Positions 1 to 64,000 of a stretch of 64,000 bases of DNA are shown piece by piece. Position numbers and translations under genes: made by a program. The notes beneath the pieces were generated by a model. It saw only the letters and a program-made list of their open reading frames with translations, did no database searches and was not told where the DNA came from. The DNA comes from Oscillospiraceae bacterium (GTDB taxonomy: Bacteria > Bacillota > Clostridia > Oscillospirales > Ruminococcaceae), in NCBI GenBank assembly GCA_017828975.1, contig JAGAJN010000022.1, forward strand, positions 53,554-117,553. Reading direction: 5' to 3'. The stretch's first letter is position 1. The number at the start of each line of letters is the position of its first letter.

Positions 1-59
1 CCCGAATTGATGAAAAGAATGTTGAAAATGCTAAAATCATAAAAAATTTCAAAAAAGGC

Positions 60-88
60 TTGAATTTATCCGCAAGATAGGTTAATAT
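60..88 (+). promoter_or_regulatory. Promoter of the mazG-hup cluster
   Basis: TTGAAT at 60-65, a 17-base spacer and TAATAT at 83-88 form a good sigma-A type promoter. It lies 36 bases before the mazG start and is followed by the GGAAGGAG ribosome site. Confidence 0.65.
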
Positions 89-123
89 AAATAAGTAGCC
101 TTTAAACGGAAGGAGCTATCCCG

Positions 124-912
124 GTGGATTTTAAATTCAAGGATAAATACGAAATGGGCGACCTGCTGGAGATAATGAAAATTCTCCGCTCGGAAAACGG
201 CTGCCCCTGGGACAGGGAGCAGGACCACAAGTCCATTCGCAAGGACTTTATCGAGGAAGTTTATGAAGCTATCGAGGCTATCGACAGCGGCGATTCCGAG
301 CTTCTCAAGGAGGAGCTGGGCGACGTGCTGCTTCAGGTGGTGTTCCATTGCAGGATCGAGGAGGAGAAGGGCAGCTTTGACTTCGGCGATGCTGTTGACG
401 GTATCTGCAAAAAGCTGATAGTAAGGCATCCCCACGTTTTCGGAGATGTTACTGCGGAAACCAGCGAGCAGGTTCTGAAAAACTGGAATGACATCAAGCA
501 GAAAACCAAGGGTCAGGAAACCTATGCGGAAACTCTCCGTTCGGTATCTCCTGCGCTGCCTGCGCTTATGCGGGCACAGAAGGTCGGTCAGCGGGCTGCA
601 AGGGCGGGCATGGATTTCCCGTCGGCAGAAGAGGCGCTTGTCCGTCTTGAAGAGGAAGCCGCAGAGCTCAGGGCTGCAATGGCTTCGGGAAATGCGGACG
701 ATATTTCCGACGAGCTGGGAGATCTGCTGTTTTCGGCTGTGAATGTTTCCAGACTTCTTAAAAATGACGCAGAGGAAGCCCTTACAAGGGGCATCGGTAA
801 GTTTATGGACAGATTTGAACGTACCGAAAATTTAATCAGGATGCAGGGGACAGATATGAAGACCCTTAGCATAGATGAGCTTGATGCCTATTGGGATCGG
901 GCTAAGAAATAA
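124..912 (+). CDS. mazG: MazG nucleoside triphosphate pyrophosphohydrolase
   Basis: A 262-residue two-domain MazG protein that hydrolyses NTPs or dNTPs to the monophosphate and pyrophosphate, as a house-cleaning enzyme. The first MazG domain (about residues 15-120) carries GCPWDREQ, the metal-binding EEVYEAIEAID and GDVLLQVVFH. The second (about 165-255) repeats the pattern with EEEAAEL and DELGDLLF, so both acidic sites look intact. The start is GTG at 124, 5 bases after a GGAAGGAG-type ribosome site. The order mazG, HU gene, rqcP is like the yabN-yabO region of Bacillus. Identification is firm; substrate preference cannot be read from the sequence. Confidence 0.95.
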   Translation: MDFKFKDKYEMGDLLEIMKILRSENGCPWDREQDHKSIRKDFIEEVYEAIEAIDSGDSELLKEELGDVLLQVVFHCRIEEEKGSFDFGDAVDGICKKLIVRHPHVFGDVTAETSEQVLKNWNDIKQKTKGQETYAETLRSVSPALPALMRAQKVGQRAARAGMDFPSAEEALVRLEEEAAELRAAMASGNADDISDELGDLLFSAVNVSRLLKNDAEEALTRGIGKFMDRFERTENLIRMQGTDMKTLSIDELDAYWDRAKK

Positions 913-935
913 CATTTTGTTGGAGGTAAAATATT

Positions 936-1214
936 ATGACAAAGGCAGATTTAATCAATGCAGTAGCTGAAAAGAGCGAGCTGACCAAGAAGGACGCTGA
1001 GAAGGCAGTAGCAGCTTTCACTTCCGCTGTTACCGACGCGCTCGTTAAGGGTGAGAAGGTTCAGATCGTTGGTTTCGGTACCTTCGAGGTAAGAGACAAG
1101 AAGGCTAAGATGACCATCAACCCCAGAACCAAGGAGAAGAAGGAAGTTCCCGCTAAGAAGGCTCCTGCTTTCAAGCCCGGCAAGGCTCTTAAGGAAGCTG
1201 TTGACGTTAAGTAA
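936..1214 (+). CDS. hup: HU family DNA-binding protein
   Basis: A 92-residue histone-like HU protein that bends and compacts DNA as a dimer. The family pattern is complete: N-terminal helices (TKADLINAVAEKS), the VQIVGFGTFEVR core, and the beta-arm with the conserved NPRT. The ribosome site TTGGAGG lies 6-7 bases before the ATG. The gene is 23 bases after mazG and is followed by a terminator-like hairpin. Its codon choice (GCT, AAG, GTT) is strongly biased, as expected of a highly expressed gene. Confidence 0.97.
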   Translation: MTKADLINAVAEKSELTKKDAEKAVAAFTSAVTDALVKGEKVQIVGFGTFEVRDKKAKMTINPRTKEKKEVPAKKAPAFKPGKALKEAVDVK

Positions 1215-1259
1215 TTTCCGCTCTTTGGAAGTTTTTGCTGTTAACTTTGAATACAGATA

Positions 1260-1291
1260 TCGGGGTGCAGGCAGCTGCGCCCTGATTTTTT
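1260..1291 (+). terminator. Terminator/attenuator between hup and rqcP
   Basis: A 10-pair stem (1260-1269 with 1276-1285, including two G-T pairs) is followed directly by a T run, and the rqcP ribosome site GGGAGG starts right after it. I see no strong promoter between hup and rqcP, so rqcP may be expressed by read-through. Confidence 0.7.
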
Positions 1292-1304
1292 GGGAGGTTT
1301 TTGA

Positions 1305-1547
1305 ATGAGACTTGACAAATATCTCAAGGTAACAAGGCTTATAAAGCGCAGGACCGTCGCAAATGAAGCGTGCGATGCCGAAAGGGTATTCGTCAACGGA
1401 AAGCCTGCCAGAGCGTCCTACGAGGTCAAGGTGGACGATATTATCGAGATAAATCTCGGTCAGCGTCCATTAAAGGTCAAGGTGCTTTCCGTCAGCGAAT
1501 ACGCAACTAAGGATAACGCTGCCGACAACTATATTGTCATTGACTGA
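1305..1547 (+). CDS. rqcP: RqcP-like S4-domain RNA-binding protein
   Basis: An 80-residue protein made almost wholly of an S4 RNA-binding domain (MRLDKYLK at the start, then VFVNGKPARASYEVKVDD). It fits RqcP (YabO) of Firmicutes, which works with RqcH on stalled 50S subunits to add C-terminal alanine tails to nascent chains. Its place just after mazG and hup is the usual location for the yabO gene, which supports RqcP over other S4 proteins such as RlbA. The ribosome site GGGAGG is 9 bases from the ATG. Confidence 0.85.
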   Translation: MRLDKYLKVTRLIKRRTVANEACDAERVFVNGKPARASYEVKVDDIIEINLGQRPLKVKVLSVSEYATKDNAADNYIVID

Positions 1548-1558
1548 GGGAGAGCATT

Positions 1559-1726
1559 ATGGGTCCTTTTGAGTATGTTGTCGAGAGGATAAACGGCGAT
1601 TATGCCGAGCTGCGCAGGACTGACGGGGACGGAGAAATTGTCACTGTGGCAATGGCTCTCCTTCCGCCGGAAACCGATGAGGGCATCAGACTTCGGTTTG
1701 AAAATTTTTCTTACGAGGTCCTGTGA
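1559..1726 (+). CDS. DUF3006-like small protein
   Basis: A short gene of 55 residues starting 11 bases after rqcP, with GAGGGAGAG as ribosome site overlapping the rqcP stop. The protein begins MGPFEYVVERINGDYAEL and continues with a short hydrophobic stretch ending in LLPPETDEGIRLRFENFSYEV. That layout, a small beta-rich protein opening with 'V(D/E)R(I/F)xGDYAxL', is like DUF3006 proteins of Clostridia, whose function is unknown. Close spacing suggests co-transcription with rqcP. Confidence 0.75.
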   Translation: MGPFEYVVERINGDYAELRRTDGDGEIVTVAMALLPPETDEGIRLRFENFSYEVL

Positions 1727-2011
1727 AAATTTTTGCAATCGGCAGAGTTAACAAAATGCCTGTCTGACAGAAAATTTTGTGAACGTTTACATTTTCAATC
1801 GTTTTCGTTAAGTTGATTTTTATGCAGGGTATAATTTTTGCACAAAAAGAAATGTTAAATGTAGTTTGGTTTATTAAATTTGACGTGGAAACAAAATGCA
1901 ATTTGTCCATCAATTTTCCATATAATGACAAAACCATCTGCCAATATGTGCAAAAACAGGTTTGATATTTGTGCAGAACGACTAATTTTTATAAATTAAT
2001 TTTAAAAAGCA

Positions 2012-2040
2012 TTGACATATCGGCTTGTTAGTTGTATATT
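2012..2040 (+). promoter_or_regulatory. Promoter of the LacI-type regulator gene
   Basis: TTGACA at 2012-2017, a 17-base spacer and TATATT at 2035-2040 form a near-consensus promoter. It lies in the 449-base gap 1727-2175, where the rest is AT-rich with several TGTGCA words (about 1945 and 1972) but no gene that I can support. Confidence 0.75.
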
Positions 2041-2048
2041 TATAGACA

Positions 2049-2062
2049 CGAAAACGTTTTAA
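2049..2062 (+). promoter_or_regulatory. LacI-family operator overlapping the start of transcription
   Basis: The perfect palindrome AAAACGTTTT at 2051-2060 has the central CG typical of LacI/GalR operators. It sits about 11 bases after the -10 box, where a bound repressor would block initiation. Autoregulation by the gene product at 2176 is the simplest reading. Confidence 0.6.
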
Positions 2063-2175
2063 ACTCTTTTGCGGGGCTAGGCTCCGCTGACAGAATTTAA
2101 GTTCATTATGCTATGCCCTACACCTTGAAGTATGAATATGCTTTTAGGGTATATTCGTGAAAGTGTGGTGTTCGT

Positions 2176-3186
2176 GTGATCTCAATCAAGGATATTGCAG
2201 GCGAGTGCGGTGTTTCGATCGCTACCGTCAGCAAGGCACTGAACAATCACAAGGACGTAAGCGAGGCTACAAAGCAGCTTGTAAGAGATACCGCAAAAAG
2301 GCTCGGCTACCTGCCCAATTCTCAGGCAAGGGCGCTGAAAACCAACAAGACATATAACATCGGCGTTCTGCTGGTGGAAAATGCCGACAGCGGTCTTGAG
2401 CACAGCTACTTTTCATCAGTCCTCAACAGCTTCAAAAGAGAAGCCGAGAAGCATGGCTATGACATAACATTTATCAGCAGCAATGTAGGTGAGCTTGATG
2501 TGACCTACTATGAGCACTGCCTTTACAGAAATGTTGACGGCGTGTTCATTGCCTGCGGCGATTTCTACTCGGATAACGTAAGATCCCTGTTGGACAGTCC
2601 GCTGCCTCTTGTTACGGTCGATTATATTTCGGACAAGAAGCCGTCGGTTGTGTCTGACAATGTTCAGGGAATGGGCGATCTGGTGAGATACGTCAGCGGC
2701 AAGGGTCATAAAAAGATCGCATACATCTACGGAGATGTTTCCGATGTTACCAAAGCCCGTATCAAGGGCTATAAGGAAGCACTGGAGCAGCTCGGGCTGA
2801 CATATCGGGACGAATACATGGTCCAGGGCAAATACCAGGATCCCGTAAAAACCGAAAGGGTGATGACGGAGCTTCTGAGGCTTCCCGATCCGCCGACCTG
2901 TATAATACTCCCCGATGATTTTTCGGCAGTGGGCGCCATGAATGCGCTGGAGGAAATGGGTATGTCGGTTCCCGATGATATTTCAATTGCAGGCTATGAC
3001 GGCATTCTGCTGTCAAGGGTTCTGCGTCCGAAGCTTACCACTATCAAGCAGGATACCGAACGCTTGGGCAGTGAAGCGGCAAAGCTTCTTATCTCCCTGA
3101 TGCGCAAGGAAATATCCTCTGATACGCCGCCCGTTATAATTCCGGGGTATCTTCTGGAGGGCGATTCCGTAAAGGAGCTTACATAA
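2176..3186 (+). CDS. LacI family transcriptional regulator
   Basis: A 336-residue sugar-responsive repressor. Residues 1-50 form the LacI helix-turn-helix and hinge (SIKDIAGECGVSIATVSKAL, then LGYLPNSQARAL). The remainder is the periplasmic-binding-protein-like sensor domain, with GVFIACGDFYSD and DDISIAGYDG. It precedes a sugar ABC transporter operon, and a LacI-type operator lies in its own promoter, so it probably controls itself and the transporter in response to a sugar that I cannot name. The start is GTG at 2176 with only a weak ribosome site, so the start is less certain than the family. Confidence 0.92.
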   Translation: MISIKDIAGECGVSIATVSKALNNHKDVSEATKQLVRDTAKRLGYLPNSQARALKTNKTYNIGVLLVENADSGLEHSYFSSVLNSFKREAEKHGYDITFISSNVGELDVTYYEHCLYRNVDGVFIACGDFYSDNVRSLLDSPLPLVTVDYISDKKPSVVSDNVQGMGDLVRYVSGKGHKKIAYIYGDVSDVTKARIKGYKEALEQLGLTYRDEYMVQGKYQDPVKTERVMTELLRLPDPPTCIILPDDFSAVGAMNALEEMGMSVPDDISIAGYDGILLSRVLRPKLTTIKQDTERLGSEAAKLLISLMRKEISSDTPPVIIPGYLLEGDSVKELT

Positions 3187-3210
3187 GGCTTCGGAAATTT
3201 AATTCACGCT

Positions 3211-3236
3211 AATATATTTCAACAATGAAATATATT
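3211..3236 (+). repeat. Perfect stem-loop before the binding-protein gene
   Basis: AATATATTTC (3211-3220) and GAAATATATT (3227-3236) pair perfectly around a 6-base loop, 8 bases before the AAGGAGG ribosome site of the next gene. It has no GC pairs beyond one per arm and no T tail, so it is more likely a 5' mRNA structure or an operator than a terminator. Confidence 0.55.
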
Positions 3237-3260
3237 ATATATTTAAGGAGGAAAAAACCA

Positions 3261-4676
3261 ATGAGAAATTTTAAGAAAACACTTGCACTTCTCTCTTCAC
3301 TCGCAATGGCAGGTACAATGTTCGCAGGCTGCGGCGGTGGCGGTGATACTACTGCTACAACAACAGCAGGCGGCGATTCTGCTGACACAACTGCTGCTGC
3401 AGGCGGCGATTCTGCTGAAACAACAGCTGCTGCTGAGGGCGGCGATTCCGCTGCTGCTGCAGACGAGGGTAAGGTATTCAACATCTACGCTTGGAACGAA
3501 GAGTTCAAGGGCTTCTTCGAGAAGTACTACACTGTTCCCGAGGGAATCACTGTAAACTGGATCATCAATCCTTCCGATGGCGGCGTATATCAGGAAAAGC
3601 TCGACGAGGCTCTCCTTGCTCAGGCTGATGCTGCTGCTGACGACAAGATCGATATGTTCCTCGCAGAGGCTGACTATATCAAGAAGTACACAGATACAGA
3701 TGCTACTCTCGACGTAACATCTATCGGTGTTCAGAAGGCTGACACAATGTATCAGTACACAGTAGACGCTGCTTCCGACGCTAACGGCGTTATGAAGGGT
3801 GTATCCTTCCAGTGCTGCCCTGCTGCTCTGATTTACAGACGTTCTATCGCTAAGGACGTTCTCGGCACAGATGATCCTGCTGCTGTACAGGATGCTCTCA
3901 GCGACTGGAGCAAGTTCGAGTCCGTAGCTGCAACAGCTAAGGAAAAGGGCTACTACATGACAGCTTCTTACGCTGAAACATATCGTACATGGTCCAACAA
4001 CGCTACTGAGGCTTGGGTTGACGCTAACAATAACCTCGTTGTTCCTCAGGCAATGAAGGATTACATCGCACAGGCTAAGAACTTCATGGATAAGGGCTAC
4101 ACACTGACAGCCGGCGTTTGGGATGATGAAAAGACTGCTCAGATGTTTGCTGACGGTAAGACAATGTGCTTCTTCGGTCCCGCTTGGTACTACAACTTCA
4201 GCATGGGCAACGCTCAGGATCCCGAAAAGGGCTGCAGCGGCGACTGGGCTATCGTTGAAGGTCCTCAGGCTTACTTCTGGGGCGGCACATGGCTCCTTGG
4301 TGCTACCGGCACTGACAACCCGACAATGCTTGCTGACATCATGAACACATTCACAGTTAACGAAGAAGTCTGCACAAACCTCGTTAAGAACGAGATGCAG
4401 TTCTCCAACAATACAAAGGTAAATGAAGCAGTTGCTGCTGATCCTGAGTACGGCAATGCATTCCTCGGCAACCAGAACGATACCGCTGTATTCTGTGAGC
4501 TTGCTAAGAACATCAAGTTCGAGAACAAGACTAAGTACGACCAGCTCCTCAACGAGAACATCACAACTGTATTCCTTGATTACTTCAAGGGCACAATCTC
4601 TGAGGAAGAGGCTTACGCTAACTTCTACAAGTTCGTTTCTGAGAAGTATCCTGCAGTTACAGTTCCCGCTCAGTAA
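3261..4676 (+). CDS. Carbohydrate ABC transporter substrate-binding lipoprotein
   Basis: A 471-residue extracellular solute-binding lipoprotein. The signal peptide (MRNFKKTLALLSSLAMAG) ends in the lipobox FAGC, so the mature protein begins at a lipidated Cys. A low-complexity Thr/Ala/Gly linker of about 45 residues follows, then the binding domain starting VFNIYAWNEEFKGFF. The ATG at 3261 is chosen because AAGGAGG lies 9 bases before it. Codon bias (GCT, CTC, AAG, TAC) points to very high expression. Two permease genes follow after a terminator-like hairpin, and the LacI regulator precedes. The sugar cannot be inferred. No ATPase gene is present, so a shared MsmK/MsiK-type ATPase elsewhere is expected. 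Confidence 0.93.
   Translation: MRNFKKTLALLSSLAMAGTMFAGCGGGGDTTATTTAGGDSADTTAAAGGDSAETTAAAEGGDSAAAADEGKVFNIYAWNEEFKGFFEKYYTVPEGITVNWIINPSDGGVYQEKLDEALLAQADAAADDKIDMFLAEADYIKKYTDTDATLDVTSIGVQKADTMYQYTVDAASDANGVMKGVSFQCCPAALIYRRSIAKDVLGTDDPAAVQDALSDWSKFESVAATAKEKGYYMTASYAETYRTWSNNATEAWVDANNNLVVPQAMKDYIAQAKNFMDKGYTLTAGVWDDEKTAQMFADGKTMCFFGPAWYYNFSMGNAQDPEKGCSGDWAIVEGPQAYFWGGTWLLGATGTDNPTMLADIMNTFTVNEEVCTNLVKNEMQFSNNTKVNEAVAADPEYGNAFLGNQNDTAVFCELAKNIKFENKTKYDQLLNENITTVFLDYFKGTISEEEAYANFYKFVSEKYPAVTVPAQ
3355..3460 (+). repeat. In-frame repeats coding the lipoprotein linker
   Basis: Three copies of GGCGGCGATTC (from 3369, 3402 and 3438) sit in units of 33-36 bases that encode GGDSA followed by Thr/Ala stretches. 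They form the flexible tether between the lipid anchor and the sugar-binding domain and could vary in number between strains. Confidence 0.75.
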
Positions 4677-4706
4677 TTCTTTCTAACGTAACTTAAAAGC
4701 ACTTGT

Positions 4707-4740
4707 GGGGCAAGGCAAATTCTTGTCTTGCCCCCTTATT
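4707..4740 (+). terminator. Partial terminator between binding protein and permeases
   Basis: GGGGCAAG (4707-4714) pairs with CTTGCCCC (4727-4734) and is followed by CTTATTTTA. Placed between the highly expressed binding-protein gene and the permease genes, it would reduce transcription of the latter. The remaining bases to 4941 hold only a weak promoter candidate (TTGAAA 4760, TGTACA 4783). Confidence 0.8.
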
Positions 4741-4941
4741 TTATCCATTTAAGCAAATTTTGAAACTTTTTTCACAAATAGTTGTACATTTTTGTGCAGT
4801 ATGCACGAATTATTGATGACAGCCGCATTGACGTGCAGCTGCAAAAATAAATATAAAGAAATGCAGAATTAATTGTGAGCGCAGTTTCAGATGTTTAGCG
4901 GTAATAATACCGGATATTTTTACGTATGAGGTGGTACGAAA

Positions 4942-5904
4942 ATGTCAAATAACAAGCGTAAATCTATCAGCTATGCAAAATGGGGTTACATATTCATCGC
5001 ACCTTTCTTTATTGTATTTATCTTCTGTTCGCTCATTCCGTTGGTTTCGACGTTCTATAACAGCTTCTTCGAGAATTACCGTGACGGTCTGACACAGGTA
5101 GGACCTAATTTTGTTGGCTTAGAAAACTACAAAAAGTTGTTCACACCGGATAACAGTGGTAATATACAGGTTATCGACTATACTGTGAACACAATGATCA
5201 TGTGGGTCATGGGTGCGATTCCTCAGCTTGTTGTAGCGCTCCTCTTAGCTATTTTCTTCACAGCAAACCGTCTTAACATCAAGGGACAGGCATTCTTCAA
5301 GACAGTTATCTACATGCCTAACCTTATCATGGCATCCGCTTTCTCGATGCTGTTCTTTACACTGTTCTCCAATGTCGGACCTATCAACCAGATCATTTCT
5401 TCAATGACAGGTGAAGTTTACGACTTCTTCGGAAAGACTGTATCGGTACGAAGCCTGGTCGCATTTGTAAACTTCCTGATGTGGTTCGGTAATACCACCA
5501 TCCTTCTGATGGCAGGTATTATGGGTATCGACCAGAGCCTGTTTGAGGCTGCTTCCATCGACGGTGCAACTTCTACTCAGGTACTCTTCAAGATCACTCT
5601 TCCTCTTCTGATGCCTATCATCGTATATGTTGCTATCACCGCTCTTATCGGTGGTCTGCAGATGTTCGATGTTCCCCAGATCCTTACTGCAGGACACGGT
5701 AACCCGAACCGAACTTCTATGACGCTTGTAATGTATCTGAACAACTACATCTCAACAAGTAAGAACTTCGGTATGGGCGGTGCTATCTCCGCAATTATGT
5801 TCGTTATCACCGGCGCACTGAGCTTCGTTGTTTACAAGTCACTTGTAACTGACGACAGCCCTAAGAAAAAGGTAAAGAAATCAAAGGGGGCTGAGTTATT
5901 ATGA
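4942..5904 (+). CDS. Sugar ABC transporter permease, MalF/UgpA type
   Basis: A 320-residue inner-membrane permease with six predicted helices, the first at about residues 15-35 (IFIAPFFIVFIFCSLIPLV). The cytoplasmic EAA loop, which contacts the ATPase, reads EAASIDGAT followed by FKITLPLLMP at about residues 200-225. The ribosome site GAGGTGG lies before ATG 4942. Its last bases overlap the next permease by ATGA, so the two are translationally coupled. The C-terminus is a short lysine-rich tail (DDSPKKKVKKSK). Confidence 0.93.
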   Translation: MSNNKRKSISYAKWGYIFIAPFFIVFIFCSLIPLVSTFYNSFFENYRDGLTQVGPNFVGLENYKKLFTPDNSGNIQVIDYTVNTMIMWVMGAIPQLVVALLLAIFFTANRLNIKGQAFFKTVIYMPNLIMASAFSMLFFTLFSNVGPINQIISSMTGEVYDFFGKTVSVRSLVAFVNFLMWFGNTTILLMAGIMGIDQSLFEAASIDGATSTQVLFKITLPLLMPIIVYVAITALIGGLQMFDVPQILTAGHGNPNRTSMTLVMYLNNYISTSKNFGMGGAISAIMFVITGALSFVVYKSLVTDDSPKKKVKKSKGAELL

Positions 5905-6779
5905 GTAATGCTACCGATATGCAGGGACAGAACGAGAGAATCAAGCTGACTGCTGCAAGAACAGGCGTATACATCTTTATGGTTCTCGTTGCGATCCTTT
6001 GTCTTTTCCCGTTCTATCTGCTGATAATCAATGCCTCCAGATCCAATGCTGAGTTGCAGGCAGGTTTTACAATGATCCCCAGCTCAAACTTTTTGACAAA
6101 CCTGAAAACCGCTTGGAATGATACTTCCCTTATCGCTATCCCTAAGGGACTGCTGAACAGCTTTGTGATCGCTGCATCCTGCTGTCTGCTGTGTACATAC
6201 TTCTCCGCTCTTACCGCTTACGGTATCCATGTTTACGACTTTAAGGGCAAGAAGATAGCGTTCAATTTCATCATGGTTGTAATGATGATCCCTACACAGG
6301 TATCCGCAGTTGGTTTCATTCAGCTGGTTTCCAAGGTTGGTCTTATGAACACATACTGGCCTCTGATCATTCCTTCCATCGCATCTCCCGCGGTATTCTT
6401 CTACATGAAGCAAAACATCGAGAGTACAATGCCCCTGGAGATCATCGAAGCTGCCCGTGTTGACGGTGCAAACGAGTTCTTCACCTTCAATGCTATCGCA
6501 CTTCCTATGCTGAAGCCCGCTCTGGCTGTTCAGATGATCTTCGCATTCGTTCAGTCTTGGAACAACTTCTTTACTCCTGCGCTGATCATCAGTAAGAAGG
6601 ATAAGTCAACTGTTCCTATTATGCTTGCACTTCTGCGAAGCGAAATGAACTCACGTAACGGAGACCTCGGTGAGATCTATATGTTCATCCTGCTCTCCAT
6701 CGTCCCTGTTGTTCTGGTTTATATCGCACTTTCCAAGTTCATCATCAAGGGTGTTACTATGGGTGGTGTAAAGGGTTAA
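5901..6779 (+). CDS. Sugar ABC transporter permease, MalG/UgpE type
   Basis: A 292-residue partner permease with six predicted helices. Its EAA loop reads EAARVDGAN followed by AIALPMLKP at about residues 188-210, and the C-terminal helix ends in the usual IKGVTMGGVKG. It overlaps the upstream permease by four bases (ATGA), with GGGGGCTGAG as ribosome site. It is the last gene of the operon; a strong terminator follows 22 bases later. Confidence 0.94.
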   Translation: MSNATDMQGQNERIKLTAARTGVYIFMVLVAILCLFPFYLLIINASRSNAELQAGFTMIPSSNFLTNLKTAWNDTSLIAIPKGLLNSFVIAASCCLLCTYFSALTAYGIHVYDFKGKKIAFNFIMVVMMIPTQVSAVGFIQLVSKVGLMNTYWPLIIPSIASPAVFFYMKQNIESTMPLEIIEAARVDGANEFFTFNAIALPMLKPALAVQMIFAFVQSWNNFFTPALIISKKDKSTVPIMLALLRSEMNSRNGDLGEIYMFILLSIVPVVLVYIALSKFIIKGVTMGGVKG

Positions 6780-6801
6780 TCCCCAATTTATACGCAATCT
6801 G

Positions 6802-6830
6802 CCGCTGTGGTTCGTCCGCAGCGGTTTTTT
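6802..6830 (+). terminator. Terminator of the sugar ABC operon
   Basis: CCGCTG (6802-6807) pairs with CAGCGG (6819-6824), extended by an inner GG/CC, and six T follow. Confidence 0.9.
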
Positions 6831-7113
6831 GTATATCCGGAAGTTTTTTCGGGATAATATTTATGGAGATTTACTTTGTGAAATGCACAGCCTTCTAATG
6901 CAGCCGCAGCCTTAGTGACCGCTGTGACCTATGTTCAGTCCCCCCGGCGATAGACAGTTACTCCGCCTTTGCCACCCTACTGACACTTTGCATATTACCG
7001 TTCTGACCACCCACCACTATTGTATCATCATAAGTTTCAAAAATATATCATAATCGAACGCAGTTGTATAACTATCCGACTTTTTACATAAAACGCTTGA
7101 AACAGGTGATATT
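6831..7113. other. Gene-free stretch before the TauE/SafE-type genes
   Basis: The 334-base gap 6780-7113 holds the operon terminator, then sequence in which I see no gene. A weak promoter candidate for the next genes (TTGTAT at about 7063, CATAAA 17 bases later) and the AGGTGA ribosome site lie at its right end. Confidence 0.4.
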
Positions 7114-7479
7114 ATGTCAGATAGAAAAAGGTCCAAGACAAAGCTTGTGCTGACAGGCAGCGCAGTCGGATTTCTGAACGGACTGTTCGGTTCGGGCGGG
7201 GGAATAGTCGCTGTCCCGCTGCTGCGTTCCTGCGGGACAGACCAAAAGTCCGCCCACGCATGTTCGCTGGCAGTCACCCTGCCATTGTCCGCATTGTCGG
7301 CATTGCTTTATCTCGGAACAAGTGAACTGCCTTGGCAGGACGCACTCCGCCTGATACCCGCAGGTATTCCCGGAGCGCTTATCGGAGGTGTTTTGCTGAA
7401 AAAAATCCCGAATAAACCGCTGAAACGGCTATTCGGGATAATGATGATAATCGCAGGTGGGAGGCTTATTTTCCGATGA
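7114..7479 (+). CDS. Half-size TSUP (TauE/SafE) transporter, first half
   Basis: A 121-residue membrane protein with about four helices and the TSUP signature GFLNGLFGSGGGIVAVPLL near the N-terminus, plus the repeat-typical PAGIPGALIGGVLLKKIP. Members usually have about 250 residues made of two such halves and export sulfite, sulfoacetate or other organic anions. This gene codes one half only. The other half follows in a separate gene overlapping by four bases, so a heterodimer is likely. Substrate unknown. Confidence 0.85.
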   Translation: MSDRKRSKTKLVLTGSAVGFLNGLFGSGGGIVAVPLLRSCGTDQKSAHACSLAVTLPLSALSALLYLGTSELPWQDALRLIPAGIPGALIGGVLLKKIPNKPLKRLFGIMMIIAGGRLIFR

Positions 7480-7829
7480 TATACATTGCGGCTTTCTTCT
7501 CTGCAATGCTTGCAGCAATGGGCGTCGGCGGCGGTATGCTGCTGATAATGTGGCTGACAATTTTTGGGGGATTTTCCCAGCTCGAAGCCCAGGGGATAAA
7601 TCTGCTCTGCTTTCTGCCAATCGCCGCCATTGCAGTTGTTATCCACAGCAAAAACAAGCTGATCAATTGGAAAAAGCTGTTTCCCGTAATCCTTTCGGGA
7701 TTGGCAGCGGCGGCAGTCGGCTTTGCGGCAGCGCAGGTTGTCGGCTCGGAAATGCTGTCAAAGCTGTTTGGCGGGTTTATTATGATTGCCGGATTTAAAG
7801 AATTGTTTGGGAAATCGGATAGTAAGTAG
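7476..7829 (+). CDS. Half-size TSUP (TauE/SafE) transporter, second half
   Basis: A 117-residue membrane protein with the second copy of the TSUP signature (MLAAMGVGGGMLLIMWL) and about four helices. Its ATG overlaps the stop of the previous gene (ATGA), which makes stoichiometric synthesis of the two halves likely. It is not a frameshifted single gene: both halves have clean ends and the second has its own start codon. It converges on the acetyltransferase gene with one base between the stop codons. Confidence 0.85.
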   Translation: MIYIAAFFSAMLAAMGVGGGMLLIMWLTIFGGFSQLEAQGINLLCFLPIAAIAVVIHSKNKLINWKKLFPVILSGLAAAAVGFAAAQVVGSEMLSKLFGGFIMIAGFKELFGKSDSK

Positions 7830-7830
7830 C

Positions 7831-8592
7831 TCACGTGTCGGAAACCGATTTTATCTTACTCGCCCCTATCTCCACCCAAGCAGGGCGAAATCCGCAGTTT
7901 AAAGCAATATTCCACGAGTGATAATTGGACAGGCTCGTGCCGTAAAAGGGAATGTCCCCACGGCGGATAATTTCATTTTTCAGCAGAGTGACAAGATACG
8001 TCCCCACACCCATCGAACGGTACTTCGGCATTACATCAATGCCTATCTGCTGCCAATGAGGAGCGTCCTCGGAGCAGCCCGCCATTCCCATAATCTCGCC
8101 GCCGTCATATGCGCAGACAACTATCCTGTCGGGACGGTGTGGGAGAAATTCTCCGCAGATGGCATTCGGAAAACGCTCATCTCCGTAAAACCCGAAAAAC
8201 TCTTCGTTGTAAAACCATTTTACATTATAATCCTTTTGCGGACTGACATCACTTTCAGGCAGAAACATATGATAGGTTGATGTGAGCGTGTATCCAAATC
8301 CATTCAGTTCTTTTTCAAGCATCAGAAGTTTTGGAATTTCAAAAAGTGCGTGACCGCTGCTGCTTTCCATAAACTCTCCGAGAAAACGATGAAGCTGTTC
8401 ATCTGCCGTGATGACAGCATTCTTTCCTGTTGTCACCATATGAAAAAAGTATTTTTCGGGGGAATAGACACGCCGTCCCTCCCTGATTTTGGAAACTGTC
8501 AGAACGTTCTCATTTTTCCGAAAATCATCGGGGGAACAGTTAAACTCAAGCGACAGCAGGTCAAGCAATCTGTCAAAATATTTGCTTTTCAT
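7831..8592 (-). CDS. GNAT family N-acetyltransferase
   Basis: A 253-residue protein. The C-terminal half is a GNAT domain with the acetyl-CoA binding motif A (IDVMPKYRSMGVGTYLV: R-x-x-G-x-G) at about residues 190-210, then the NxxSWNIALNCGFRP end. The N-terminal ~130 residues resemble the extra domain of single-copy clostridial GNAT proteins and have no catalytic motif that I recognise. It overlaps the upstream nucleotidyltransferase gene by four bases. The substrate is unknown. Confidence 0.85.
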   Translation of the reverse strand: MKSKYFDRLLDLLSLEFNCSPDDFRKNENVLTVSKIREGRRVYSPEKYFFHMVTTGKNAVITADEQLHRFLGEFMESSSGHALFEIPKLLMLEKELNGFGYTLTSTYHMFLPESDVSPQKDYNVKWFYNEEFFGFYGDERFPNAICGEFLPHRPDRIVVCAYDGGEIMGMAGCSEDAPHWQQIGIDVMPKYRSMGVGTYLVTLLKNEIIRRGDIPFYGTSLSNYHSWNIALNCGFRPAWVEIGASKIKSVSDT

Positions 8593-9371
8593 ATTTTCTC
8601 ACCTTCTGCCGCAATGACTTGCAGAAACGCCTTGTTAAGGGGTTCCCAGCTGTTGTCCTTAACTGTTTCCGTGCTGTTTATTATCTGCTCTATCTTCTCA
8701 AATTCCGCCTTGATATAGTCGTGAAGAATTTTTATCTTGTCACCCTTGCCCATCTCGGGAGTTTTCATTTTCACTTCGAGCAGTTTGTTTACAACGGGAA
8801 GCAGTTCATGTGGAAGTTCCGTCTTGCATAACTCGGAAAACAACATTGGCGGTGGAGTGCCTTTGTCTAATATCCATTCGCAGGCAAGTAAAGTTCGCAG
8901 TACATAAAAATATTTTTTCAGTTTTACCTTATCGCCGCTTAAATGCTTTCGATAGTCGGATTTTGCGGTGCTGAAATAATGGTAAAGCCCCTTTTTTACA
9001 TCAAAATAATCGTTAAGCAGCGATTTAAAACTGTCCCATTTATCGGACACACGGTAAATGATAGGGGAGTTGTTCCACTCAAAAACAGTGGGATTTGACT
9101 TGTACAGAAGCCGAAGTGTTTTCTGAATATCCCAACCGTTAATGTCGAAAACATCGTCCAGCTGCCATTCGATAACGTCCCGTGTTTTCTCAAGCTTCAG
9201 ATAGAAATCCTTTTTGCGGACATAGATAAACCGCACGTCATAGTCGCTGTCGGGGGACTCAAAGCCCCATGCACGGCTGCCCGATTCAACGCAGAGAAGT
9301 ATCTCCACATTCTCCTTTTCTTCAATTTCATCAAGCTTTTCCTGTATTTTTTGGTATATTATTTCGTCCAT
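8589..9371 (-). CDS. YcgL/COG3541-type nucleotidyltransferase domain protein
   Basis: A 260-residue protein with the minimal nucleotidyltransferase signature GSRAWGFESPDSDYDVRF at about residues 31-48 (GS then DxD), placing the metal-binding aspartates in the expected spot. The rest is helical, like predicted nucleotidyltransferases of the YcgL group. Some relatives are part of toxin-antitoxin or defence loci, but nothing here shows that. It begins the two-gene operon with the GNAT protein (ATGA overlap). Confidence 0.85.
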   Translation of the reverse strand: MDEIIYQKIQEKLDEIEEKENVEILLCVESGSRAWGFESPDSDYDVRFIYVRKKDFYLKLEKTRDVIEWQLDDVFDINGWDIQKTLRLLYKSNPTVFEWNNSPIIYRVSDKWDSFKSLLNDYFDVKKGLYHYFSTAKSDYRKHLSGDKVKLKKYFYVLRTLLACEWILDKGTPPPMLFSELCKTELPHELLPVVNKLLEVKMKTPEMGKGDKIKILHDYIKAEFEKIEQIINSTETVKDNSWEPLNKAFLQVIAAEGEKI

Positions 9372-9495
9372 TTATGACGCTCCTTTCCGTATATCAGAGT
9401 TTACAGCGCGTGAGGAAAAAGCTGCGGACCACAGCTATCCTGCGGGCGCGAAGAATGTAAGCTTTCGAAAACTACTAAGGTAAAATCTCCAAAAA

Positions 9496-9915
9496 TCACT
9501 TTCTGTTTTTGCGAAATTCCAGATAGCTTTCAAGAATAATAACGGCGGCTACGGCGTCCACAACAGCCTTGCGCTTTTTTCCCCTGACGTTGGTTTCGTT
9601 GAGTATCTGATGTGCCGAAACGGTGGTGCAGCGTTCGTCCCACATAACCACCTCAACGCCTGTTTTTTCTGAGATAAGCTTGCCGAAATCACGGCATTTT
9701 TCGGCACGGTCGCCCTCGGTGCCGTCCATATTTTTCGGCAGTCCCACAACGATAAGCTCGGGCTTCTCCGACTTGACATATCCCGCAATTTTTTCGGCGC
9801 AGCGGTCGGCATTGTACTCGTTGATGACGGTCAGGGGGGAGGCGAGAAACTCGGTTTTATCGCAGACGGCAAGCCCTGTTCTTGCGTCGCCGTAATCCAC
9901 AGACATAATTTTCAT
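9496..9915 (-). CDS. ruvX: RuvX/YqgF pre-16S rRNA processing nuclease
   Basis: A 139-residue RNase H-fold protein (YqgF). Visible motifs are MSVDYGDARTGLAVCD at the start (first catalytic Asp), VVGLPKNMDGTEGDRAEKC, WDERCTTVSAHQIL and RGKKRKAVVDAVAAVIIL with the last acidic residue. The family acts in maturation of the 5' end of 16S rRNA; older annotation calls it a Holliday junction resolvase. It is a single gene on the minus strand, divergent from the epimerase gene. Confidence 0.94.
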   Translation of the reverse strand: MKIMSVDYGDARTGLAVCDKTEFLASPLTVINEYNADRCAEKIAGYVKSEKPELIVVGLPKNMDGTEGDRAEKCRDFGKLISEKTGVEVVMWDERCTTVSAHQILNETNVRGKKRKAVVDAVAAVIILESYLEFRKNRK

Positions 9916-9931
9916 AGTATCGTCCTTTCTA

Positions 9932-9960
9932 TTGACAGTTTGCCGTATATATAGTATAAT
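9932..9960 (+). promoter_or_regulatory. Consensus promoter of the epimerase gene
   Basis: TTGACA (9932-9937), 17 bases, TATAAT (9955-9960): both hexamers are perfect. The start of transcription would fall near 9967, which rules out far-upstream starts for the next gene. Confidence 0.88.
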
Positions 9961-9995
9961 TATGATAAATTAATTTGCAAACGGAGGTAAATTTT

Positions 9996-10856
9996 ATGCT
10001 TTACACAATATCTTCCGACAAGCTCACAGCGCAGATCTCCGACTTCGGTGCGGAGCTTTCCTCGCTGAAAACTGCTGACGGCACAGAGCTGATCTGGCAG
10101 GCAGACCCCGAAATATGGAAGCGTCATGCGCCCCTGCTATTCCCGTTTATCTGCAACACCGAGTCGAAGAAATACACGGTAAACGGCTCGGAATATTCTT
10201 TGTCAAATCACGGGTTTGCCAGAGATACGGTTTTTGAGTGCGTTTCGGAAACCGACGGAAGCGTTCGCTTTGTTCTTAATTCAAACGATGAAACGCTGAA
10301 AAAATATCCTTACAAATTTGAGCTGACAGCAGATTACGCACTTTCGGGAAGCACTCTCACCACATCTGTAACGGTGAAAAATACCGATGACAAGGACATT
10401 TTCTTCTTCATCGGCGGACACCCCGCATTTAACTGTCCCATGACCGACGGCGAGGATTTCGAGGATTATTATGTGGAATATTCCGAAAATGAAACCATCA
10501 CCCAGCCTGTACCGGACGGTGAGCGAACCATTCTTGACAACGGCAGACAGGTGCCGCTTACACACGAGCTTTTTGCTCGCGACGTGTTTATGAAGGACAA
10601 GCCAAACTCGTCCTCCATTTCGCTGAAAAGCAAAAAGTCCGCAAGAATGATTCGTCTGGACTATGACAACAGCGGCTGTATCGCCGTTTGGTCGCCTGCA
10701 CGAAATGATGCAAATTTCGTTTGCTTAGAGCCTTGGAGCTCCGTTCCCGTTTATTGTGACAAGGTTGATGAGCTGACCGAAATGCCCCACGCAAAGAAGC
10801 TTGCGGCAGGAGAAAGCTATGTATTCTCCTACAAAATTTCCTTGTTGACCGAGTAA
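9996..10856 (+). CDS. Aldose 1-epimerase family protein, LacX type
   Basis: A 286-residue galactose-mutarotase-fold protein, predicted to interconvert alpha and beta anomers of a hexose or hexose-6-phosphate. It has the LacX-like features NHGFARD at about residue 70 and GGHPAFNCP at about 140, with the catalytic histidine in the latter. The ATG at 9996 is used because GGAGG lies 8-9 bases before it; a TTG at 9975 in frame has no ribosome site. Its 3' end overlaps the convergent gene by 28 bases. Confidence 0.88.
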   Translation: MLYTISSDKLTAQISDFGAELSSLKTADGTELIWQADPEIWKRHAPLLFPFICNTESKKYTVNGSEYSLSNHGFARDTVFECVSETDGSVRFVLNSNDETLKKYPYKFELTADYALSGSTLTTSVTVKNTDDKDIFFFIGGHPAFNCPMTDGEDFEDYYVEYSENETITQPVPDGERTILDNGRQVPLTHELFARDVFMKDKPNSSSISLKSKKSARMIRLDYDNSGCIAVWSPARNDANFVCLEPWSSVPVYCDKVDELTEMPHAKKLAAGESYVFSYKISLLTE

Positions 10857-11581
10857 AGATTTCGTCTGTTCCTTGCGCCGACCTTTTCCGTGACATTCAG
10901 GCTTGTGAGAATGTTCAGGGTAAGCCGTGCAAGGTGCAGATTTATTTTTGCCGCCGCTGCAAGATCATTTGCGGTAAACTCGTATGAACGCAGCTCATTC
11001 GGGACAAAATATAGGTAATCGGCGGGACGCTTTATGATAAGCTCGTCAACCGGCTCGGTGGGATATTTATCGTATCTCACATAGTCCTTCCGTGAACGGC
11101 GGGGCTTTTTCACGTCCCCCGTAATGCGGTATTCCTCCGCTTCCAGCATAACGATATGCAGCGTAAGATCTTCCTCGGAAAGGCGGTTTTTTATCTTGTA
11201 AAGCTCGGGGAAAACATCGTAAAAGCTTTCCTTTTTCGGAGATGTTCTTCGGGAGATGACCGTTCCGTTTTCGTCCAGCTTGATTATCTTCAGCTTACTG
11301 TAAACGGGGTGAACAATGGTCACGGGGGCGGCTGTCAGGAACACGTCCAGCTTTTTCCGCAGTTTGTCAAAGCCCTTTGTCTGTATTTCAATAATGCCGT
11401 TTTCTCCCGCAATATCCGCAACAAATCCGCCGATCTTCTGCTCCTGGCTGTCGGTAAACGGTTCAAAATAGTTTTTCAGGACAGCGTGAACGGTTTTCTC
11501 TCCAAGAGTTCCGACGCCGCTTTTAAGCTGTTCGCCGTCCGACACTTTTTTTAAGGCTTCGCTGAAACGAATTTTATCCAT
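10829..11581 (-). CDS. Predicted PD-(D/E)XK nuclease-like protein with winged helix
   Basis: A 250-residue protein without a gene name that I know. Residues about 20-70 show GTLGEKTVHAVLKNYF, then VADIAGENGIIEIQTK: an aspartate followed about nine residues later by E-x-x-K, the layout of PD-(D/E)XK nucleases. The C-terminal ~60 residues (FTANDLAAAAKINLHLARLTLNIL) look like a winged helix-turn-helix. Together these suggest a DNA- or RNA-acting protein. It overlaps the epimerase gene tail-to-tail. Alternatives are an inactive nuclease fold or a regulator. Confidence 0.55.
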   Translation of the reverse strand: MDKIRFSEALKKVSDGEQLKSGVGTLGEKTVHAVLKNYFEPFTDSQEQKIGGFVADIAGENGIIEIQTKGFDKLRKKLDVFLTAAPVTIVHPVYSKLKIIKLDENGTVISRRTSPKKESFYDVFPELYKIKNRLSEEDLTLHIVMLEAEEYRITGDVKKPRRSRKDYVRYDKYPTEPVDELIIKRPADYLYFVPNELRSYEFTANDLAAAAKINLHLARLTLNILTSLNVTEKVGARNRRNLYSVNKEIL

Positions 11582-11601
11582 CCGGTAATTCCTCCGAAAA
11601 T

Positions 11602-11635
11602 AACAAAAGCCGCCCGATTCTTAGAAAAGGGCGGC
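11602..11635 (-). terminator. Terminator after the lysine-rich-tail gene
   Basis: GCCGCCC (11609-11615) pairs with GGGCGGC (11629-11635); on the minus strand TTTTGTTATTTT follows. It terminates the gene that ends at 11659. Confidence 0.8.
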
Positions 11636-11658
11636 GGGTTTTGCAGATAGCTGAAAAA

Positions 11659-12279
11659 TTACTTTCTCTTCTGTCTGGTTCTGGGCTTAGCAGCCTTCTT
11701 AGCGGGAGCCTCAGTCTTAACTTCAGTCTTAGGAGCCTCGGTCTTGGGAGCTTCAGCCTTTAATTCCTCAGCCTTGGAAGCTGCGGGCTTTTCCTCAGCC
11801 TTCTTTGCAGTGGGCTTCTCCTCAGCCTTCTTTGCAGCAGGCTTCTCTTCGGTCTTCTTTGCAGCAGGTTTTTCCTCCGCTTTCTTAGAAGACTTCTTAG
11901 CAGCGGGCTTCTCAGTCTTTACCTCTGCTGCCTTAACTGCGGGAACTGCACTTGAGATGAGCTTCTGAACCAGCTCTGCGCCCTCAAGGCTGCCCTCACA
12001 AGTGATCTTGCCCTTTTCGATAGCGGAAGGGATAGTAGTCTTGCCGCTGATAACGCTGTTCAGAACTGTTGCTGTAAGCTTGAGTTCGCAGAGTCTGTCA
12101 TCGTAAGCGTAAGGCTCAACTCTGAACTGACCGTCTGTTACTGCAATGAAAAACTTACCGTCGTTCTTTCCATCCTCGATGTTTACAGTAACACCAAAAT
12201 TAGCATAACCGCTTGCGTCAACTGTTGCATCTGCGAAATATGCTTTCTGTACCTTTTTAACTGTTGACTCAAAAGACAT
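11659..12279 (-). CDS. SCP2-like domain protein with histone H1-like Lys/Ala/Pro tail
   Basis: A 206-residue protein in two parts. Residues 1-115 resemble a small SCP2/sterol-carrier-like domain (DGKFFIAVTDGQFRVEPYAYDDRLCELKLTATV in part, then ISGKTTIPSAIEKGKITCEG). Residues 120-206 are a low-complexity basic tail built from repeats of EEKPAAKKA and PKTEAPKTE, ending RTRQKRK, like histone H1 or AlgP tails that bind nucleic acid. No signal peptide is present, so it should be cytoplasmic. Function unknown; a nucleoid- or polyphosphate-binding role is only a guess from the tail. Confidence 0.6.
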   Translation of the reverse strand: MSFESTVKKVQKAYFADATVDASGYANFGVTVNIEDGKNDGKFFIAVTDGQFRVEPYAYDDRLCELKLTATVLNSVISGKTTIPSAIEKGKITCEGSLEGAELVQKLISSAVPAVKAAEVKTEKPAAKKSSKKAEEKPAAKKTEEKPAAKKAEEKPTAKKAEEKPAASKAEELKAEAPKTEAPKTEVKTEAPAKKAAKPRTRQKRK

Positions 12280-12359
12280 TGAAAATTCCGCCTTTCATTA
12301 ATTCAAAATAATCTGACTCAAAATCAATGGAAAATTTCCATGATTTAATTTACAAAATG

Positions 12360-12388
12360 ATTATATCACATTCTAAAATAAAAAACAA
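12360..12388 (-). promoter_or_regulatory. Promoter of the lysine-rich-tail gene
   Basis: On the minus strand, TTGTTT (12388-12383), 17 bases, TATAAT (12365-12360). Confidence 0.6.
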
Positions 12389-12460
12389 GTATTTTTTTCA
12401 TAAAAAACGTCAATTGCAATTTTTTTTATAATAGTGTACAATATATGCGAGGTGAAAAGT

Positions 12461-13324
12461 GTGATAAAAGTACCTTTTAAACATATTTTTGCGGTAATTT
12501 CGGCGGTTTCTGCGGGTGCATTTTTTTATTTTGAGCAAAATTCCATCGAAATTTCACGCTTTGAGGTGTACAGCAAAAATCTTCCGAAGGCGGCAAGCGG
12601 GCTGAAAATAGTTCAGCTTTCCGACCTGCATAACAAGAAATTCGGCAAAGAAAACTGCCGACTTATTTCCGAGATAAACAAGCTTTCGCCCGATATAATT
12701 TTGCTTACGGGAGATATGGTGAGCCATAAAATTCCCGACCTTGACGGTTATATATCCTTTGTAAAAAAGCTCTGCAAAGGTTATCCCGTTTACTATGTGA
12801 ACGGCAATCACGAGTGCTCGGATATGTCCCCGGAGCAGAAGCAAAAGCTTGACAGTGAGCTTAAATATGCGGGCGCTGTCTGCGTTGACAACAGTACCGC
12901 TGTGCTTGAATTCCGAGGGGAAAGGATAAACATCTGCGGGCTGTGTTATGATGCTTGCTTTTACCGAGGAGTGCGGCAGTTCAGGTACGGCTGGAAAACC
13001 TTTAACATCGGCGAAATGAACAGGCTGCTGCCCGAGAAATCTGCGGATAATTTCACGATACTTCTCGCTCATAATCCGCTGGATTTTGACACCTATGCGG
13101 AATGGGGGGCGGATATTTCCTTCGGCGGACATGTTCACGGAGGGCTTATCAGGCTGCCGAAAATCGGCGGTATTCTCAGCCCCGAACGCAGACTGTTTCC
13201 CAAATACAAGGAGGGCGTTTACGAGATAGACGGTCGCTTCCTTGCGGTCAGCAGGGGGCTTGGTGAGATACGTCTTTTCAACCGTCCCGAGATAGTTTGC
13301 GTCAGCCTTTTTTCGGAAAAATAA
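12461..13324 (+). CDS. Membrane-anchored metallophosphoesterase
   Basis: A 287-residue calcineurin-like phosphoesterase of the YkuE/YaeI type, with one N-terminal membrane anchor (IFAVISAVSAGAFFYF). The metal-binding motifs are complete and in order: QLSDLHN, LLTGDMV, NGNHE, LLAHNP and GGHVHGG. Relatives act on lipid or nucleotide phosphates at the membrane; the substrate here is unknown. The GTG at 12461 is chosen because GAGGTG lies 6 bases upstream; an earlier GTG at 12434 lacks one. The sirtuin gene follows after 22 bases, suggesting one transcript. Confidence 0.9.
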   Translation: MIKVPFKHIFAVISAVSAGAFFYFEQNSIEISRFEVYSKNLPKAASGLKIVQLSDLHNKKFGKENCRLISEINKLSPDIILLTGDMVSHKIPDLDGYISFVKKLCKGYPVYYVNGNHECSDMSPEQKQKLDSELKYAGAVCVDNSTAVLEFRGERINICGLCYDACFYRGVRQFRYGWKTFNIGEMNRLLPEKSADNFTILLAHNPLDFDTYAEWGADISFGGHVHGGLIRLPKIGGILSPERRLFPKYKEGVYEIDGRFLAVSRGLGEIRLFNRPEIVCVSLFSEK

Positions 13325-13346
13325 TTTTTAATAAGGAGTGTTTGCA

Positions 13347-14090
13347 ATGGGAAATTTGTCATTTGACGAAGAAAAAATTCAGCTGAAAAAGCTTATCGCA
13401 GAACATTCGAGAATAGTGTTTTTCGGAGGTGCGGGAGTGTCCACGGAAAGCGGAATTCCCGACTTTCGCAGCGTTGACGGGCTTTATAATCAAAAGTATG
13501 ATTATCCGCCCGAAACTATTCTTTCTCACAGCTTTTTCAAAGGCAAAATGTCCGAATTTTACCGATTCTACAAGGATAAAATGCTTTGCCTTGACGCTAA
13601 GCCCAACAGCGCACATTATGCTCTGGCAAGCCTTGAAAAGTCGGGAAAGCTGTCCTCGGTAATTACGCAGAATATTGACGGACTGCATCAGCTGGCGGGC
13701 AGCAAAAACGTTGTTGAGCTGCATGGTTCGGTGCTGAGAAATTACTGTATGTCCTGCGGGAAATCTTATTCTGCGGAGTACATACTGAATTCCGACGGTA
13801 TTCCAAAATGCGAGTGCGGCGGCAATATCAAGCCCGATGTGGTGCTTTATGAGGAACAGCTTGATTCCCGTGCTATTGAAGCGGCGATAATGGAAATTTC
13901 CGCTGCGGATATGCTTATGGTCGGCGGAACGTCCCTTGCGGTTTATCCTGCTGCGGGAATGATAAGATATTTCAAAGGAAAAACTCTCGTGCTTATAAAC
14001 AAGAGCGAAACGCAGTATGACGGTTCGGCGGACTATGTTTTCAGAAGCTCCATAGGCAAGCTTCTGGGTGCGGCTGTTCTGGAAGAATGA
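13347..14090 (+). CDS. cobB: Sirtuin NAD-dependent protein deacylase
   Basis: A 247-residue SIR2 family enzyme that removes acetyl or longer acyl groups from lysines using NAD. It has GAGVSTESGIPDFRS for NAD binding, TQNIDGLHQ with the following catalytic His in LHGS, and four zinc ligands (CMSC then CEC). ATG 13347 is preferred since AAGGAG ends 8 bases before it; the in-frame GTG at 13338 overlaps that site. It is probably transcribed with the phosphoesterase gene. Confidence 0.95.
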   Translation: MGNLSFDEEKIQLKKLIAEHSRIVFFGGAGVSTESGIPDFRSVDGLYNQKYDYPPETILSHSFFKGKMSEFYRFYKDKMLCLDAKPNSAHYALASLEKSGKLSSVITQNIDGLHQLAGSKNVVELHGSVLRNYCMSCGKSYSAEYILNSDGIPKCECGGNIKPDVVLYEEQLDSRAIEAAIMEISAADMLMVGGTSLAVYPAAGMIRYFKGKTLVLINKSETQYDGSADYVFRSSIGKLLGAAVLEE

Positions 14091-14132
14091 CAAAATCCGA
14101 CGAACTGCATATACTGTTTTAGGGACGGTTTT

Positions 14133-14163
14133 CGGACTGTCCCAACGCCTGTCCGATTTTTTT
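14133..14163 (+). terminator. Terminator after the sirtuin gene, with a competing hairpin
   Basis: CGGAC (14133-14137) pairs with GTCCG (14151-14155) followed by A and eight T. An overlapping hairpin (GGGAC near 14122 with GTCCC near 14139) would use part of the same sequence, so the two are mutually exclusive, as in attenuators. No ligand or leader peptide is evident. Confidence 0.55.
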
Positions 14164-14252
14164 GTCCCGAATGATTATTTCAGAATTTACAGGCAATAAT
14201 ACAAGTAGAATTTGCGAAACAAATTCAAAAAATTCGGATTGGAGTGCTTAAA

Positions 14253-14606
14253 GTGTCTGTAAAAAGAGGAGAGATATACTATGCCGACCTGAGCCCCGTT
14301 GTAGGCTCGGAGCAGGGAGGGATAAGACCTGTGCTTATTGTTCAGAATGACGTGGGAAACAAGCACAGTCCAACGGTCATAGCGGCTGCCATAACCAGCC
14401 AGAAGGAAAAGGCAAAGCTTCCCACGCATATTTCTCTGAACGCGTCCTCCTGCGGACTTGCAAAGGACAGCATCGTGCTTCTTGAGCAGATAAGGACCAT
14501 AGATAAAAAACGTCTTAAAGAACGTATGGGAGAGCTTGATACGCCCTCCATGAACAGGGTGGATAATGCGCTTTCCATCAGCTTCGGTCTTGGCGGCGTT
14601 ACATAA
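14253..14606 (+). CDS. mazF: MazF/EndoA-type endoribonuclease toxin
   Basis: A 117-residue PemK/MazF family mRNA interferase that cuts single-stranded RNA at a short motif. Family features are [29 protein letters not shown], which contains the catalytic Arg and the GxRP turn, and the later [15 protein letters not shown] 14253 is chosen from GGAGTG at 14241-14246; GTG 14244 is too close to it. No antitoxin (MazE) gene fits in the 162 bases upstream, and none follows. The cognate antitoxin must be elsewhere, or this is a chromosomal EndoA ortholog separated from its partner. Confidence 0.9.
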
Positions 14607-14623
14607 AAACGCCCCGAGATAAA

Positions 14624-14669
14624 AGAGCCGTACAGCGGAAAATTCTCCGTTGTACGGCTCTGATTTTTT
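14624..14669. terminator. Bidirectional terminator between mazF and the flavin reductase gene
   Basis: A long stem, AGAGCCGTACA... with ...TGTACGGCTCT (14624-14661), is followed by six T on the plus strand and by TTTTATCT on the minus strand. It serves the two convergent genes. Confidence 0.9.
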
Positions 14670-14681
14670 GTTTGGAAAAAC

Positions 14682-15188
14682 TTATTCGTTGGAATATGCC
14701 GCGAAAATTTCGCCCGTAAATGCAACGTGGGGAGCATCTCCTCCCGTGTACCAGTGCATTTCCGATTCTGCAAGACCGGAAAGGTCCATGGGCTGTGTGT
14801 AAAGCTTTTTGCAGACGAAAACCAGCTCAGCCTCTGCAAAGGTAAATTCGCCGCAGGGGAGCTTCACGGGAGTAAGCCCCGACTCCTTAACCTTGTCGCA
14901 GTCATGACCCGATGCCTTGCCGCAGAATGCCATTTTTTCACGGTATTTTTCGGGCAGGAAGGAGATAACAAAGTTCTCGTTTTCCGACACATTTTCAAAG
15001 GTTTTTCTCGAGGGACGGATAACGGTGGTGAACACGTTTTTGTGGAACATAACGCCCATTCCGCCCCATGCGGCGGTCATCATATTCAGCGTTTTTTCAT
15101 CTCCCGCAGAAACTAAAAACCACTGCTTTCCCACCTTTTCAAACGGGTTAATGGACAGTTCGTTTACATTGATTTCTTTGAATGACAT
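14682..15188 (-). CDS. Flavin reductase family protein
   Basis: A 168-residue FMN-binding split-barrel protein of the flavin reductase-like group. Features are NPFEKVGKQWFLVSAGDE, the TAAWGGMGVMFHKN stretch and RPSRKTFENV, which correspond to FMN phosphate and isoalloxazine contacts in the family. It probably reduces flavin with NAD(P)H or acts as a flavoredoxin-like electron carrier. The start has AAAGGAGA 8 bases upstream. It is 20 bases after the membrane protein gene at 15209 and may share its transcript. Confidence 0.88.
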   Translation of the reverse strand: MSFKEINVNELSINPFEKVGKQWFLVSAGDEKTLNMMTAAWGGMGVMFHKNVFTTVIRPSRKTFENVSENENFVISFLPEKYREKMAFCGKASGHDCDKVKESGLTPVKLPCGEFTFAEAELVFVCKKLYTQPMDLSGLAESEMHWYTGGDAPHVAFTGEIFAAYSNE

Positions 15189-15208
15189 ATAAGATCTCTC
15201 CTTTAAAA

Positions 15209-16060
15209 TTAATGCTTTTTCTTTTGTTTTTTCTGATTTTTATTGGGACTGTGAAGCCCTGCCAGAGTCTTTCTCTGCACCTCCGATGCAATTTCATTCA
15301 GCTGATGCAGCCCCTTGTATCGCTCCAGAAATTTCAAAAACGGACGGCTGCTTTCGTACATATCCAGCTGTAACATGGACTTCATCAGGCAGAGGTCGGA
15401 AAACAGCGTATCCGATTTGCTTTCCAGCTCCATCAGCTTTATGAATATGGTAACGGCGTTTTCGTACCGTTCTCGGGCATATTCGCGCATACCAAGGCTT
15501 CTTTTCATAAGTGCCCCCGGGTCGGAGATTATCAGCTTTTCATGCTCGGTATACAGGTCGGTGACCTCATCATATTTTTCGAGAAAAAAGCAGACTGCGA
15601 TAAGATTGTTTATGTATTTGCTGCGCATGGGCTTTCGCAGAAGGGGCATTTTTATGCTTTTCAAACGCTCATATGCTTCGTCAAGTTCGCCTCGGAAAAG
15701 CTGCGCAAAGCCAAGCATTGCCTTATATCCTTCGGCGTCACGCAGGCGCATACGGCGTTCGGCTTTGGCTATCTCGGCTTTCATTCCGTCCATATATTCG
15801 TCGGTGTAGCCGTCCTTCCTAAGCTTTTCCATCAGCTTGATGAAGGTGTTGTTTTTCAGGGACAGCTTCATCATCAGAAATGAAATTCCGATGATAACAA
15901 AGCATATCCCGATAAGTATGGGCAGCTTTAAATGCCACCTGAATATGATATTCATCAGCAGGAAAGCTGCAATAAACGGCGCCGCCGATGACCCGCTCAT
16001 AAACAACATTCTCCGCTGAACGGCAGTAAGCCGCTTGTTGTTTTTCTTATTATCTGTCAT
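15209..16060 (-). CDS. Membrane protein with TPR-like helical repeats
   Basis: A 283-residue protein with two adjacent membrane helices (about residues 25-42 and 48-68). A cytoplasmic, highly charged region of paired helices follows that looks like tetratricopeptide repeats (AMLGFAQLFRGELDEAYERL, YINNLIAVCFFLEKYDEVTDLY, ARERYENAVTIFIKLMEL). The C-terminus is a Lys/Gln-rich tail. I do not recognise a family with known function; a membrane-tethered scaffold is a reasonable guess. It is downstream of a small membrane protein gene in the same direction. Confidence 0.7.
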   Translation of the reverse strand: MTDNKKNNKRLTAVQRRMLFMSGSSAAPFIAAFLLMNIIFRWHLKLPILIGICFVIIGISFLMMKLSLKNNTFIKLMEKLRKDGYTDEYMDGMKAEIAKAERRMRLRDAEGYKAMLGFAQLFRGELDEAYERLKSIKMPLLRKPMRSKYINNLIAVCFFLEKYDEVTDLYTEHEKLIISDPGALMKRSLGMREYARERYENAVTIFIKLMELESKSDTLFSDLCLMKSMLQLDMYESSRPFLKFLERYKGLHQLNEIASEVQRKTLAGLHSPNKNQKKQKKKH

Positions 16061-16098
16061 TTGAAATTGATTTTCCTCTCGCAGATGCTCCGAAAAAA

Positions 16099-16404
16099 TC
16101 AGAGCTTCCTATATTTTATTGTGACATACAGCCCGAATATTCCGTCTGCCGCAGCGGACAGTCCCGAGAATATCTGAATTATCTCCGGCAGGGGAGCTGC
16201 ACCCATATTTTTTACGCCTATAATTGTAAGCCAAATTCCCGCAATCAGCGCCGTGAACGCCTTGAAAAAAGGATTTCCCGATAATATCACACGGGGAACA
16301 CCGCCGTTTTCCCTTATCACTTTCCTGATAAAAAGGAAGTCCCCAAGGCTTGCCGCAAAAACAGCAATTGAGATGATAACAGAAAAAATATCCGAACCGT
16401 TCAT
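16099..16404 (-). CDS. Small membrane protein of unknown function
   Basis: A 101-residue protein with three hydrophobic stretches (about residues 5-25, 45-65 and 70-92) and little else. AAAGGGA precedes the ATG by 8 bases. It lies between ybaK and the TPR-like membrane protein gene, all on the minus strand with short gaps. Confidence 0.6.
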   Translation of the reverse strand: MNGSDIFSVIISIAVFAASLGDFLFIRKVIRENGGVPRVILSGNPFFKAFTALIAGIWLTIIGVKNMGAAPLPEIIQIFSGLSAAADGIFGLYVTIKYRKL

Positions 16405-16419
16405 TTTTATTTTCCCTTT

Positions 16420-16896
16420 TTATGCTGTAATTTCAGCGAAAATTGCGTTTATGGAGCCTGCCAGCAGCTTCGGTGAAACCTTTATTGATGTGCCTATCCG
16501 TCCGCCGCTGACGTAAAATTCCTCTAAGTCTTCGGCGGAAATGTCGATGACAGTTTTGTAAAGCTTCTTCATTCCGATGGGACTGCACCCGCCCCTGACA
16601 TATCCCGTGACCTTGGTAATGTCCTTGACGGGTATCATTTCCACGGATTTTTCACCGGCGGCTCTTGCTGCTTTTTTCATATCCAGCTCCGCTTCTACGG
16701 GTATGACGAAAACGAAATATCCGCCGCTTTTGCCCGAGGTCACGAGGGTCTTGTAGGATAATTCGAGGGGCGTCCCGCTTATTTCCGAGGCGGTTATTCC
16801 GTCGGTAAACTCGCCTACGTCGTAATTTTTGAAGCTGTATGGTATCTTCTTTGTATCGAGAAAACGCATTGCGTTGGTTTTAACTTCCTTGGACAT
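16420..16896 (-). CDS. ybaK: YbaK/EbsC-type aminoacyl-tRNA deacylase
   Basis: A 158-residue YbaK-domain protein predicted to clear Cys-tRNA(Pro) formed by prolyl-tRNA synthetase error. Key family stretches are LSYKTLVTSGKSGGYFVFV, the lysine-containing ELDMKKAAR and GYVRGGCSPIGMKK. The ATG at 16896 is chosen because AAAAGGAG lies 6-7 bases before it. Almost the whole 5' untranslated region is one palindromic repeat element (16912-17010), and a promoter lies just beyond it. Confidence 0.92.
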   Translation of the reverse strand: MSKEVKTNAMRFLDTKKIPYSFKNYDVGEFTDGITASEISGTPLELSYKTLVTSGKSGGYFVFVIPVEAELDMKKAARAAGEKSVEMIPVKDITKVTGYVRGGCSPIGMKKLYKTVIDISAEDLEEFYVSGGRIGTSIKVSPKLLAGSINAIFAEITA

Positions 16897-16911
16897 AGAT
16901 TTTGCTCCTTT

Positions 16912-17010
16912 TATACTAAGAACCAATTAAAAAGTGAAAAAAATCAAGCAAAAACTTGCGTATATGGTTTTTGTGCAGATTTTTTTAGACTTTTATTGGT
17001 TCTTAGTATT
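16912..17010 (+). repeat. Palindromic element copy 1 (ACTAAGAACC subtype)
   Basis: An inverted-repeat element of about 98 bases. The ends ATACTAAGAACCAAT and ATTGGTTCTTAGTAT pair perfectly. Inner arms AAAAAAATC/GATTTTTTT and GCAAAAAC/GTTTTTGTGC pair, leaving the loop TTGCGTATATG. It lies between the ybaK promoter and ribosome site, so the ybaK mRNA would start with this hairpin. Copy 8 at 63522 is nearly identical. Confidence 0.85.
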
Positions 17011-17020
17011 GTATATATCT

Positions 17021-17049
17021 ATTATATCACAAAATGATTACAGTTGCAA
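17021..17049 (-). promoter_or_regulatory. Promoter of ybaK, upstream of the palindromic element
   Basis: On the minus strand TTGCAA (17049-17044), 17 bases, TATAAT (17026-17021). Transcription would start near 17014, about five bases before the palindromic element begins. Confidence 0.7.
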
Positions 17050-17083
17050 TGGTAATTGTAATTGAAATGTAAACTAATTAATG

Positions 17084-17112
17084 TTGAAATGTTACAGTAA
17101 ATGTGGTATTAT
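17084..17112 (+). promoter_or_regulatory. Promoter of the PstS-like lipoprotein gene
   Basis: TTGAAA (17084-17089), 17 bases, TATTAT (17107-17112), 38 bases before the ATG. Confidence 0.75.
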
Positions 17113-17149
17113 ATTCCTAGAAGCTTATCAATGAATAGGAGCTGGTATT

Positions 17150-19546
17150 ATGAATAAAAACAAGGCTGCTGCACTTTTTCTTGCGGTACTTATGGCAGTT
17201 TCGGCAACGGGCTGTTCTTCCACAATTACTTCAGAGGACGGAGAAACGTCGGAAATAAACTCTTATTCCGAGGAAACAACTGAGTCCGAAACCGCCGCTT
17301 CGGAAATTTCCGAAACTGTCACCGAACCCATAGACAGCGACCTCGCAGAGCTTGAATATCTCAAAAACAATTTCCCCGAATTTGACGGCTCAACTTCGGC
17401 AATACCGCTTGAAGCGTCCTTCCACTCAAAGATATTCGGCATATCCGAGGAAGAAGCAAAAGCTCAGGTCTATCACACCAAGACACATGAAGCATTCAAT
17501 CGGTTTATGAAGGGCGAGGTGGACATTGTACTGACCGTTCCCATGACCGATGAACAGGAGCAGCAGGCGAAGGACAAGGGTGCGGAAATGACCCCCGTGG
17601 CAATGGAGGGCTTTGTGTTCTGCGTGAACAAAAACAATCCTGTTGAAAGCCTGACCATGCAGCAGATAAAGGACATTTACTCGGGCAAGATAACCAACTG
17701 GAAGGACGTTGGCGGCGAGGATATGGCTATCCTTGCATATCAGCGAAATCAGGATTCGGGCAGCCAGACCCTGATGAACAAGTTTATGGGAGATACTCCG
17801 CTGATGGACGCACCCACCGAGCTTGTTCCTATGGCTATGGGCGAGCTGATGGACGCCGTGGCGGTCTACGATAATGCTGCGGGTGCCATCGGTTACTCTG
17901 TTTACTCCTATGCGGCGCAGATGTACGCAAACACCAAGGACGTTAAATTCATTGCCGTGGACGGCGTTGCACCGTCAAACGAAACTATGGAAAACGGCAG
18001 CTATCCTCTGCTTTCGGTCACATATGCACTTTATGACGGAACTCTCCCCGAGGACGGTCCCGTTAAGCGAATGGTGAAGTGGATGACATCTCCCGAGGGT
18101 CAGCAGGCGGCAAGAGAAGCAGGCTATATCCCCGCAAACGGCGGAAGCTCCGAGGATATATTCACACCCCTTCTTGACACTTTGGGAACGGGAATGAAGC
18201 GTCCCGACGGATATACCGTATCCCCGAGATGTGACGAAGCGGGGGACGCTTTTGAAATAGGCATTATAAAGGCTATCCCCACCGAGGAAATACTTGCCGA
18301 GCCTTATGATGAGGGCTGGGAATATGACGGGAAAATATCTCACGGCATCTCTTATGAGAAAGAGAAAACCTTCACAGGCGTTACCTTTGAAAATTCCATA
18401 AAGGACGAAAAGGTAAGTGCCGCGGTAAATGACTGGCTGAACACAAACTATGCGGAGATGGAAAGCCGTTTTGACCCCGAAAAAGAGAATTACTCATTGG
18501 GCTATTTCAAATATTATCTTTCCGAAAATGAAACGGTGTCTTACAACACTCCTGTTTTTGTTGATGCAATATTCAGAAACGGTTACCTGTCACTTACTTT
18601 GAGAGCCCCTGACGGAATGGCAGACGAGGACGGTTCTCAGCGTTCAGCTGTATTTGACCTGAAAACGGGCGAAATGTTAAAGCTTTCGGATATGTTCTTT
18701 GAGGGAACGGATTTCCTGACTAGGCTCAACAGTCTTATTGAAGAAGAAGTAAATATGCCCTATGGTGAGCCTGTCAGGGAATATGCGGGGCTGAGAGAGG
18801 GTATCTATGATTTTGACCTTAACACTCTGGTGCTTGACCTTAACAATCCTTACACGGAATATCAGACCTACATTTACTATTACAATGAAATGATGGGTGA
18901 TATGGTTACCGCTGCCAGACGGGATATAAGCGGAATGTTTGAGGACGAGGTGCAGGCGAAGCTGAATACCGTTGTCGACACCGAATATACCGAGCCTGTT
19001 TACACTCAGGATACGGGCTTTGTTTACTCTTATTTCGGAGATGACACAGCACTTATTGACAGCAAAACAGCCGAAAGAATAAACGGTGAAATTGATAAGG
19101 CTACGGAAAACAAGCTGCTTGTTGACAGCTTAAAGAAGAATCTCCAACTGCTTTACGAGATAGAAGATTTTGACAAATTCGTTTCGGAAGCTACTGTTCG
19201 TGTAAGTGCAACTGTTTACGGTGATATTGGCTACACTGTTGACATGGAAGCGTATATGCTTGCGCATGCGGGAATTTACTATGACATTGACAGCGGCAGG
19301 CTGCTCACTCCCGATGATTTTCTAAAGGACGGCTGGAGAGAAGCGTCTGTCTGGGAATATGAAAAGGCAACGGGCGAGCTTATGGGCGACTGCGATGCAC
19401 CCGACATTTCCGACAGGGCAATCACTATGATAAACGGCATTACATACTATCGTGATGACGGGATTATAGGCGTTCGCTTCTCCGCTCATGCAGATGAGGA
19501 CGGCTTCTATACCGTAAATGTTCCTAAGGAATATCTCGTTGAATAA
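17150..19546 (+). CDS. Lipoprotein: PstS-like binding domain fused to DUF3298-like region
   Basis: A 798-residue exported lipoprotein (signal peptide with lipobox ATGC at about residue 24, then a Ser/Thr/Glu-rich linker). Residues about 80-330 resemble phosphate-binding PstS, with MQQIKDIYSGKITNWKDVGG, the RNQDSGSQTLMNKF ligand loop and AIGYSVYSYA. Residues about 420-798 resemble two RsiV/DUF3298-type beta units (SAVFDLKTGEMLKLSDMFF; YDIDSGRLLTPDDFLKDGW). No pst transporter genes are nearby, so it may be a sensor or binding protein rather than a transport component. It is followed by a terminator and then an ECF sigma/anti-sigma pair. Confidence 0.8.
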   Translation: MNKNKAAALFLAVLMAVSATGCSSTITSEDGETSEINSYSEETTESETAASEISETVTEPIDSDLAELEYLKNNFPEFDGSTSAIPLEASFHSKIFGISEEEAKAQVYHTKTHEAFNRFMKGEVDIVLTVPMTDEQEQQAKDKGAEMTPVAMEGFVFCVNKNNPVESLTMQQIKDIYSGKITNWKDVGGEDMAILAYQRNQDSGSQTLMNKFMGDTPLMDAPTELVPMAMGELMDAVAVYDNAAGAIGYSVYSYAAQMYANTKDVKFIAVDGVAPSNETMENGSYPLLSVTYALYDGTLPEDGPVKRMVKWMTSPEGQQAAREAGYIPANGGSSEDIFTPLLDTLGTGMKRPDGYTVSPRCDEAGDAFEIGIIKAIPTEEILAEPYDEGWEYDGKISHGISYEKEKTFTGVTFENSIKDEKVSAAVNDWLNTNYAEMESRFDPEKENYSLGYFKYYLSENETVSYNTPVFVDAIFRNGYLSLTLRAPDGMADEDGSQRSAVFDLKTGEMLKLSDMFFEGTDFLTRLNSLIEEEVNMPYGEPVREYAGLREGIYDFDLNTLVLDLNNPYTEYQTYIYYYNEMMGDMVTAARRDISGMFEDEVQAKLNTVVDTEYTEPVYTQDTGFVYSYFGDDTALIDSKTAERINGEIDKATENKLLVDSLKKNLQLLYEIEDFDKFVSEATVRVSATVYGDIGYTVDMEAYMLAHAGIYYDIDSGRLLTPDDFLKDGWREASVWEYEKATGELMGDCDAPDISDRAITMINGITYYRDDGIIGVRFSAHADEDGFYTVNVPKEYLVE

Positions 19547-19571
19547 CGGCTGACTTATTGCAAAGATTTTT

Positions 19572-19609
19572 ATCTGCCAATGCAGAAAACTGTGTTGGCA
19601 GATTTTTTT
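19572..19609 (+). terminator. Terminator of the PstS-like gene
   Basis: ATCTGCCAA (19572-19580) pairs with TTGGCAGAT (19595-19603), followed by a run of T. Confidence 0.9.
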
Positions 19610-19636
19610 GTAACGTTTTCCTTGTTTTAACGTCTA
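19609..19636 (+). promoter_or_regulatory. ECF-sigma-type promoter of the sigma/anti-sigma operon
   Basis: TGTAAC (19609-19614), 16 bases, CGTCTA (19631-19636). The AAC of the -35 box and CGTC of the -10 box match the pattern of Bacillus ECF factors such as sigma-X, -W and -M, and differ from the housekeeping promoters elsewhere in the window. It lies 45 bases before the sigma gene, so autoregulation is likely. Confidence 0.65.
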
Positions 19637-19680
19637 AATATCGGAAGGCTTCCAATACACCAACAGAAAGGGGGCAGAGT

Positions 19681-20175
19681 ATGGACGACATCGGAAAAAT
19701 TTATGAGCTTTACGGCGGGCGGCTGGTTTCCTATCTTGTGGGAATGACGGGCGATCCGTCCCTGGCGGAGGAGCTGGCTTCGGAGGTTTTTGTTCGGGCA
19801 ATGACGGGTATCAGCGGCTTTCGCGGGAACGGCTCCGTGTTTACATGGCTCTGCGCCATTGGGAAAAATCTGTATTTCGATCATCTGAAAAAGCAGGGGA
19901 AAAGGGTAGATATAGAGGATATTCCCGAGCTGTCGGACGGGTGCGATATTCAGTCGGAATTGTCCGATAAACAGCTTTGCAAAAGTGTCCACCGACGGCT
20001 TCATCAGCTGGACGAGCCTTACAAGGAGGTGTTCACCCTGAGAATTTTCGGGGAGCTGACCTTTGGCGAGATAGGCAGTCTGTTCGGTCGGTCGGACAAC
20101 TGGGCGAGGGTGACCTTTTTCCGTGCGAAGGCAAAGATAATCGATGGGCTAAAGGAGGACGGCTATGAGCTTTGA
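19681..20175 (+). CDS. ECF-type RNA polymerase sigma factor
   Basis: A 164-residue sigma-70 family factor with region 2 (DPSLAEELASEVFVRAM, FTWLCAIGKNLYFDHLKK) and region 4 (YKEVFTLRIFGELTFGEIGSLFGRSDNWARVTFFRAK) joined by a short linker. ATG 19681 follows AAAGGGGG by 8 bases and fits the usual length; a longer reading frame upstream runs through the promoter. It overlaps the zinc-finger anti-sigma gene by 11 bases. It probably directs its own operon from the promoter at 19609. Confidence 0.92.
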   Translation: MDDIGKIYELYGGRLVSYLVGMTGDPSLAEELASEVFVRAMTGISGFRGNGSVFTWLCAIGKNLYFDHLKKQGKRVDIEDIPELSDGCDIQSELSDKQLCKSVHRRLHQLDEPYKEVFTLRIFGELTFGEIGSLFGRSDNWARVTFFRAKAKIIDGLKEDGYEL

Positions 20176-21403
20176 AAAAAATATCTGCAATATTGTCGGC
20201 GATCTTATCCCGCTTTATTGCGATGATATGTGCAGCGCTGAGAGCAGGTCGGCGGTGGAGGAGCATACGGCGGAATGTGAAAAATGCAGGCAGCTTCTGG
20301 AAAGCTGTTCGGCGGAATTAAAAAATGTGTCCCAAAAAACGGACATAAAATCTCGGAAAATTATAGGCAGAGTCAGGAGAAAATTTCTTGTGACGGCTGT
20401 GGTTTCGGGGATAGCGGTGCTGGTTGCCGTGCTTTTCGGCATATATCATCTAACGGGGAAAAATATGGGATATTTCCTTGCGGACAAGCGGCTTTTCGGC
20501 ATATCCGAGGAAAAGCTTATGGAAAACAGCATTGATATTATCAAGTACGGCGTGACGACTGCCGCTCTTGAAACAGATGATATTGAATGTGATCTTGCGG
20601 AATATAACAGGCTTCGGCGGGAGCTGTATCAGGCTGAAATACTGCCGCAAAGCTTTTCCGTCACATATGACCGCACGAAAAGTGACATTACGGGCGAGGT
20701 GGTTTTCAATGGCAAGGCGAAAACCGAAAGCTATGACCTGACGGTGCAGCTTCGCACCCGACGAATGAGAGCGGGCGTTTATCTGGTAACGGATATTGTG
20801 GTCTGGTGGGAAAATTATTATCCCGACAGAGCGGCGTATGCAGAACTTGACACGTCAGACGCATTTTATATCACAAGCAGAAAATATCCCGATGAAACTG
20901 CATTAAGAGATTTAGAAACACGTTCACCGCTGATGACAGTTCAGGCAGCCGACCCTCCCAAGGCAGGCAGATATTATCTTGACGGAAACAAAAACGGGCT
21001 ATATATGGAGCTTTCCGAGGACGGCAAAGCCACCTGCGGCGGAATGACCTTTGAGGAGTTTTACAGCTTTTATGAGGAAAAATACGGCACCGACGGCACT
21101 CTGCCGTACAGCGGGATATTCGAGCTTATGTTTGCTCAAAAACACGGTGAGGAGGTTTACTGTTCGGCGGTTGAGAGAGATCTTGAGCAGGTTGGGGAGG
21201 ACGGAAAGCTGTTTATCTATGAAAGCGAAAGGCTGCTGATATTTGCCCCGCCGCCCCCCGAACGCTTTGCCGCAGAGGATTATTTTGAGGTTTGCTTCCG
21301 GTATATCGGTGACATTGGCTTGGAATATTCGTCGGACGGTACCATAACAGATATTCCCTCGGGCAGGGAAGATGAGCCGATGAAATTTATTCGGATAGAT
21401 TGA
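20165..21403 (+). CDS. Zinc-finger anti-sigma factor with large extracytoplasmic domain
   Basis: A 412-residue membrane protein. Residues 1-45 hold a zf-HC2 anti-sigma domain (CDDM...HTAECEKC, giving the HxxxCxxC cluster). One membrane helix follows at about 75-95 (FLVTAVVSGIAVLVAVLFGIYHL). The remaining ~310 residues face outside and carry no motif that I know. It should hold the preceding sigma factor inactive until an outside signal is sensed. The gene overlap (11 bases) is typical for such pairs. The outer domain is longer than usual for the family. Confidence 0.85.
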   Translation: MSFEKNICNIVGDLIPLYCDDMCSAESRSAVEEHTAECEKCRQLLESCSAELKNVSQKTDIKSRKIIGRVRRKFLVTAVVSGIAVLVAVLFGIYHLTGKNMGYFLADKRLFGISEEKLMENSIDIIKYGVTTAALETDDIECDLAEYNRLRRELYQAEILPQSFSVTYDRTKSDITGEVVFNGKAKTESYDLTVQLRTRRMRAGVYLVTDIVVWWENYYPDRAAYAELDTSDAFYITSRKYPDETALRDLETRSPLMTVQAADPPKAGRYYLDGNKNGLYMELSEDGKATCGGMTFEEFYSFYEEKYGTDGTLPYSGIFELMFAQKHGEEVYCSAVERDLEQVGEDGKLFIYESERLLIFAPPPPERFAAEDYFEVCFRYIGDIGLEYSSDGTITDIPSGREDEPMKFIRID

Positions 21404-21428
21404 CATTTCTCCAAAAGTGTAGTATTAT
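21400..21428 (+). promoter_or_regulatory. Promoter of the MATE gene, overlapping the anti-sigma stop
   Basis: TTGACA (21400-21405), 17 bases, TATTAT (21423-21428). The -35 box overlaps the last codon and stop of the upstream gene. Confidence 0.8.
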
Positions 21429-21441
21429 ATAAATAAGGGAA

Positions 21442-21476
21442 ATACCGCCAACGCCCCGGCGGTATTTCTTTGCTTT
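21442..21476 (+). terminator. Leader hairpin/terminator before the MATE gene
   Basis: ATACCGCC (21442-21449) pairs with GGCGGTAT (21458-21465), followed by TTCTTTGCTTTT. It may end read-through from the anti-sigma gene. Because it lies after the MATE promoter it would also act on MATE transcripts. Confidence 0.65.
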
Positions 21477-21490
21477 TGGAGGATTTTTAT

Positions 21491-22879
21491 ATGAGTGACA
21501 AAAAATATGAGATAGATATGTGCTCGGGAGCAATACTTCCGAAGCTTCTGCGGCTGACGCTTCCGCTGATGCTCTCAAGCGTTTTGCAGCTGCTGTTCAA
21601 TGCGGCGGATATTATCGTCGTGGGAAATTTTGCAAGTGAGAATTCGCTGGCTGCGGTGGGTTCCACGACTGCACTTATTAACCTGATGACCAACCTTTTT
21701 CTGGGATTATCCACGGGCGCAAATGTCCTTTCTTCGCATTATATGGGCGCAAAGGACAGCGAAAACGTGAGCAAAACTGTGCATACCTCGATTTTTCTGA
21801 GCATGGCCTGCGGACTTTTTCTGACAGCTGCGGGCGTGATATTTGCGGAAAAGCTGCTGACACTTATGCAGACGCCCGAAGAGGTTCTCGGTTTGTCTGC
21901 CACCTATCTGCGGATATATTTTGTGGGAATGGTCGCAATGATGATATACAACTTCGGCAGTTCACTGCTGCGTTCAAAGGGCGACACCAAGCGTCCGCTT
22001 TATTTTCTCACATTGTCGGGCGTGATAAATGTTATCCTGAATATGATTTTCGTTATCCCGTTGAAAATGGACGTTGCGGGTGTTGCGCTGGCTACGGTCA
22101 TTTCACAGTGCATCTCGGCAGGGCTTATACTTCGCTGTCTTATGCTGGAGGAGGACTCATTCCGCTTCGATTTCAAAAAGCTTGGACTTGACCGAAGCAT
22201 TGCGGGGAAGATACTTCGGATAGGTATTCCCGCAGGCTTTCAGGGCGTGGTTTTCTCCCTTTCAAATGTTGTGATACAGTCCTCGGTAAACAGCTTCGGA
22301 CCGATAGTTATGGCGGGAAGTGCGGCTGCGGCGAGCATTGAGGGCTTTGTTTGGGTGTCCATGAACGCCTTCTCACAGGGTGCGCTTACCTTTTCAAGCC
22401 AGAACATCGGCGGAGGAAAATACAGCAGGATAAACAGGATTGCGGTGATCTCCTGCACCTGTGCGGCGGTGACGGGGCTTGTTTTCGGAAATCTCGTCTG
22501 TCTGTTCGGGGAACAGCTTTTGAGGATATATGACCCCCGTCCCGAGATAATCGAGCCGGGACTTACCCGAATGTACCTTGTCTGCGGACTGTACCTTTGC
22601 TGCGGTCTGATGGACAGCATTGTGGGAACTATCAGGGGAATGGGATATGCTATTACGCCCACCATAGTTTCGCTTCTCGGTGCCTGCGGACTGCGCATAT
22701 TGTGGATATTCACCATCTTCCAAATCCCCGAATATCACACGGAATTTATGCTGTTTTTGTCCTATCCCATATCGTGGACAATTACTTTTTTGGTGCATCT
22801 TGTTTGCTTCATATTTATGCGGCGGAAATTCCCGAAGGAAGATGCGGAATCAGTGTTGAATGTTGAGTGTGTAAATTGA
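21491..22879 (+). CDS. MATE family efflux transporter
   Basis: A 462-residue protein with about twelve membrane helices, in the MATE/NorM-DinF group that exports drugs or metabolites using a sodium or proton gradient. Typical stretches are GAILPKLLRLTLPLMLSSVLQ, ADIIVVGNFASENSLAAVGS, the mid-protein GIPAGFQGVVFSLSNVVIQ and CCGLMDSIVGTIRGMG. ATG 21491 follows GGAGG by 8 bases. Substrate unknown. Confidence 0.93.
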   Translation: MSDKKYEIDMCSGAILPKLLRLTLPLMLSSVLQLLFNAADIIVVGNFASENSLAAVGSTTALINLMTNLFLGLSTGANVLSSHYMGAKDSENVSKTVHTSIFLSMACGLFLTAAGVIFAEKLLTLMQTPEEVLGLSATYLRIYFVGMVAMMIYNFGSSLLRSKGDTKRPLYFLTLSGVINVILNMIFVIPLKMDVAGVALATVISQCISAGLILRCLMLEEDSFRFDFKKLGLDRSIAGKILRIGIPAGFQGVVFSLSNVVIQSSVNSFGPIVMAGSAAAASIEGFVWVSMNAFSQGALTFSSQNIGGGKYSRINRIAVISCTCAAVTGLVFGNLVCLFGEQLLRIYDPRPEIIEPGLTRMYLVCGLYLCCGLMDSIVGTIRGMGYAITPTIVSLLGACGLRILWIFTIFQIPEYHTEFMLFLSYPISWTITFLVHLVCFIFMRRKFPKEDAESVLNVECVN

Positions 22880-22894
22880 AAATATAGAGTAAAA

Positions 22895-22930
22895 AAGGGT
22901 GTTCCTCTGCCGAAACGGAGAAACACCCTT
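22895..22930. terminator. Bidirectional terminator between MATE and radical SAM genes
   Basis: AAGGGTGTT (22895-22903) pairs with AACACCCTT (22922-22930), with a run of A before it and T-rich sequence after it, so it works on both strands for the convergent genes. Confidence 0.85.
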
Positions 22931-22941
22931 TATGTTTGTAT

Positions 22942-24390
22942 TTACGGATTTTTTATGGGGATACCCTTTTTCTCGCAGGCGGCTTTCAGGCGGGGAAGCT
23001 CCTTTTTCAGGTCCGCACGAACGCTTTTCTGCCAGAAGTATTCTCCCACAAAAAGCAGCCGCTCCGAACCCCGCTTGTGCAAAATCGCATCAAGCAGACG
23101 CTTTCTTGAATATATCATTCGGCTGGCGGTGATTATCTCCTTTTGCAGGTCGTAGGGAGATATTTTTTCGGGATAATGCACCACATTGCCGATACATTTT
23201 GACCAGTCGTTGTCGATAAGCTTGTCCTTGTGAGTGTCGTAGACAGGCGTTCCGGGAACGAAGTACATTGACTGTATAAGCACGCCCTGTATGTTGTTTT
23301 CGATAACAAACTCCGCAAGCCGTTTTCCGACGCCTATCTCGTGATTATCCGCACCGACAATGAACAGACCTCGTGTTCTCATTCCGTGACTCTGGATATT
23401 TTTCACCGAACGCAGTATTTCCTGATATGTGCTTTTCTTGTGATACTGCTCAAACGCCGTGTCCTCCAGAAATTCGATGCCCAGCGCCAACTCCTCAAAG
23501 CCTGCTTTTTTCAGCAGCTCCAGCATTTCATCATCAAAGCCGACTTCATATCTCGCCTGAATAGTGAAATGATAATCAATGTCGCTGTCGATGATAGCTT
23601 TCAGCACCGAAATTGCCCATTCACGGTCGGCAAAAAAATTATCGTCGGTTATCCAGAGCAGCTTAAACAGCCTGTGATGACCTTCGTCGTGGAATTTTAT
23701 GCAGCTTCGTATATCCTCAAGCACATTTTCCACCGAACGTGTGCGAACCTTTCTGCCGAAATGACGGACAAGCGCACAATAATCGCAGTTATGGGGGCAG
23801 CCTCTGGACGCATGCACCTGTCCCCAGATAGTGTTGTGGCCTGCCATTTTTTTGTAGCGGTAGAGCAGGTTTCTGTCGGGGATAGTGTCAATATCGTGGG
23901 GCGGCTCACGCTGTCCCGTTGTGACACATTTGCCGTTTTCGAGATATGCAAGTCCGGGGAAATCAAGGGGCTTGCCGTCCCGAAGAGCGCAGATAAGCTC
24001 TATGACGGACTCATCTCCCTCGCCAAGCAGCACATAGTCGCAGTAATTGACCGCTTCGGGATAGTTCATGGAAGCGTGCAGTCCGCCCATAACGACCTTT
24101 GCTTTGGAATGTTTCCTTATGTATTCGGCAAGCTCATAGCCCCTGTTTGCGCTGAATGTGAATATGCCGATAAAGACAATATCTGCGTCCAGAACATCGT
24201 CCCACTTTATCTTTGAGATGGATTCGCTGTACATATATGTATCGTAAACTTCTCTTTTTGCGATAGTCGCAAGTGTCAGCAGCCCCACAGACGGTGTGCG
24301 GATATATTTGTCATAGACATAGAGATTTTTCAGTGATGGTCTGTAAGGCGGATTGCCCGGCTCGATAAATCTGATTTTCCTGATGTTCAT
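22942..24390 (-). CDS. B12-binding domain radical SAM protein
   Basis: A 482-residue radical SAM enzyme. Residues about 30-150 are a cobalamin-binding Rossmann domain (DIVFIGIFTFSANRGYELA, VVMGGLHASMNYPEAV). The cluster-binding motif is RGCPHNCDYC at about residue 190, followed by LLWITDDNFF and the rest of the barrel. This BchE-like class does methylations or ring rearrangements; the substrate is unknown and no biosynthetic neighbours help. ATG 24390 is preferred, with GGGGGA 8 bases upstream. A palindromic element fills its 5' untranslated region. Confidence 0.9.
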   Translation of the reverse strand: MNIRKIRFIEPGNPPYRPSLKNLYVYDKYIRTPSVGLLTLATIAKREVYDTYMYSESISKIKWDDVLDADIVFIGIFTFSANRGYELAEYIRKHSKAKVVMGGLHASMNYPEAVNYCDYVLLGEGDESVIELICALRDGKPLDFPGLAYLENGKCVTTGQREPPHDIDTIPDRNLLYRYKKMAGHNTIWGQVHASRGCPHNCDYCALVRHFGRKVRTRSVENVLEDIRSCIKFHDEGHHRLFKLLWITDDNFFADREWAISVLKAIIDSDIDYHFTIQARYEVGFDDEMLELLKKAGFEELALGIEFLEDTAFEQYHKKSTYQEILRSVKNIQSHGMRTRGLFIVGADNHEIGVGKRLAEFVIENNIQGVLIQSMYFVPGTPVYDTHKDKLIDNDWSKCIGNVVHYPEKISPYDLQKEIITASRMIYSRKRLLDAILHKRGSERLLFVGEYFWQKSVRADLKKELPRLKAACEKKGIPIKNP

Positions 24391-24417
24391 ATTTTCATTC
24401 CCCCGCAATTATTTGGC

Positions 24418-24522
24418 TATACTAAACACCATTTAAATCACGGAGAAGAAATCGGCACGAAAAACTTGCGTATATGGTTTTTTGTGCCGAGAGATTCCCG
24501 TGATTAATGGCTGTTTAGTATT
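24418..24522 (+). repeat. Palindromic element copy 2 (ACTAAACA subtype)
   Basis: About 103 bases. Ends TACTAAACA/TGTTTAGTA pair, then ATCACGG/CCGTGAT, then CGGCAC/GTGCCG, then AAAAAC/GTTTTT around the loop TTGCGTATATG. The inner GGCAC/GTGCC pairs differ from GGCGT/ACGCC in copies 3 and 6, which is a compensated change. It lies between the promoter at 24529-24557 and the radical SAM gene start. Confidence 0.85.
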
Positions 24523-24528
24523 ATCAAT

Positions 24529-24557
24529 ATAATAGCACACAGGTAATCATTTGTCAA
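24529..24557 (-). promoter_or_regulatory. Promoter of the radical SAM gene
   Basis: On the minus strand TTGACA (24557-24552), 17 bases, TATTAT (24534-24529). Transcription would begin at about 24522, exactly at the edge of the palindromic element. Confidence 0.78.
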
Positions 24558-24630
24558 CCCTTTTTGAGTAATTACGGGAAAACATTTTCACGAGCAGTAT
24601 TTTGCAGATAAATAAAAAATCTCCTGCCTA

Positions 24631-24659
24631 TTGACAAGAGAGAAAAAACGTGATATTAT
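24631..24659 (+). promoter_or_regulatory. Promoter of the unknown gene pair
   Basis: TTGACA (24631-24636), 17 bases, TATTAT (24654-24659), about 111 bases before the ATG at 24771. The 5' untranslated region is AT-rich with no clear structure. Confidence 0.75.
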
Positions 24660-24770
24660 GTTTATGTGTCAATAAATGTATATTGTTACACATATAATTC
24701 TACAAGTATATCATACCACATTTTTAGCAGAATGTCAATAGTGATATTTAACAAAAAGGAGATGGCGTTT

Positions 24771-25259
24771 ATGAGCAATATGTTGAAACTGCTGAACGAC
24801 AATTCGGGTGATACGGTCGGACAGATAATGGCAGTGTCCGAAAAAACCGCAGAATACGGCATTCGCCTGACGGAAAAGGCCGCCCGTGAGATAGCGGTGA
24901 CGGAAAAAAGCTGCATTTCCGAAAACCGCCGTGTCTGCTTCGGGAAATCGGCGGCGGTGAAGCTTACGGAAAAATTTGCCGAGAGCCGTTACGTGGACAG
25001 CGAAAGCTTCGGTGAAACGCTCTGCCTTCTGGTTGAAGCGTTCTATGCCGCCAAGGAGGAATGCGGCGACGACCTCACCGATGACGAGCTTATCGACGCT
25101 ATGTTTGAGCTGTTCGAGCATCAGTCGGAGGGGACCATGGAGCTGCTTGTTTCACGGGATATGGACAGCCTTTGCAATATGATACGGCAAAACGGCGTTG
25201 ACCGTGAGGTCGATGATATGGCTGCGGATTTCAGATGGAGTGATGTGTATGATGACTGA
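24771..25259 (+). CDS. Conserved clostridial protein of unknown function (DUF6323-like?)
   Basis: A 162-residue acidic, mostly helical protein beginning MSNMLKLLNDNSGDTVGQIMAVSEKTAEYGIRL. It contains RRVCFGKSAAVKLTEKFAES and an acidic stretch (ECGDDLTDDELIDAMFELFE). It resembles, from memory only, proteins called DUF6323 that pair with a second unknown protein in Clostridia. ATG 24771 is chosen because AAGGAG lies 8 bases before it. The next gene overlaps it by 11 bases, so the two are coupled. No enzymatic motif is visible. Confidence 0.6.
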   Translation: MSNMLKLLNDNSGDTVGQIMAVSEKTAEYGIRLTEKAAREIAVTEKSCISENRRVCFGKSAAVKLTEKFAESRYVDSESFGETLCLLVEAFYAAKEECGDDLTDDELIDAMFELFEHQSEGTMELLVSRDMDSLCNMIRQNGVDREVDDMAADFRWSDVYDD

Positions 25260-26160
25260 GCTTAACACTGTGGGGATAAACAGGATCCCCGGAAAATACG
25301 TCCTGTCGCTGATGGCAAGCGGTGCTGTTCCCGCCGAACGGCTTACACATCTGAAAGCTGAGATAAGTGCGGAATTTGCGGAGCTGTGCGGGCAGTTCAC
25401 AAGGAGGGAGAGCGGCTCCGTGTCGGAGGAAAATGCCGAGATGATAATGTTTTCCGTGCTGTACACGGCGGATTCCTATCTGCTTTCTGTGGGGGACAGG
25501 GCTGCTGCGGCGGCACTTGTTTCCGAGAAATTTCACGATATTTATATGAAGGGCTGCGGGGTGCTTTCGGAGATAATCGGTGAGGGCGAAAGGCTGTCCC
25601 GAATGGCTTATAAGACACGTCTGAATGTGGAAACGCCGTCCTATCGGTTTGTTTGCGAGAAGGCGTTCGGCGAATTTCTGGCGGCAAATAAGCAGATACG
25701 GTTTGACTGCGGGAACATTTTCACGTCCATTGATTATCCCTTACTGTCCGATATAACGGACATATGGGGAGCGTGGTATATGCGGGAGTATTACCGTCGG
25801 CTTTATGCGGAAAACAGCTTCTGCCGTCAGTTCGGCGATGAAAAGATAATTACCGTGCTGAAAAATTATGCGGCGGGCTGCGGGCTGAGATATTACGAGC
25901 TGTTTGACAATATCTGCGGCATATTCTGCGAAAATATCCTCTGGCAGACCATAAGCGGCGGGGATATTTTAACGCCCTTTGACCGAAAAGAGATAACAAA
26001 GCTGCAAAGCCGTTTTTCGGAAATGGACGAAACCGAAAGGCGTTTTGCAAAAGCGGATATTTCCGCAAAATGCAGCGGACTTTTCGGCAGCGGGTATGTC
26101 CGTCGGGCGGCGGAAAACAGCCGTGTGCGCATATTTGGGATAATCGGCGGGGAATGTTGA
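25249..26160 (+). CDS. Unknown protein paired with the preceding gene (DUF6179-like?)
   Basis: A 303-residue, largely helical protein with many charged residues, no membrane helix and no motif that I recognise. ATG 25249 (or 25252) is preferred from GGAG at 25237-25240. The start lies inside the end of the preceding gene, a sign of translational coupling and a joint function. It resembles, from memory only, the DUF6179 partner of DUF6323 proteins, which I recall as longer, so this could be a shorter form. Confidence 0.5.
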   Translation: MMTELNTVGINRIPGKYVLSLMASGAVPAERLTHLKAEISAEFAELCGQFTRRESGSVSEENAEMIMFSVLYTADSYLLSVGDRAAAAALVSEKFHDIYMKGCGVLSEIIGEGERLSRMAYKTRLNVETPSYRFVCEKAFGEFLAANKQIRFDCGNIFTSIDYPLLSDITDIWGAWYMREYYRRLYAENSFCRQFGDEKIITVLKNYAAGCGLRYYELFDNICGIFCENILWQTISGGDILTPFDRKEITKLQSRFSEMDETERRFAKADISAKCSGLFGSGYVRRAAENSRVRIFGIIGGEC

Positions 26161-26185
26161 TTTGTTCATATGGGTATGGTATAAT
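26157..26185 (+). promoter_or_regulatory. Promoter after the unknown pair
   Basis: TTGATT (26157-26162), 17 bases, TATAAT (26180-26185) with an upstream TGG. The -35 box overlaps the stop of the previous gene. It may have been the promoter of the HAD gene before the orphan gene arrived. Confidence 0.7.
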
Positions 26186-26219
26186 AGGCAAATAAAATGA
26201 TAAATTCAACTTCTGCCCA

Positions 26220-26290
26220 ATGATTTCTTGAACTGTCCGAACGTATGAAAGCACCAAACGTCCGAAGGCGGTAATGGTTGAATTGCATAG
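26220..26290 (+). pseudogene. Degenerate copy of the HAD gene 5' end
   Basis: TTGAACTGTCCGAACG at 26228-26243 recurs exactly at 26805-26820. What follows (ATGAAAGCA, then CCAAACGTCCGAAGGCGGTAATG) matches the first codons of the HAD gene (26832 onward) with substitutions and a 19-base gap. The copy has a stop after nine codons and is not functional. Confidence 0.55.
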
Positions 26291-26338
26291 GGAGTATCGG
26301 CTTGACCTGTTGAAATTAATATATTGGAGGTAACAGAA

Positions 26339-26788
26339 ATGAAAGAGATTATTTGGCTAAACCCGGACGAATATGAAAAACAAGTATATGATGAGTTGAG
26401 ATTGTACGCACCTAAAAGCGAAAAGATACTATTGGATTTTAATCCTTTGAAGATCTCCGATGATTATGATTGGGACCCAAAATGGGAGGAGTGGCATTGT
26501 TATTACAGACCGCTCCGAATTTACAAACAGGATTACGAACTGTTGCTTGATTATTTCAATAAAGTATTACCGACCAGGTACACATCTGATGGAACACCCA
26601 ACCCGATTTTTGATGTTTGCTTTACCAACTGGATAGACAAGGAAGATTGGGATAAACTGATTCATGAGATCGAACAGGACTTTGAAAACATTAACGATGA
26701 TGAAAAGAAGTTTTTTGAGGAATTTATAAAATGGGTAAAGGAAGCATTGAAACATACCTCTGTCATTGTTGTTGAGGGGAATCAGTAA
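26339..26788 (+). CDS. Orphan acidic protein in a duplicated context
   Basis: A 149-residue soluble protein rich in Asp, Glu, Trp and Tyr (MKEIIWLNPDEYEKQVYDEL, then WDPKWEEWHCYYRPLRIYK). No family was recognised. Composition and size resemble immunity or antitoxin-like proteins, but no toxin gene is adjacent. The DNA is more AT-rich than its neighbours, and the gene is bracketed by two copies of the HAD gene's upstream sequence, which suggests that it was acquired. The ribosome site TTGGAGG is 8 bases before the ATG. Confidence 0.65.
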   Translation: MKEIIWLNPDEYEKQVYDELRLYAPKSEKILLDFNPLKISDDYDWDPKWEEWHCYYRPLRIYKQDYELLLDYFNKVLPTRYTSDGTPNPIFDVCFTNWIDKEDWDKLIHEIEQDFENINDDEKKFFEEFIKWVKEALKHTSVIVVEGNQ

Positions 26789-26831
26789 AATTGTCCGCTG
26801 ATTTTTGAACTGTCCGAACGGAGGAAAGCAA

Positions 26832-27572
26832 ATGAAAATAAACTCAATAACCAAACGCCCGAGAGCAGTAATGTTCGACTTAGACGACACCATAATCTCC
26901 TACGACGGCGCATCGGAGAAAGCGTGGAAGGTCATCTGCGCCCGATTTACCGAAGAAAACAAAACGGCATTTTCGCCGGAAGAAATGCTTGAAGCGTTGG
27001 ACAATGTGAAGCACAGCTACTGGTCAGACCCCGCACGTCACAAGTGGGGACGGGAGCATCTCACCGAAGCACGGCGGGAGGTGCTGCTGCTTGCAATGGA
27101 GCGGCTGGGATTTTCGGACAGGGAAAAAATTATCGAAGCGGCAGACTCCTACACGTCGCTGCAAAAGGAAATGATATGTCTTTTCGACGGTGCATATGAC
27201 GCTGTAAAAAGGCTGAAAAATGTCGGGATAAAAACTGCTCTCATAACAAACGGCAGCTCGCAGGGGCAGCGTGAAAAGATAGAGCGTTTCGGGCTTGCAC
27301 CGCTTTTTGATGAGATACTTATTGACACCGAAGTGGGATTTTCAAAGCCCGATGAGCGCATTTTCTGTCTTGCGCTTGACCGTCTGAATGTTTCTCCAGA
27401 AGAAGCTGTAATGGTCGGGGACAATCCCGTATGGGACACGGAAGTTCCTCAGAAAATGGGGATTTTTGCCGTTCTTAACAATTTCCGCTGTTCGGATATT
27501 CCCGCTGACATTCATGCGGATATGGTTGTGGAGAACATTGCTGAACTTACGGACTTTTTGCTGTCCATTTGA
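26832..27572 (+). CDS. HAD family hydrolase, phosphatase type
   Basis: A 246-residue haloacid dehalogenase-like hydrolase with a helical cap (subfamily IA). Motif I is VMFDLDDTI (nucleophile and acid Asp), motif II TNGSSQGQREK, motif III SKPDERIF and motif IV MVGDNPVWD. It probably removes phosphate from a small metabolite. ATG 26832 follows GGAGG by 8 bases. The intergenic sequence before it is shared with the degenerate copy at 26220. Confidence 0.9.
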   Translation: MKINSITKRPRAVMFDLDDTIISYDGASEKAWKVICARFTEENKTAFSPEEMLEALDNVKHSYWSDPARHKWGREHLTEARREVLLLAMERLGFSDREKIIEAADSYTSLQKEMICLFDGAYDAVKRLKNVGIKTALITNGSSQGQREKIERFGLAPLFDEILIDTEVGFSKPDERIFCLALDRLNVSPEEAVMVGDNPVWDTEVPQKMGIFAVLNNFRCSDIPADIHADMVVENIAELTDFLLSI

Positions 27573-27597
27573 TACATATTAAATACAGAAAATTAAC

Positions 27598-27626
27598 TTG
27601 AATAGTTTGTCGGAAAATGGTATAAT
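27598..27626 (+). promoter_or_regulatory. Promoter of recJ
   Basis: TTGAAT (27598-27603), 17 bases, TATAAT (27621-27626), 36 bases before the ATG. Confidence 0.75.
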
Positions 27627-27661
27627 CATATTATACTTAATTTGAAAACGGGAGAATTGCT

Positions 27662-29707
27662 ATGCACAAATGGAAAATAGGGAAGCCTGTGAAAGCGGTT
27701 TCCGATGAGCTTATGATAAAGGGCGGGCTGTCAAAGCTGTGTGCGGATGTGCTGTCTGCAAGAGGGATAGGCGGCTATGACGAAGCGGCGGCTTTCTTTT
27801 CAAACAGTGAGCCGTCCGACCCGTTTACTGCGCAGGATATGGACAAAGCGGCGCAGCTTATTACCGAAGCTGTTGACGCTATGACGAATATATGTATTTA
27901 CGGAGATTATGACTGCGACGGTATCACGGCGACCGCTGCACTTTATTCTTACCTTGAATGTCTGGGTGCGAATGTTTCCTTTTTTATCAACGAAAGGGCG
28001 GAGGGCTACGGTCTGAACGCCGACAATATCAGGAAGCTGCATGAGCGTGGCACGGAGCTTATTGTTACGGTGGATAACGGTATTTCCGCAATTGCCGAGG
28101 CTGACCTTATTTATGAGCTGGGCATGCGGCTGATAGTTACGGACCATCATCAGCCGTCGGAAAAGCTGCCCCGTGCGGAGGCTGTTGTTGACCTTCACCG
28201 TGCGGACGACCTGTCCCGTTTTAAGGACTTATGCGGCTGCGGAGTGGTGCTGAAGCTTATTGCCGCTATGGAGGACGGAGATCACACGGCGGCTATGGAG
28301 CAGTTCTCCGACCTTGCCGCTATTGCCACAGTTGCGGACGTTGTGCCGCTTCGGGGCGAGAACAGATACATCGTTTCCACGGGACTTCATTATCTGGAAA
28401 ACACGGCAAATATCGGTCTGAAAGCGCTTATAGAAGCGTCGGGAATGAAGCCGCCGTACACCTCAACGGGGCTGGCTTTTACTCTTGCACCGAGGATAAA
28501 TGCGGCGGGAAGATTCGGTTCTGCCACCGATGCGGTACGGCTGCTTCTCACCGAGGACGAGGAGGAAGCAAAGCTGCTGGCGGAGATACTTTGCGGATAC
28601 AACAAAACCCGTCAGGAAACCGAAAAGGGGATAATGTCGGAAATATCGGCAGCTGTCAAGGCTGACCCGTTTATTGCGGACAGGCGTGTGTCGGTGTTTT
28701 ACGGAAAGGGCTGGCACCACGGTGTTATCGGCATTGCGGCGGCGAGAGTGATGGAGCGGACGGGAAAGCCTACGTTCATCATCTCCGAGGAAAACGGTGA
28801 AGCGAGAGGCTCAGCAAGAGCTCCCGAGGGATTTCATGTTTTTGAAGCGCTTTCTTACTGTTCTTCCGTGCTGACAAAATTCGGCGGACACAGCGGTGCG
28901 GGAGGCTTTTCGCTGCTGCCCGAAAAGGTGGGGGAGTTTACCGAGCTTTTGCAGAAATTTGCGGCGGAATGCTGCGGTGAGATAAACTCTGTTTCTCAGG
29001 CGGACAAGGCACTTTTGCCCGATGATCTTTCGGCGGAGGAGGTCGGTTCGCTGTCGGTCTTAGAGCCGTTCGGAGCGGGAAATCCCCGTCCGCTGTTCCT
29101 TATGCACGGGGCGAAGATAAATGCTGTTCAGGCGCTTTCCGAGGGTAAGCATACGAAGCTTAGTCTTGATTACGGTGGTGTGACCGTCAGCGGGCTGATG
29201 TTCGGTCAGCCGACGGATAAATTCGGTTATGCGGCGGGGGATATGATGGATATGCTGGTATATCCCGAGCTGAATACATACAATGGCAGGACATCTGTGA
29301 ATGTCAGGATAACCGAATGCAGAAAATGCGGAGTTTCCCAGCAGAAATTTTTTGCCGCTAAGGACACCTACGAAGTACTGCGAAGGGGTGAAGCCGTTTC
29401 GCCTGCGCTGATGACAAGGATCGCTCCCGAAAGGGCAGAGCTTGTGAAGGTCTACAAGGCGGTGAAAAAGGAGTTTCTGCCCTTTGATAACATCTATTCA
29501 GCCGTTTCCGATGACAGTATGAATTTCTGCAAATTTATGGTCTGCATCGACATTTTCGAGGAAAAGGGACTTATCGAAACGGACAGATTTTTATTAACGG
29601 CAAGGCTTGTTGAGGGGGCTGCCCGTGTGGATATTGAATCCTCGGAGATACTAAAGGCTCTGCGGGCGGGTAAATCGGATATTTATTGGGCTGTCAGGGG
29701 AAAATAA
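27662..29707 (+). CDS. recJ: Single-stranded-DNA-specific exonuclease RecJ
   Basis: A 681-residue RecJ, a 5'-3' single-strand exonuclease in recombination and mismatch repair. The DHH phosphoesterase motifs are in order: YGDYDCDGITA, TVDNGIS, VTDHHQPS and FSDLAAIATVADVVPL. The DHHA1 part ends in KFGGHSGAGGFSL at about residue 415, and an OB-fold region follows. The C-terminal ~110 residues form an extra domain as in other Firmicute RecJ proteins. It starts with ATG after GGGAG and stands alone between two promoters. Confidence 0.95.
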   Translation: MHKWKIGKPVKAVSDELMIKGGLSKLCADVLSARGIGGYDEAAAFFSNSEPSDPFTAQDMDKAAQLITEAVDAMTNICIYGDYDCDGITATAALYSYLECLGANVSFFINERAEGYGLNADNIRKLHERGTELIVTVDNGISAIAEADLIYELGMRLIVTDHHQPSEKLPRAEAVVDLHRADDLSRFKDLCGCGVVLKLIAAMEDGDHTAAMEQFSDLAAIATVADVVPLRGENRYIVSTGLHYLENTANIGLKALIEASGMKPPYTSTGLAFTLAPRINAAGRFGSATDAVRLLLTEDEEEAKLLAEILCGYNKTRQETEKGIMSEISAAVKADPFIADRRVSVFYGKGWHHGVIGIAAARVMERTGKPTFIISEENGEARGSARAPEGFHVFEALSYCSSVLTKFGGHSGAGGFSLLPEKVGEFTELLQKFAAECCGEINSVSQADKALLPDDLSAEEVGSLSVLEPFGAGNPRPLFLMHGAKINAVQALSEGKHTKLSLDYGGVTVSGLMFGQPTDKFGYAAGDMMDMLVYPELNTYNGRTSVNVRITECRKCGVSQQKFFAAKDTYEVLRRGEAVSPALMTRIAPERAELVKVYKAVKKEFLPFDNIYSAVSDDSMNFCKFMVCIDIFEEKGLIETDRFLLTARLVEGAARVDIESSEILKALRAGKSDIYWAVRGK

Positions 29708-29713
29708 ACACAG

Positions 29714-29750
29714 CACGGGACTGCTGAAGCAAGCAGTCCCGTGTTATATT
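29714..29750 (+). terminator. Terminator of recJ
   Basis: CACGGGACTGCT (29714-29725) pairs perfectly with AGCAGTCCCGTG (29732-29743); the tail TTATATTC is only moderately T-rich. Confidence 0.7.
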
Positions 29751-29763
29751 CAAAAGAAAAATC

Positions 29764-29792
29764 TTGATTTTCGGCGCAAAATGTGCTATAAT
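29764..29792 (+). promoter_or_regulatory. Promoter of the rel gene
   Basis: TTGATT (29764-29769), 17 bases, TATAAT (29787-29792). Confidence 0.75.
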
Positions 29793-29833
29793 GAAAAATA
29801 AAGCATTTTCATGGTAAAAGGCGTGTGATTTTT

Positions 29834-32044
29834 ATGATGAAGAATAACGAGTCTGTCTGTACAATAGACGCTTTAATACAGAAAATTCTCGACGGCGACC
29901 GTCAGTATGACCTAAGCAAGATAATTTCCGCTTATGAGTTTGCGGCAAAGGCTCATGCAAATCAGGTGCGCTCCTCGGGCGAGCCGTACATTACACACCC
30001 GCTGGCAGTTTCCTTTATCCTGCTGGAGCTGGGTATGGATACGGACACTATTTGTGCGGCTATGCTCCACGATGTTGTGGAGGACACGGACGCTACCCTG
30101 GAGGATCTGAAAAAGCTGTTCGGCACCGATGTTGCCATGCTGGTGGACGGCGTTACCAAGCTGGGCAAGATCCCGCTTTTTACAAAGGAAGAGCAGCAGG
30201 CGGAAAACGTCCGCAAGATACTGCTGGCTATGTCACAGGATATTCGTGTTATCATCATAAAGCTTGCCGACCGTCTGCATAATATGAGGACGCTGCATTT
30301 CCGTCCCGCACACAAGCAGAGAAATACCGCTCTGGAAACTATGAATATCTATGCGCCCATCGCCCACCGTCTTGGAATACGTTCCATTAAGGACGAGCTG
30401 GAGGACCTGTCCTTCCGTTACCTTGACCCTTATGCTTACGGCGAAATAGAGCAGATGCTCAACAGGCGAAAGGACCAGCGTGAGGCGTTTATCCGTTCTA
30501 TCAAGGAAAAGATAGAAGCACGTCTTGAGGAGGAAGGATTTCCCGACAATATGCAGATAGACGGCAGAGTAAAAAGCGTTTACGGCATTTATAAAAAGGC
30601 ATATGTTTACGGAAAGAATTTTGAGGAGATATATGATAAATATGCGGTGAGAATAATCGTGAATACCGTTCCCGAGTGCTATAATGCGCTGGGTGTTATC
30701 CACGATATGTACAAGCCTATCCCCAACCGTTTCAAGGACTACATTTCAACGCCTAAGCAAAATATGTATCAGTCCCTGCACACCACCGTTCTGGGACGTG
30801 AGGGAACGCCTTTTGAGGTGCAGATAAGAACGTGGGATATGCACTACACCGCCGAGTACGGTATCGCCGCTCACTGGAAATACAAGGAGGGCATAAACGG
30901 CAAGGACAAGCTGGAGGGCAGGCTTGCGTGGATCCGTCAGATTATCGAAGCACAGCAGGAGACCGACGATGTTGAGGAGATAGTCCGCACCATCAAGAGC
31001 GACCTTGCTCCCGAGGACGTTTTTGCATTCACGCCGAAGGGTGATATGATCTCACTGCCTTTGGGTGCGACTATCGTGGATTTTGCGTATGCTATTCACA
31101 CGGCTGTCGGACATAAAATGACGGGCGCAAAGGTTGACGGGAAGCTCGTTTCTCTCGATTATCAGATAAAAACCGGTGAGATCGTTGAAATTATCACATC
31201 GAAAAATCCCGACCATGCGCCTAACCGTGCTTGGCTGGAAATTGCCAAGACCAACGAGGCTAAATCTAAGATACGCTCATGGTTCAAAAAGGAACGCCGT
31301 GAGGAAAATATCGTACAGGGCAAGGCTGAGGTGGAAAAGGAGTTCAAGCGGAATTTTATCCGTGTTCCCGAGGAGCAGCTGGCGGATTTCCTGGCAGACG
31401 ATATGAAGCGTCACAACTGCGCAACGCTGGACGATTTCTATGCGGCTGTGGGCTACGGCGGCATTATCCTTTCGAGAATGATGCAGCGTTTAAAGGACAA
31501 TTACACTAAGCATTATATGGACAAGGAGGTCACCGAGCAGCCTCTTGAAATTCCCGCATACAATCCCTCAAAGCACGGCGGGGACATTATTCTGGACGGT
31601 CACAACAGTATTCTCGTGAAATATGCTCAGTGCTGCAACCCGCTCCCCGGTGATGAGATTGTCGGCTTTACCACTAAGGGACACGGAATTTCCGTCCATA
31701 AAAAGGACTGCATAAATTATCAGTCTGCGCTGAAAAATAACATCGAGCTTGGCAGATGGCACCCGCTTAAATGGGAGGATAACGCAAAGAAGCAGAGCAA
31801 TGCGACATATCGTGCGACACTTGACATTGTTGCGGAGGACGGAAACGGTCTTATCGCAAATGTGGCTGCGGTAATGTCGGAGATGCACGTTCCTATCACG
31901 GAGATGAACGCAAAAGAGCTGAAAAACGGCAATGCGAATATGATAGTCACCATAAGCATTGCGGGCGTGGAGCAGCTTAACAATATCATTTCAAAGATAA
32001 GAAAAATCCACGGCATAACCTCCGTTGACAGAACGGGAAAATAG
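29834..32044 (+). CDS. rel: Bifunctional (p)ppGpp synthetase/hydrolase Rel
   Basis: A 736-residue long RelA/SpoT homolog. The hydrolase HD domain is intact (LHDVVEDTDATLEDL). The synthetase domain (about residues 230-350) has GRVKSVYGIYKK and YISTPKQNMYQSLHTTV. The C-terminal half holds TGS (DVFAFTPKGDMISLP), the helical part, a cysteine-containing CCNPLPGDEIVGF region and a final ACT domain. It senses amino-acid starvation on ribosomes. The start could be ATG 29834 or 29837, or GTG 29825, because the nearest ribosome site is weak. It is followed after 15 bases by an MBL gene. Confidence 0.95.
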   Translation: MMKNNESVCTIDALIQKILDGDRQYDLSKIISAYEFAAKAHANQVRSSGEPYITHPLAVSFILLELGMDTDTICAAMLHDVVEDTDATLEDLKKLFGTDVAMLVDGVTKLGKIPLFTKEEQQAENVRKILLAMSQDIRVIIIKLADRLHNMRTLHFRPAHKQRNTALETMNIYAPIAHRLGIRSIKDELEDLSFRYLDPYAYGEIEQMLNRRKDQREAFIRSIKEKIEARLEEEGFPDNMQIDGRVKSVYGIYKKAYVYGKNFEEIYDKYAVRIIVNTVPECYNALGVIHDMYKPIPNRFKDYISTPKQNMYQSLHTTVLGREGTPFEVQIRTWDMHYTAEYGIAAHWKYKEGINGKDKLEGRLAWIRQIIEAQQETDDVEEIVRTIKSDLAPEDVFAFTPKGDMISLPLGATIVDFAYAIHTAVGHKMTGAKVDGKLVSLDYQIKTGEIVEIITSKNPDHAPNRAWLEIAKTNEAKSKIRSWFKKERREENIVQGKAEVEKEFKRNFIRVPEEQLADFLADDMKRHNCATLDDFYAAVGYGGIILSRMMQRLKDNYTKHYMDKEVTEQPLEIPAYNPSKHGGDIILDGHNSILVKYAQCCNPLPGDEIVGFTTKGHGISVHKKDCINYQSALKNNIELGRWHPLKWEDNAKKQSNATYRATLDIVAEDGNGLIANVAAVMSEMHVPITEMNAKELKNGNANMIVTISIAGVEQLNNIISKIRKIHGITSVDRTGK

Positions 32045-32059
32045 CGAAAGGAATTATAT

Positions 32060-32713
32060 ATGGAGCTTTTTACTTTTGATAATATGGGACCATTCGGCGT
32101 GAACTGCTATGCGGTGGTTTCCAAGAAGAAAAATGCCGTTTTGATAGACGCTCCCTGCAATGCGGACGGTATCATTTCCATGATGAATGAGAATGGTTTT
32201 TCGTTGAAAAAAGTCCTGCTTACTCACGGTCACTGCGACCATATCGGCGCTGCTGCGGAGCTTCGGGAAAAGACGGGCTGCGAAATTTACATCCACAGAA
32301 ATGATGCGGAGAAGCTGACAAATCAGAACTCCAATCTCACAACATATTTTCATCTGCCGCCCGTTGACGAGGTCACAGACCCCGTTATTTTAAGCCACGG
32401 CGACACCGTGACCCTGGACGAGCTGACTTTCAAGGTTATGCTTACTGCGGGACACACAAGCGGTTCTGTATGCTACATTATTGACGATATTATTTTCAGC
32501 GGTGACACGCTTTTCAGACTTTCCGTGGGCAGGACGGATATGCGGGACGGCAGCTTCCCGACGCTGAAAGCCTCCCTTGAAGCCCTTGCCGAATTGGACG
32601 AAAAGCCCGATTATGTGGTGTTCCCGGGACACGGCGACCCCACAAGGCTGTCCTACGAAAAGGAAAATAACGCATTTATGCAGGAGAACGGCGGCTATGA
32701 CCATATGCTTTAA
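32060..32713 (+). CDS. MBL fold metallohydrolase (glyoxalase II-like)
   Basis: A 217-residue metallo-beta-lactamase-fold hydrolase. Zinc ligands are visible: LTHGHCDHIGAA, the later TAGHTSGSVCYI, FSGDTLF and VVFPGHGDPT. These small Firmicute proteins, usually found right after rel, are called hydroxyacylglutathione hydrolase-like, but the real substrate is unknown. The HemZ-like gene begins inside its 3' end, so rel, this gene and hemZ form one operon. Confidence 0.9.
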   Translation: MELFTFDNMGPFGVNCYAVVSKKKNAVLIDAPCNADGIISMMNENGFSLKKVLLTHGHCDHIGAAAELREKTGCEIYIHRNDAEKLTNQNSNLTTYFHLPPVDEVTDPVILSHGDTVTLDELTFKVMLTAGHTSGSVCYIIDDIIFSGDTLFRLSVGRTDMRDGSFPTLKASLEALAELDEKPDYVVFPGHGDPTRLSYEKENNAFMQENGGYDHML

Positions 32714-34157
32714 GGGCACTGCCTGCAAGTACGAAATTGAAGCGGTGATGAAGCTTTTTATCCCCGTGGAAACCTTTGAATTTCTTTATGAGGAAACCGT
32801 TTCCGAGGGAGATCATGCACTTATTTCGGCGGATAATTCGGGAGATAAAACAGTGTTGTCCTGTGAGGTCTTTTTTGAGGGAAAGCATTGTGAAAAATCT
32901 CGTGAAATTGCGACCGGTGAGGACACGGAGCTGCCCCTTTGTCAGCTTCTTTACAAGTGTATGAACGAGATAACGGGGATAGTTCCCGAGTGGGGCTGCA
33001 TTACGGGTATTCGTCCCGTGAAAAAGGTAAATGCGCTGCTTGACAGGGGATTTTCAAAGGCGGAAATTTTTGCGGATATTAAGGAAAAATACTACACCTC
33101 CGACAACAAATTGGAGCTTGCATATTTGACTGCGGTAACTCAGCGGGACGCTTTGAAAACGCTGAAAAACAATTCTTACAGCCTGTACATTGCTATTCCC
33201 TTTTGTCCGTCAAGATGCAGCTATTGTTCCTTCGTTTCACATTCCATCGAAACGCCCAATGCAAAAAAGCTTATCCCGCAGTATGTGGACAAGCTTTGCG
33301 AGGAGCTGGAGCTGACCGCAAAAATTGCCGATGAAACGGGGCTTTTTCTTGATACCGTTTATATCGGCGGGGGAACGCCGACCTCGCTTTCTGCGGAACA
33401 GATAGAAAAAATTATGAAAACCGTCAAAAAATTCTTTGACATTTCTAAAATTCGGGAATATACTGTAGAAGCGGGCAGATGTGACACCATTACCCCCGAA
33501 AAGCTGAGTGTTATCAAGGAAAACGGTGCGGACAGAATCTCCATAAATCCGCAGACCATGAACGCAGATGTGCTGAAAGCTATCGGCAGGCGGCACAGTC
33601 CCGAAGCAGTCGTGAAAGCCTTTGAACAGGCAAGGGCGGCGGGCTTTGACAACATTAATATGGACACCATTGCGGGACTTCCAACCGACACGCCCGAGAG
33701 TTTCAAAAGCACTATCGAACAGCTTATTTCCCTTGACCCGGAGGAGATAACCGTACACACGCTGACGCTGAAGCGGGCTGCAAATCTATTCCGTGACGAT
33801 CAGCTTGTCAGCGACGAAAATATTGCGGAAATGGTTGATTTTTCGGCTAAACGTCTGACGGAAGCGGGGTATCTGCCTTACTATCTGTACCGTCAGAAGA
33901 ATACGCTGAAAAATCTCGAAAATGTCGGATATGCAAAGGCGGGAAAAGAAGGGCTTTACAACATTTACATAATGGAAGAAGCGCAGACTATTATTGCCTG
34001 CGGTGCTTCCGCTTCAACAAAGCTTTTTGACCCGCAGACAGGCAAAATCGAGAGGATCTTCAACTATAAATACCCATACGAATATATTTCCCGCTTTGAT
34101 ACTATGTGCGGGAAAAAAGCCGAGATCAAACGCTTTTTTCAGGAGGAATTGCTATGA
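32697..34157 (+). CDS. hemZ: HemZ-like radical SAM protein
   Basis: A 486-residue member of the coproporphyrinogen III oxidase-like radical SAM group. About 160 N-terminal residues precede the cluster motif AIPFCPSRCSYCSFVSH (CxxxCxxC). The barrel follows with VYIGGGTPTSLSAEQIE, RISINPQTMN and NMDTIAGLPTDTPESF, and the C-terminal HemN domain after that. The long N-terminus fits HemZ rather than HemW. No other heme gene is visible, so true porphyrin activity is unproved. The start ATG 32697 overlaps the MBL gene by 17 bases. Confidence 0.88.
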   Translation: MTICFKGTACKYEIEAVMKLFIPVETFEFLYEETVSEGDHALISADNSGDKTVLSCEVFFEGKHCEKSREIATGEDTELPLCQLLYKCMNEITGIVPEWGCITGIRPVKKVNALLDRGFSKAEIFADIKEKYYTSDNKLELAYLTAVTQRDALKTLKNNSYSLYIAIPFCPSRCSYCSFVSHSIETPNAKKLIPQYVDKLCEELELTAKIADETGLFLDTVYIGGGTPTSLSAEQIEKIMKTVKKFFDISKIREYTVEAGRCDTITPEKLSVIKENGADRISINPQTMNADVLKAIGRRHSPEAVVKAFEQARAAGFDNINMDTIAGLPTDTPESFKSTIEQLISLDPEEITVHTLTLKRAANLFRDDQLVSDENIAEMVDFSAKRLTEAGYLPYYLYRQKNTLKNLENVGYAKAGKEGLYNIYIMEEAQTIIACGASASTKLFDPQTGKIERIFNYKYPYEYISRFDTMCGKKAEIKRFFQEELL

Positions 34158-34510
34158 ATTTATTTGATGATGTGCTGAATGTGTGCGGCAAATGTATTGA
34201 CACCGTTGTTGAGAAAACGGGAGATGTGCTTGATTATTCAAAGTCAAGGCTTGACAAGGCGTCGATAAACGTGAAGCTTCGGGAGAAGTATCAGGTGCTT
34301 GGTAAGCTTTGCTATGATATGTCAGAATCGGGAGATGACGAAACAGGCACCATGAAGAAGCTTATTGCGGATATCCGCTCTTTAAAGGAGGATCTGCACA
34401 ATATTGAGGAAGAATCCGAAAAGACTGCCAAGTTCAAGGAGTGCCGCTACTGTAATGCGAAAAATCCTCAGACCGCTTCCTACTGCTCAAAGTGCGGCGA
34501 AAAGCTCTGA
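34154..34510 (+). CDS. Small zinc-ribbon protein
   Basis: A 118-residue protein with an amphipathic helical region (about residues 1-90, likely coiled-coil from LREKYQVLGKLCYDM to EEESEKTAKF). A C-terminal zinc ribbon follows, CRYCNAKNP then YCSKCGEKL (CxxC...CxxC). Function unknown. It overlaps the HemZ-like gene by four bases (ATGA) and precedes rlmD by 16 bases, so it is part of the same operon. Confidence 0.75.
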   Translation: MNLFDDVLNVCGKCIDTVVEKTGDVLDYSKSRLDKASINVKLREKYQVLGKLCYDMSESGDDETGTMKKLIADIRSLKEDLHNIEEESEKTAKFKECRYCNAKNPQTASYCSKCGEKL

Positions 34511-34526
34511 GGAAAACGGCGGTCTT

Positions 34527-36158
34527 ATGAAGAAAAACGAACTTTTTGAGATGGAAATAACGGGTATGACCGCCGAGGGAAACGGTGTCGGCAGAGCGGA
34601 GGGAATGGCAGTGTTCGTTCCCTCCGCCGCTGTCGGTGACGTTATCCTCTGCCGTATCGTTAAGGTGCTGAAAAGCCACTGCTTCGGCATTATCGAGAAG
34701 CTTATCACGCCTTCCGAGGACAGAATTTCGGCGGATTGTCCCGTTTCGGAAAAGTGCGGAGGCTGCTGCTTCCGCCATATTTCTTATGAAGCGGAATGTC
34801 GGGTAAAGGACAAAATTGTCAGGGACGCTTTTGTGCGTTTAGGCGGCTTTTCCGAGGAAGATGTTACTTTCCTTGACTTTTTTGGCTGCCCCGAAACCGA
34901 GGGCTACCGCAACAAGGCAATGTATCCCGTGGGCGAAAAGGACGGCAAGCTTATCTGCGGATTTTACTCGAAACGCAGTCACCGCATTGTTCCCTGTATG
35001 AATTGTTCATTACAGCCGAAGATCTTTTCGGAGATAGCCGAGGCTGTTCTCGGATATGCCGAAAAGCATGGTATTCCCGCGTATAACGAGGAAACACGCA
35101 GCGGAATTTTACGGCATATTTACCTGAGAACGGGGTATCATTCGGGGGAGATAATGCTTTGTCTTGTGGTGGCAAAAAAGGTTAAAACAGAAGGCTTTTG
35201 CGAGGAAATGGCAAAGCGTTTCCCGAGGATAAAAACCATTCTGCTGAACATAAACGGGAAGAATACCAACGTTATTCTCGGGGATAAAAATATTGTTTTG
35301 TACGGCACGGGAAATATTTCCGACAAAATGTGCGGGAATAATATTTCTTTGTCCCCACATTCCTTTTATCAGGTGAACACGGCTCAGGCGGAGCGGCTGT
35401 ACGGCTTTGCAAAGGAGTTTGCGATTGGCGGCGGGAATGGTCTGCTGCTGGACCTTTACTGCGGAGCGGGTACAATAGGTCTGTCTATGGCGGACAGGTT
35501 TGACAGGCTCATAGGCGTTGAGGTGGTTCCGCAGGCAGTTGAGAATGCTCGGGAAAATGCCCGAAAAAGCGGCGTTGACAATGCGGAATTCCTCTGCGGA
35601 GATGCGGGGGATATTGCAAAAAAGCTGTCCGATGACGGGACAAGACCCGATGTCATCGTAGTCGATCCACCGAGAAAGGGCTGCGGTGAGGCTGCGCTTT
35701 CTTCCTGCGTAAGGATGTCCCCCGAAAGGATAGTTATGATCTCCTGCAATCCCGCCACAGCCGCCCGTGACTGCGCTTATCTTCGTGAAAACGGGTACTT
35801 CCTTCTGTCCGTCAGGGGGGTGGATATGTTTCCGAGGACGGGGCACGTTGAAACGGTATGCTTATTGTCCAAACTCAAAAGTGACCAGCATATCGAGGTT
35901 GAGCTGAAAACAGACGAGCTTGATCTGACCTCTGCGGAGAGCAAGGCAACATACGATGAGATCAAGGCTTATGTCAAGGAGCATGCAGGCTTGACGGTAT
36001 CATCGCTGAATATTGCACAGGTTAAGCAGGAGTGCGGTATTATTGAGAGGGAGAATTACAACAAGGCTAAGACTAAGGACTCCCGACAGCCGAAGTGTAC
36101 TAAGGAGAAGGAAGAGGCTATTGTTGGGGCTTTGAAGTTTTTTAAGATGGTTAAGTAA
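34527..36158 (+). CDS. rlmD: 23S rRNA (uracil-5-)-methyltransferase RlmD with element-derived tail
   Basis: A 543-residue RumA/RlmD-type enzyme that methylates a uridine of 23S rRNA. Residues 1-60 are a TRAM domain. The [4Fe-4S] cysteines are in CPVSEKCGGCCFRH, SAM binding is at LLLDLYCGAGTIGLSM, and the catalytic Cys is in MISCNPATAARDCAYL. The normal protein would end shortly after GHVETVCLLSK (residues 439-449). Here a ~94-residue charged tail follows (LTVSSLNIAQVKQECG among it), which I read as DNA brought by the integrated element. The catalytic part is complete. ATG 34527 has a weak ribosome site, so coupling to the upstream gene is likely. Confidence 0.93.
   Translation: MKKNELFEMEITGMTAEGNGVGRAEGMAVFVPSAAVGDVILCRIVKVLKSHCFGIIEKLITPSEDRISADCPVSEKCGGCCFRHISYEAECRVKDKIVRDAFVRLGGFSEEDVTFLDFFGCPETEGYRNKAMYPVGEKDGKLICGFYSKRSHRIVPCMNCSLQPKIFSEIAEAVLGYAEKHGIPAYNEETRSGILRHIYLRTGYHSGEIMLCLVVAKKVKTEGFCEEMAKRFPRIKTILLNINGKNTNVILGDKNIVLYGTGNISDKMCGNNISLSPHSFYQVNTAQAERLYGFAKEFAIGGGNGLLLDLYCGAGTIGLSMADRFDRLIGVEVVPQAVENARENARKSGVDNAEFLCGDAGDIAKKLSDDGTRPDVIVVDPPRKGCGEAALSSCVRMSPERIVMISCNPATAARDCAYLRENGYFLLSVRGVDMFPRTGHVETVCLLSKLKSDQHIEVELKTDELDLTSAESKATYDEIKAYVKEHAGLTVSSLNIAQVKQECGIIERENYNKAKTKDSRQPKCTKEKEEAIVGALKFFKMVK
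35844..35873 (+). repeat. Left attachment-site repeat (attL) within rlmD
   Basis: A 30-base stretch encoding HVETVCLLSK that matches 45898-45927 at 24 of 30 positions. The last 15 bases, TGCTTATTGTCCAAA (35859-35873), are identical. The mismatches lie only in the left half, as expected if the left half is chromosomal here and element-derived at the other end. Confidence 0.75.
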
Positions 36159-36163
36159 TGGTT

Positions 36164-36199
36164 CACCCGGCTGCGAGAGCTTTTTCTTGCAACCGGGTG
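36164..36199 (+). terminator. Hairpin after rlmD
   Basis: CACCCGG (36164-36170) pairs with CCGGGTG (36193-36199), with TGC/GCA adding to the stem. The tail is not a T run, so termination is uncertain. The rest of the gap 36200-36368 holds no gene that I can support. Confidence 0.5.
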
Positions 36200-36368
36200 T
36201 AGATCTTGTATATCTGCTTTTTTGGAGTTCATTCAACAGAATAATATCTTTCAATTTTCTGAATGATTATTGCCGCATTTGTAACACACCTGTTTCTGCT
36301 TGGATATTTAAAACTTGAAAAGCATCATTAGCTGTCCATGAATTCCTTGAATTCGGGATGGATTACAT

Positions 36369-36431
36369 TAAAAACAGATTCAAAAAAGAAAAGCAGACCT
36401 GCAATCGCAAGTCTGCTTGTGTTCATTTTAT
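36369..36431. repeat. Duplicated terminator block, copy A
   Basis: About 63 bases matching 38626-38688 at roughly nine positions in ten. It includes the hairpin AAGCAGAC...GTCTGCTT and ends in GTTCATTTTA, which in copy B contains the last codons of the kinase gene. It is therefore a partial duplicate of the kinase gene's 3' end. Confidence 0.75.
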
Positions 36432-36636
36432 AATAAACACCATTTAAATCACGGAGAAGAAATCGGCGTAAAAAGCTTGCGTATATGGGTTTTTACGCCG
36501 AGAGATTCCCGTAATTAGTCCGTACTCAACAACTGCTCGAATGGCAGTTGTTGGCTGAAAATCCTGTAAAACAGTATTTTCAGCGGCTCAAATCAAAAAT
36601 TTGTGCCGTACTACCTGATCAATGGGTGTTTAGTAT
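36430..36636 (+). repeat. Palindromic element copy 3, carrying a nested insertion
   Basis: Left arm, loop (TTGCGTATATG) and inner stem (GGCGTAAAAA/TTTTTACGCC) match the ACTAAACACC subtype. The right arm is split at about 36519-36620 by ~100 bases that contain two more hairpins (CAACAACTGC/GCAGTTGTTG; GCTGAAAAT/ATTTTCAGC). CCGTACT occurs at both ends of that insert. The final TAGTATTA of the element supplies the TAA stop codon of the lipoprotein gene on the minus strand. Confidence 0.7.
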
Positions 36637-38063
36637 TACTCATACGAAATAGTAACATAAGGCTCATCTATTGTATTCGATCCGCTTTTTATTTCAAATC
36701 CAATTTCCACTTCATTTATTTCAGAAGCGCTTCCAATATCGTTATCCTCCAAGGATGATTCTTCAATCAGTATCTCCAGCACGGCACTTTCACCGCTTTT
36801 GATTTCCTTGCCGTAGCAGACGTAATCTGTCATATATCCGTTTACGGACAGCGAATCATAGATATCCTCAATATTAAGCGTTTTTTCGCCGATATTTTCT
36901 GCAAGCAGAAGAACAGGCATATACAGACTGTACTCAGATGTGTCTTCCACTATGGTTTTGTATACAATTCTGAGTTCATTGCTGTTATAAATTTCTTTTC
37001 CGGTTCTGTCAAATTCCGCTTTCGTTTTAGGGACTGCGATCTCAATCGGTGTTTCCTCTGTAATTTCATCTCCGTCAGCGTTATCCTGCTGCAGGGTAAA
37101 AGAAACAGAGCCAACCTCTTTGATGCCGTAGATATCCCAATATTGCGAATCTAAGGCAGATGAAAGGTCAACTTCCATAATGATTCGCTTTCCTGCATTT
37201 ATAGTTTTGCAAGACCATGTAGAGCTGCTTACGACCAATCCGTTTATTGCAATGTCCGCTATGGACATATCTATCCTGCTGTCGTTTGAGTTTTCAAGCT
37301 CGACAAGCAATGCGGGTTCGCCGTCGCTGTTGACCATTATGCCGCTTGAAAGAAGCTTCACGCCGTTTTCATTATATAGTTCGTCCGTTGAAAAATAGGT
37401 CATATCATAATCAAAGGTGTTCATAGCCGCATTGCTTGTTATGATTTCCTGATAACTGTTTTCGCTGTAATCGTAATGCTCAAATGCAGAGGTTTTTATC
37501 TGACAGGGCGGGTAATATATGTAGTTATACTCTTCATCACGAGTAAAGAAACCAAGCTCAATATCGGAAATTTCCGTAATGCCGTGCAGCAATAATTCAT
37601 CGGTGTTGAAGCTGATAGAATCATTTGCTTTTTTTCCTGCGGCAACCTCACAGTTCAGATATCCCTCACCTGCCATATATCCATTAACGGAATTGCAGCA
37701 GTATGAAATAGTAGCGCATAAAAATGACAGGTCTTGATCGCTGTTGTTCTCAATGGTCAGCTTTACTTCCGCAAGGCCGCCCGTATACACTAATTCCTTA
37801 GCGGTAATTTTTATATCGTCCTCATCTATCAAAACAGTTTCTTCGATCGTAGCTGTTTCGGAAAATTTGCCTAATTTCCCCTTGGGCTCTTCTTCTGCGG
37901 CTGAAGATGTTGTTTCTGATGCTTCGATTTCCGCTGACGGTGTTGACTGAAGGGCGTTCTGACCTTCACTGCTGCTTTGCGGCGGCACATCGGAAGATGT
38001 TCCACAGGCGGAAAGACTCAGCACCAATGCAAGTGCCAAAGCTGTGGCTGATGATCTCTTCAT
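36636..38063 (-). CDS. Lipoprotein with repeated beta domains, element cargo
   Basis: A 475-residue lipoprotein (signal peptide ending in the lipobox SLSAC, then a Ser/Glu linker). The mature part appears to hold three related beta-sandwich units beginning near residues 75, 230 and 355. Each has an 'ITAKELVYTGGLAEVKLTIENNS'-like opening, in which a hydrophobic strand leads to N-N-S/D, a pattern seen in FxLYD/DUF-type surface domains. Function unknown; it may bind a ligand outside the cell. ATG 38063 follows AAGGAGG; the ribosome site overlaps the stop of the small gene upstream. Confidence 0.75.
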   Translation of the reverse strand: MKRSSATALALALVLSLSACGTSSDVPPQSSSEGQNALQSTPSAEIEASETTSSAAEEEPKGKLGKFSETATIEETVLIDEDDIKITAKELVYTGGLAEVKLTIENNSDQDLSFLCATISYCCNSVNGYMAGEGYLNCEVAAGKKANDSISFNTDELLLHGITEISDIELGFFTRDEEYNYIYYPPCQIKTSAFEHYDYSENSYQEIITSNAAMNTFDYDMTYFSTDELYNENGVKLLSSGIMVNSDGEPALLVELENSNDSRIDMSIADIAINGLVVSSSTWSCKTINAGKRIIMEVDLSSALDSQYWDIYGIKEVGSVSFTLQQDNADGDEITEETPIEIAVPKTKAEFDRTGKEIYNSNELRIVYKTIVEDTSEYSLYMPVLLLAENIGEKTLNIEDIYDSLSVNGYMTDYVCYGKEIKSGESAVLEILIEESSLEDNDIGSASEINEVEIGFEIKSGSNTIDEPYVTISYE

Positions 38064-38076
38064 AAAATTGTCCTCC

Positions 38077-38280
38077 TTAATCAATTTCGACTACTTCAAA
38101 TTCGGGCGACTCGTATTCATCTTCGTCATAATCGTAATCACCGGGATTTGACATATGCAGGATCTCTGCACCCGATTGTGCGCAGGAGCACAGATATAGT
38201 CCGTAATCTTCGGCAGCTTGTTCCGTCCTGAATACCTCGTCCTGTTCCTCACCATCAAAAATAACCTTGAACTTTGCCAT
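38077..38280 (-). CDS. Small acidic protein, element cargo
   Basis: A 67-residue protein starting MAKFKVIFDGEEQDEVF, with two cysteines in YLCSCAQSG and an acidic end rich in Asp, Tyr and Glu. I recall similar small proteins in Ruminococcus genomes but know no function. It lies 13 bases upstream of the lipoprotein gene in one operon. Its ribosome site (AAGGAGG) directly abuts palindromic element copy 4. Confidence 0.65.
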   Translation of the reverse strand: MAKFKVIFDGEEQDEVFRTEQAAEDYGLYLCSCAQSGAEILHMSNPGDYDYDEDEYESPEFEVVEID

Positions 38281-38295
38281 TATCTTTTCCTCCTT

Positions 38296-38396
38296 ATACT
38301 AAACACCATTTATATCACGGAGAAGAAATCGGCGCAAAAAGCTTGCATATATGTTTTTTGGCGCCGAGATTCCCGTGATTAATGGGTGTTTAGTAT
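38296..38396 (+). repeat. Palindromic element copy 4
   Basis: ACTAAACACC subtype. Pairs: TACTAAACACCATT/AATGGGTGTTTAGTA, ATCACGG/CCGTGAT, CGGCGC/GCGCCG, AAAAA/TTTTT; loop TTGCATATATG, one base off the common form. It sits directly before the ribosome site of the small gene. Confidence 0.85.
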
Positions 38397-38472
38397 TAAA
38401 TAGTTTGAAGTTTTGAAAATTTGCGGGATATTTTCTTAAAAAGTTCCTCCTTTGCTGATTTTCTTTATACTA

Positions 38473-38574
38473 ATACTAAACACCTATTGAATTATTGAAA
38501 TCTCTCACCGCAAAATCCATATATACAAGATTTGGCGGCGATTTCTTTTACATAATTCTAATGCTGTTTAGTAT
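38473..38574 (-). repeat. Palindromic element copy 5, the most diverged
   Basis: Read on the minus strand: TACTAAACA/TGTTTAGTA ends, CGCCGC/GCGGTG inner stem, AAATC/GATTT closing the loop TTGTATATATG. The changes from the other copies keep the pairing. An AAAGGAGGAAC ribosome-like site follows it at 38449-38459 without a start codon, which suggests remodelled leader DNA. The gap 38281-38680 holds copies 4 and 5 and the promoter at 38601, and no gene. Confidence 0.75.
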
Positions 38575-38600
38575 AAGAGCCTTTCGCTTTCGTAACTATA

Positions 38601-38640
38601 AGTATATCAGATTTGAAAATGAGGTTATAAAAACGGATTC
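38601..38640 (-). promoter_or_regulatory. Element-type promoter before the small protein/lipoprotein operon
   Basis: On the minus strand GAATCCGTTTTTATAAC, then 17 bases, then TATACT (38606-38601). The same design occurs at 41405-41444 and 42590-42629. Transcripts would start about 20 bases before palindromic copy 5. Confidence 0.65.
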
Positions 38641-38688
38641 CAAAAGAAAAGCAGACCTGCAATAGCAAGTCTGCTTTTGTTCATTTTA
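38626..38688. terminator. Terminator of the kinase gene (duplicated block, copy B)
   Basis: On the minus strand AAGCAGACTTG...CAGGTCTGCTT followed by TTCTTTT, just after the kinase stop codon. The block recurs at 36369-36431. Confidence 0.8.
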
Positions 38689-41380
38689 CTTGTTCACGAA
38701 TATTTTCGGATACCTCTCTGTATATTCCCCGAGCTTCATATTGGTCGTTGATCTCATCTATGGCAGCAATAATCTTACTGCACTTTTCATGATCCTGCAT
38801 CTCAAAGTACACATCAAGCATACAGTTAAGAATTTCCGCTTTCTTATCAATATACGAAAGAGCATTCGGATATTTTTCACATATCTTTACAGCCTCATTC
38901 AGCTTTGCAATACTGCTGTCATAATCAAAATGGTAGTACAGACAATTCGCAGCAGGAATATAGAAAATATCTATCAGTTCAAGCTCGGTCGGAAATGCTT
39001 TCTTTGCGATGACAAATGCTTTGTTCAGACAATCTGCCGTTTTTTTGGCTTTTTTTTCGCATAGTGTATAGTACCAGGCATTCGTCATGTAAAAATAGCA
39101 GATATTCTCGTTATCCTCCTTTTTCAATGATTCTTTTGACTTTCTGAGTATATCACAGATTAGCTTTTTTTCCTGCGGATAGCTTCGTATCAGTACGGAT
39201 GCTTGGGAAAAATATAACTTCAGAAGCTTATTATCTGCACAGCTTACTTTTTCCGTATGGCGAATAGATTTTTCTATTGCTGAGAGCATTTTATCAAGAT
39301 AATATTCTTCCTTGCGGTTCTCGGTAACATATCCGCCGCCAAGCATGACATCATAATATGTTCCCCACATATCATAATACACGGCAATATTATAGTGCAG
39401 AGGATTTTTTGAAACATACTCCTTTGCATTTTTTATGACCGTTTTTATCTGTTCGGCATTGTTAAGACCGCTGTATATATCGACGATCGAACCGTAAAGT
39501 TCCATTATCTGCTCATTGGGTAAATCATTCCAATCCCACATTCTCATCGCTTCGGCAATTACGGGATGAACACGAACTCTGTCATCAAAATAAATCCAGC
39601 CCTGACTGCTGAGATTCAAAAGATCGGGGATATTTATCACCTTCAGAATATCGCAAAAAAGCTTTGTTTCAAATCCTCTGACACCCAACAGCGCCAGCGT
39701 TTTTAGTGCCGTTACATGACACTCGGGCATATTTCCTGACTTAAATAGTTCAGAAATTATCCTGCCGATAGTAGCATATACTTCTTCCCCGTCTTTTATG
39801 TTGCCGATCTTATCATAGGAATAATGCGTGAATCCCTCTTTCTTTATCAGATCAACAGCCTTCATTGCCGAAATACAGCCCGACGATATCTGTCTTGCAA
39901 TAAGTTCAATAACAAGGGTATGTCCCTCTGTAAGCTCAATGATATTGTCAAAGGCTTTTTTTTCTTCTTTGGACATTTGTCTGCCAAGATCAATGGAAAT
40001 CAGCTTATGCAGTTCGTCTTTGTTTTCTATTGCTTCTATTGTCATAACAGGGTAACTGTTTTTTGGTATGTTATTTCGGGTAACGACTATGGTATCATAT
40101 CCTATAGATAATATGCTGTTAAGCTCTTTTGTCACTCTGTCCGTAAAATTGTCAATAACAAGCAGAACCTTCTTTCCGCTGCAAATATTCTTTACAGCAG
40201 TGATTTTTCTTTCATAATAGTCATCAATACTTTCTCCCGAATATCTGCTAATCGTACTGATATGTATCTGATCATCGTCGGATATGGTATGCTTTATATC
40301 GCCTTCATATTCGAGATAGAGCATTACCTCATATTCGTCCCGATTATCATGGATAAATTTGCGTATCAATGTGCTTTTTCCGATTCCGCCCACACCGTTT
40401 ATGAAAAGAACATTGTTTGCTTTAAGACGTTTGGATATTTCCATCAGTTCATTTTCTCTGCCTACAAAATTGGGAGTGACAGGGGGCAACAGCGGAACGA
40501 TAAATTCTTTATTTTCAAGCTCTTCTACGATCTTATCAATAAGCTTTACAACACTTTCCATATCGGGAAAACGGTTTTTCGGAGATGACCGCAGTGTATT
40601 TCTGAAAAGCTTTGCAAAAAGGCTTTGCACCTCGGGACGAGTGATGTATTTCTCATATTTCTGACATTTGTCAAAGGGATATTTTGAAAATCCCCGATGC
40701 TCATTATCCTCGGAATGTCTGCCGAAAATTTGGTAAAATACGATCTCGCCTAATGTATAAATATCGGTCGAATAAGATATCTCACCGCTGTAAATGTTCA
40801 TCTGCTCGGGAGCTGCCCATTCTCTTGTATAGGATATTCCCTGTGACGATAATGAACCTATCTCTCTTATGCTGTCAAAGTCGATAAACTCAACTATCTG
40901 CGTAATGGTATCATCGGGAGCATTCTGCATAATAAAGATATTTTCGGGTTTCAGGTCAAGGCAGAGAAATCCCATTTTATGATAATATTTTACCGTGTTT
41001 GCAACAGTTCTGCAAATACGCATAAATTCGGCAGGAGATATTTCCGAAAGTTTGTCAAGGGTAGTCCCGTTATAGCAGGAAACGTCAATATATGCAGTCC
41101 CGTCCGCTTCAAAAATATTGCTGACGGGAGGCGTCTGATTATTAAGACAGGAATACTGACGTATCTGATTCTGTCTTTTTCCCGAATCAATAAACCTCTT
41201 TTTTCCGTCCTCAAAATCATAGGTGTTCTGCGGTGCATATTCTTTAAGAATACATTTTGATACAAAACTATTTTCGGAACGTTCCGCCAGATAAGCAATA
41301 CAGGACGCACCTCTGCCGATAATATCAATTATCCTGTACCTGCGATCATCAGTATTGATCACATCACCGATATTCTTCAT
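38681..41380 (-). CDS. Protein kinase-STAND NTPase-TPR fusion, element cargo
   Basis: An 899-residue three-part protein. Residues about 15-285 are a Ser/Thr kinase: glycine loop GRGASC (22-27), Lys46 in ILKEY, catalytic LDLKPEN (141-147), DFD in place of DFG (167-169) and AAPEQ (189-193). Residues about 305-560 are an NB-ARC-like STAND NTPase: Walker A GVGGIGKST (329-337), Walker B KKVLLVIDN (403-411) and TR at 434-435. The C-terminal ~300 residues are helical pairs of TPR type, the usual sensor part of STAND proteins. STAND proteins act in phage sensing and in signalling. The nearest gene, 41429-42571, is a likely partner. The effector could be the kinase itself. Confidence 0.85.
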   Translation of the reverse strand: MKNIGDVINTDDRRYRIIDIIGRGASCIAYLAERSENSFVSKCILKEYAPQNTYDFEDGKKRFIDSGKRQNQIRQYSCLNNQTPPVSNIFEADGTAYIDVSCYNGTTLDKLSEISPAEFMRICRTVANTVKYYHKMGFLCLDLKPENIFIMQNAPDDTITQIVEFIDFDSIREIGSLSSQGISYTREWAAPEQMNIYSGEISYSTDIYTLGEIVFYQIFGRHSEDNEHRGFSKYPFDKCQKYEKYITRPEVQSLFAKLFRNTLRSSPKNRFPDMESVVKLIDKIVEELENKEFIVPLLPPVTPNFVGRENELMEISKRLKANNVLFINGVGGIGKSTLIRKFIHDNRDEYEVMLYLEYEGDIKHTISDDDQIHISTISRYSGESIDDYYERKITAVKNICSGKKVLLVIDNFTDRVTKELNSILSIGYDTIVVTRNNIPKNSYPVMTIEAIENKDELHKLISIDLGRQMSKEEKKAFDNIIELTEGHTLVIELIARQISSGCISAMKAVDLIKKEGFTHYSYDKIGNIKDGEEVYATIGRIISELFKSGNMPECHVTALKTLALLGVRGFETKLFCDILKVINIPDLLNLSSQGWIYFDDRVRVHPVIAEAMRMWDWNDLPNEQIMELYGSIVDIYSGLNNAEQIKTVIKNAKEYVSKNPLHYNIAVYYDMWGTYYDVMLGGGYVTENRKEEYYLDKMLSAIEKSIRHTEKVSCADNKLLKLYFSQASVLIRSYPQEKKLICDILRKSKESLKKEDNENICYFYMTNAWYYTLCEKKAKKTADCLNKAFVIAKKAFPTELELIDIFYIPAANCLYYHFDYDSSIAKLNEAVKICEKYPNALSYIDKKAEILNCMLDVYFEMQDHEKCSKIIAAIDEINDQYEARGIYREVSENIREQVK

Positions 41381-41404
41381 GGCTTCGACCTTCTTTCTGT
41401 AACC

Positions 41405-41444
41405 ATTATACCTTATATATCGCTGAGGTTATAAATCCGGATTC
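41405..41444 (-). promoter_or_regulatory. Element-type promoter of the kinase gene
   Basis: On the minus strand GAATCCGGATTTATAAC, 17 bases, TATAAT (41410-41405). It overlaps the 3' end of the upstream gene and gives a leader of about 18 bases. Confidence 0.7.
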
Positions 41445-42571
41445 TGCTCAGGGTCATTTATGCAATGCAGCGTCTGAATCGGGTCGTAAGAATTTGCACA
41501 ATACATCAGCAGACAATCAAAGGGGTGACGCATATATATCTGTGCAAATCCGCAGAACAAAAGTATCGAGTTCAGTTCGTCCTTAAAATCGAGAAGATTT
41601 CCGCATACATCATTTTCATTTTCGTTCTTTGCCTCAGAATAGAAATTATAAAATCTTGACAGCATCAGCATTTTGCGAAGCACTTCATATGACACCTTTT
41701 CTCCTCTGAGTATCTGTCCGATCGTAACATCATTGGGAAGTGATTCCTTGAATCTTTTCGGGAGATTTCTGCTTGGTTTATCCTTCTTTTCTGCCTGCGA
41801 CCGATATCCGAGAAGTGCTGCAACGGTAAGACTGTTAAGCCTGTCATCGGTCACTTTTTTTACAGCGGAGTCATTCAGGAGCTTTTCCTTAACGGCAGCT
41901 ATCTCTTTAAAAATTATCTTCTTTGCGGCAAGATAATGCTGTTCTTCGCTGTAATAATGCTTTGAAATATACTCCGTAAATTCTTCATCATTATTTATGC
42001 TGACTATAGTCTGTGAGATCTGCGATGTTGACGTGTGTGCCTGGGGCTGCGGTTTTATGTCCTTTGTACTTTCCAGCATTCGAGTCACTGTGCTGTACGG
42101 CTTATTGTGATAAATGCAGTAAAGATATACAGCGTCTGTCCTGTTTTTGCTATTATACGGGATAGTCAGGTAATGCTTCTGAAAAAATACCGCCGTCTGC
42201 AGATGATCCATTTCAAGAGCATAGCACACATCATAATTGTTGGCACGATTAGTTATGCCCGGCGGTGTGATACCCTTTATCCAATCGATCACCGCTCTGG
42301 GACAGGGTTTATTCAGGATACGTTTATATCGGCTTTTCATATCGGCAAGCATAATTTCCGTTTCATCATAATTGCATCTGACACCAAGCTCCGTAAGCCT
42401 TTCGGACAAACCTTCAAGAAATACATTCCGACTTTCGAGGGTAAGAGCCAACCCGATCGCATCCTGAATTTCTTCGTCAGTATCTATTTCACTTGGCTTT
42501 TCAAAACAGTATTTATCAAAAAGAAATTCCGTATATTCATCGTTAGTCAACTCGGAAAGAATATTATTCAT
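41429..42571 (-). CDS. Partner protein of the kinase-STAND gene, unknown family
   Basis: A 380-residue soluble, mostly helical protein. Two segments look like diverged copies of one module: DVCYALEMDHLQTAVFFQKH followed by the PYN...AVYLYC stretch (about residues 115-155), and LNSILLFCGFAQIYMRHPFD followed by LLMYC (about 330-365). Each ends with a run of aromatic and Cys residues. I recall such modules beside bacterial kinases but cannot name the family. The gene has its own promoter of the same type as the kinase gene, 48 bases separate the two, and they are on the same strand. Start: GGAG 7-8 bases before the ATG. Confidence 0.65.
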   Translation of the reverse strand: MNNILSELTNDEYTEFLFDKYCFEKPSEIDTDEEIQDAIGLALTLESRNVFLEGLSERLTELGVRCNYDETEIMLADMKSRYKRILNKPCPRAVIDWIKGITPPGITNRANNYDVCYALEMDHLQTAVFFQKHYLTIPYNSKNRTDAVYLYCIYHNKPYSTVTRMLESTKDIKPQPQAHTSTSQISQTIVSINNDEEFTEYISKHYYSEEQHYLAAKKIIFKEIAAVKEKLLNDSAVKKVTDDRLNSLTVAALLGYRSQAEKKDKPSRNLPKRFKESLPNDVTIGQILRGEKVSYEVLRKMLMLSRFYNFYSEAKNENENDVCGNLLDFKDELNSILLFCGFAQIYMRHPFDCLLMYCANSYDPIQTLHCINDPEQNPDL

Positions 42572-42589
42572 TTTATCATCTCCGATATA

Positions 42590-42629
42590 AGGATAGCATA
42601 TTTGTGATAGATGTTATAAAAATGGATTC
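42590..42629 (-). promoter_or_regulatory. Element-type promoter of the partner gene
   Basis: On the minus strand GAATCCATTTTTATAAC, 17 bases, TATCCT (42595-42590). Same spacing and upstream box as at 38601 and 41405. Confidence 0.7.
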
Positions 42630-43062
42630 GCAGGATTATGTTATATAAGTCCAACTGTTTTACGGTATTACTCTATTCAATAATTCATCTCATATTGTAA
42701 TCATCAACCGATTCATATTCATGATAGTTTTATTCATCTTTTTCATTATACTCCAAATCTAAAATTCGGTCAAGAAGCAGCATAAGCTACTTGAAAAACA
42801 CCGTCCTGCCCAAAAGTCTATTTTGTTCCTTCCAAACAGTACATTACTGATAAACAATCAACTTTGAAATTCAAGTAATGCGCGAATCCGAGAAATGAAG
42901 TTTTGGAAAAGTGTTGCAAATTTGCAAATGTGGAAAAGCACATGTTTTTTCATTTCTGAAAACTCCTATTAGGGATAAATGCTCCTAATACCCACATGAG
43001 ATATTTTGTAAAAATGAGAAAATATGATTTTTTTAAAATACCGATGTGCAGCTATCGGCAAC
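42630..43062. other. Gene-free AT-rich stretch within the element
   Basis: No gene is supported from 42572 to 43279. This part holds the perfect palindrome TTGCAAATTTGCAA (42914-42927), a possible regulator site, and an imperfect inverted repeat around CTATTAGGG...CTCCTAATAC (about 42967-42993). A short hairpin CCGAT/ATCGG (43041-43058) leads into the array that follows. Confidence 0.45.
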
Positions 43063-43240
43063 AAAAGGACGACTGTCCTTTCTACGCTTGCTGTCCTGCA
43101 AGCATAATGCCTATATACCGCTATCCAAAACGAAAACTGTACAGTTTTTCAACGCTTGCGAGTGTTTCCGAAAAGGTATATACCTTTTCGACGCTTGCGG
43201 GCTTTCACCGATAAAGTCATATGACTTTTCAACGCTTGCG
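43063..43240 (+). repeat. Array of four palindromes each followed by a constant ACGCTTGC word
   Basis: Four units: AAAGGAC-gact-GTCCTTT (43064-43081), AAAACTGTACAGTTTT (43133-43148), AAAAGGTATATACCTTTT (43171-43188) and AAAGTCATATGACTTT (43213-43228). Each is followed within two or three bases by (A/T/G)ACGCTTGC(G), at 43084, 43151, 43190 and 43231. The palindromes differ in their core but all are A-run...T-run hairpins; the word after them is constant. Spacing is 69, 38 and 42 bases. No coding sense. Confidence 0.8.
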
Positions 43241-43279
43241 GATATCTTCATCACAAATCGTATTCAACCGGGTTGAAAC

Positions 43280-43669
43280 TCATTTTCGCCACTTTTTCAC
43301 CGGCTCAGTTTTACCGCAATCATCGGAAGTCGCAGGAAAGTTCAACATCCATTCCGCATATTCTTCCTCGGTGATAATTTCGTCGCTCAGTTCTTTTCTG
43401 CGGAGCTGCCACTCCGAAAGAAACTCATTCAGCAGATGTATGAAGGTTTCAGCATTTTCCAAAGACGGATTTATCAGAGAATTAATATTTACGTCAAGTA
43501 TGGAAGCTATCTCCGACAGTAATTCCGACTTCGGTGTTCTTGTGCCGCTTTCATATTGAGCGATCCTGACATCGGCAGATTTTTCATCGAAGCCGAGTTT
43601 CATTCCAAGTTCTCTTTGTGTTAGCCCACGAAGATTTCTTGCGTTTTTGATTTTTTCGCCTATGGTCAT
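43280..43669 (-). CDS. XRE family transcriptional regulator, element control
   Basis: A 129-residue protein with an N-terminal Cro/CI-type helix-turn-helix (IGEKIKNARNLRGLTQRELG, then ADVRIAQYESGTRTPKSELL) and a ~60-residue acidic C-terminal part of unknown role. ATG 43669 is chosen from GGGAGG 6 bases before it; the frame runs further upstream through the promoter. It is divergent from the recombinase operon and next to the palindrome array, so it probably controls excision or cargo genes. Confidence 0.88.
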   Translation of the reverse strand: MTIGEKIKNARNLRGLTQRELGMKLGFDEKSADVRIAQYESGTRTPKSELLSEIASILDVNINSLINPSLENAETFIHLLNEFLSEWQLRRKELSDEIITEEEYAEWMLNFPATSDDCGKTEPVKKWRK

Positions 43670-43700
43670 AGTGCCCTCCCGTAAAATTATTCTCAAATAG

Positions 43701-43729
43701 ATTATATCATATTTTTCGATTTCTCTCAA
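43701..43729 (-). promoter_or_regulatory. Promoter of the XRE regulator
   Basis: On the minus strand TTGAGA (43729-43724), 17 bases, TATAAT (43706-43701). Confidence 0.78.
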
Positions 43730-43769
43730 TAGCCTAATCAAAAAAGTTAAAGAGTTTTTCTGAAATCTC

Positions 43770-43798
43770 TTGACAAAAGCAAATTTGTATAGTATAAT
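43770..43798 (+). promoter_or_regulatory. Promoter of the recombinase leader transcript
   Basis: TTGACA (43770-43775), 17 bases, TATAAT (43793-43798). It diverges from the XRE promoter and drives the leader with the hairpin at 43894. Confidence 0.85.
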
Positions 43799-43893
43799 AG
43801 TGTTAAACATTTAGGATTAGTCAGAATCAACATTACAATGATTTTCAAAAATTGAATAACGGCGTCCCAAAGGAGCGGGGCGGAACAGCGAAA

Positions 43894-43940
43894 GAGAGCT
43901 AAAAGCAAATCTGCGGATTTGTTTCTTGGCTCTCTTTTTT
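43894..43940 (+). terminator. Leader terminator upstream of the recombinase operon
   Basis: GAGAGC (43894-43899) pairs with GCTCTC (43929-43934), an inner stem GCAAATC/GATTTGT adds to it, and a T run follows. It lies about 90 bases after the promoter start and before any long reading frame, as in transcription attenuators. The sequence AAAGGAGCGGGGCGG precedes it. The gap 43670-44030 otherwise holds only promoters. Confidence 0.75.
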
Positions 43941-44030
43941 GTTTATCAGTAATTGTTTCTGATAAAGTTGCGGATCTTTTTTAATTAGAAAAATAAGAAC
44001 AAAAGAAACACCAAAGAAAGGAGAATGCCC

Positions 44031-44204
44031 ATGACAAATGAATGGGACGGTTTTGCAAGCTTATTGGCAGAGTTGATTGAAAAACACGCAGCGGAACTGT
44101 CCTTTGATGATATGCCGACATCTCAAAATACCGAATCCTATGAAAATAGCAGCAATGAACATATAGATACGAATTTGCCTGTTGACAAAAGCAATAGTGA
44201 ATGA
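44031..44204 (+). CDS. Small acidic ORF before the recombinase
   Basis: 57 residues, MTNEWDGFASLLAELIEKHA then a Ser/Asn/Glu-rich end. AAAGGAG lies 7-8 bases before the ATG. No family was recognised. Its last bases contain the recombinase promoter, so it may be a regulatory leader or a small element protein such as a directionality factor; size is the only hint. Confidence 0.55.
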   Translation: MTNEWDGFASLLAELIEKHAAELSFDDMPTSQNTESYENSSNEHIDTNLPVDKSNSE

Positions 44205-44210
44205 TATAAT
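44182..44210 (+). promoter_or_regulatory. Promoter of the recombinase gene
   Basis: TTGACA (44182-44187), 17 bases, TATAAT (44205-44210), overlapping the end of the small ORF. The spacer starts with AAAGCAA, as in the promoter at 43770. Confidence 0.8.
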
Positions 44211-44265
44211 AGTCGTGAGAATTATGTCCAAACCTGTTATGAACATAGGAGATGAGCTTAGCAAT

Positions 44266-45936
44266 ATGGCAACGAAGGTCTATACATATACAAGAGTATC
44301 AACCGCAATGCAGATCGACGGTTACTCTTTAGATGCTCAGAAATCACGAATGAAAGCCTTTGCCGATTATAACGGCTATGAAATCGTTGGGGAATACGAG
44401 GACGCAGGCAAATCGGGAAAATCCATTGAAGGCAGATTGCAGTTCAATCAGATGATGGAAGATATTAAGTCGGGCAAGGACAGCGTATCCTATGTGCTTG
44501 TATTCAAGCTATCACGTTTCGGAAGAAATGCGGCTGACGTGTTATCCACTCTGCAGGTGATGCAGGACTTCGGCGTAAACCTTATTTGCGTTGAGGACGG
44601 CATTGATTCTTCAAAGGACGCAGGCAAGCTGATGATATCCGTATTGTCTGCCGTTGCTGAAATTGAAAGAGAGAATATCCGTGTTCAGACAATGGAAGGA
44701 CGTATTCAGAAAGCCCGTGAAGGTAAATGGAACGGCGGTTTTGCTCCATACGGCTATAAGCTGGTAAATGGCGAATTGATAATTAACGAAGAAGAAGCCG
44801 AGGCTATCCGTGTTATTTTCAGTCAGTATGTGAACACAGATACAGGTGCAAACGGAATTGCCAAATATCTTGAAGATCACGGTATTCACAAGATAATACG
44901 TCAAAACGGAAAAACACCGCTTTTTGATGCTTCGCTTATCCGCAAGATACTGAAAAATCCCGTTTACTGCGGCAAGATTGCTTACGGTCGCAGAAAGATG
45001 GAAAAGATACACGGAACAAGAAACGACTATCATCTTGTTGAACAAGAAAAATTCTTGCTTGCAGACGGAATTCATGAGCCTATTGTTTCCGAAGAACTCT
45101 GGCACTCTGCACAGGTAAAGCTGCTTGCACAGGCTAAAAAGTATGAACGTGTAAATACTGGTAAGGATACAAAGGTACATCTGCTTTCGGGTATTGTAAA
45201 ATGTCCCGTCTGCGGAGCGGGAATGTACGGAAACAAGAGTGTTAAGCACAAGAAAGACGGCACGAAATACAAGGATTTCTTCTACTACGGCTGCAAGCAT
45301 CGGAATATGAACCGTGGCTATAAGTGTGATTACAAAAAGCAGATAAACGAAGAACTGCTTGACAATTCTGTTTCTGAGATTATAATTAAATTAGTGAGTA
45401 ATCCGAAATTTGCCTCTATGATGCAGGATAAGATCAATATGCAGGTCGATACGACAGCAATTGAACAGGAGCTTGCAAATTACGAAAAACAGCTTTGTCA
45501 GGCTTACGGGGTAAAATCAAAGCTTATCGAGGAAATAGACTCCCTTGACCCCGATGACAGGCACTATATAAATCGAAAGGCAGACCTTGACAACCGCCTT
45601 TATAATATGTATGATAAGATAGAGGGTATTGAAAATCAGCTCATTGCCGCAAGAGCAAAGAAACAATCCATTGAAGCCGAAAAGCTGACAAGTGACAATA
45701 TCTACAAGGTGCTGATTTACTTTGAAAAGCTGTACGCAGTGATGAACGAATCGGAAAGGCGGCAGCTTATCGAAGCACTTGTTTCCGAGATACAGATATA
45801 TGAAGAACGTCAGCCAAACGGTCAGTGGATAAAGTCCATCAAATTTAAACTTCCTATTATTGAGGAGGATATGGATATCTGTTTGGACAATGATGAACAC
45901 GTCGAGTGCGTTTGCTTATTGTCCAAAAATAAATAA
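44266..45936 (+). CDS. Large serine recombinase (integrase) of the element
   Basis: A 556-residue large serine recombinase. The resolvase domain begins YTYTRVSTAMQIDGYSLDAQ, with the nucleophile Ser in RVST, and includes FKLSRFGRNAADVL. The recombinase domain follows (GFAPYGYKLVNGELIINEEEA), then a zinc ribbon (CPVCGAGMYG...YYGCKH). A coiled-coil of about 110 residues that steers integration versus excision comes next. The last residues HVECVCLLSKNK are the attachment site and fit the end of a native RlmD. The start could also be ATG 44224; 44266 gives the usual MATKVYTYTRVST start, though its ribosome site is 14 bases away. Confidence 0.92.
   Translation: MATKVYTYTRVSTAMQIDGYSLDAQKSRMKAFADYNGYEIVGEYEDAGKSGKSIEGRLQFNQMMEDIKSGKDSVSYVLVFKLSRFGRNAADVLSTLQVMQDFGVNLICVEDGIDSSKDAGKLMISVLSAVAEIERENIRVQTMEGRIQKAREGKWNGGFAPYGYKLVNGELIINEEEAEAIRVIFSQYVNTDTGANGIAKYLEDHGIHKIIRQNGKTPLFDASLIRKILKNPVYCGKIAYGRRKMEKIHGTRNDYHLVEQEKFLLADGIHEPIVSEELWHSAQVKLLAQAKKYERVNTGKDTKVHLLSGIVKCPVCGAGMYGNKSVKHKKDGTKYKDFFYYGCKHRNMNRGYKCDYKKQINEELLDNSVSEIIIKLVSNPKFASMMQDKINMQVDTTAIEQELANYEKQLCQAYGVKSKLIEEIDSLDPDDRHYINRKADLDNRLYNMYDKIEGIENQLIAARAKKQSIEAEKLTSDNIYKVLIYFEKLYAVMNESERRQLIEALVSEIQIYEERQPNGQWIKSIKFKLPIIEEDMDICLDNDEHVECVCLLSKNK
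45898..45927 (+). repeat. Right attachment-site repeat (attR) at the recombinase end
   Basis: CACGTCGAGTGCGTTTGC then TTATTGTCCAAA: 24 of 30 bases match attL in rlmD and the last 15 are identical. The left half is close to the CACRTGGAGTGCGT core that I recall for rum-targeting streptococcal elements. Confidence 0.75.
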
Positions 45937-45992
45937 TGACCGGCATTAGTATAACAAAAATGTAAGAACAATAAATTTGTCAGGAGGATATA

Positions 45993-48062
45993 ATGATCAA
46001 CATCAGAACAAAAGCAGAACAGGCACTTCATGAATTCATCGGCGAGGGAACGGATTTCCGTCCGGGTCAGTATGAAGCGATAGAAGCAACACTTACGAAC
46101 AAGAGGACACTTGTGGTCCAGCGAACAGGCTGGGGAAAGAGTATGGTCTACTTCGTCTGCACAAAGCTGCTCCGAAACGAGGGAAAGGGCATCACGCTTA
46201 TCATCAGCCCGCTGTTAGCGCTGATGAAAAATCAGATAGAAGCAGCAGAAAGAGCAGGACTCAGGTGTGATGTGCTCAACAGCACCAAGAACAGTGAGCA
46301 GAAAGCCGAGATAATCGAACGTATGAAAAATGGGACCGTGGACATTATCCTCACCACGCCCGAAACACTTTTCACGCAGCTTGTTCAGGAGGCGCTGCCT
46401 CAGATAAATATCGGGCTTTTCGTTGTGGACGAAGCCCATTGCATCTCCGATTGGGGACACGATTTCCGTCTGGAATATTGTCGCCTTAACAAGGTCATAA
46501 GTACAATGCTTGCAGGCGTTCCGCTTCTTGCAACTACTGCCACAGCAAACGACCGTGTTATTGCCGATTTAAAGGAACAACTGGGCGGAAATGTTTATGT
46601 TTCCCGCGGTCCTCTTATGAGGGATAATCTTTCGATACAAATATTAAAGCTGAATGGAAAGACAGAACGTTACGCATGGTTGTGTGAAAATATCCCGAAA
46701 ATTCCGGGATCTGGAATAGTATATTGCCTTACCCGCGATGATTGCGATGAAATAGCCGATTTTCTCAATAAAAACGGAATATCTGCAAGGGCATATTACA
46801 GTGGGAAAAAAACAAAGAACTCCGATGAAATTGATCCCAACGAAGAAACTGAACGCCTGTTCATGAATAATCAGATAAAGGTGATAGTCGCCACAGTCAA
46901 GCTCGGAATGGGATATGACAAGCCCGATATTGCCTTTGTTATCCACTATCAGACACCGCCGAGTATAGTTGCATATTATCAGCAGATAGGAAGAGCGGGA
47001 AGAAATCTTGACCATGCTTACACCTTTCTGATGAACGGAAAAGAGGATGCTGATATACTTGAATATTTCCGAAGGACAGCTTTCCCCAGCGAAAGTGAAT
47101 CAAAAGATGTATATAACTGTATACTTGATAAAGGAAATGCAAGTAGTTATGATATTGAAAAAAGGTTGAATATCCAACACGGAAGAATTGAAAACGCATT
47201 GAAATTTCTTGTCAACGAAGGCTTTATCTACAAAGAAAAATCCAGGTATTATCCGTCGGCGACAGCTTATTGCTATAACAGAGAGCATTATGAAGCGATA
47301 ACAAAACAGCGTGAAGCAGAGTTTGCTCAAATGATGGAATTGCTTGATACAGACATGTGTTACAGCCGTTTTGTTGTAAATGCTCTTGATGACAAAACTG
47401 AAAAGAACTGCGGCATTTGTGCCAACTGCCTTAAACATGAGCTGATCTCGTCCCAAGTGTCCATAAACGCAATAGAACAAGCCGCAAAATTCCTTGACGG
47501 AAATTACATGCTTATAGAGCCTCGTGTACAATGGGCTAACACTTCTTTCACAAAACGCATAAAAATCGAAAAGCCAAACGAAACAGGGATATGTCTTTCA
47601 CGTTATGGACATCCCATATATGGTGAGCTTGTCAAAAAAGGCAAGTACGAGGACAATGGTTTCGGTGATAGATTGGTTGAAAGGAGTGCGTCGATACTTA
47701 CTCCTTATATCACAGAGAATGAAATAGCAGCACTTACATACGTTCCATCACTTCGCAGCGATATTGTCCGGGAATTTGCAAAGAAGCTTGCAAATAAACT
47801 TGGGATACCTTGTCTGTGCTTACTCAAAAAGACATCCGCACAGCAACAAAAGGAAATGGAAAACAGCTCATTCCAATGTGAAAATGCTCAGAGGTCATTC
47901 AGCCTTTATGAAGATGCTGCGGTTCCCGAAAGAATTCTTCTTGTTGATGATATGGTGGATTCCGGCTGGACGATGACCGTCTGCGGCGATATTCTTACAA
48001 GGGCAGGAGCGCAGTATGTTTATCCCTTTGCCCTTGCAGCCACATCAAAAAAGGATAGTTGA
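45993..48062 (+). CDS. RecQ-type helicase with C-terminal phosphoribosyltransferase-like domain
   Basis: A 689-residue protein. Residues about 5-340 are a superfamily 2 RecQ-like helicase: FRPGQYEAIEA, Walker A RTGWGKS (44-50), DEAH (146-149), TTATAND and QQIGRAGRN. A cysteine cluster (CGICANC) follows. RQC and HRDC domains are not evident. Residues about 560-689 resemble a type I phosphoribosyltransferase, with ILLVDDMVDSGWTMT as the PRPP-binding motif (DD-x-x-x-SG-T). Such helicase-PRTase proteins occur beside DprA-like genes, as here (next ATG one base after the stop). That coupling suggests one system, perhaps anti-phage or for handling foreign DNA. Confidence 0.85.
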   Translation: MINIRTKAEQALHEFIGEGTDFRPGQYEAIEATLTNKRTLVVQRTGWGKSMVYFVCTKLLRNEGKGITLIISPLLALMKNQIEAAERAGLRCDVLNSTKNSEQKAEIIERMKNGTVDIILTTPETLFTQLVQEALPQINIGLFVVDEAHCISDWGHDFRLEYCRLNKVISTMLAGVPLLATTATANDRVIADLKEQLGGNVYVSRGPLMRDNLSIQILKLNGKTERYAWLCENIPKIPGSGIVYCLTRDDCDEIADFLNKNGISARAYYSGKKTKNSDEIDPNEETERLFMNNQIKVIVATVKLGMGYDKPDIAFVIHYQTPPSIVAYYQQIGRAGRNLDHAYTFLMNGKEDADILEYFRRTAFPSESESKDVYNCILDKGNASSYDIEKRLNIQHGRIENALKFLVNEGFIYKEKSRYYPSATAYCYNREHYEAITKQREAEFAQMMELLDTDMCYSRFVVNALDDKTEKNCGICANCLKHELISSQVSINAIEQAAKFLDGNYMLIEPRVQWANTSFTKRIKIEKPNETGICLSRYGHPIYGELVKKGKYEDNGFGDRLVERSASILTPYITENEIAALTYVPSLRSDIVREFAKKLANKLGIPCLCLLKKTSAQQQKEMENSSFQCENAQRSFSLYEDAAVPERILLVDDMVDSGWTMTVCGDILTRAGAQYVYPFALAATSKKDS

Positions 48063-48063
48063 T

Positions 48064-49014
48064 ATGATGAATGATAATGCTTCAATAATAGTGGCTCTGT
48101 GCAGTCATCTCTGTGCGGACAGCTGCCTCCCCTTAGAGCCGTCCGAGTGGACGAAGCTTGCCGATAAAATGATAGCTCAGGAGCTTCGGCCAAAGGATAT
48201 TCCCGAGCTTTCCGATGAAGACATGAAGCAGTATTTCGGATACAGTGAGGAAGATATTGACCGAATAAAAAGGCTGCTTGACCGTTCGGGGAGCCTTACC
48301 TTTGAGTTGGAAAAGCTCTCATCTATGGGGATAAGGATAATCACACGCGCCGACAAGGGCTACCCAAAGGCACTTAAAGCCAAGCTCAAAGGCAGCTGCC
48401 CTCCGCTGTTTTATTTTGCGGGAGATCTGTCCCTGCTTGAACAGAAAACGGTGGGCTTTGTCGGTTCAAGAACGGTGGGCGATGAAGATACAGTCTTTGC
48501 GGAAAATATGGTCAGCAAAATAAATCAGCACGGGTTCGGAGTTGTATCGGGCGGAGCAAAGGGAATAGACAGCATATCCTCCGCCGCTTCCCTTGCAAAC
48601 GGCAGCTTCTGTATTGAGTACATCTCCGACTCATTTATACGGAAGATAAAGAAAAAAGAAGTCATCACCGAAATACAGGACGGAAAGCTTCTCCTTATGT
48701 CTATGGCAAAGCCCGATGCAGGCTTTAATGCCGGTATGGCAATGCAGCGCAACAAGTACATCTATGCTCAGTCTGAAGTCACCATTGTAGTGAAATCCGA
48801 CTACAACAAGGGCGGAACATGGGGAGGAGCGACCGAGGCACTAAAAAAGGAGTATTGCCCGGTCCTCTGTCGCGACCACAAGAAATATCCCGGAAATATG
48901 GGACTGATCAAGCTTGGAGCTGTTCCGATAGGCGATAGCTGGGACGGAAATGTTGACAATATCAGCGAGCTAATGCCTGATGTTGGTGAACAGCTTTCAA
49001 TTTTTGATGAATAA
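48064..49014 (+). CDS. DprA/SLOG-type DNA-processing protein
   Basis: A 316-residue DprA-like protein. The Rossmann core shows VGFVGSRTVGDEDTVFA and GVVSGGAKGIDSISSAASL, the features of DprA/SMF, and a later NKGGTWGGATEAL. The N-terminal ~85 residues are helical (YFGYSEEDIDRIKRLLDRSG). Classical DprA loads RecA on incoming DNA, but this copy is tied to a helicase-PRTase gene and is more likely a dedicated partner than the housekeeping protein. ATG 48064 or 48067 follows AAAGGAT; it is one base beyond the helicase stop. Confidence 0.85.
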   Translation: MMNDNASIIVALCSHLCADSCLPLEPSEWTKLADKMIAQELRPKDIPELSDEDMKQYFGYSEEDIDRIKRLLDRSGSLTFELEKLSSMGIRIITRADKGYPKALKAKLKGSCPPLFYFAGDLSLLEQKTVGFVGSRTVGDEDTVFAENMVSKINQHGFGVVSGGAKGIDSISSAASLANGSFCIEYISDSFIRKIKKKEVITEIQDGKLLLMSMAKPDAGFNAGMAMQRNKYIYAQSEVTIVVKSDYNKGGTWGGATEALKKEYCPVLCRDHKKYPGNMGLIKLGAVPIGDSWDGNVDNISELMPDVGEQLSIFDE

Positions 49015-49016
49015 AA

Positions 49017-49054
49017 ACAACGGACTTGTCAGCTTGGCGGCAAGTCCGTTGTTT
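49017..49054. terminator. Bidirectional terminator between dprA-like and ABC genes
   Basis: AACAACGGACTTG (49017-49029) pairs with CAAGTCCGTTGTT near 49041-49053, with A-rich and T-rich flanks. Confidence 0.85.
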
Positions 49055-49061
49055 GCTATTA

Positions 49062-49868
49062 TCAATTCCCGGAGCTTTTATAAAATCTTATGCTGAACCG
49101 CCAGAACAGATATGCAATCAGGTACATTACAATTCCCACGGCAGGCGTGAGATACATAAATATTTCGGGATAATCGGACATATCGTCCTTTCTGAGAAGA
49201 TACTGCGCAGGAAAATAATTTACAAAAGCAAAGGGCATAACATATATCATAAAGAACTGTATTGCCTTGTGGAAAATGCTTATGGGATAGCCTGCAAATT
49301 TTCGCATATTCCAGTAGATAAGCCCTTTCAGGCTGTTCGTCTGAAGCAGATAAATGTTCAGCGTGGCAAGAAAAAGAAATACCGCTCCTTGAATCAGAAC
49401 GCCGCCTGCAACGGTGAAAATATAATACACAGCATTGTACATATTCCACCTGATACCCACCTTTCCAGCGGAGATAAGAAACAATGTAATCCCTAAACCA
49501 CCATGTCCCAAAGCGGCAAACCAGTCGGAATTTACAAATATTATCTGAAACAGAAGCCCTCTCGGACGGAGAATAAACCTGTCAAAATTGCCGCTGCGGA
49601 CGGTGCTTCCGAAGTCCCGCAGACCTGTGAAAAATATTATCATAATGCCGTAGGTCAGGAACAGCAGACTGAACAAAAACAGCATTTCGTAAATGTTCCA
49701 GCCGTTAAGGTCGTCAAATTTCAGAAGCGTAAACCATATTACGATTATTCCCGTAGCTTCACGAAGGAACACAGCCAGCGATTTCAGCACAGCGTCAACA
49801 CGGTACTGAAACCATGACTTTGCGGTAGTTTTTGTGTACATACCGATCAGGTGCAAAACGTCTTTCAT
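49062..49868 (-). CDS. ABC-2 type permease, second
   Basis: A 268-residue membrane protein of the ABC-2 class with about six helices (IIFFTGLRDFGSTVRSGNFDRFILRPRGLLFQ between helices is typical of the DUF990-like group). It lies four bases after the other permease gene and forms the membrane part of an exporter with the two ATPases upstream. It is the last gene of the operon. Confidence 0.85.
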   Translation of the reverse strand: MKDVLHLIGMYTKTTAKSWFQYRVDAVLKSLAVFLREATGIIVIWFTLLKFDDLNGWNIYEMLFLFSLLFLTYGIMIIFFTGLRDFGSTVRSGNFDRFILRPRGLLFQIIFVNSDWFAALGHGGLGITLFLISAGKVGIRWNMYNAVYYIFTVAGGVLIQGAVFLFLATLNIYLLQTNSLKGLIYWNMRKFAGYPISIFHKAIQFFMIYVMPFAFVNYFPAQYLLRKDDMSDYPEIFMYLTPAVGIVMYLIAYLFWRFSIRFYKSSGN

Positions 49869-49872
49869 TATA

Positions 49873-50667
49873 TCAGCCTCCCTGCACCACTAATTTCTGC
49901 TGACCCTTTTTCCAAAGTATGTCACCGACGAGATATATCACCGCTATCCACACAAGCTGAACTGCGCATTTCAGTGCGATTTCGCCGTAGGAAAGCTGCC
50001 CCAGATATATCTGAACGGGAGTGAAATATATAGATGAAAAGGGCGTAAAATCAAGCACTCCTCTCATCCATTCGGGCATGAACCAAAGAGGTATCATGGA
50101 GCCCGAAAGCACGTTGACGAACACGTTCTTTATGGTGATAAGGCTCCATATATTTATGAGCCAGAACGCTGTCATCTGCACTGCAAAGCTTATCGCCCAC
50201 AGCACTCCAAAGCCGAGAGCTGCGCTTAACAGAAACAGCAGAAACATCACCGCACTTGCAGGTGCACTTACTCCAACAGTCAGCACCGCAATTATCAGCA
50301 CGGGCAGAAAATGAAATATAAGGCTGAAAAGCGCATTGCCCAGATTTTCGGCTATCATTCTGCCCTTGAAGCTGATAGGACGGAGCAGCTCAGTTGCAAT
50401 GCTTCCGTCCCATATTTTATTGGGGAGGAAATAATCATCGGGATAAAATACGGCGTTAAGTCCCATTGCAAGGACAAAATTGGTCGTTATCATTGGCATT
50501 GTTATTCCGTCAATTTCGCTGCTGCCGCCGTAAAGCGCCTTGTAAATTTCACAAAAGATAAAGAACTGCATACAGGTGGAAATTATATCCATAATGTGGT
50601 CAAAACGGTATGCGCTCCTGCCTAAAAAGCATTTTTTCGCATAGGCGATATAGGGTGATAATCTCAT
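49873..50667 (-). CDS. ABC-2 type permease, first
   Basis: A 264-residue ABC-2 family membrane protein with about six helices and the family feature PNKIWDGSIATELLRPISFKG near residue 85. It overlaps the ATPase gene upstream by four bases. With the following permease it likely forms the membrane heterodimer. Confidence 0.85.
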   Translation of the reverse strand: MRLSPYIAYAKKCFLGRSAYRFDHIMDIISTCMQFFIFCEIYKALYGGSSEIDGITMPMITTNFVLAMGLNAVFYPDDYFLPNKIWDGSIATELLRPISFKGRMIAENLGNALFSLIFHFLPVLIIAVLTVGVSAPASAVMFLLFLLSAALGFGVLWAISFAVQMTAFWLINIWSLITIKNVFVNVLSGSMIPLWFMPEWMRGVLDFTPFSSIYFTPVQIYLGQLSYGEIALKCAVQLVWIAVIYLVGDILWKKGQQKLVVQGG

Positions 50668-51653
50668 GCTTCCACCACTTCCTTGTTGTATATCCTTCGG
50701 ATAATGCTTTCAATTTCGGGCTCGGAAATATTGATGTCACGGACACTGTAATTGCTTAAAAGGTGATTCATAAGCTCGTTTATATGTACGTCCCTGCTTT
50801 CAAAAACAAAGCGTTTTTTATTGTTTTCAAGCTCGATAATGTCAACCTTATCAATAGATGAAATATCCTCCATACAGCCAAATTCAACATCAAGCTGGCG
50901 TGAGGTGCCGTATTTTTCACGAATGCCCGAAAGTGTGCCGTCATAGACCTTTGAACCCTCGTCAATGATTATCAGCCGTTTGCAGGTCTTTTCGATGTCC
51001 TGCATATCGTGAGTGGTGAATATCATCGTCACATTATCCTGCTCGTTCAGCTCACGAATAAAGCTGCGGATAGTTTCCTTTCCCACAACGTCCACACCGA
51101 TAGTCGGCTCGTCAAAAAACACTATTTCGGGGGAATGGATAAGCGCTGCGACAATATCCGCCCGCATCTTCTGACCCAGGGAAAGCTGACGGACAGGCTG
51201 CTCAATAAAACCGCTCATATCAAGCATTTCGGTGAAGCGGCTCAGATTTTTCTTGTAAACATCATCGGGCACGCTGTAAATAGCTTTCATCAGCTCAAAG
51301 CTGTCGATAACGGGCAGGTCCCATTGAAGCTGGGATTTCTGCCCGAAAACAACGCCTATCCTGCCCACATAGCTTTTGCGCTGCTTGTAGGGGATATATC
51401 CGCCCACATTTATCTCGCCGCTGTCGGGATAGAGGATGCCCGAAAGCATTTTTATTGTAGTGGATTTTCCCGCGCCGTTAGGTCCGATAAAGCCCACCAT
51501 TTCGCCCTTTTCAATGTTAAATCCGATATTTTTTACAGCCTCTTTTTTCTCAAATTTCGGCACAAAAAGATTTGCAAGCATACCGGGAACACCGCTGCGG
51601 CGCTTGCTTATCTTAAAGGTCTTGCTGACGTTTTTGACTTCAATAAAGCTCAT
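50664..51653 (-). CDS. ABC transporter ATPase, canonical
   Basis: A 329-residue ATPase: Walker A GPNGAGKST at about residue 59, Q-loop VFGQKSQ, signature LSLGQKMRAD, Walker B EIVFFDEPT and switch TTHD. A ~95-residue C-terminal extension is present, as in NatA/DrrA-like exporters. It overlaps the other ATPase gene by 14 bases and the permease gene by four, so the whole set is tightly coupled. Confidence 0.93.
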   Translation of the reverse strand: MSFIEVKNVSKTFKISKRRSGVPGMLANLFVPKFEKKEAVKNIGFNIEKGEMVGFIGPNGAGKSTTIKMLSGILYPDSGEINVGGYIPYKQRKSYVGRIGVVFGQKSQLQWDLPVIDSFELMKAIYSVPDDVYKKNLSRFTEMLDMSGFIEQPVRQLSLGQKMRADIVAALIHSPEIVFFDEPTIGVDVVGKETIRSFIRELNEQDNVTMIFTTHDMQDIEKTCKRLIIIDEGSKVYDGTLSGIREKYGTSRQLDVEFGCMEDISSIDKVDIIELENNKKRFVFESRDVHINELMNHLLSNYSVRDINISEPEIESIIRRIYNKEVVEA

Positions 51654-52545
51654 AATATCCCCCTTTTTTCAGCTGTGAAATTATGCTTTCAAGGCTCGGC
51701 TTTCTTATGCTGACTTCGGAAACCGATGTCTGACGTAAAATCAGCTTTAAAATTTCCGCCGAGGTTATGTGGTTGGAGTTATATGATAAAGTGAGAATAT
51801 CGCCTTGTACGAAATATTTTTTCAGCGGCAGGTCCTCGAAATCGGGAATGTTTCCGCAGATTTTTACCCTCATAACATCAATGGGAGCATAGCGGCTTCT
51901 GAGGTTATCCTCGCTGCCGTAAAAGACTAGCTTTCCGCCGTCAAGGAGTGCAATTCTGCCGCACATTTTTGACACTCCCGACATATCGTGAGAGGTCATA
52001 AGCACGGTCATCCCGTTTTTGCAGCGTTCGGTAAGTATTTCGCACAACACAGACTTGCCGTTTTCGTCAAGTCCCACATTAGGCTCATCAAGGAGCAATA
52101 GCTTCGGCTCATAAATAAGTGCCGCACCAAGCTCCGCACGCATACGCTGTCCTAAGGAAAGATTTTTCACGGACTGACTTTCGTATTTCCCGAAATCAAG
52201 CTGCTCGGACAATTTCTCATACCGCTTGTGAAACTCCGTTTTTTCAATACCGTACATATTCCGAATAAGCTCAAAGCCTTGTGAAACCGTATCATCATGG
52301 CAAAGAAGAGGTACTCCCGCAATGAATGTGCTGATGTTATTTTTGTAAAGCTTACGGTTTAAAACAGGGTTCTTATCAAGGGTATAAACTCTGCCGCTTT
52401 CGGGCGCAAGGAGTCCGCAGGAAAGCTTTATCATCGTGGTCTTGCCTGCCCCCGACGCTCCTATCAGCCCCACAATTTCACCCTTGGGAATATGTATGGA
52501 AACATTATTCAGCGCATACTTGCTCACATTTTCAAAATTTATCAT
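51640..52545 (-). CDS. ABC transporter ATPase, second of the pair
   Basis: A 301-residue ATPase: Walker A GASGAGKTT, signature LSLGQRMRAE, Walker B KLLLLDEPN and TSHD. It is related to the next ATPase and shares the C-terminal extension (SAEILKLILRQTSVSEVSIRKP). Two ATPases with two permeases suggest a heterodimeric exporter, or two exporters made together. ATG 52545 follows GGAGGG by 5-6 bases. Confidence 0.9.
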   Translation of the reverse strand: MINFENVSKYALNNVSIHIPKGEIVGLIGASGAGKTTMIKLSCGLLAPESGRVYTLDKNPVLNRKLYKNNISTFIAGVPLLCHDDTVSQGFELIRNMYGIEKTEFHKRYEKLSEQLDFGKYESQSVKNLSLGQRMRAELGAALIYEPKLLLLDEPNVGLDENGKSVLCEILTERCKNGMTVLMTSHDMSGVSKMCGRIALLDGGKLVFYGSEDNLRSRYAPIDVMRVKICGNIPDFEDLPLKKYFVQGDILTLSYNSNHITSAEILKLILRQTSVSEVSIRKPSLESIISQLKKGGYYELY

Positions 52546-52611
52546 AAACCCTCCATAAGAAAAGTATATCCCCTGCAAAAAGCATTTGCAAGGGATTGGG
52601 ACAAATGACAT

Positions 52612-53334
52612 TCACACAGGGATAAACGCACAGGCGCAGAAGCAGCCGTCCTCTTCATAGAAATCGCACATACCGCCGTATTTTTCGGTTATCGCTCTGA
52701 TCTGCGGGATACCCATGCCGTGACTTGCGCTGTCGGATTTGGTCGTGGATAATCCCGGATTTTCTTTGAGAACGGAAAAACTTATCTTGTTCTTTACAAG
52801 TATTGTTTCATATCCTCTGCGCTGTGAAATTACAACGGATATTTCGGGAGAATTTTGATTTGCACAGGCTTCTATCGCATTGTCGAGAATATTTGAAAGC
52901 AGTGCGGAAAAATCAAGGCTTTCCATTTGCTTAAAGGACAGATTTTCAATTCCAGCCTTGACGGAAATGCCCTTTTCACGAGCCATGTTCAGCTTTTCGT
53001 TAAGGATATGATTTAACAGGGAATTGCCAGTTTCGATATAGCTGTGAACGGCGTTGAGCTTGTCCAGAATTTCCGACGTATATGCCTTTGCGGAATCATA
53101 ATCGCCGCCGTTAAGATAAGAAGCTATCACCATAAGATGATTTTTCATATCGTGCTTTATTCGGCGGACATTTTCATGAAGAGTGCGAATTTCATCGTCC
53201 TGCTTTTGTATATTTTCGGCGGTGGATCTTAAATCCGCAAGCTCATATTCAAGCTCCGATTTTTCGCTTAACAGCCTGCTGTATTTTTCGTCAAGAGCAT
53301 TGTATTCCAGCTCCGGAGCCTTGTACTTTTTCAT
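52612..53334 (-). CDS. Sensor histidine kinase, GHKL (AgrC-like) without membrane part
   Basis: A 240-residue kinase. A coiled-coil occupies residues 1-50, then the dimerisation motif RRIKHDMKNHLMVI with phospho-accepting His. The GHKL ATPase follows, with the N-box LLSNILDNAIEAC and the G-box SHGMGIPQIRAI. No membrane helix is present, so it is a cytoplasmic sensor or takes its signal from a partner such as the exporter. It overlaps the response regulator gene by four bases. Confidence 0.9.
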   Translation of the reverse strand: MKKYKAPELEYNALDEKYSRLLSEKSELEYELADLRSTAENIQKQDDEIRTLHENVRRIKHDMKNHLMVIASYLNGGDYDSAKAYTSEILDKLNAVHSYIETGNSLLNHILNEKLNMAREKGISVKAGIENLSFKQMESLDFSALLSNILDNAIEACANQNSPEISVVISQRRGYETILVKNKISFSVLKENPGLSTTKSDSASHGMGIPQIRAITEKYGGMCDFYEEDGCFCACAFIPV

Positions 53335-54020
53335 TTTAACATATACCTCATAAGCTGTTTTTTAGCCGCTTCGGAATAGCTTCTGCCGATAGGTATTCTT
53401 GTTCCGTTTACAAGCTCCGCTTCATCGGAGGTGAGCATTTTTACTGCCGCCTGATTTACAAGAAAGCCTTTATGTATGCGTACAAATCCGCTGTCCGACA
53501 GGGTATTTTCAATAGCTGAAAGTGTGTCACGGAAACGGTATTCCTTGTCTTTGGAAAACAGCTTCAAATAATTTCCTTCCGATTCAAAATATAATATTTC
53601 ATCAAGCTGCAATTTGATGTCAGCACTCGCAGTATGAAAACAAAAATGCTTCTCACAGCTTTTAAGCTCGATCACACAGTCTGCAAGTATTCGGGGCAGC
53701 TCCTTATCCATATAGCCTTTTCTGACAAATCCGAAGGGGTGGAATTGCAGGCTGTCATAAACAAGCTCGTCGTGGCTTGTTACAAATGCAAGAAGGGGTT
53801 TATTGGCAAGTGCGGTAAGATGTGAAGCAATATCCAGTCCGCTAATTTCCGGCATATCAATATCAAGCAGGAGTATGTCACAGCTATTTTCGCAAATTGA
53901 TTTAAGAAGAGCGGTTCCGTTTGTAAATTCGGAAACAGCCGCTTCGGGAAGCACTGAACTTACTTTTGCCGAAATGTCCGACAAAATTTTCGGCTCGTCA
54001 TCGCAGATAAATATTTTCAT
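53331..54020 (-). CDS. LytTR-type response regulator
   Basis: A 229-residue regulator. The receiver domain shows acidic residues IFICDDEPK, the phosphorylation site Asp in LLLDIDMPEISG, and Lys in GFVRKGYM. The LytTR DNA-binding domain (about residues 135-229) has ILYFESEGNYLKLF and GFVRIHKGFLVN. It heads the operon and presumably regulates it. Such AgrA/LytTR systems often respond to peptides or bacteriocins, which fits an exporter target. No clear promoter or paired LytTR sites were identified upstream. Confidence 0.93.
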   Translation of the reverse strand: MKIFICDDEPKILSDISAKVSSVLPEAAVSEFTNGTALLKSICENSCDILLLDIDMPEISGLDIASHLTALANKPLLAFVTSHDELVYDSLQFHPFGFVRKGYMDKELPRILADCVIELKSCEKHFCFHTASADIKLQLDEILYFESEGNYLKLFSKDKEYRFRDTLSAIENTLSDSGFVRIHKGFLVNQAAVKMLTSDEAELVNGTRIPIGRSYSEAAKKQLMRYMLK

Positions 54021-54092
54021 AGCTTATATTTTCCTTTGCAGTATTTTCTTGATTTCCGCAAGAGAAGGTTGATTTGTCAGTATTCCTCATAA

Positions 54093-54126
54093 AAGTTTAG
54101 ACAAAAAACGCAAGCTCTTTTGTCCA
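54093..54126. repeat. Solo hairpin resembling the core of the palindromic elements
   Basis: GACAAAA...TTTTGTC pair around AACGCAAGCTC. The size of the loop and the CGCAAG word recall the elements, but the outer arms are missing. A relation is possible, not shown. Confidence 0.3.
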
Positions 54127-54178
54127 ATTAATAATAGGAAATTATTTTAAACTGTCCCTTTTAACGGACACATAAACA

Positions 54179-54202
54179 TTCCCCCGAAGCGTTTTCGGGG
54201 GA
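54179..54202 (-). terminator. Terminator of the cyclase-isomerase operon
   Basis: TTCCCCCGAA and TTCGGGGGAA pair just after the stop codon at 54209 (minus strand), with TGTTTATG following. Confidence 0.75.
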
Positions 54203-54208
54203 ATATTT

Positions 54209-54985
54209 TCATATCATGCCGAGTTCCTTAAGAAATTCAGAGGAACGCTGTTGTCTTTCGAGAGAAGAAGTTTCAATGAGCACTGAATTTGCCCCGGAAA
54301 GCTTCTTTTCAAAGCTGTCCTTGAAATGCTTCCAGTCCAGCTTACCTTCGCCGACTGCAAGGTGAAGGTCGTTTTTCAGGTCGTTGTCGTTAATGTGCAT
54401 ATGCTTCACATAAGGCGCAAGGGAGTTGACCCATTCATCAATATCCGAGCCGAAAATAACGGCGTGGGCATAATCGAAGCATACGCCGAAATTGCTCACA
54501 TCTGCCATTCTGCTTGCCAGAAGCGAAAGCAGGCGGGGGGAGTCGTCAAACATATTTTCCATGTAGACCCGGACATCGGGATATTCGGAAAGTATCCTCC
54601 GCCAGAACTCCTCATTTCGGTCAAGCCAGTTGTTCAGATAAAACTTGGTGGTAATATCGGGGGTGTGGTTGGTGTGGAAAACGACGCCCTTGACCTCCAG
54701 CCGTCTTGCAATGTCAAGGCTTTGTCTGATGCGCATTTCGGAGATCTTACGTATTTCCCTGTCATCGCTGAAAATCAGCACATCGAAAAATGCTCCGTGC
54801 ATGGTGCAGTATTCGGGCAGACCGCATGCTTTGTATTTCCCGATAATCTCATCTGTGCGTCTTTTATCGTCCAGAACATCGGGGAAGAAAAAGTCGTTGA
54901 ATTCAAAGCCAAAGCCGTATTTCTCCGCAAGCTTTAAACTTTCATCTATATTGTTTATCTGCGGGATTATAAGAAATTTACTCAT
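54209..54985 (-). CDS. Sugar phosphate isomerase/epimerase-like TIM barrel
   Basis: A 258-residue AP-endonuclease-2-family TIM barrel. Metal-binding residues appear in order: TMHGAFF, VVFHTNH, VYMENMFDD, GVCFDYAHAV, HMHINDND and VLIETSS. The substrate is unknown (a sugar or inositol derivative is usual). ATG 54985 follows AAAAGGAG. Its start overlaps the end of the cyclase gene by eight bases, so the two are coupled. Confidence 0.88.
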   Translation of the reverse strand: MSKFLIIPQINNIDESLKLAEKYGFGFEFNDFFFPDVLDDKRRTDEIIGKYKACGLPEYCTMHGAFFDVLIFSDDREIRKISEMRIRQSLDIARRLEVKGVVFHTNHTPDITTKFYLNNWLDRNEEFWRRILSEYPDVRVYMENMFDDSPRLLSLLASRMADVSNFGVCFDYAHAVIFGSDIDEWVNSLAPYVKHMHINDNDLKNDLHLAVGEGKLDWKHFKDSFEKKLSGANSVLIETSSLERQQRSSEFLKELGMI

Positions 54986-56795
54986 GTTCAGGCTCCTTTT
55001 CATTGCTTTCTTCCTCGTATTCTTTAAGGGCTGTCAGGGAATAAACGAAAACTCCCTTTGACTTGCCTTTAAGAGGTATCTCGCCGATGGGTTCAACGGA
55101 AACTCTGTCCTTTACCTGCTCATAGACATATTCGCTGATAAGCACCTGACCTCGTTTTGCGTTTGCTTCAAGACGGGCGGCGGTGTTTACCGTGTCGCCG
55201 ATAGCTGTGTAGTCCATTCGGAAGTCGCAGCCGATATTTCCCACGACAGCGGGACCGCAGTTGACGCCTACGCCGAAGCTTACGGATTTCCCGTATTTTT
55301 CGAGGAATTTGCTTTCTATTGCATTTCCGCCGCTGACAATATCCCATGCCGTCCGAACGGCTCTGTAAATATAGTCGTCAAGGTCGAAGGGAGCGTTGAA
55401 AACCGCCATTGTGGCATCTCCGATAAACTTGTCGAGAGTGCCGCCGTTTTTGAAAATGGAGTTTGTGGTGAGATTAAGGTAGCTGTTGAGAATGTCAACG
55501 ACCTGTTCAGGCTCAAGACTTTCCGACATGGGGGTGAAGCCTCGGATATCTACGAAAAGCACGGCGATATTTCTGTTTTCTCCGCCCAGCTTTATCTGAT
55601 AGCCGCCTTTTTTGGCGATCTCTTCAACGACCTGAGGAGCAACATATTTCTTGAAGGCTGTGGTGATCTTTTTCTTCTCGGCGGCTTCCTCCATGTACTT
55701 CCGTCCGAGATTTATAAGGTATGTGACAAGAGAACCGAGGGGGACGTACAGTGCGGGGATTATCAGTCCCGCAGAATATATTCCGATACCTGCGGCAAAC
55801 CAGCCGATAACTGCCGCAAAGACAACGGGTGTCGAAAATCTGAACCTGACCTTTCGGGAGAATACATACATAAAGCCTGCGATGACTGCCGCTATAAGAG
55901 AGGTGAACGTTCTGTCCGCATAAACGGGATATTTTCCGTCCAGCAGTCCCTGAAGGATATTTGCGTGTATTTCCGCTCCGAACATCTGGTCAGAGCTGCA
56001 GGGGACGGAGAACTGATCCTGAAGTCCCGATGCGTATGCGCCGATGATAACTGCGCAGTCGGTGAAGATGCGGGGGTCCACCGAGCCGTCAAGGACCTTG
56101 CACAGGGAGATATGCTCGTAATCGTACGGTCTGCCTGCGTAGTCTATCTGCATGCGTCCTCGGCTGTCAAGGGCGGGAACGTTTTGCTCAATGCCCATTT
56201 TTTCGCAGTAGAGGGAATAGGTGCGTGCAGCAAGGCTTTGATGTGTCTGTCCCTCATAGTCCACGGACATATAGGCTGTGCGGACAATACCGTCATCGTC
56301 GGGGACGGCGTTTACAAAGCCCGTAGATACGCAGTCCTCAATGATAGGCTGCTCGATGGAGCCTATATTATAGTAGTCAATGTAGGGGTCGCCGTTTTCG
56401 TTGGTCTTGTAAGCGGCTGAGTAGTTGATGTATGAGCCGGAAACTACCCGTCCGCTGTTAAGGCATGCCTGTCGGAGCGTTTCGTCCCCTTCGCTGTCCA
56501 TATCTCCGAATACCATAATATCCATGGTGATAACAGCGGGATAGTCACCGAGCTTGTTGATAACGTCGGCGTATACGCTTCTTGACCATGTGCCGAAGGG
56601 ACCTATTTCCCTGAGCGTTTCGTCGTCGATAGCGATAATTTTAATTTTGTTGTTTATTCCTCTGGGCTGACGGTAAAGCTTATCCCGAATAAGATTGTCA
56701 AAGGAATAAAATACATCAAAAAAGCTTAACAGAAAAGTGACAATAAATACAATAGCAGTGCCGATAACTGAAGCGGCTTTGAACTTTTTTTCCAT
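54978..56795 (-). CDS. CHASE2-domain class III adenylate/guanylate cyclase
   Basis: A 605-residue membrane sensor-cyclase. One N-terminal helix is followed by an extracytoplasmic CHASE2 domain (about residues 40-290: IKIIAIDDETLREIGPFGTW, AVITMDIMVFGD). Three further helices follow (about 300-375), then the cyclase domain (about 410-590). Metal-binding Asp residues are in AVLFVDIRGFTPM and FIGDATMAVF. The Lys of LDKFIGD and the YTAIGDTVNTAARLE motif favour ATP as substrate. cAMP signalling is uncommon in this bacterial group, so the product is worth testing. Confidence 0.92.
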   Translation of the reverse strand: MEKKFKAASVIGTAIVFIVTFLLSFFDVFYSFDNLIRDKLYRQPRGINNKIKIIAIDDETLREIGPFGTWSRSVYADVINKLGDYPAVITMDIMVFGDMDSEGDETLRQACLNSGRVVSGSYINYSAAYKTNENGDPYIDYYNIGSIEQPIIEDCVSTGFVNAVPDDDGIVRTAYMSVDYEGQTHQSLAARTYSLYCEKMGIEQNVPALDSRGRMQIDYAGRPYDYEHISLCKVLDGSVDPRIFTDCAVIIGAYASGLQDQFSVPCSSDQMFGAEIHANILQGLLDGKYPVYADRTFTSLIAAVIAGFMYVFSRKVRFRFSTPVVFAAVIGWFAAGIGIYSAGLIIPALYVPLGSLVTYLINLGRKYMEEAAEKKKITTAFKKYVAPQVVEEIAKKGGYQIKLGGENRNIAVLFVDIRGFTPMSESLEPEQVVDILNSYLNLTTNSIFKNGGTLDKFIGDATMAVFNAPFDLDDYIYRAVRTAWDIVSGGNAIESKFLEKYGKSVSFGVGVNCGPAVVGNIGCDFRMDYTAIGDTVNTAARLEANAKRGQVLISEYVYEQVKDRVSVEPIGEIPLKGKSKGVFVYSLTALKEYEEESNEKEPEHE

Positions 56796-56858
56796 TTTAC
56801 AGCCCCCGATTAGTATAGATATTACAACTTTAATATCGTTTTTTATTGCTTTTATAGT

Positions 56859-56887
56859 ATTATAACATAAACTAACGCATTTGTCAC
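56859..56887 (-). promoter_or_regulatory. Promoter of the cyclase gene
   Basis: On the minus strand GTGACA (56887-56882), 17 bases, TATAAT (56864-56859). Confidence 0.65.
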
Positions 56888-56926
56888 TATAATTTTGTAA
56901 TAAAAAAATATTTTTTTATTTTTCTA

Positions 56927-56955
56927 TTTACAAATGCCAATGTTTATGGTATAAT
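56927..56955 (+). promoter_or_regulatory. Promoter of the GGDEF-pilT operon
   Basis: TTTACA (56927-56932), 17 bases, TATAAT (56950-56955) with an extended TGG. It diverges from the cyclase promoter. Confidence 0.75.
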
Positions 56956-57000
56956 TTAAGAAAATACTTTTCGTCTTTTGGAGAAAGGAATGTTGCATAG

Positions 57001-58038
57001 ATGAACGGAAGCAATTGTTCGGTTTCGTCCGATGCTCTGCTTGAGCATATTTTTACCATTACACAGGACCTTTATAGGGAAATGTCCAAGGGCGACAATG
57101 ATGCTGAAAATGACCATAATCAAATATACAGACTGCTTACCGATCTGGGTAGGATACTTGTAAACGCCGACAGAGCCAGCTTCTGGAAATGGGACAAGCG
57201 CAACCGCTCCCTGTGGACTACCGCCGCTGTCGGAGCAGGCAGGATAACCATTCCCGAGGGAACCGGTCTTGTGGGCAAGGCTCTTGCCGAAAAGCACGCT
57301 ATCGTCACAAATGACCCCTACAACGATCCCAACTTTAATTCCGATGTTGATAAAAAGACGGGGTATGTTACCAAGTCTATCCTCGTTATGCCTATCTGTG
57401 ACTGCAAGGGCGAATTTATCGGAGCATATCAGGCTATCAACAAGCTGGATGGAAACGGCTTCGACCTGGAAGAGGACGTAAGGCGTCTGTCCCTTGCCGC
57501 ATTTATCTGCGGTATCACCCTTGAGTCGGACAGCTTCCTTGACGATTCCCGACATGACAAGCTGACCGAGCTGAAAAACAGAATGGGCTTTTACAGCGAC
57601 TACGAAAAGATCTACGAGAAGATGCTGCTTGATACCGAAAATTGCCACAGCGTATCTCTCTTTATCTGCGATATCGACTTCTTCAAGAAGGTGAACGATA
57701 CATATGGACATAATGCGGGAGATGCCGTGTTAAAGCATGTTGCCGATAATTTCCGCAGAAATTCCAGAGCTTGCGACGGCGTTTACAGATGGGGCGGAGA
57801 GGAATTCATTGTTGTTCTTCCCGATTCCACTGCCGAGCAGGCTGCCGAGGCTGCCGAACGTCTGAGATGCTGCATAATGGATTCGGTATGCCATTTCGAG
57901 GATCTTGATATCAAGGTGACAATGAGCTTCGGCGTTACTTCTCTCGACCCTGTGATGTCTGCTGAGGACAATATAAAGGTTGCCGACGAAAAGCTTTACA
58001 AAGCTAAGGAAAGCGGCAGAAACAGAGTTATCATATAA
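57001..58038 (+). CDS. GAF-GGDEF diguanylate cyclase
   Basis: A 345-residue cytoplasmic protein with a GAF domain (about residues 35-180, DRASFWKWDKRNRSLWTTAA) and a GGDEF domain (about 190-345). The active site is intact as RWGGEEFIVV, and five residues before GGEEF is RACD, an RxxD product-inhibition site. It should make cyclic di-GMP from GTP, controlled by the GAF ligand. The start ATG 57001 follows AAAGGAA. It heads an operon with the CobU-like and PilT genes. Confidence 0.93.
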   Translation: MNGSNCSVSSDALLEHIFTITQDLYREMSKGDNDAENDHNQIYRLLTDLGRILVNADRASFWKWDKRNRSLWTTAAVGAGRITIPEGTGLVGKALAEKHAIVTNDPYNDPNFNSDVDKKTGYVTKSILVMPICDCKGEFIGAYQAINKLDGNGFDLEEDVRRLSLAAFICGITLESDSFLDDSRHDKLTELKNRMGFYSDYEKIYEKMLLDTENCHSVSLFICDIDFFKKVNDTYGHNAGDAVLKHVADNFRRNSRACDGVYRWGGEEFIVVLPDSTAEQAAEAAERLRCCIMDSVCHFEDLDIKVTMSFGVTSLDPVMSAEDNIKVADEKLYKAKESGRNRVII

Positions 58039-58065
58039 TAATCAACCGAAAGGAATGATATTCAA

Positions 58066-58611
58066 ATGTCAAAGACTATTCTTATTACGGGAGGAGCCGC
58101 AAGCGGTAAATCAAGATGGGCAGTTTCCTATCTTGCAGCCTGTGACTATGTTCTGTACCTTCGCACCGCCGATGCGGTCGATGCGGACACTATGAATCGT
58201 ATCGAGTACAGCAACAAGCAGAATTACGTTGAATGGGACATAAGGACGGGCATTACGGAAAATCCCGCAGAGCAGATCACAGACCACAAGTTTGTTATCT
58301 TCGATAATCTGGCGGCATACACTTCTTTGGTGATCTCGCAGATGTGTCCCGATGTTTCCAAGATAGACGAGCCTACAAAGAAGGCTATCGAGAAAAAGGT
58401 CATCAGCGATGTTACCGAAATGTACGACAAGATAATGGTAATTGACGGAAATATGATAACCATCACCCTTGAAACGGGATTTTCCGTTACCCCCGAGGAC
58501 AGGACACAGGCAGTGTTCAGAGAGATACTCGGAAACGTTAATCAGCGTATCGCCAATATGTCCAACGAGGTTTACCTGTCCGCCAGCGGAATACAGTTCC
58601 AGATAAAGTAA
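58066..58611 (+). CDS. CobU-like P-loop protein without the catalytic histidine
   Basis: A 181-residue relative of CobU (adenosylcobinamide kinase/guanylyltransferase). The P-loop is TGGAASGKSRWA, and the end matches CobU well (ETGFSVTPEDRTQAVFREIL, GNVNQRIA). In the CobU consensus a RIxxHRxxR stretch carries the histidine that is guanylylated; here the equivalent is RIEYSNKQNYVEW without His. Cobalamin synthesis genes are absent. Placed between a diguanylate cyclase and pilT, it may be a GTP-binding regulator rather than a B12 enzyme. Confidence 0.7.
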   Translation: MSKTILITGGAASGKSRWAVSYLAACDYVLYLRTADAVDADTMNRIEYSNKQNYVEWDIRTGITENPAEQITDHKFVIFDNLAAYTSLVISQMCPDVSKIDEPTKKAIEKKVISDVTEMYDKIMVIDGNMITITLETGFSVTPEDRTQAVFREILGNVNQRIANMSNEVYLSASGIQFQIK

Positions 58612-58629
58612 GAGAGAGGAGCAAAAAAT

Positions 58630-59691
58630 ATGACCTTTGAAGAATTTATTCTGGAAGCCCGTGAAATGGGCGCTTCCGATATACATCTGACCGTCGGCGC
58701 ACCTACCGTTGCACGTATTAACGGCGAGCTTTGCAAGTTCAAGGATCTGTCCGACACGGTGGTAAACAGAACTATCCTTGCAATACTCAACGCCGAGCAG
58801 GAGCAGCAGCTCACCAAGGGCAATGACATCGACTTCTGTTTCCAGCTGGAAAACGGTGCAAGACAGCGTGTCAACGTGTTCAGACAGAGCGGCCGCCTTG
58901 CCTGCTGTATCAGACTTCTGAACGATAATATTCCCACTTTGGAATCGCTGAAAATGCCTTCTGTTCTGTCGGAGCTGGCTGAAAGGAAGAGGGGACTTAT
59001 CCTTGTAACAGGTCCTACCGGTTCGGGTAAATCCACCACTCTGTCCGCTATGGTCGACCACATCAACAGAACTCGTGCGTGCCATATCATCACCATTGAG
59101 GACCCTATCGAGTATAAGTATGTTCAGGACAAGGCTACCATTCATCAGCGTGAGGTCGGAAAGGACGTTACCTCCTTCAGCTACGCCCTGAGAAGCGCAC
59201 TGAGAGAGGACCCCGATGTTATCCTCGTCGGTGAGATGCGTGACTATGAAACTATTTCCCTGGCAATGACCGCCGCCGAAACAGGACATCTGGTGCTTGC
59301 TACACTGCATACCTCGGGTGCTGCGGAAACCATCGACAGAATCATCGATGCTTGTCCTCCTCACGCGCAGGATCAGGTAAGAGCTCAGCTTGCAAATATG
59401 TTCCAGGGCGTTGTTTCCCAGCTGCTTCTTCCCACAGCGGACAAGAAGAGCCGTGTTGCCGCTCTTGAAATACTCACGGGAACAGACGCTGTCAAGAACC
59501 TTATCAGGTCGAACAAGGTTCCTCAGATGGAATCCGTTATGCAGACAGGCTCCCGTCAGGGAATGTGTTCTCTGCAGGACAGCCTTGTTAGGTTGTACAA
59601 GAAAAACATCATCTCCTACGAAACTGCTATGGAGTATGCCACCGACAAGGCAGAGCTGGAGAAGGCTCTCCGTGCAGGCGCAGGCTTCTGA
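58630..59691 (+). CDS. pilT: PilT-type twitching motility ATPase
   Basis: A 353-residue PilT, the hexameric ATPase that retracts type IV pili. Motifs are Walker A GPTGSGKSTT, the Asp box (TIEDPIEYKY), Walker B ILVGEMRDYET, His box (GHLVLATLHT), and the N-terminal MGASDIHLTVG. It lacks a separate PilB extension gene nearby. The gene begins 18 bases after the CobU-like gene, with AGAGAGGAG before ATG. The co-located diguanylate cyclase suggests c-di-GMP control of pili. Confidence 0.93.
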   Translation: MTFEEFILEAREMGASDIHLTVGAPTVARINGELCKFKDLSDTVVNRTILAILNAEQEQQLTKGNDIDFCFQLENGARQRVNVFRQSGRLACCIRLLNDNIPTLESLKMPSVLSELAERKRGLILVTGPTGSGKSTTLSAMVDHINRTRACHIITIEDPIEYKYVQDKATIHQREVGKDVTSFSYALRSALREDPDVILVGEMRDYETISLAMTAAETGHLVLATLHTSGAAETIDRIIDACPPHAQDQVRAQLANMFQGVVSQLLLPTADKKSRVAALEILTGTDAVKNLIRSNKVPQMESVMQTGSRQGMCSLQDSLVRLYKKNIISYETAMEYATDKAELEKALRAGAGF

Positions 59692-59868
59692 TCTTTCGTG
59701 TTTTTAGCCGTCCATCAGGAAGGTGTCGGTAAAAAATATCGGCACCGAGCGGCAAACGCTGCCATTTCGCAAATCAGCCAACGAAATGACAAAGGAGTCG
59801 CCTTTATATGAGGTGCAATAAATAAGTTTTCGCAATCACGTTAATGACAAATACATTGGATAAATGAT

Positions 59869-59916
59869 AAAGCTGCCACAGGAAATCGTTCAAAGCGATG
59901 CTGTGGCAGCTTTTTT
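59869..59916 (+). terminator. Terminator of the GGDEF-pilT operon
   Basis: AAGCTGCCACAG (59869-59880) pairs with CTGTGGCAGCTT (59901-59912), with an inner ATCG/CGAT stem, followed by a T run. The stretch 59692-59868 holds no gene that I can support. Confidence 0.9.
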
Positions 59917-59939
59917 AGGTTTGACCCGAATGGGGCGTA

Positions 59940-60042
59940 ATACTAAACACCCATTAATCACGGGAATCTCTCGGCGTAAAAAACCATATACGCAAGTTTT
60001 TTACGCCGATTTCTTCTCCGTGATTTAAATGGTGTTTAGTAT
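59940..60042 (-). repeat. Palindromic element copy 6
   Basis: ACTAAACACC subtype, read on the minus strand. Pairs: TACTAAACACCATT/AATGGGTGTTTAGTA, ATCACGG/CCGTGAT, CGGCGT/ACGCCG, AAAAAAC/GTTTTTT; loop TTGCGTATATG. It is followed directly by copy 7. Confidence 0.9.
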
Positions 60043-60043
60043 A

Positions 60044-60146
60044 ATACTAATCCCTCATTAAAGTATTGACAAAAAAGCTGCACAAAACCCATAAACGCAA
60101 GCTTTTGCACAGATTTTTTCTCTGCTTTATAATCGGGGATTAGTAT
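60044..60146 (-). repeat. Palindromic element copy 7 (ACTAATCCC subtype)
   Basis: Read on the minus strand: TACTAATCCC...GGGATTAGTA ends, ATTATAAAG/CTTTAAT arms, TGCAAAA/TTTTGTGC inner stem, loop TTGCGTTTATG. The outer sequence differs from copies 1-6 but both arms change together. With copy 6 it makes a tandem pair sharing an ATA between them. Confidence 0.8.
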
Positions 60147-60171
60147 AACTCGGTGGTGAAAGTCCGAGAAA

Positions 60172-61398
60172 TCAGTTGACCTGCTTTTTCCCAAATATGC
60201 GATATGCCGATATTCCAAATAACACCGCCGCAACTAAAGCAAATACAGGCGTAAAAATGTACGGACGAATTACCAAACCGAACAGCTCAAACTGTATACT
60301 GTCTATAATACACCAGAATGCCATCATATTTGAAGGCAGCAGGCAGAACAGCTTATAGAGCCATACAATATCTTCGGAAACATTTAGCATCATAGGCGCA
60401 ATAATTATGACGGACATAATAACGATAGTTCCGGAAGGTGTTTTTATAGCTGCGGACAGCATAGCCGTAAGCGCCGCTGTCATAATGCACGCCGCAAAAA
60501 CGCTGACGGAATATAGAAGCGCACATTGTCCCATGGTAAGCGGATAGGACATCATCGGCACTTGAAGCTGTATTGCTGCATCTGCTCCGTCTGTGCCCCA
60601 TATTGCCATACATTCGGCATATGTAAGCACCGTGAGTATTACGGATAATCCTGCGGACAATGTAAAGCTTACAAACAGCTTTGCCCACACAAGCAGGCTT
60701 TTTCCGTGCTTTGAGGATAATATCAGGCTGTCAGCGCCGCTGGTGTATTCCCCCGAAAAAAGCGGTGCGAAAATTATTGCGGCAGCAACAGCGATAATAA
60801 TTCCAGTGGTGTACATTATTGCAAAAAATCTTGTGTATCCCTCGGACGCTTCAAATACAATGGGCTTTTCCACACCACTGTCCAACCCAATAACAGACTG
60901 CTTTGCCGCATCGCTCATATTGGTCTGCATGATTGCCTGCTCCTGTTTCTGACGGCGAATTTCATAGAAATTATCCGCCTGCTCCTTTGTCATATTCCCG
61001 AAAGTTTGGACGTCAAAAAGTTCCGACGATGTATTGTAAACGCTGCGGACTATGGAATATATTTCGCTGTATTTTCTTGCGTAATTTTCATATTCCTCGC
61101 TGTCGGTATATTTTTCGGCGGAATTCAGTTCAAGCTTTGAATATGCCTCGGAAGCCTCCATTATAAGCTCGGTGTCGATAGCCCGTCCCGACAGTTCCCT
61201 TGCATATTCAAGGTCTGTTTTCATATCGTCATATCGTGACATTACAGGCTCTCCGTTACTGTCGTAAATATAGCCGATTATCGTGCCGAACACGCTGAAT
61301 AATGACACTGCTGCGGCGAGTATCAGCGTTATTACCGCACCCTTGCGTTTAAAAATCTTTTTGTATTCATATGATACCAAATTCCAAAATGTATTCAT
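60172..61398 (-). CDS. ABC-2 type permease of the sigma-linked transporter
   Basis: A 408-residue membrane protein with one N-terminal helix (VITLILAAAVSLFSVFGTIIGYI), a ~130-residue extracellular loop, then five helices at about residues 190-400. That layout matches ABC-2 exporters with a large outer loop. It overlaps the ATPase gene by four bases. It is the last gene of the operon. Confidence 0.85.
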   Translation of the reverse strand: MNTFWNLVSYEYKKIFKRKGAVITLILAAAVSLFSVFGTIIGYIYDSNGEPVMSRYDDMKTDLEYARELSGRAIDTELIMEASEAYSKLELNSAEKYTDSEEYENYARKYSEIYSIVRSVYNTSSELFDVQTFGNMTKEQADNFYEIRRQKQEQAIMQTNMSDAAKQSVIGLDSGVEKPIVFEASEGYTRFFAIMYTTGIIIAVAAAIIFAPLFSGEYTSGADSLILSSKHGKSLLVWAKLFVSFTLSAGLSVILTVLTYAECMAIWGTDGADAAIQLQVPMMSYPLTMGQCALLYSVSVFAACIMTAALTAMLSAAIKTPSGTIVIMSVIIIAPMMLNVSEDIVWLYKLFCLLPSNMMAFWCIIDSIQFELFGLVIRPYIFTPVFALVAAVLFGISAYRIFGKKQVN

Positions 61399-62270
61399 TT
61401 GTTGTCAGTCCTTTCCTCTACGCTGAAATAATAAAGATACAGATCCTCAAGTGTCGCTTCTGTATTAACAGCATTTTCACAAGGCTTTTTATCACACACA
61501 AGCCGCAGAAATACGCCCTCCGCCGCATTTCGTGTGTTAATGATCGGATATTTTTCCGTCAGCATATCGGCAACATCCTGCGGCACGGTGCATTCCCACA
61601 CCTTGCCCCTTATCACTTCGATAATTTCATCAAGTGAGCCGCTGTGGATAAGCTGTCCGCTTTTCATTACGAGAATAGTGTCGGCAATATGTTCAATATC
61701 CGATACGATATGTGTCGATAACAGGATTATCCTGTCCGCACCCATTCGTGAAATCAGGTTGCGGAAACGCACTCTTTCCTTCGGGTCGAGTCCCGCCGTA
61801 GGCTCATCAAGGACAAGTATCTTCGGGTCGTTGAGCATTGCCTGTGCAATTCCAAGCCGCTGCTTCATTCCTCCCGAAAAGGTCTTTATCTTCTTTTTTG
61901 CTTCATTTTTCAGCGATACAAGCTCTAAAAGCTCGGTGGTTCTCACCTTTGCTTTCGCTTTGGGAAGACCTTTCAGTGCAGCAATATACATCATAAAATC
62001 CTGCGCCGTAAATTCGGGGTAATATCCGAAATCCTGCGGAAGATAGCCCAAGACGTCACGGTATTCCTCCCGTGAAACGTCAATGCCGTCATAGGAAATG
62101 CTTCCCGATGTGGGTTCAAGAATGCCGCACATCATTCGCATAAGCGTGGTTTTTCCTGCGCCGTTTGCACCGAGAAGTCCGTAAACTCCTTTTGTAAGGG
62201 TAAGCGAAATGCGGTCGCAGGCGATCTTACTGCCGTAATTTTTTGTTACTCTGTCAAGTGTGAGTTCCAT
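61395..62270 (-). CDS. ABC transporter ATPase of the sigma-linked transporter
   Basis: A 291-residue ATPase: Walker A GANGAGKTT, Q-loop YLPQDFGYYPEFT, signature FSGGMKQRLGIAQAML, Walker B ILVLDEPTAGLD and STHIV. A ~70-residue C-terminal extension ends the protein. It overlaps the membrane gene upstream by 17 bases. Confidence 0.95.
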   Translation of the reverse strand: MELTLDRVTKNYGSKIACDRISLTLTKGVYGLLGANGAGKTTLMRMMCGILEPTSGSISYDGIDVSREEYRDVLGYLPQDFGYYPEFTAQDFMMYIAALKGLPKAKAKVRTTELLELVSLKNEAKKKIKTFSGGMKQRLGIAQAMLNDPKILVLDEPTAGLDPKERVRFRNLISRMGADRIILLSTHIVSDIEHIADTILVMKSGQLIHSGSLDEIIEVIRGKVWECTVPQDVADMLTEKYPIINTRNAAEGVFLRLVCDKKPCENAVNTEATLEDLYLYYFSVEERTDNK

Positions 62271-62985
62271 AATAATTTGCTCCGTTCGTTATTTTTTTCA
62301 TAGTTAAAATAATTGTAACTGTCCCGAAAATGCACAGGGCAATACAGAAATTATTGCAGATATTTTCGGGTATTTTCATCTGAGAACCCTGCAAAAGTAT
62401 TCCCGATACGCTGACAAAAAGTGCCGATACACAGCTGATATATCCGCTCTCCTTACCTTTGAAGCGGCTAAATATAGCAAGGGATATTCCGTTTACCAAT
62501 AGAAAAGGCGTAAGAATATAAATTGCCGAATTTGCTATGCCAACAGGCGTAAATATTCCCGAGAGCAGAGTCAAGGCAGCGATTACCGCAAAGCTGACAG
62601 TACCCAGGATAAGCGTTCTTGCGCCCGTAAGCTGCGGCAGAGAAAACCTGCACGCCGTTTCAAGCTCGGTCATACCGTACATATTCGAGCGTGATATTTC
62701 CGAAGCGGTGAGCATTGCCAGAAAGGGTGTAAGGGAGGATATTATCCATACCGCAGGCAGTCCGATATACGAAGGAGCTTTCAGCGACATAAAGCATACC
62801 GTGAAAACCGCAGCGGCAACTATCAGTACCGAAGCTACCCACACACGCTTGCGGATATACTTTATCTGGGAAAATACAAACTGCGAAAAGCTCAATTTTG
62901 GATATGGCAGGGCGTTCAGAAATATTTCTTTTCGCTTTGGTTCCGGCGGCGAAAATGCTTCGTACAATTCCTTTTTAACATTCAT
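62254..62985 (-). CDS. Membrane protein between sigma factor and ABC genes
   Basis: A 243-residue protein with a ~45-residue cytoplasmic N-terminus (PKRKEIFLNALPYPKLSFSQ, then QIKYIRKRVW) and six hydrophobic helices. It overlaps the sigma gene by four bases and the ATPase gene by 17. Position suggests either a second permease-like subunit or a membrane regulator of the sigma factor; it has no zinc-finger anti-sigma motif. Confidence 0.75.
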   Translation of the reverse strand: MNVKKELYEAFSPPEPKRKEIFLNALPYPKLSFSQFVFSQIKYIRKRVWVASVLIVAAAVFTVCFMSLKAPSYIGLPAVWIISSLTPFLAMLTASEISRSNMYGMTELETACRFSLPQLTGARTLILGTVSFAVIAALTLLSGIFTPVGIANSAIYILTPFLLVNGISLAIFSRFKGKESGYISCVSALFVSVSGILLQGSQMKIPENICNNFCIALCIFGTVTIILTMKKITNGANYYGTHT

Positions 62986-63425
62986 TTCAATGCTCCTTTC
63001 AGCAGCTTTTTCATTTGGGCAAGGGCAGCCTTTTCAAGTCGATACACCGCAAAACGGGAAATTCCAAGAGTTTCTGCTGTTTCATTCACCGACATATCCG
63101 CAATATACCGCATTACAAGAACTTCGCGATGCTGTTCGCCCAGATTTTCAAGAGCCGTGCGGACTTCAACTTTTGTATCGCTTTTGTCGGAAAAATCCTC
63201 CGTCGGATAGTCGTCGGAAAGCTCTTCGGTCTGCTTTCGACGGAACATATCCGTGCAGAGATTTTTTGCGATCGTGAAGATATATGCGGCGTTTATGTCG
63301 GTATTCTGCGCAAAATACCTGAGAAAGGCTTCTTGGGTAATGTCCTCGGCAGAAGCGGAATTTCTCAGTCTGTAAAAGCAATAGCGGTATATTTTGTCGT
63401 ACAATTCTTCTATCTTCCGCAACAA
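62982..63425 (-). CDS. Sigma-70 family (ECF-like) factor with TTG start
   Basis: A 147-residue sigma factor: region 2 (LRNSASAEDITQEAFLRYFA, YIFTIAKNLCTDMFRR) and region 4 (LGEQHREVLVMRYIADMSVNETAETLGISRFAVYRLEKAAL). The start is TTG at 63425, 8 bases after AGGAGG; the second codon is also TTG. It heads the membrane/ABC operon, which it probably controls. Confidence 0.88.
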   Translation of the reverse strand: MLRKIEELYDKIYRYCFYRLRNSASAEDITQEAFLRYFAQNTDINAAYIFTIAKNLCTDMFRRKQTEELSDDYPTEDFSDKSDTKVEVRTALENLGEQHREVLVMRYIADMSVNETAETLGISRFAVYRLEKAALAQMKKLLKGALK

Positions 63426-63521
63426 CCCGAAAACCTCCTCTCATAATGTATAACGGATAACTGCTGTGAAATGTGCGGTGATTTATAAAGAATTGCAGAA
63501 AAATACCCGATATGTTGTTTT

Positions 63522-63623
63522 ATACTAAGAACCAATTAAAAAGTGAATAAAAAATCAAGCAAAAACTTGCGTATATGGTTTTTGCGCAGATTTTTTATCT
63601 ACACTTTTATTGGTTATTAGTAT
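63522..63623 (+). repeat. Palindromic element copy 8 (ACTAAGAACC subtype)
   Basis: Nearly the same as copy 1. ATACTAAGAACCAAT and ATTGGTTATTAGTAT ends (one mismatch), AAAAGTG/CACTTTT, AAAAAATC/GATTTTTT, GCAAAAAC/GTTTTTGCGC; loop TTGCGTATATG. It lies ~97 bases upstream of the sigma factor gene. Confidence 0.85.
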
Positions 63624-63768
63624 TATGTCCATATCGGGCTTGCATTTTCATAAATTCAGGCTTTCATCGACCGATCGTTTTATTTGAAAAAATGTTTGTG
63701 TGATGTTTTTTTTGATTTCTTCTCCAAGCCAAACAGTCACCGAATACAGCAGGTTTTTGACAAAAAGT

Positions 63769-63803
63769 TAAGACAGCACAGTCTGTTTGACAGTGTTGTC
63801 TTA
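63769..63803. repeat. Hairpin near the IS30 end
   Basis: TAAGACA (63769-63775) pairs with TGTCTTA (63797-63803), with CAC/GTG inside. The stretch 63624-63892 has no supported gene; a GC-rich inverted word (GGCGGTGCTGCC) and T run at 63829-63858 may be a further terminator. Confidence 0.4.
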
Positions 63804-63892
63804 TGAAACAGGAAAAATACTTTTTTTAGGCGGTGCTGCCTTTGGACGGCTTATTTTTTGTATGATAGATTGTCAAGTCAAGTGCAACAAAA

Positions 63893-64000
63893 TCACTGAA
63901 AAAACTTTTTAAGCACCTCATAGGGAGTAAGAAAATTGAGACGTTTTCTCGGACGATTGTTGATCATATCTACAACGTGCTGCAGATCCTCATCGGTAAC
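63893..64000 (-). CDS. IS30 family transposase, C-terminal end (partial)
   Basis: The last 35 codons of a transposase that continues beyond the right edge. The end reads LQHVVDMINNRPRKRLNFLT then PYEVLKKFFQ and stop at 63893-63895. This is the typical IS30-family C-terminus after the DDE domain. GTCAAGTCAAGTGCAAC at 63872-63888 may belong to the insertion sequence's terminal repeat; the exact end is not resolved. Confidence 0.85.
   Translation of the reverse strand, partial: VTDEDLQHVVDMINNRPRKRLNFLTPYEVLKKFFQ

Follow-up and report, generated by a model that had tools for sequence, protein, structure and literature searches.

According to published accounts, RUP of pneumococcus is about 107 bp long, occurs in 108-110 copies and is intergenic, and is described as having IS630-like end repeats, a TA target and insertions within IS transposase genes (PMC2229807, PMC3049150). 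As of 2007, according to PMC2229807, a functional motif at the DNA level had not been reported for RUP. ERIC and Correia/NEMIS are presented there as small elements with inverted repeats, a terminal TA and target duplication; Correia elements can contain an IHF site and RNase III cutting has been proposed for NEMIS RNA (PMC2229807). Multi-base changes which render one arm of an inverted repeat complementary to the other are described as template-switch (quasipalindrome) correction (PMC8794818; see also PMC7202029).

Repeat copies in the window and in the genome

In the window, that is, the whole stretch of 64,000 nucleotides analysed here, a preliminary description had reported eight palindromic repeats, and all of them were found again with an offset of at most one base. 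Five lie on the forward strand and three on the minus strand (below, an exact loop is TTGCGTATATG):

16913..17009, plus strand, copy 1: subtype B (ACTAAGAACC), 97 bp, loop TTGCGTATATG
24419..24521, plus strand, copy 2: subtype A (ACTAAACACC), 103 bp, loop exact
36430..36520, plus strand, copy 3: subtype A, right end missing, loop exact
38296..38396, plus strand, copy 4: subtype A, loop TTGCATATATG
38473..38574, minus strand, copy 5: subtype A variant (inner stem GCCGC/GCGGT), loop TTGTATATATG
59940..60042, minus strand, copy 6: subtype A, loop exact, in tandem with copy 7
59978..60002, minus strand, example of the tip, in copy 6: AAAAAAC-TTGCGTATATG-GTTTTTT (minus-strand reading)
60044..60146, minus strand, copy 7: subtype C (ACTAATCCCC), loop TTGCGTTTATG, in tandem with copy 6
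63522..63623, plus strand, copy 8: subtype B, loop exact

The three outer subtypes with both arms altered together, and the compensating variation of inner pairs among the eight copies, are as that description gave them. The 11-base loop is exact in five of the eight, one base off in two (38296, 60044) and two bases off in one (38473). The ends, which were said to be common to all copies, are so in part: seven copies end in TTAGTAT, but the one at 36430 lacks its right end. The seven complete copies measure 97-103 bp and elements elsewhere reach about 123 bp, under the limit of about 200 bp for MITEs. Copy 1 sits between divergent genes for a tRNA-editing domain protein (minus) and a PBP-like domain protein (plus). 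Orthologous copies of copies 4 and 5 are present in genome G001 (L225), for copy 4 with the same flanks, and collinear with them lies a probable orthologue of copy 3 (G001:C13:47466-47568).

Covariance-type models, a check proposed at the outset, were built and searched and revealed the family, with covariation, in both genomes; merging the search results by hand puts its size at about 61 copies for the present genome and about 90 for the genus-mate. The exact loop occurs 35 times genome-wide, 33 times within elements and twice in ordinary sequence, as against 0 for the reversed control. A literature search, with most subscription journals beyond reach, found no report of these elements, and the exact 21-base pattern had 0 matches in the viral contigs searched for phage cargo.

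Ends, target site and candidate transposases

Judging from their sequences, the elements are very probably TA-inserting MITEs, nearly palindromic and non-autonomous, which IS630-family transposases mobilise in trans. The arrangement TA/TACTAA…TTAGTAT/TA (also written TTAGTA/T/TA) was seen in 71 of the 95 copies with both end motifs intact. When orthologous loci with and without a copy were compared, as had been recommended, three clean empty sites showed a single TA becoming two: L164 against L043, L258 and L226; L242, with an element inside the gene of an IS630 transposase, against L215 and L273; and L168 against L196. The comparison of L196 with L265, in which no clear TA is kept, counts against the MITE reading. 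Two related species differ in insertions. Location is nearly all intergenic, with 3 of 162 classed copies inside ORFs versus 78% of TA sites.

A transposase with matching ends, which had also been suggested as a target of search, was found: G000 and G001 each have an IS630-type element, 1,129 bp long, with TACTAA at its ends. One example (L273) has the ends TACTAAACACCG… and TACTAAACACCATTTAAA…, the other (L041) TACTAATCTTC… and TACTAAACACCATTTAAA…, and in a comparison with NF033545, whose cut-off is 100 bits, their DDE halves reach 132 and 130 bits. Relatives in G379 and G223 have TACTAA at both ends too. Of 27 genomes that contain the core, 6 have relatives of the transposase, versus 9 of 369 without it (Fisher p = 0.0002, or p = 0.006 when G000 and G001 are left out, both uncorrected for kinship); the same search gave none in 21 of the 27 core-bearing genomes. 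A DDE_3 search of seven other core-bearing genomes returned no match in six, and the two matches in the seventh are without TACTAA-type ends. A third IS630-type gene of G001 (L271) had no visible TACTAA end pair, and no parent element for AGTYAACGACAT ends was seen at the 11 loci examined. Derivation of the MITE by internal deletion of the IS found no support, the loop having no match at up to two mismatches in the two IS copies checked.

The preliminary description had named both a MITE and a REP-like element as candidates. The former is supported by the sharp ends, by empty sites and duplication of the TA target, and by the resident IS630-type element with matching ends. A hairpin with a conserved tip, present in many copies and intergenic, would also be expected of REP/REPIN-like units that a Y1 (IS200/IS605-type) transposase recognises by the loop and moves on single-stranded DNA; however, REP and the IS200/IS605 type produce no target duplication, whereas here TA is duplicated, and the terminal repeats are common to the elements and IS630, so this origin is highly improbable. 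For a MITE of the IS630 kind, the transposase would bind the end repeats, excise the element and insert it at TA.

Pairing of the arms and the RNA reading

A joint alignment of all subtypes obscured the stem, and the subtypes were therefore modelled separately. The two alignments used for covariation comprise 66 and 79 model matches, which correspond to 60 and 69 distinct rows and 61 and 71 chosen sources; the second contains L082 twice, once per strand, and both are fitted to the models and hence biased towards structure. Standard pairs make up 96% of paired cells in both. Cells altered on both sides number 98 in the first alignment (shuffled mean 28.3) and 175 in the second (shuffled mean 60.4), a level reached by 0 of 500 shuffles in either case, and slid controls stay far below these counts.

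The strength of covariation was thus borne out, but not the claim that it implies selection on a fold, because at least some of it consists of multi-base copying between arms. L133 departs from L103 only in a single tract of the left arm, and that tract is complementary to the right arm of L133. With entire tracts altered together, part of the stem covariation looks like template switching. The multi-base changes creating complementary arms are what this family has in common with the published correction events; the difference is that here they lie within mobile elements and are deduced from sequence. Arm pairing may be kept in part by the need of both ends to fit the same transposase and in part via template switching between arms during replication. 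The family provides a natural data set on arm-to-arm template switching, in which covariation can be mistaken for RNA-fold selection.

The hairpin could instead be a cis-acting RNA element (with a role in the processing, stability or regulation of mRNA) which transposition has spread and which is retained for the sake of its RNA fold and its loop. Strong covariation, the conserved loop and internal-loop asymmetry, and the likely ribosome-binding sites adjoining some window copies agree with it, and so does the excess of G·U over A·C in the model-fitted alignments (66 vs 28 and 122 vs 21), although this is partly built in, as the models themselves prefer G·U. In the second alignment 67 rows of the 122 G·U come from one fixed U·G pair beside the loop, and with it left out the counts are 55 vs 21. 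Aligned directly, however, the arms give G·T 111 vs A·C 91 (p = 0.18), which is no clear excess. Orientation to co-directional neighbours is unbiased (45 same vs 41 opposite), distances to gene starts and stops are like those of random intergenic TA sites, and the loop of subtype A gathers private changes about as often as the stems. Rfam gave 0 matches at gathering score in the window; against nine loci there were four matches with E 0.36-0.85, all under that score. Function at the RNA level, which the preliminary description had allowed for, is accordingly an improbable explanation.

The tip and families with other ends

MITEs are usually classed by their ends, because the transposase reads ends. 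When families with other ends were retrieved by ends alone, CTTGCGTATATGG or a close form was present in 18 of 19 full-length cases of a Lachnospiraceae family and in 11 of 12 of a clostridial one, and the tip core common to families with unrelated ends can be written AAAnC-TTSCRTWTATG-GnTTT. The tip module seems conserved in mobile lineages across differing ends, and this sharing favours the possibility that the loop is recognised by some factor. It can be put forward tentatively, at somewhat less than even confidence, that CTTSCRTWTATGG as a tip on an A/T stem has a function as a DNA module, both common to mini-transposons driven by different IS630-like transposases and swapped between their ends, and that its conservation, limited to spreading lineages, is due to recognition by a host or transposition factor. 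If true, this would delimit a superfamily by the loop instead of the ends; a constant tip with differing ends points to bacterial mini-transposons having a second part that is recognised. Under the MITE reading itself the tip core would be conserved by aiding the spread of mobile lineages, as DNA and not as cis-acting RNA, which is the least certain step of the mechanism.

A serious possibility, if clearly less than an even one, is that the shared loop is functionless, cores and ends having been recently reshuffled by recombination and template switching, so that the loop postdates its pairing with the arms. Among the copies there are mosaics with their joint at the loop (L023, L212, L192), and there are tandem dimers; G347 has AGTCAACGACAT ends on the TCAAGC/GCGCAGA core that the TACTAA family carries, and the tips retrieved by ends vary (16 different tips in 31 rows). 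Against reshuffling, the commonest loop changes recur in families whose ends differ: base six of CTTGCGTATATGG shows G/A in each of the three end families and base eight A/T in two of them. The third T, ninth T and tenth A are invariant in the 31 rows, which were limited to at most three mismatches. Under the MITE reading, mosaics would be products of one element inserting at the TA that borders another, followed by recombination of the dimer across the shared loop; a dimer of the kind formed by copies 6 and 7 could give mosaics via deletion between loops.

Within genomes the loop is not clearly protected, and weak protection is possible. Private changes per site in ends, stem and loop, counted after exclusion of 24 copies longer than 106 bp and of short or unclassed copies, were 0.64, 0.79 and 0.64 in subtype A (61 copies), 0.44, 0.31 and 0.09 in subtype B (23 copies) and 0.28, 0.48 and 0.18 in subtype C (20 copies). 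Pooled, 33 loop sites had about 10 such changes and 274 arm sites about 137 (p = 0.07, one-sided). Strict loop conservation within genomes is unsupported in subtype A. An intact loop is not essential, because at least 15 G001 copies, falling into sub-lineages, carry an extra hairpin inserted in it.

As to known systems, the resident TACTAA-ended elements belong to the IS630 family (NF033545, PF13358), from which the MITEs differ in being gene-free and in a tip without a match at up to two mismatches in the two IS copies checked. ERIC and Correia/NEMIS are alike in small size, inverted repeats, TA ends and target duplication, but they belong to other hosts, and the possible IHF site and the proposed RNase III cutting are points of Correia/NEMIS. 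The closest known kind is probably RUP with IS630-Spn1, and by its published description the present family would work like RUP: size, copy number, intergenic site, IS630-like ends, TA target and insertion in an IS transposase gene are shared, and the differences lie in the host and in a tip core that is here common to families with unrelated ends.

Copies, ends and target sites

The eight palindromes described preliminarily in the window are present, except that the copy at 36430 has no right end and the loop is exact in only five of them; three of the eight are read on the minus strand. All lie in the last 48 kb of the 117.5-kb contig, with none in the preceding 70 kb among the matches listed. 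Two copies adjoin a gene (window 38681-41380) whose protein links a protein kinase domain to an NB-ARC-type ATPase domain. Separate from the palindromes is an inverted repeat of 25 bp with 12 nt between its arms (window 49004-49065), possibly a transcription terminator.

The proposed covariance-model search, based on two subtype alignments, was run on the full genome and on the single other genus member compared. With the matches of both strands and models merged by hand, it gave at least about 61 places in the window's genome (G000) and at least about 90 in the genus-mate (G001), both lower bounds with the best 150 candidates per genome scored. A core model of 64 positions including the loop, whose counts lean to loop-bearing elements, was matched in the host's family by 27 of 396 genomes, from 13 of 126 genera (at most the best 13 candidates per genome scored). 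In 391 genomes drawn from the class it was matched in three, two of them belonging to the same family; the single weak match in the third (G564) looks like chance.

Among 219 distinct copies from the fetched loci, 95 exceeded the score limit with both end motifs intact, and 71 of these read TA-TACTAA…TTAGTA-T-TA. The element is therefore taken as TACTAA…TTAGTAT; a single T at one end has no partner, and a TA repeat lies outside. Comparison of loci with and without a copy, suggested earlier for defining ends and target duplication, yielded empty sites that agree with the flanking TA repeat.

Site pairs with and without a copy
GAGT-TA-GGTATA: repeats at L043, L258 and L226 (empty) against L164 (filled)
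CCGCCA-TA-TACTCC: IS copy at L215 and L273 (diverged site) against L242 (filled)
CTGCT-TA-TCACAT: L196 (empty) against L168 (filled)
Fourth pair, weaker but fitting: L061 against L228
Fifth pair, presence/absence between species with no clear TA: L196 against L265

Some copies occupy orthologous places in G000 and G001 (L225) and others occur in one species only, so movement probably went on after the two species split. Placement was examined for 170 copies; 8 at contig edges were set aside and 162 classed with genes called by a simple script. Three lay inside ORFs, and the intergenic copies were found between co-directional (86), convergent (37) and divergent (36) genes, against about 85, 27 and 47 of 159 expected if intergenic TA sites of these loci were hit at random. 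Orientation was balanced (45 vs 41).

Covariation and arm copying

Stem covariation, from which selection on a folded hairpin had been deduced, proved strong in both model-fitted alignments and extends to inner pairs outside the end repeats. Two sources can account for it: a requirement for matching ends, and template switching, which PMC8794818 presents as a source of multi-base compensatory changes. Locus L133 equals L103 save for one left-arm tract, which has become complementary to the right arm of L133; in subtype B the left-arm tracts of L082 and L095 likewise match their own right-arm variants. These three are clear single-event examples. Mismatches between arms were about equally G·T (111) and A·C (91) in up to 143 distinct copies, a balance that does not point clearly to selection at the RNA level; in model-fitted alignments, which favour G·U, this pair exceeded A·C by 66 to 28 and 122 to 21.

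A kept tip between exchangeable ends

When the genome collection was scanned for AAANCTTGCGTATATGGNTTT, at least 93 stretches were returned. They show the loop central in palindromes of different ends, though some of them, lacking a long palindrome, look like chance matches. To avoid loop-search bias, two families were fetched by ends alone: AGTYAACGACATT (42 places in five Lachnospiraceae MAGs, 30 fetched) and TTACAGCMATTCC (one clostridial MAG yielded 16 places, every one of them fetched; a second MAG yielded none). When loci without a recognisable second end were left out, a tip within two mismatches of CTTSCRTWTATGG was carried by 18 of 19 Lachnospiraceae loci (from 21 rows, second readings of L288 and L290 dropped) and 11 of 12 clostridial elements, compared with 22 of 4,200 and 6 of 2,400 shuffled-element controls. 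The misses were L303 (three mismatches) and L314 (one-base deletion). Identical flanks in different MAGs (L292 and L298; L294 and L295) may mark orthologues. The left arm of a Lachnospiraceae example resembles subtype A at 25 of 46 positions, close to the shuffled mean of 23.3, and the loop is identical at all 11 positions, such examples having been picked for exact loops. In genome G347 four loci combine AGTCAACGACAT ends with the TACTAA family's TCAAGC…GCGCAGA core, their tip being TTTGCATATATGA. Two more kinds of ends, CAGTTGTAAA and CTCATCC, were seen on palindromes with similar tips, each represented by a single locus (L348 and L346).

Ends can be swapped, and the tip is retained. The loop is forward in 198 of 219 copies, unrecognisable in 21 and inverted in none, and its protection after insertion inside one genome is not clear. 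Taken together, we read this as a constraint acting on mobile lineages. A rival explanation is recent reshuffling of arms round a young tip. The tip is helpful at most, since copies carrying an insert in the loop have increased in number in G001: subtype A sub-lineages there (e.g. L230, L143, L149, L182) carry an extra hairpin of 19-20 nt in the loop and, being found in several copies, seem to have transposed as such. In subtype C and related copies (L148, L187, L260, L262, L188, L144, L168, L004) the right arm is about 10-13 bases longer, around GATTTTGAAATCTTTGATTTT.

An IS630-type transposase with matching ends

A search with the DDE domain PF13358 found a single IS630-type element in G000, plus a fragment at another place there, and three matches in G001: an unbroken element (L273), a MITE-interrupted one (L275) and a third gene (L271), around which a TACTAA end pair was looked for and none found. 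The preliminary description had called for a transposase whose ends share the motif, and the unbroken elements indeed end in TACTAAACACC… or TACTAATCTTC…. Both are 1,129 bp long with two frames; their DDE halves score above the NF033545 cut-off and their HTH halves (68 and 54 bits) below this cut-off of 100, as expected of partial proteins. Frameshifting is known in the IS630 family, and the frame break, at the same place in both copies, looks like such a frameshift. TACTAA also stands at both ends of a 92% (G379) and a 79% (G223) relative; some others of the ten loci inspected have one such end or none. Transposase relatives occur in 6 of 27 core-bearing genomes versus 9 of 369 others (Fisher p = 0.0002; p = 0.006 without G000 and G001), a statistic that ignores kinship and a comparison that treats two draws of 396 as identical genomes. 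The interrupted G001 element (L275, contig C10) holds its MITE at 1405-1504, within the transposase gene, and the same has been reported, in PMC2229807 and PMC3049150, for RUP, the repeat unit of pneumococcus.
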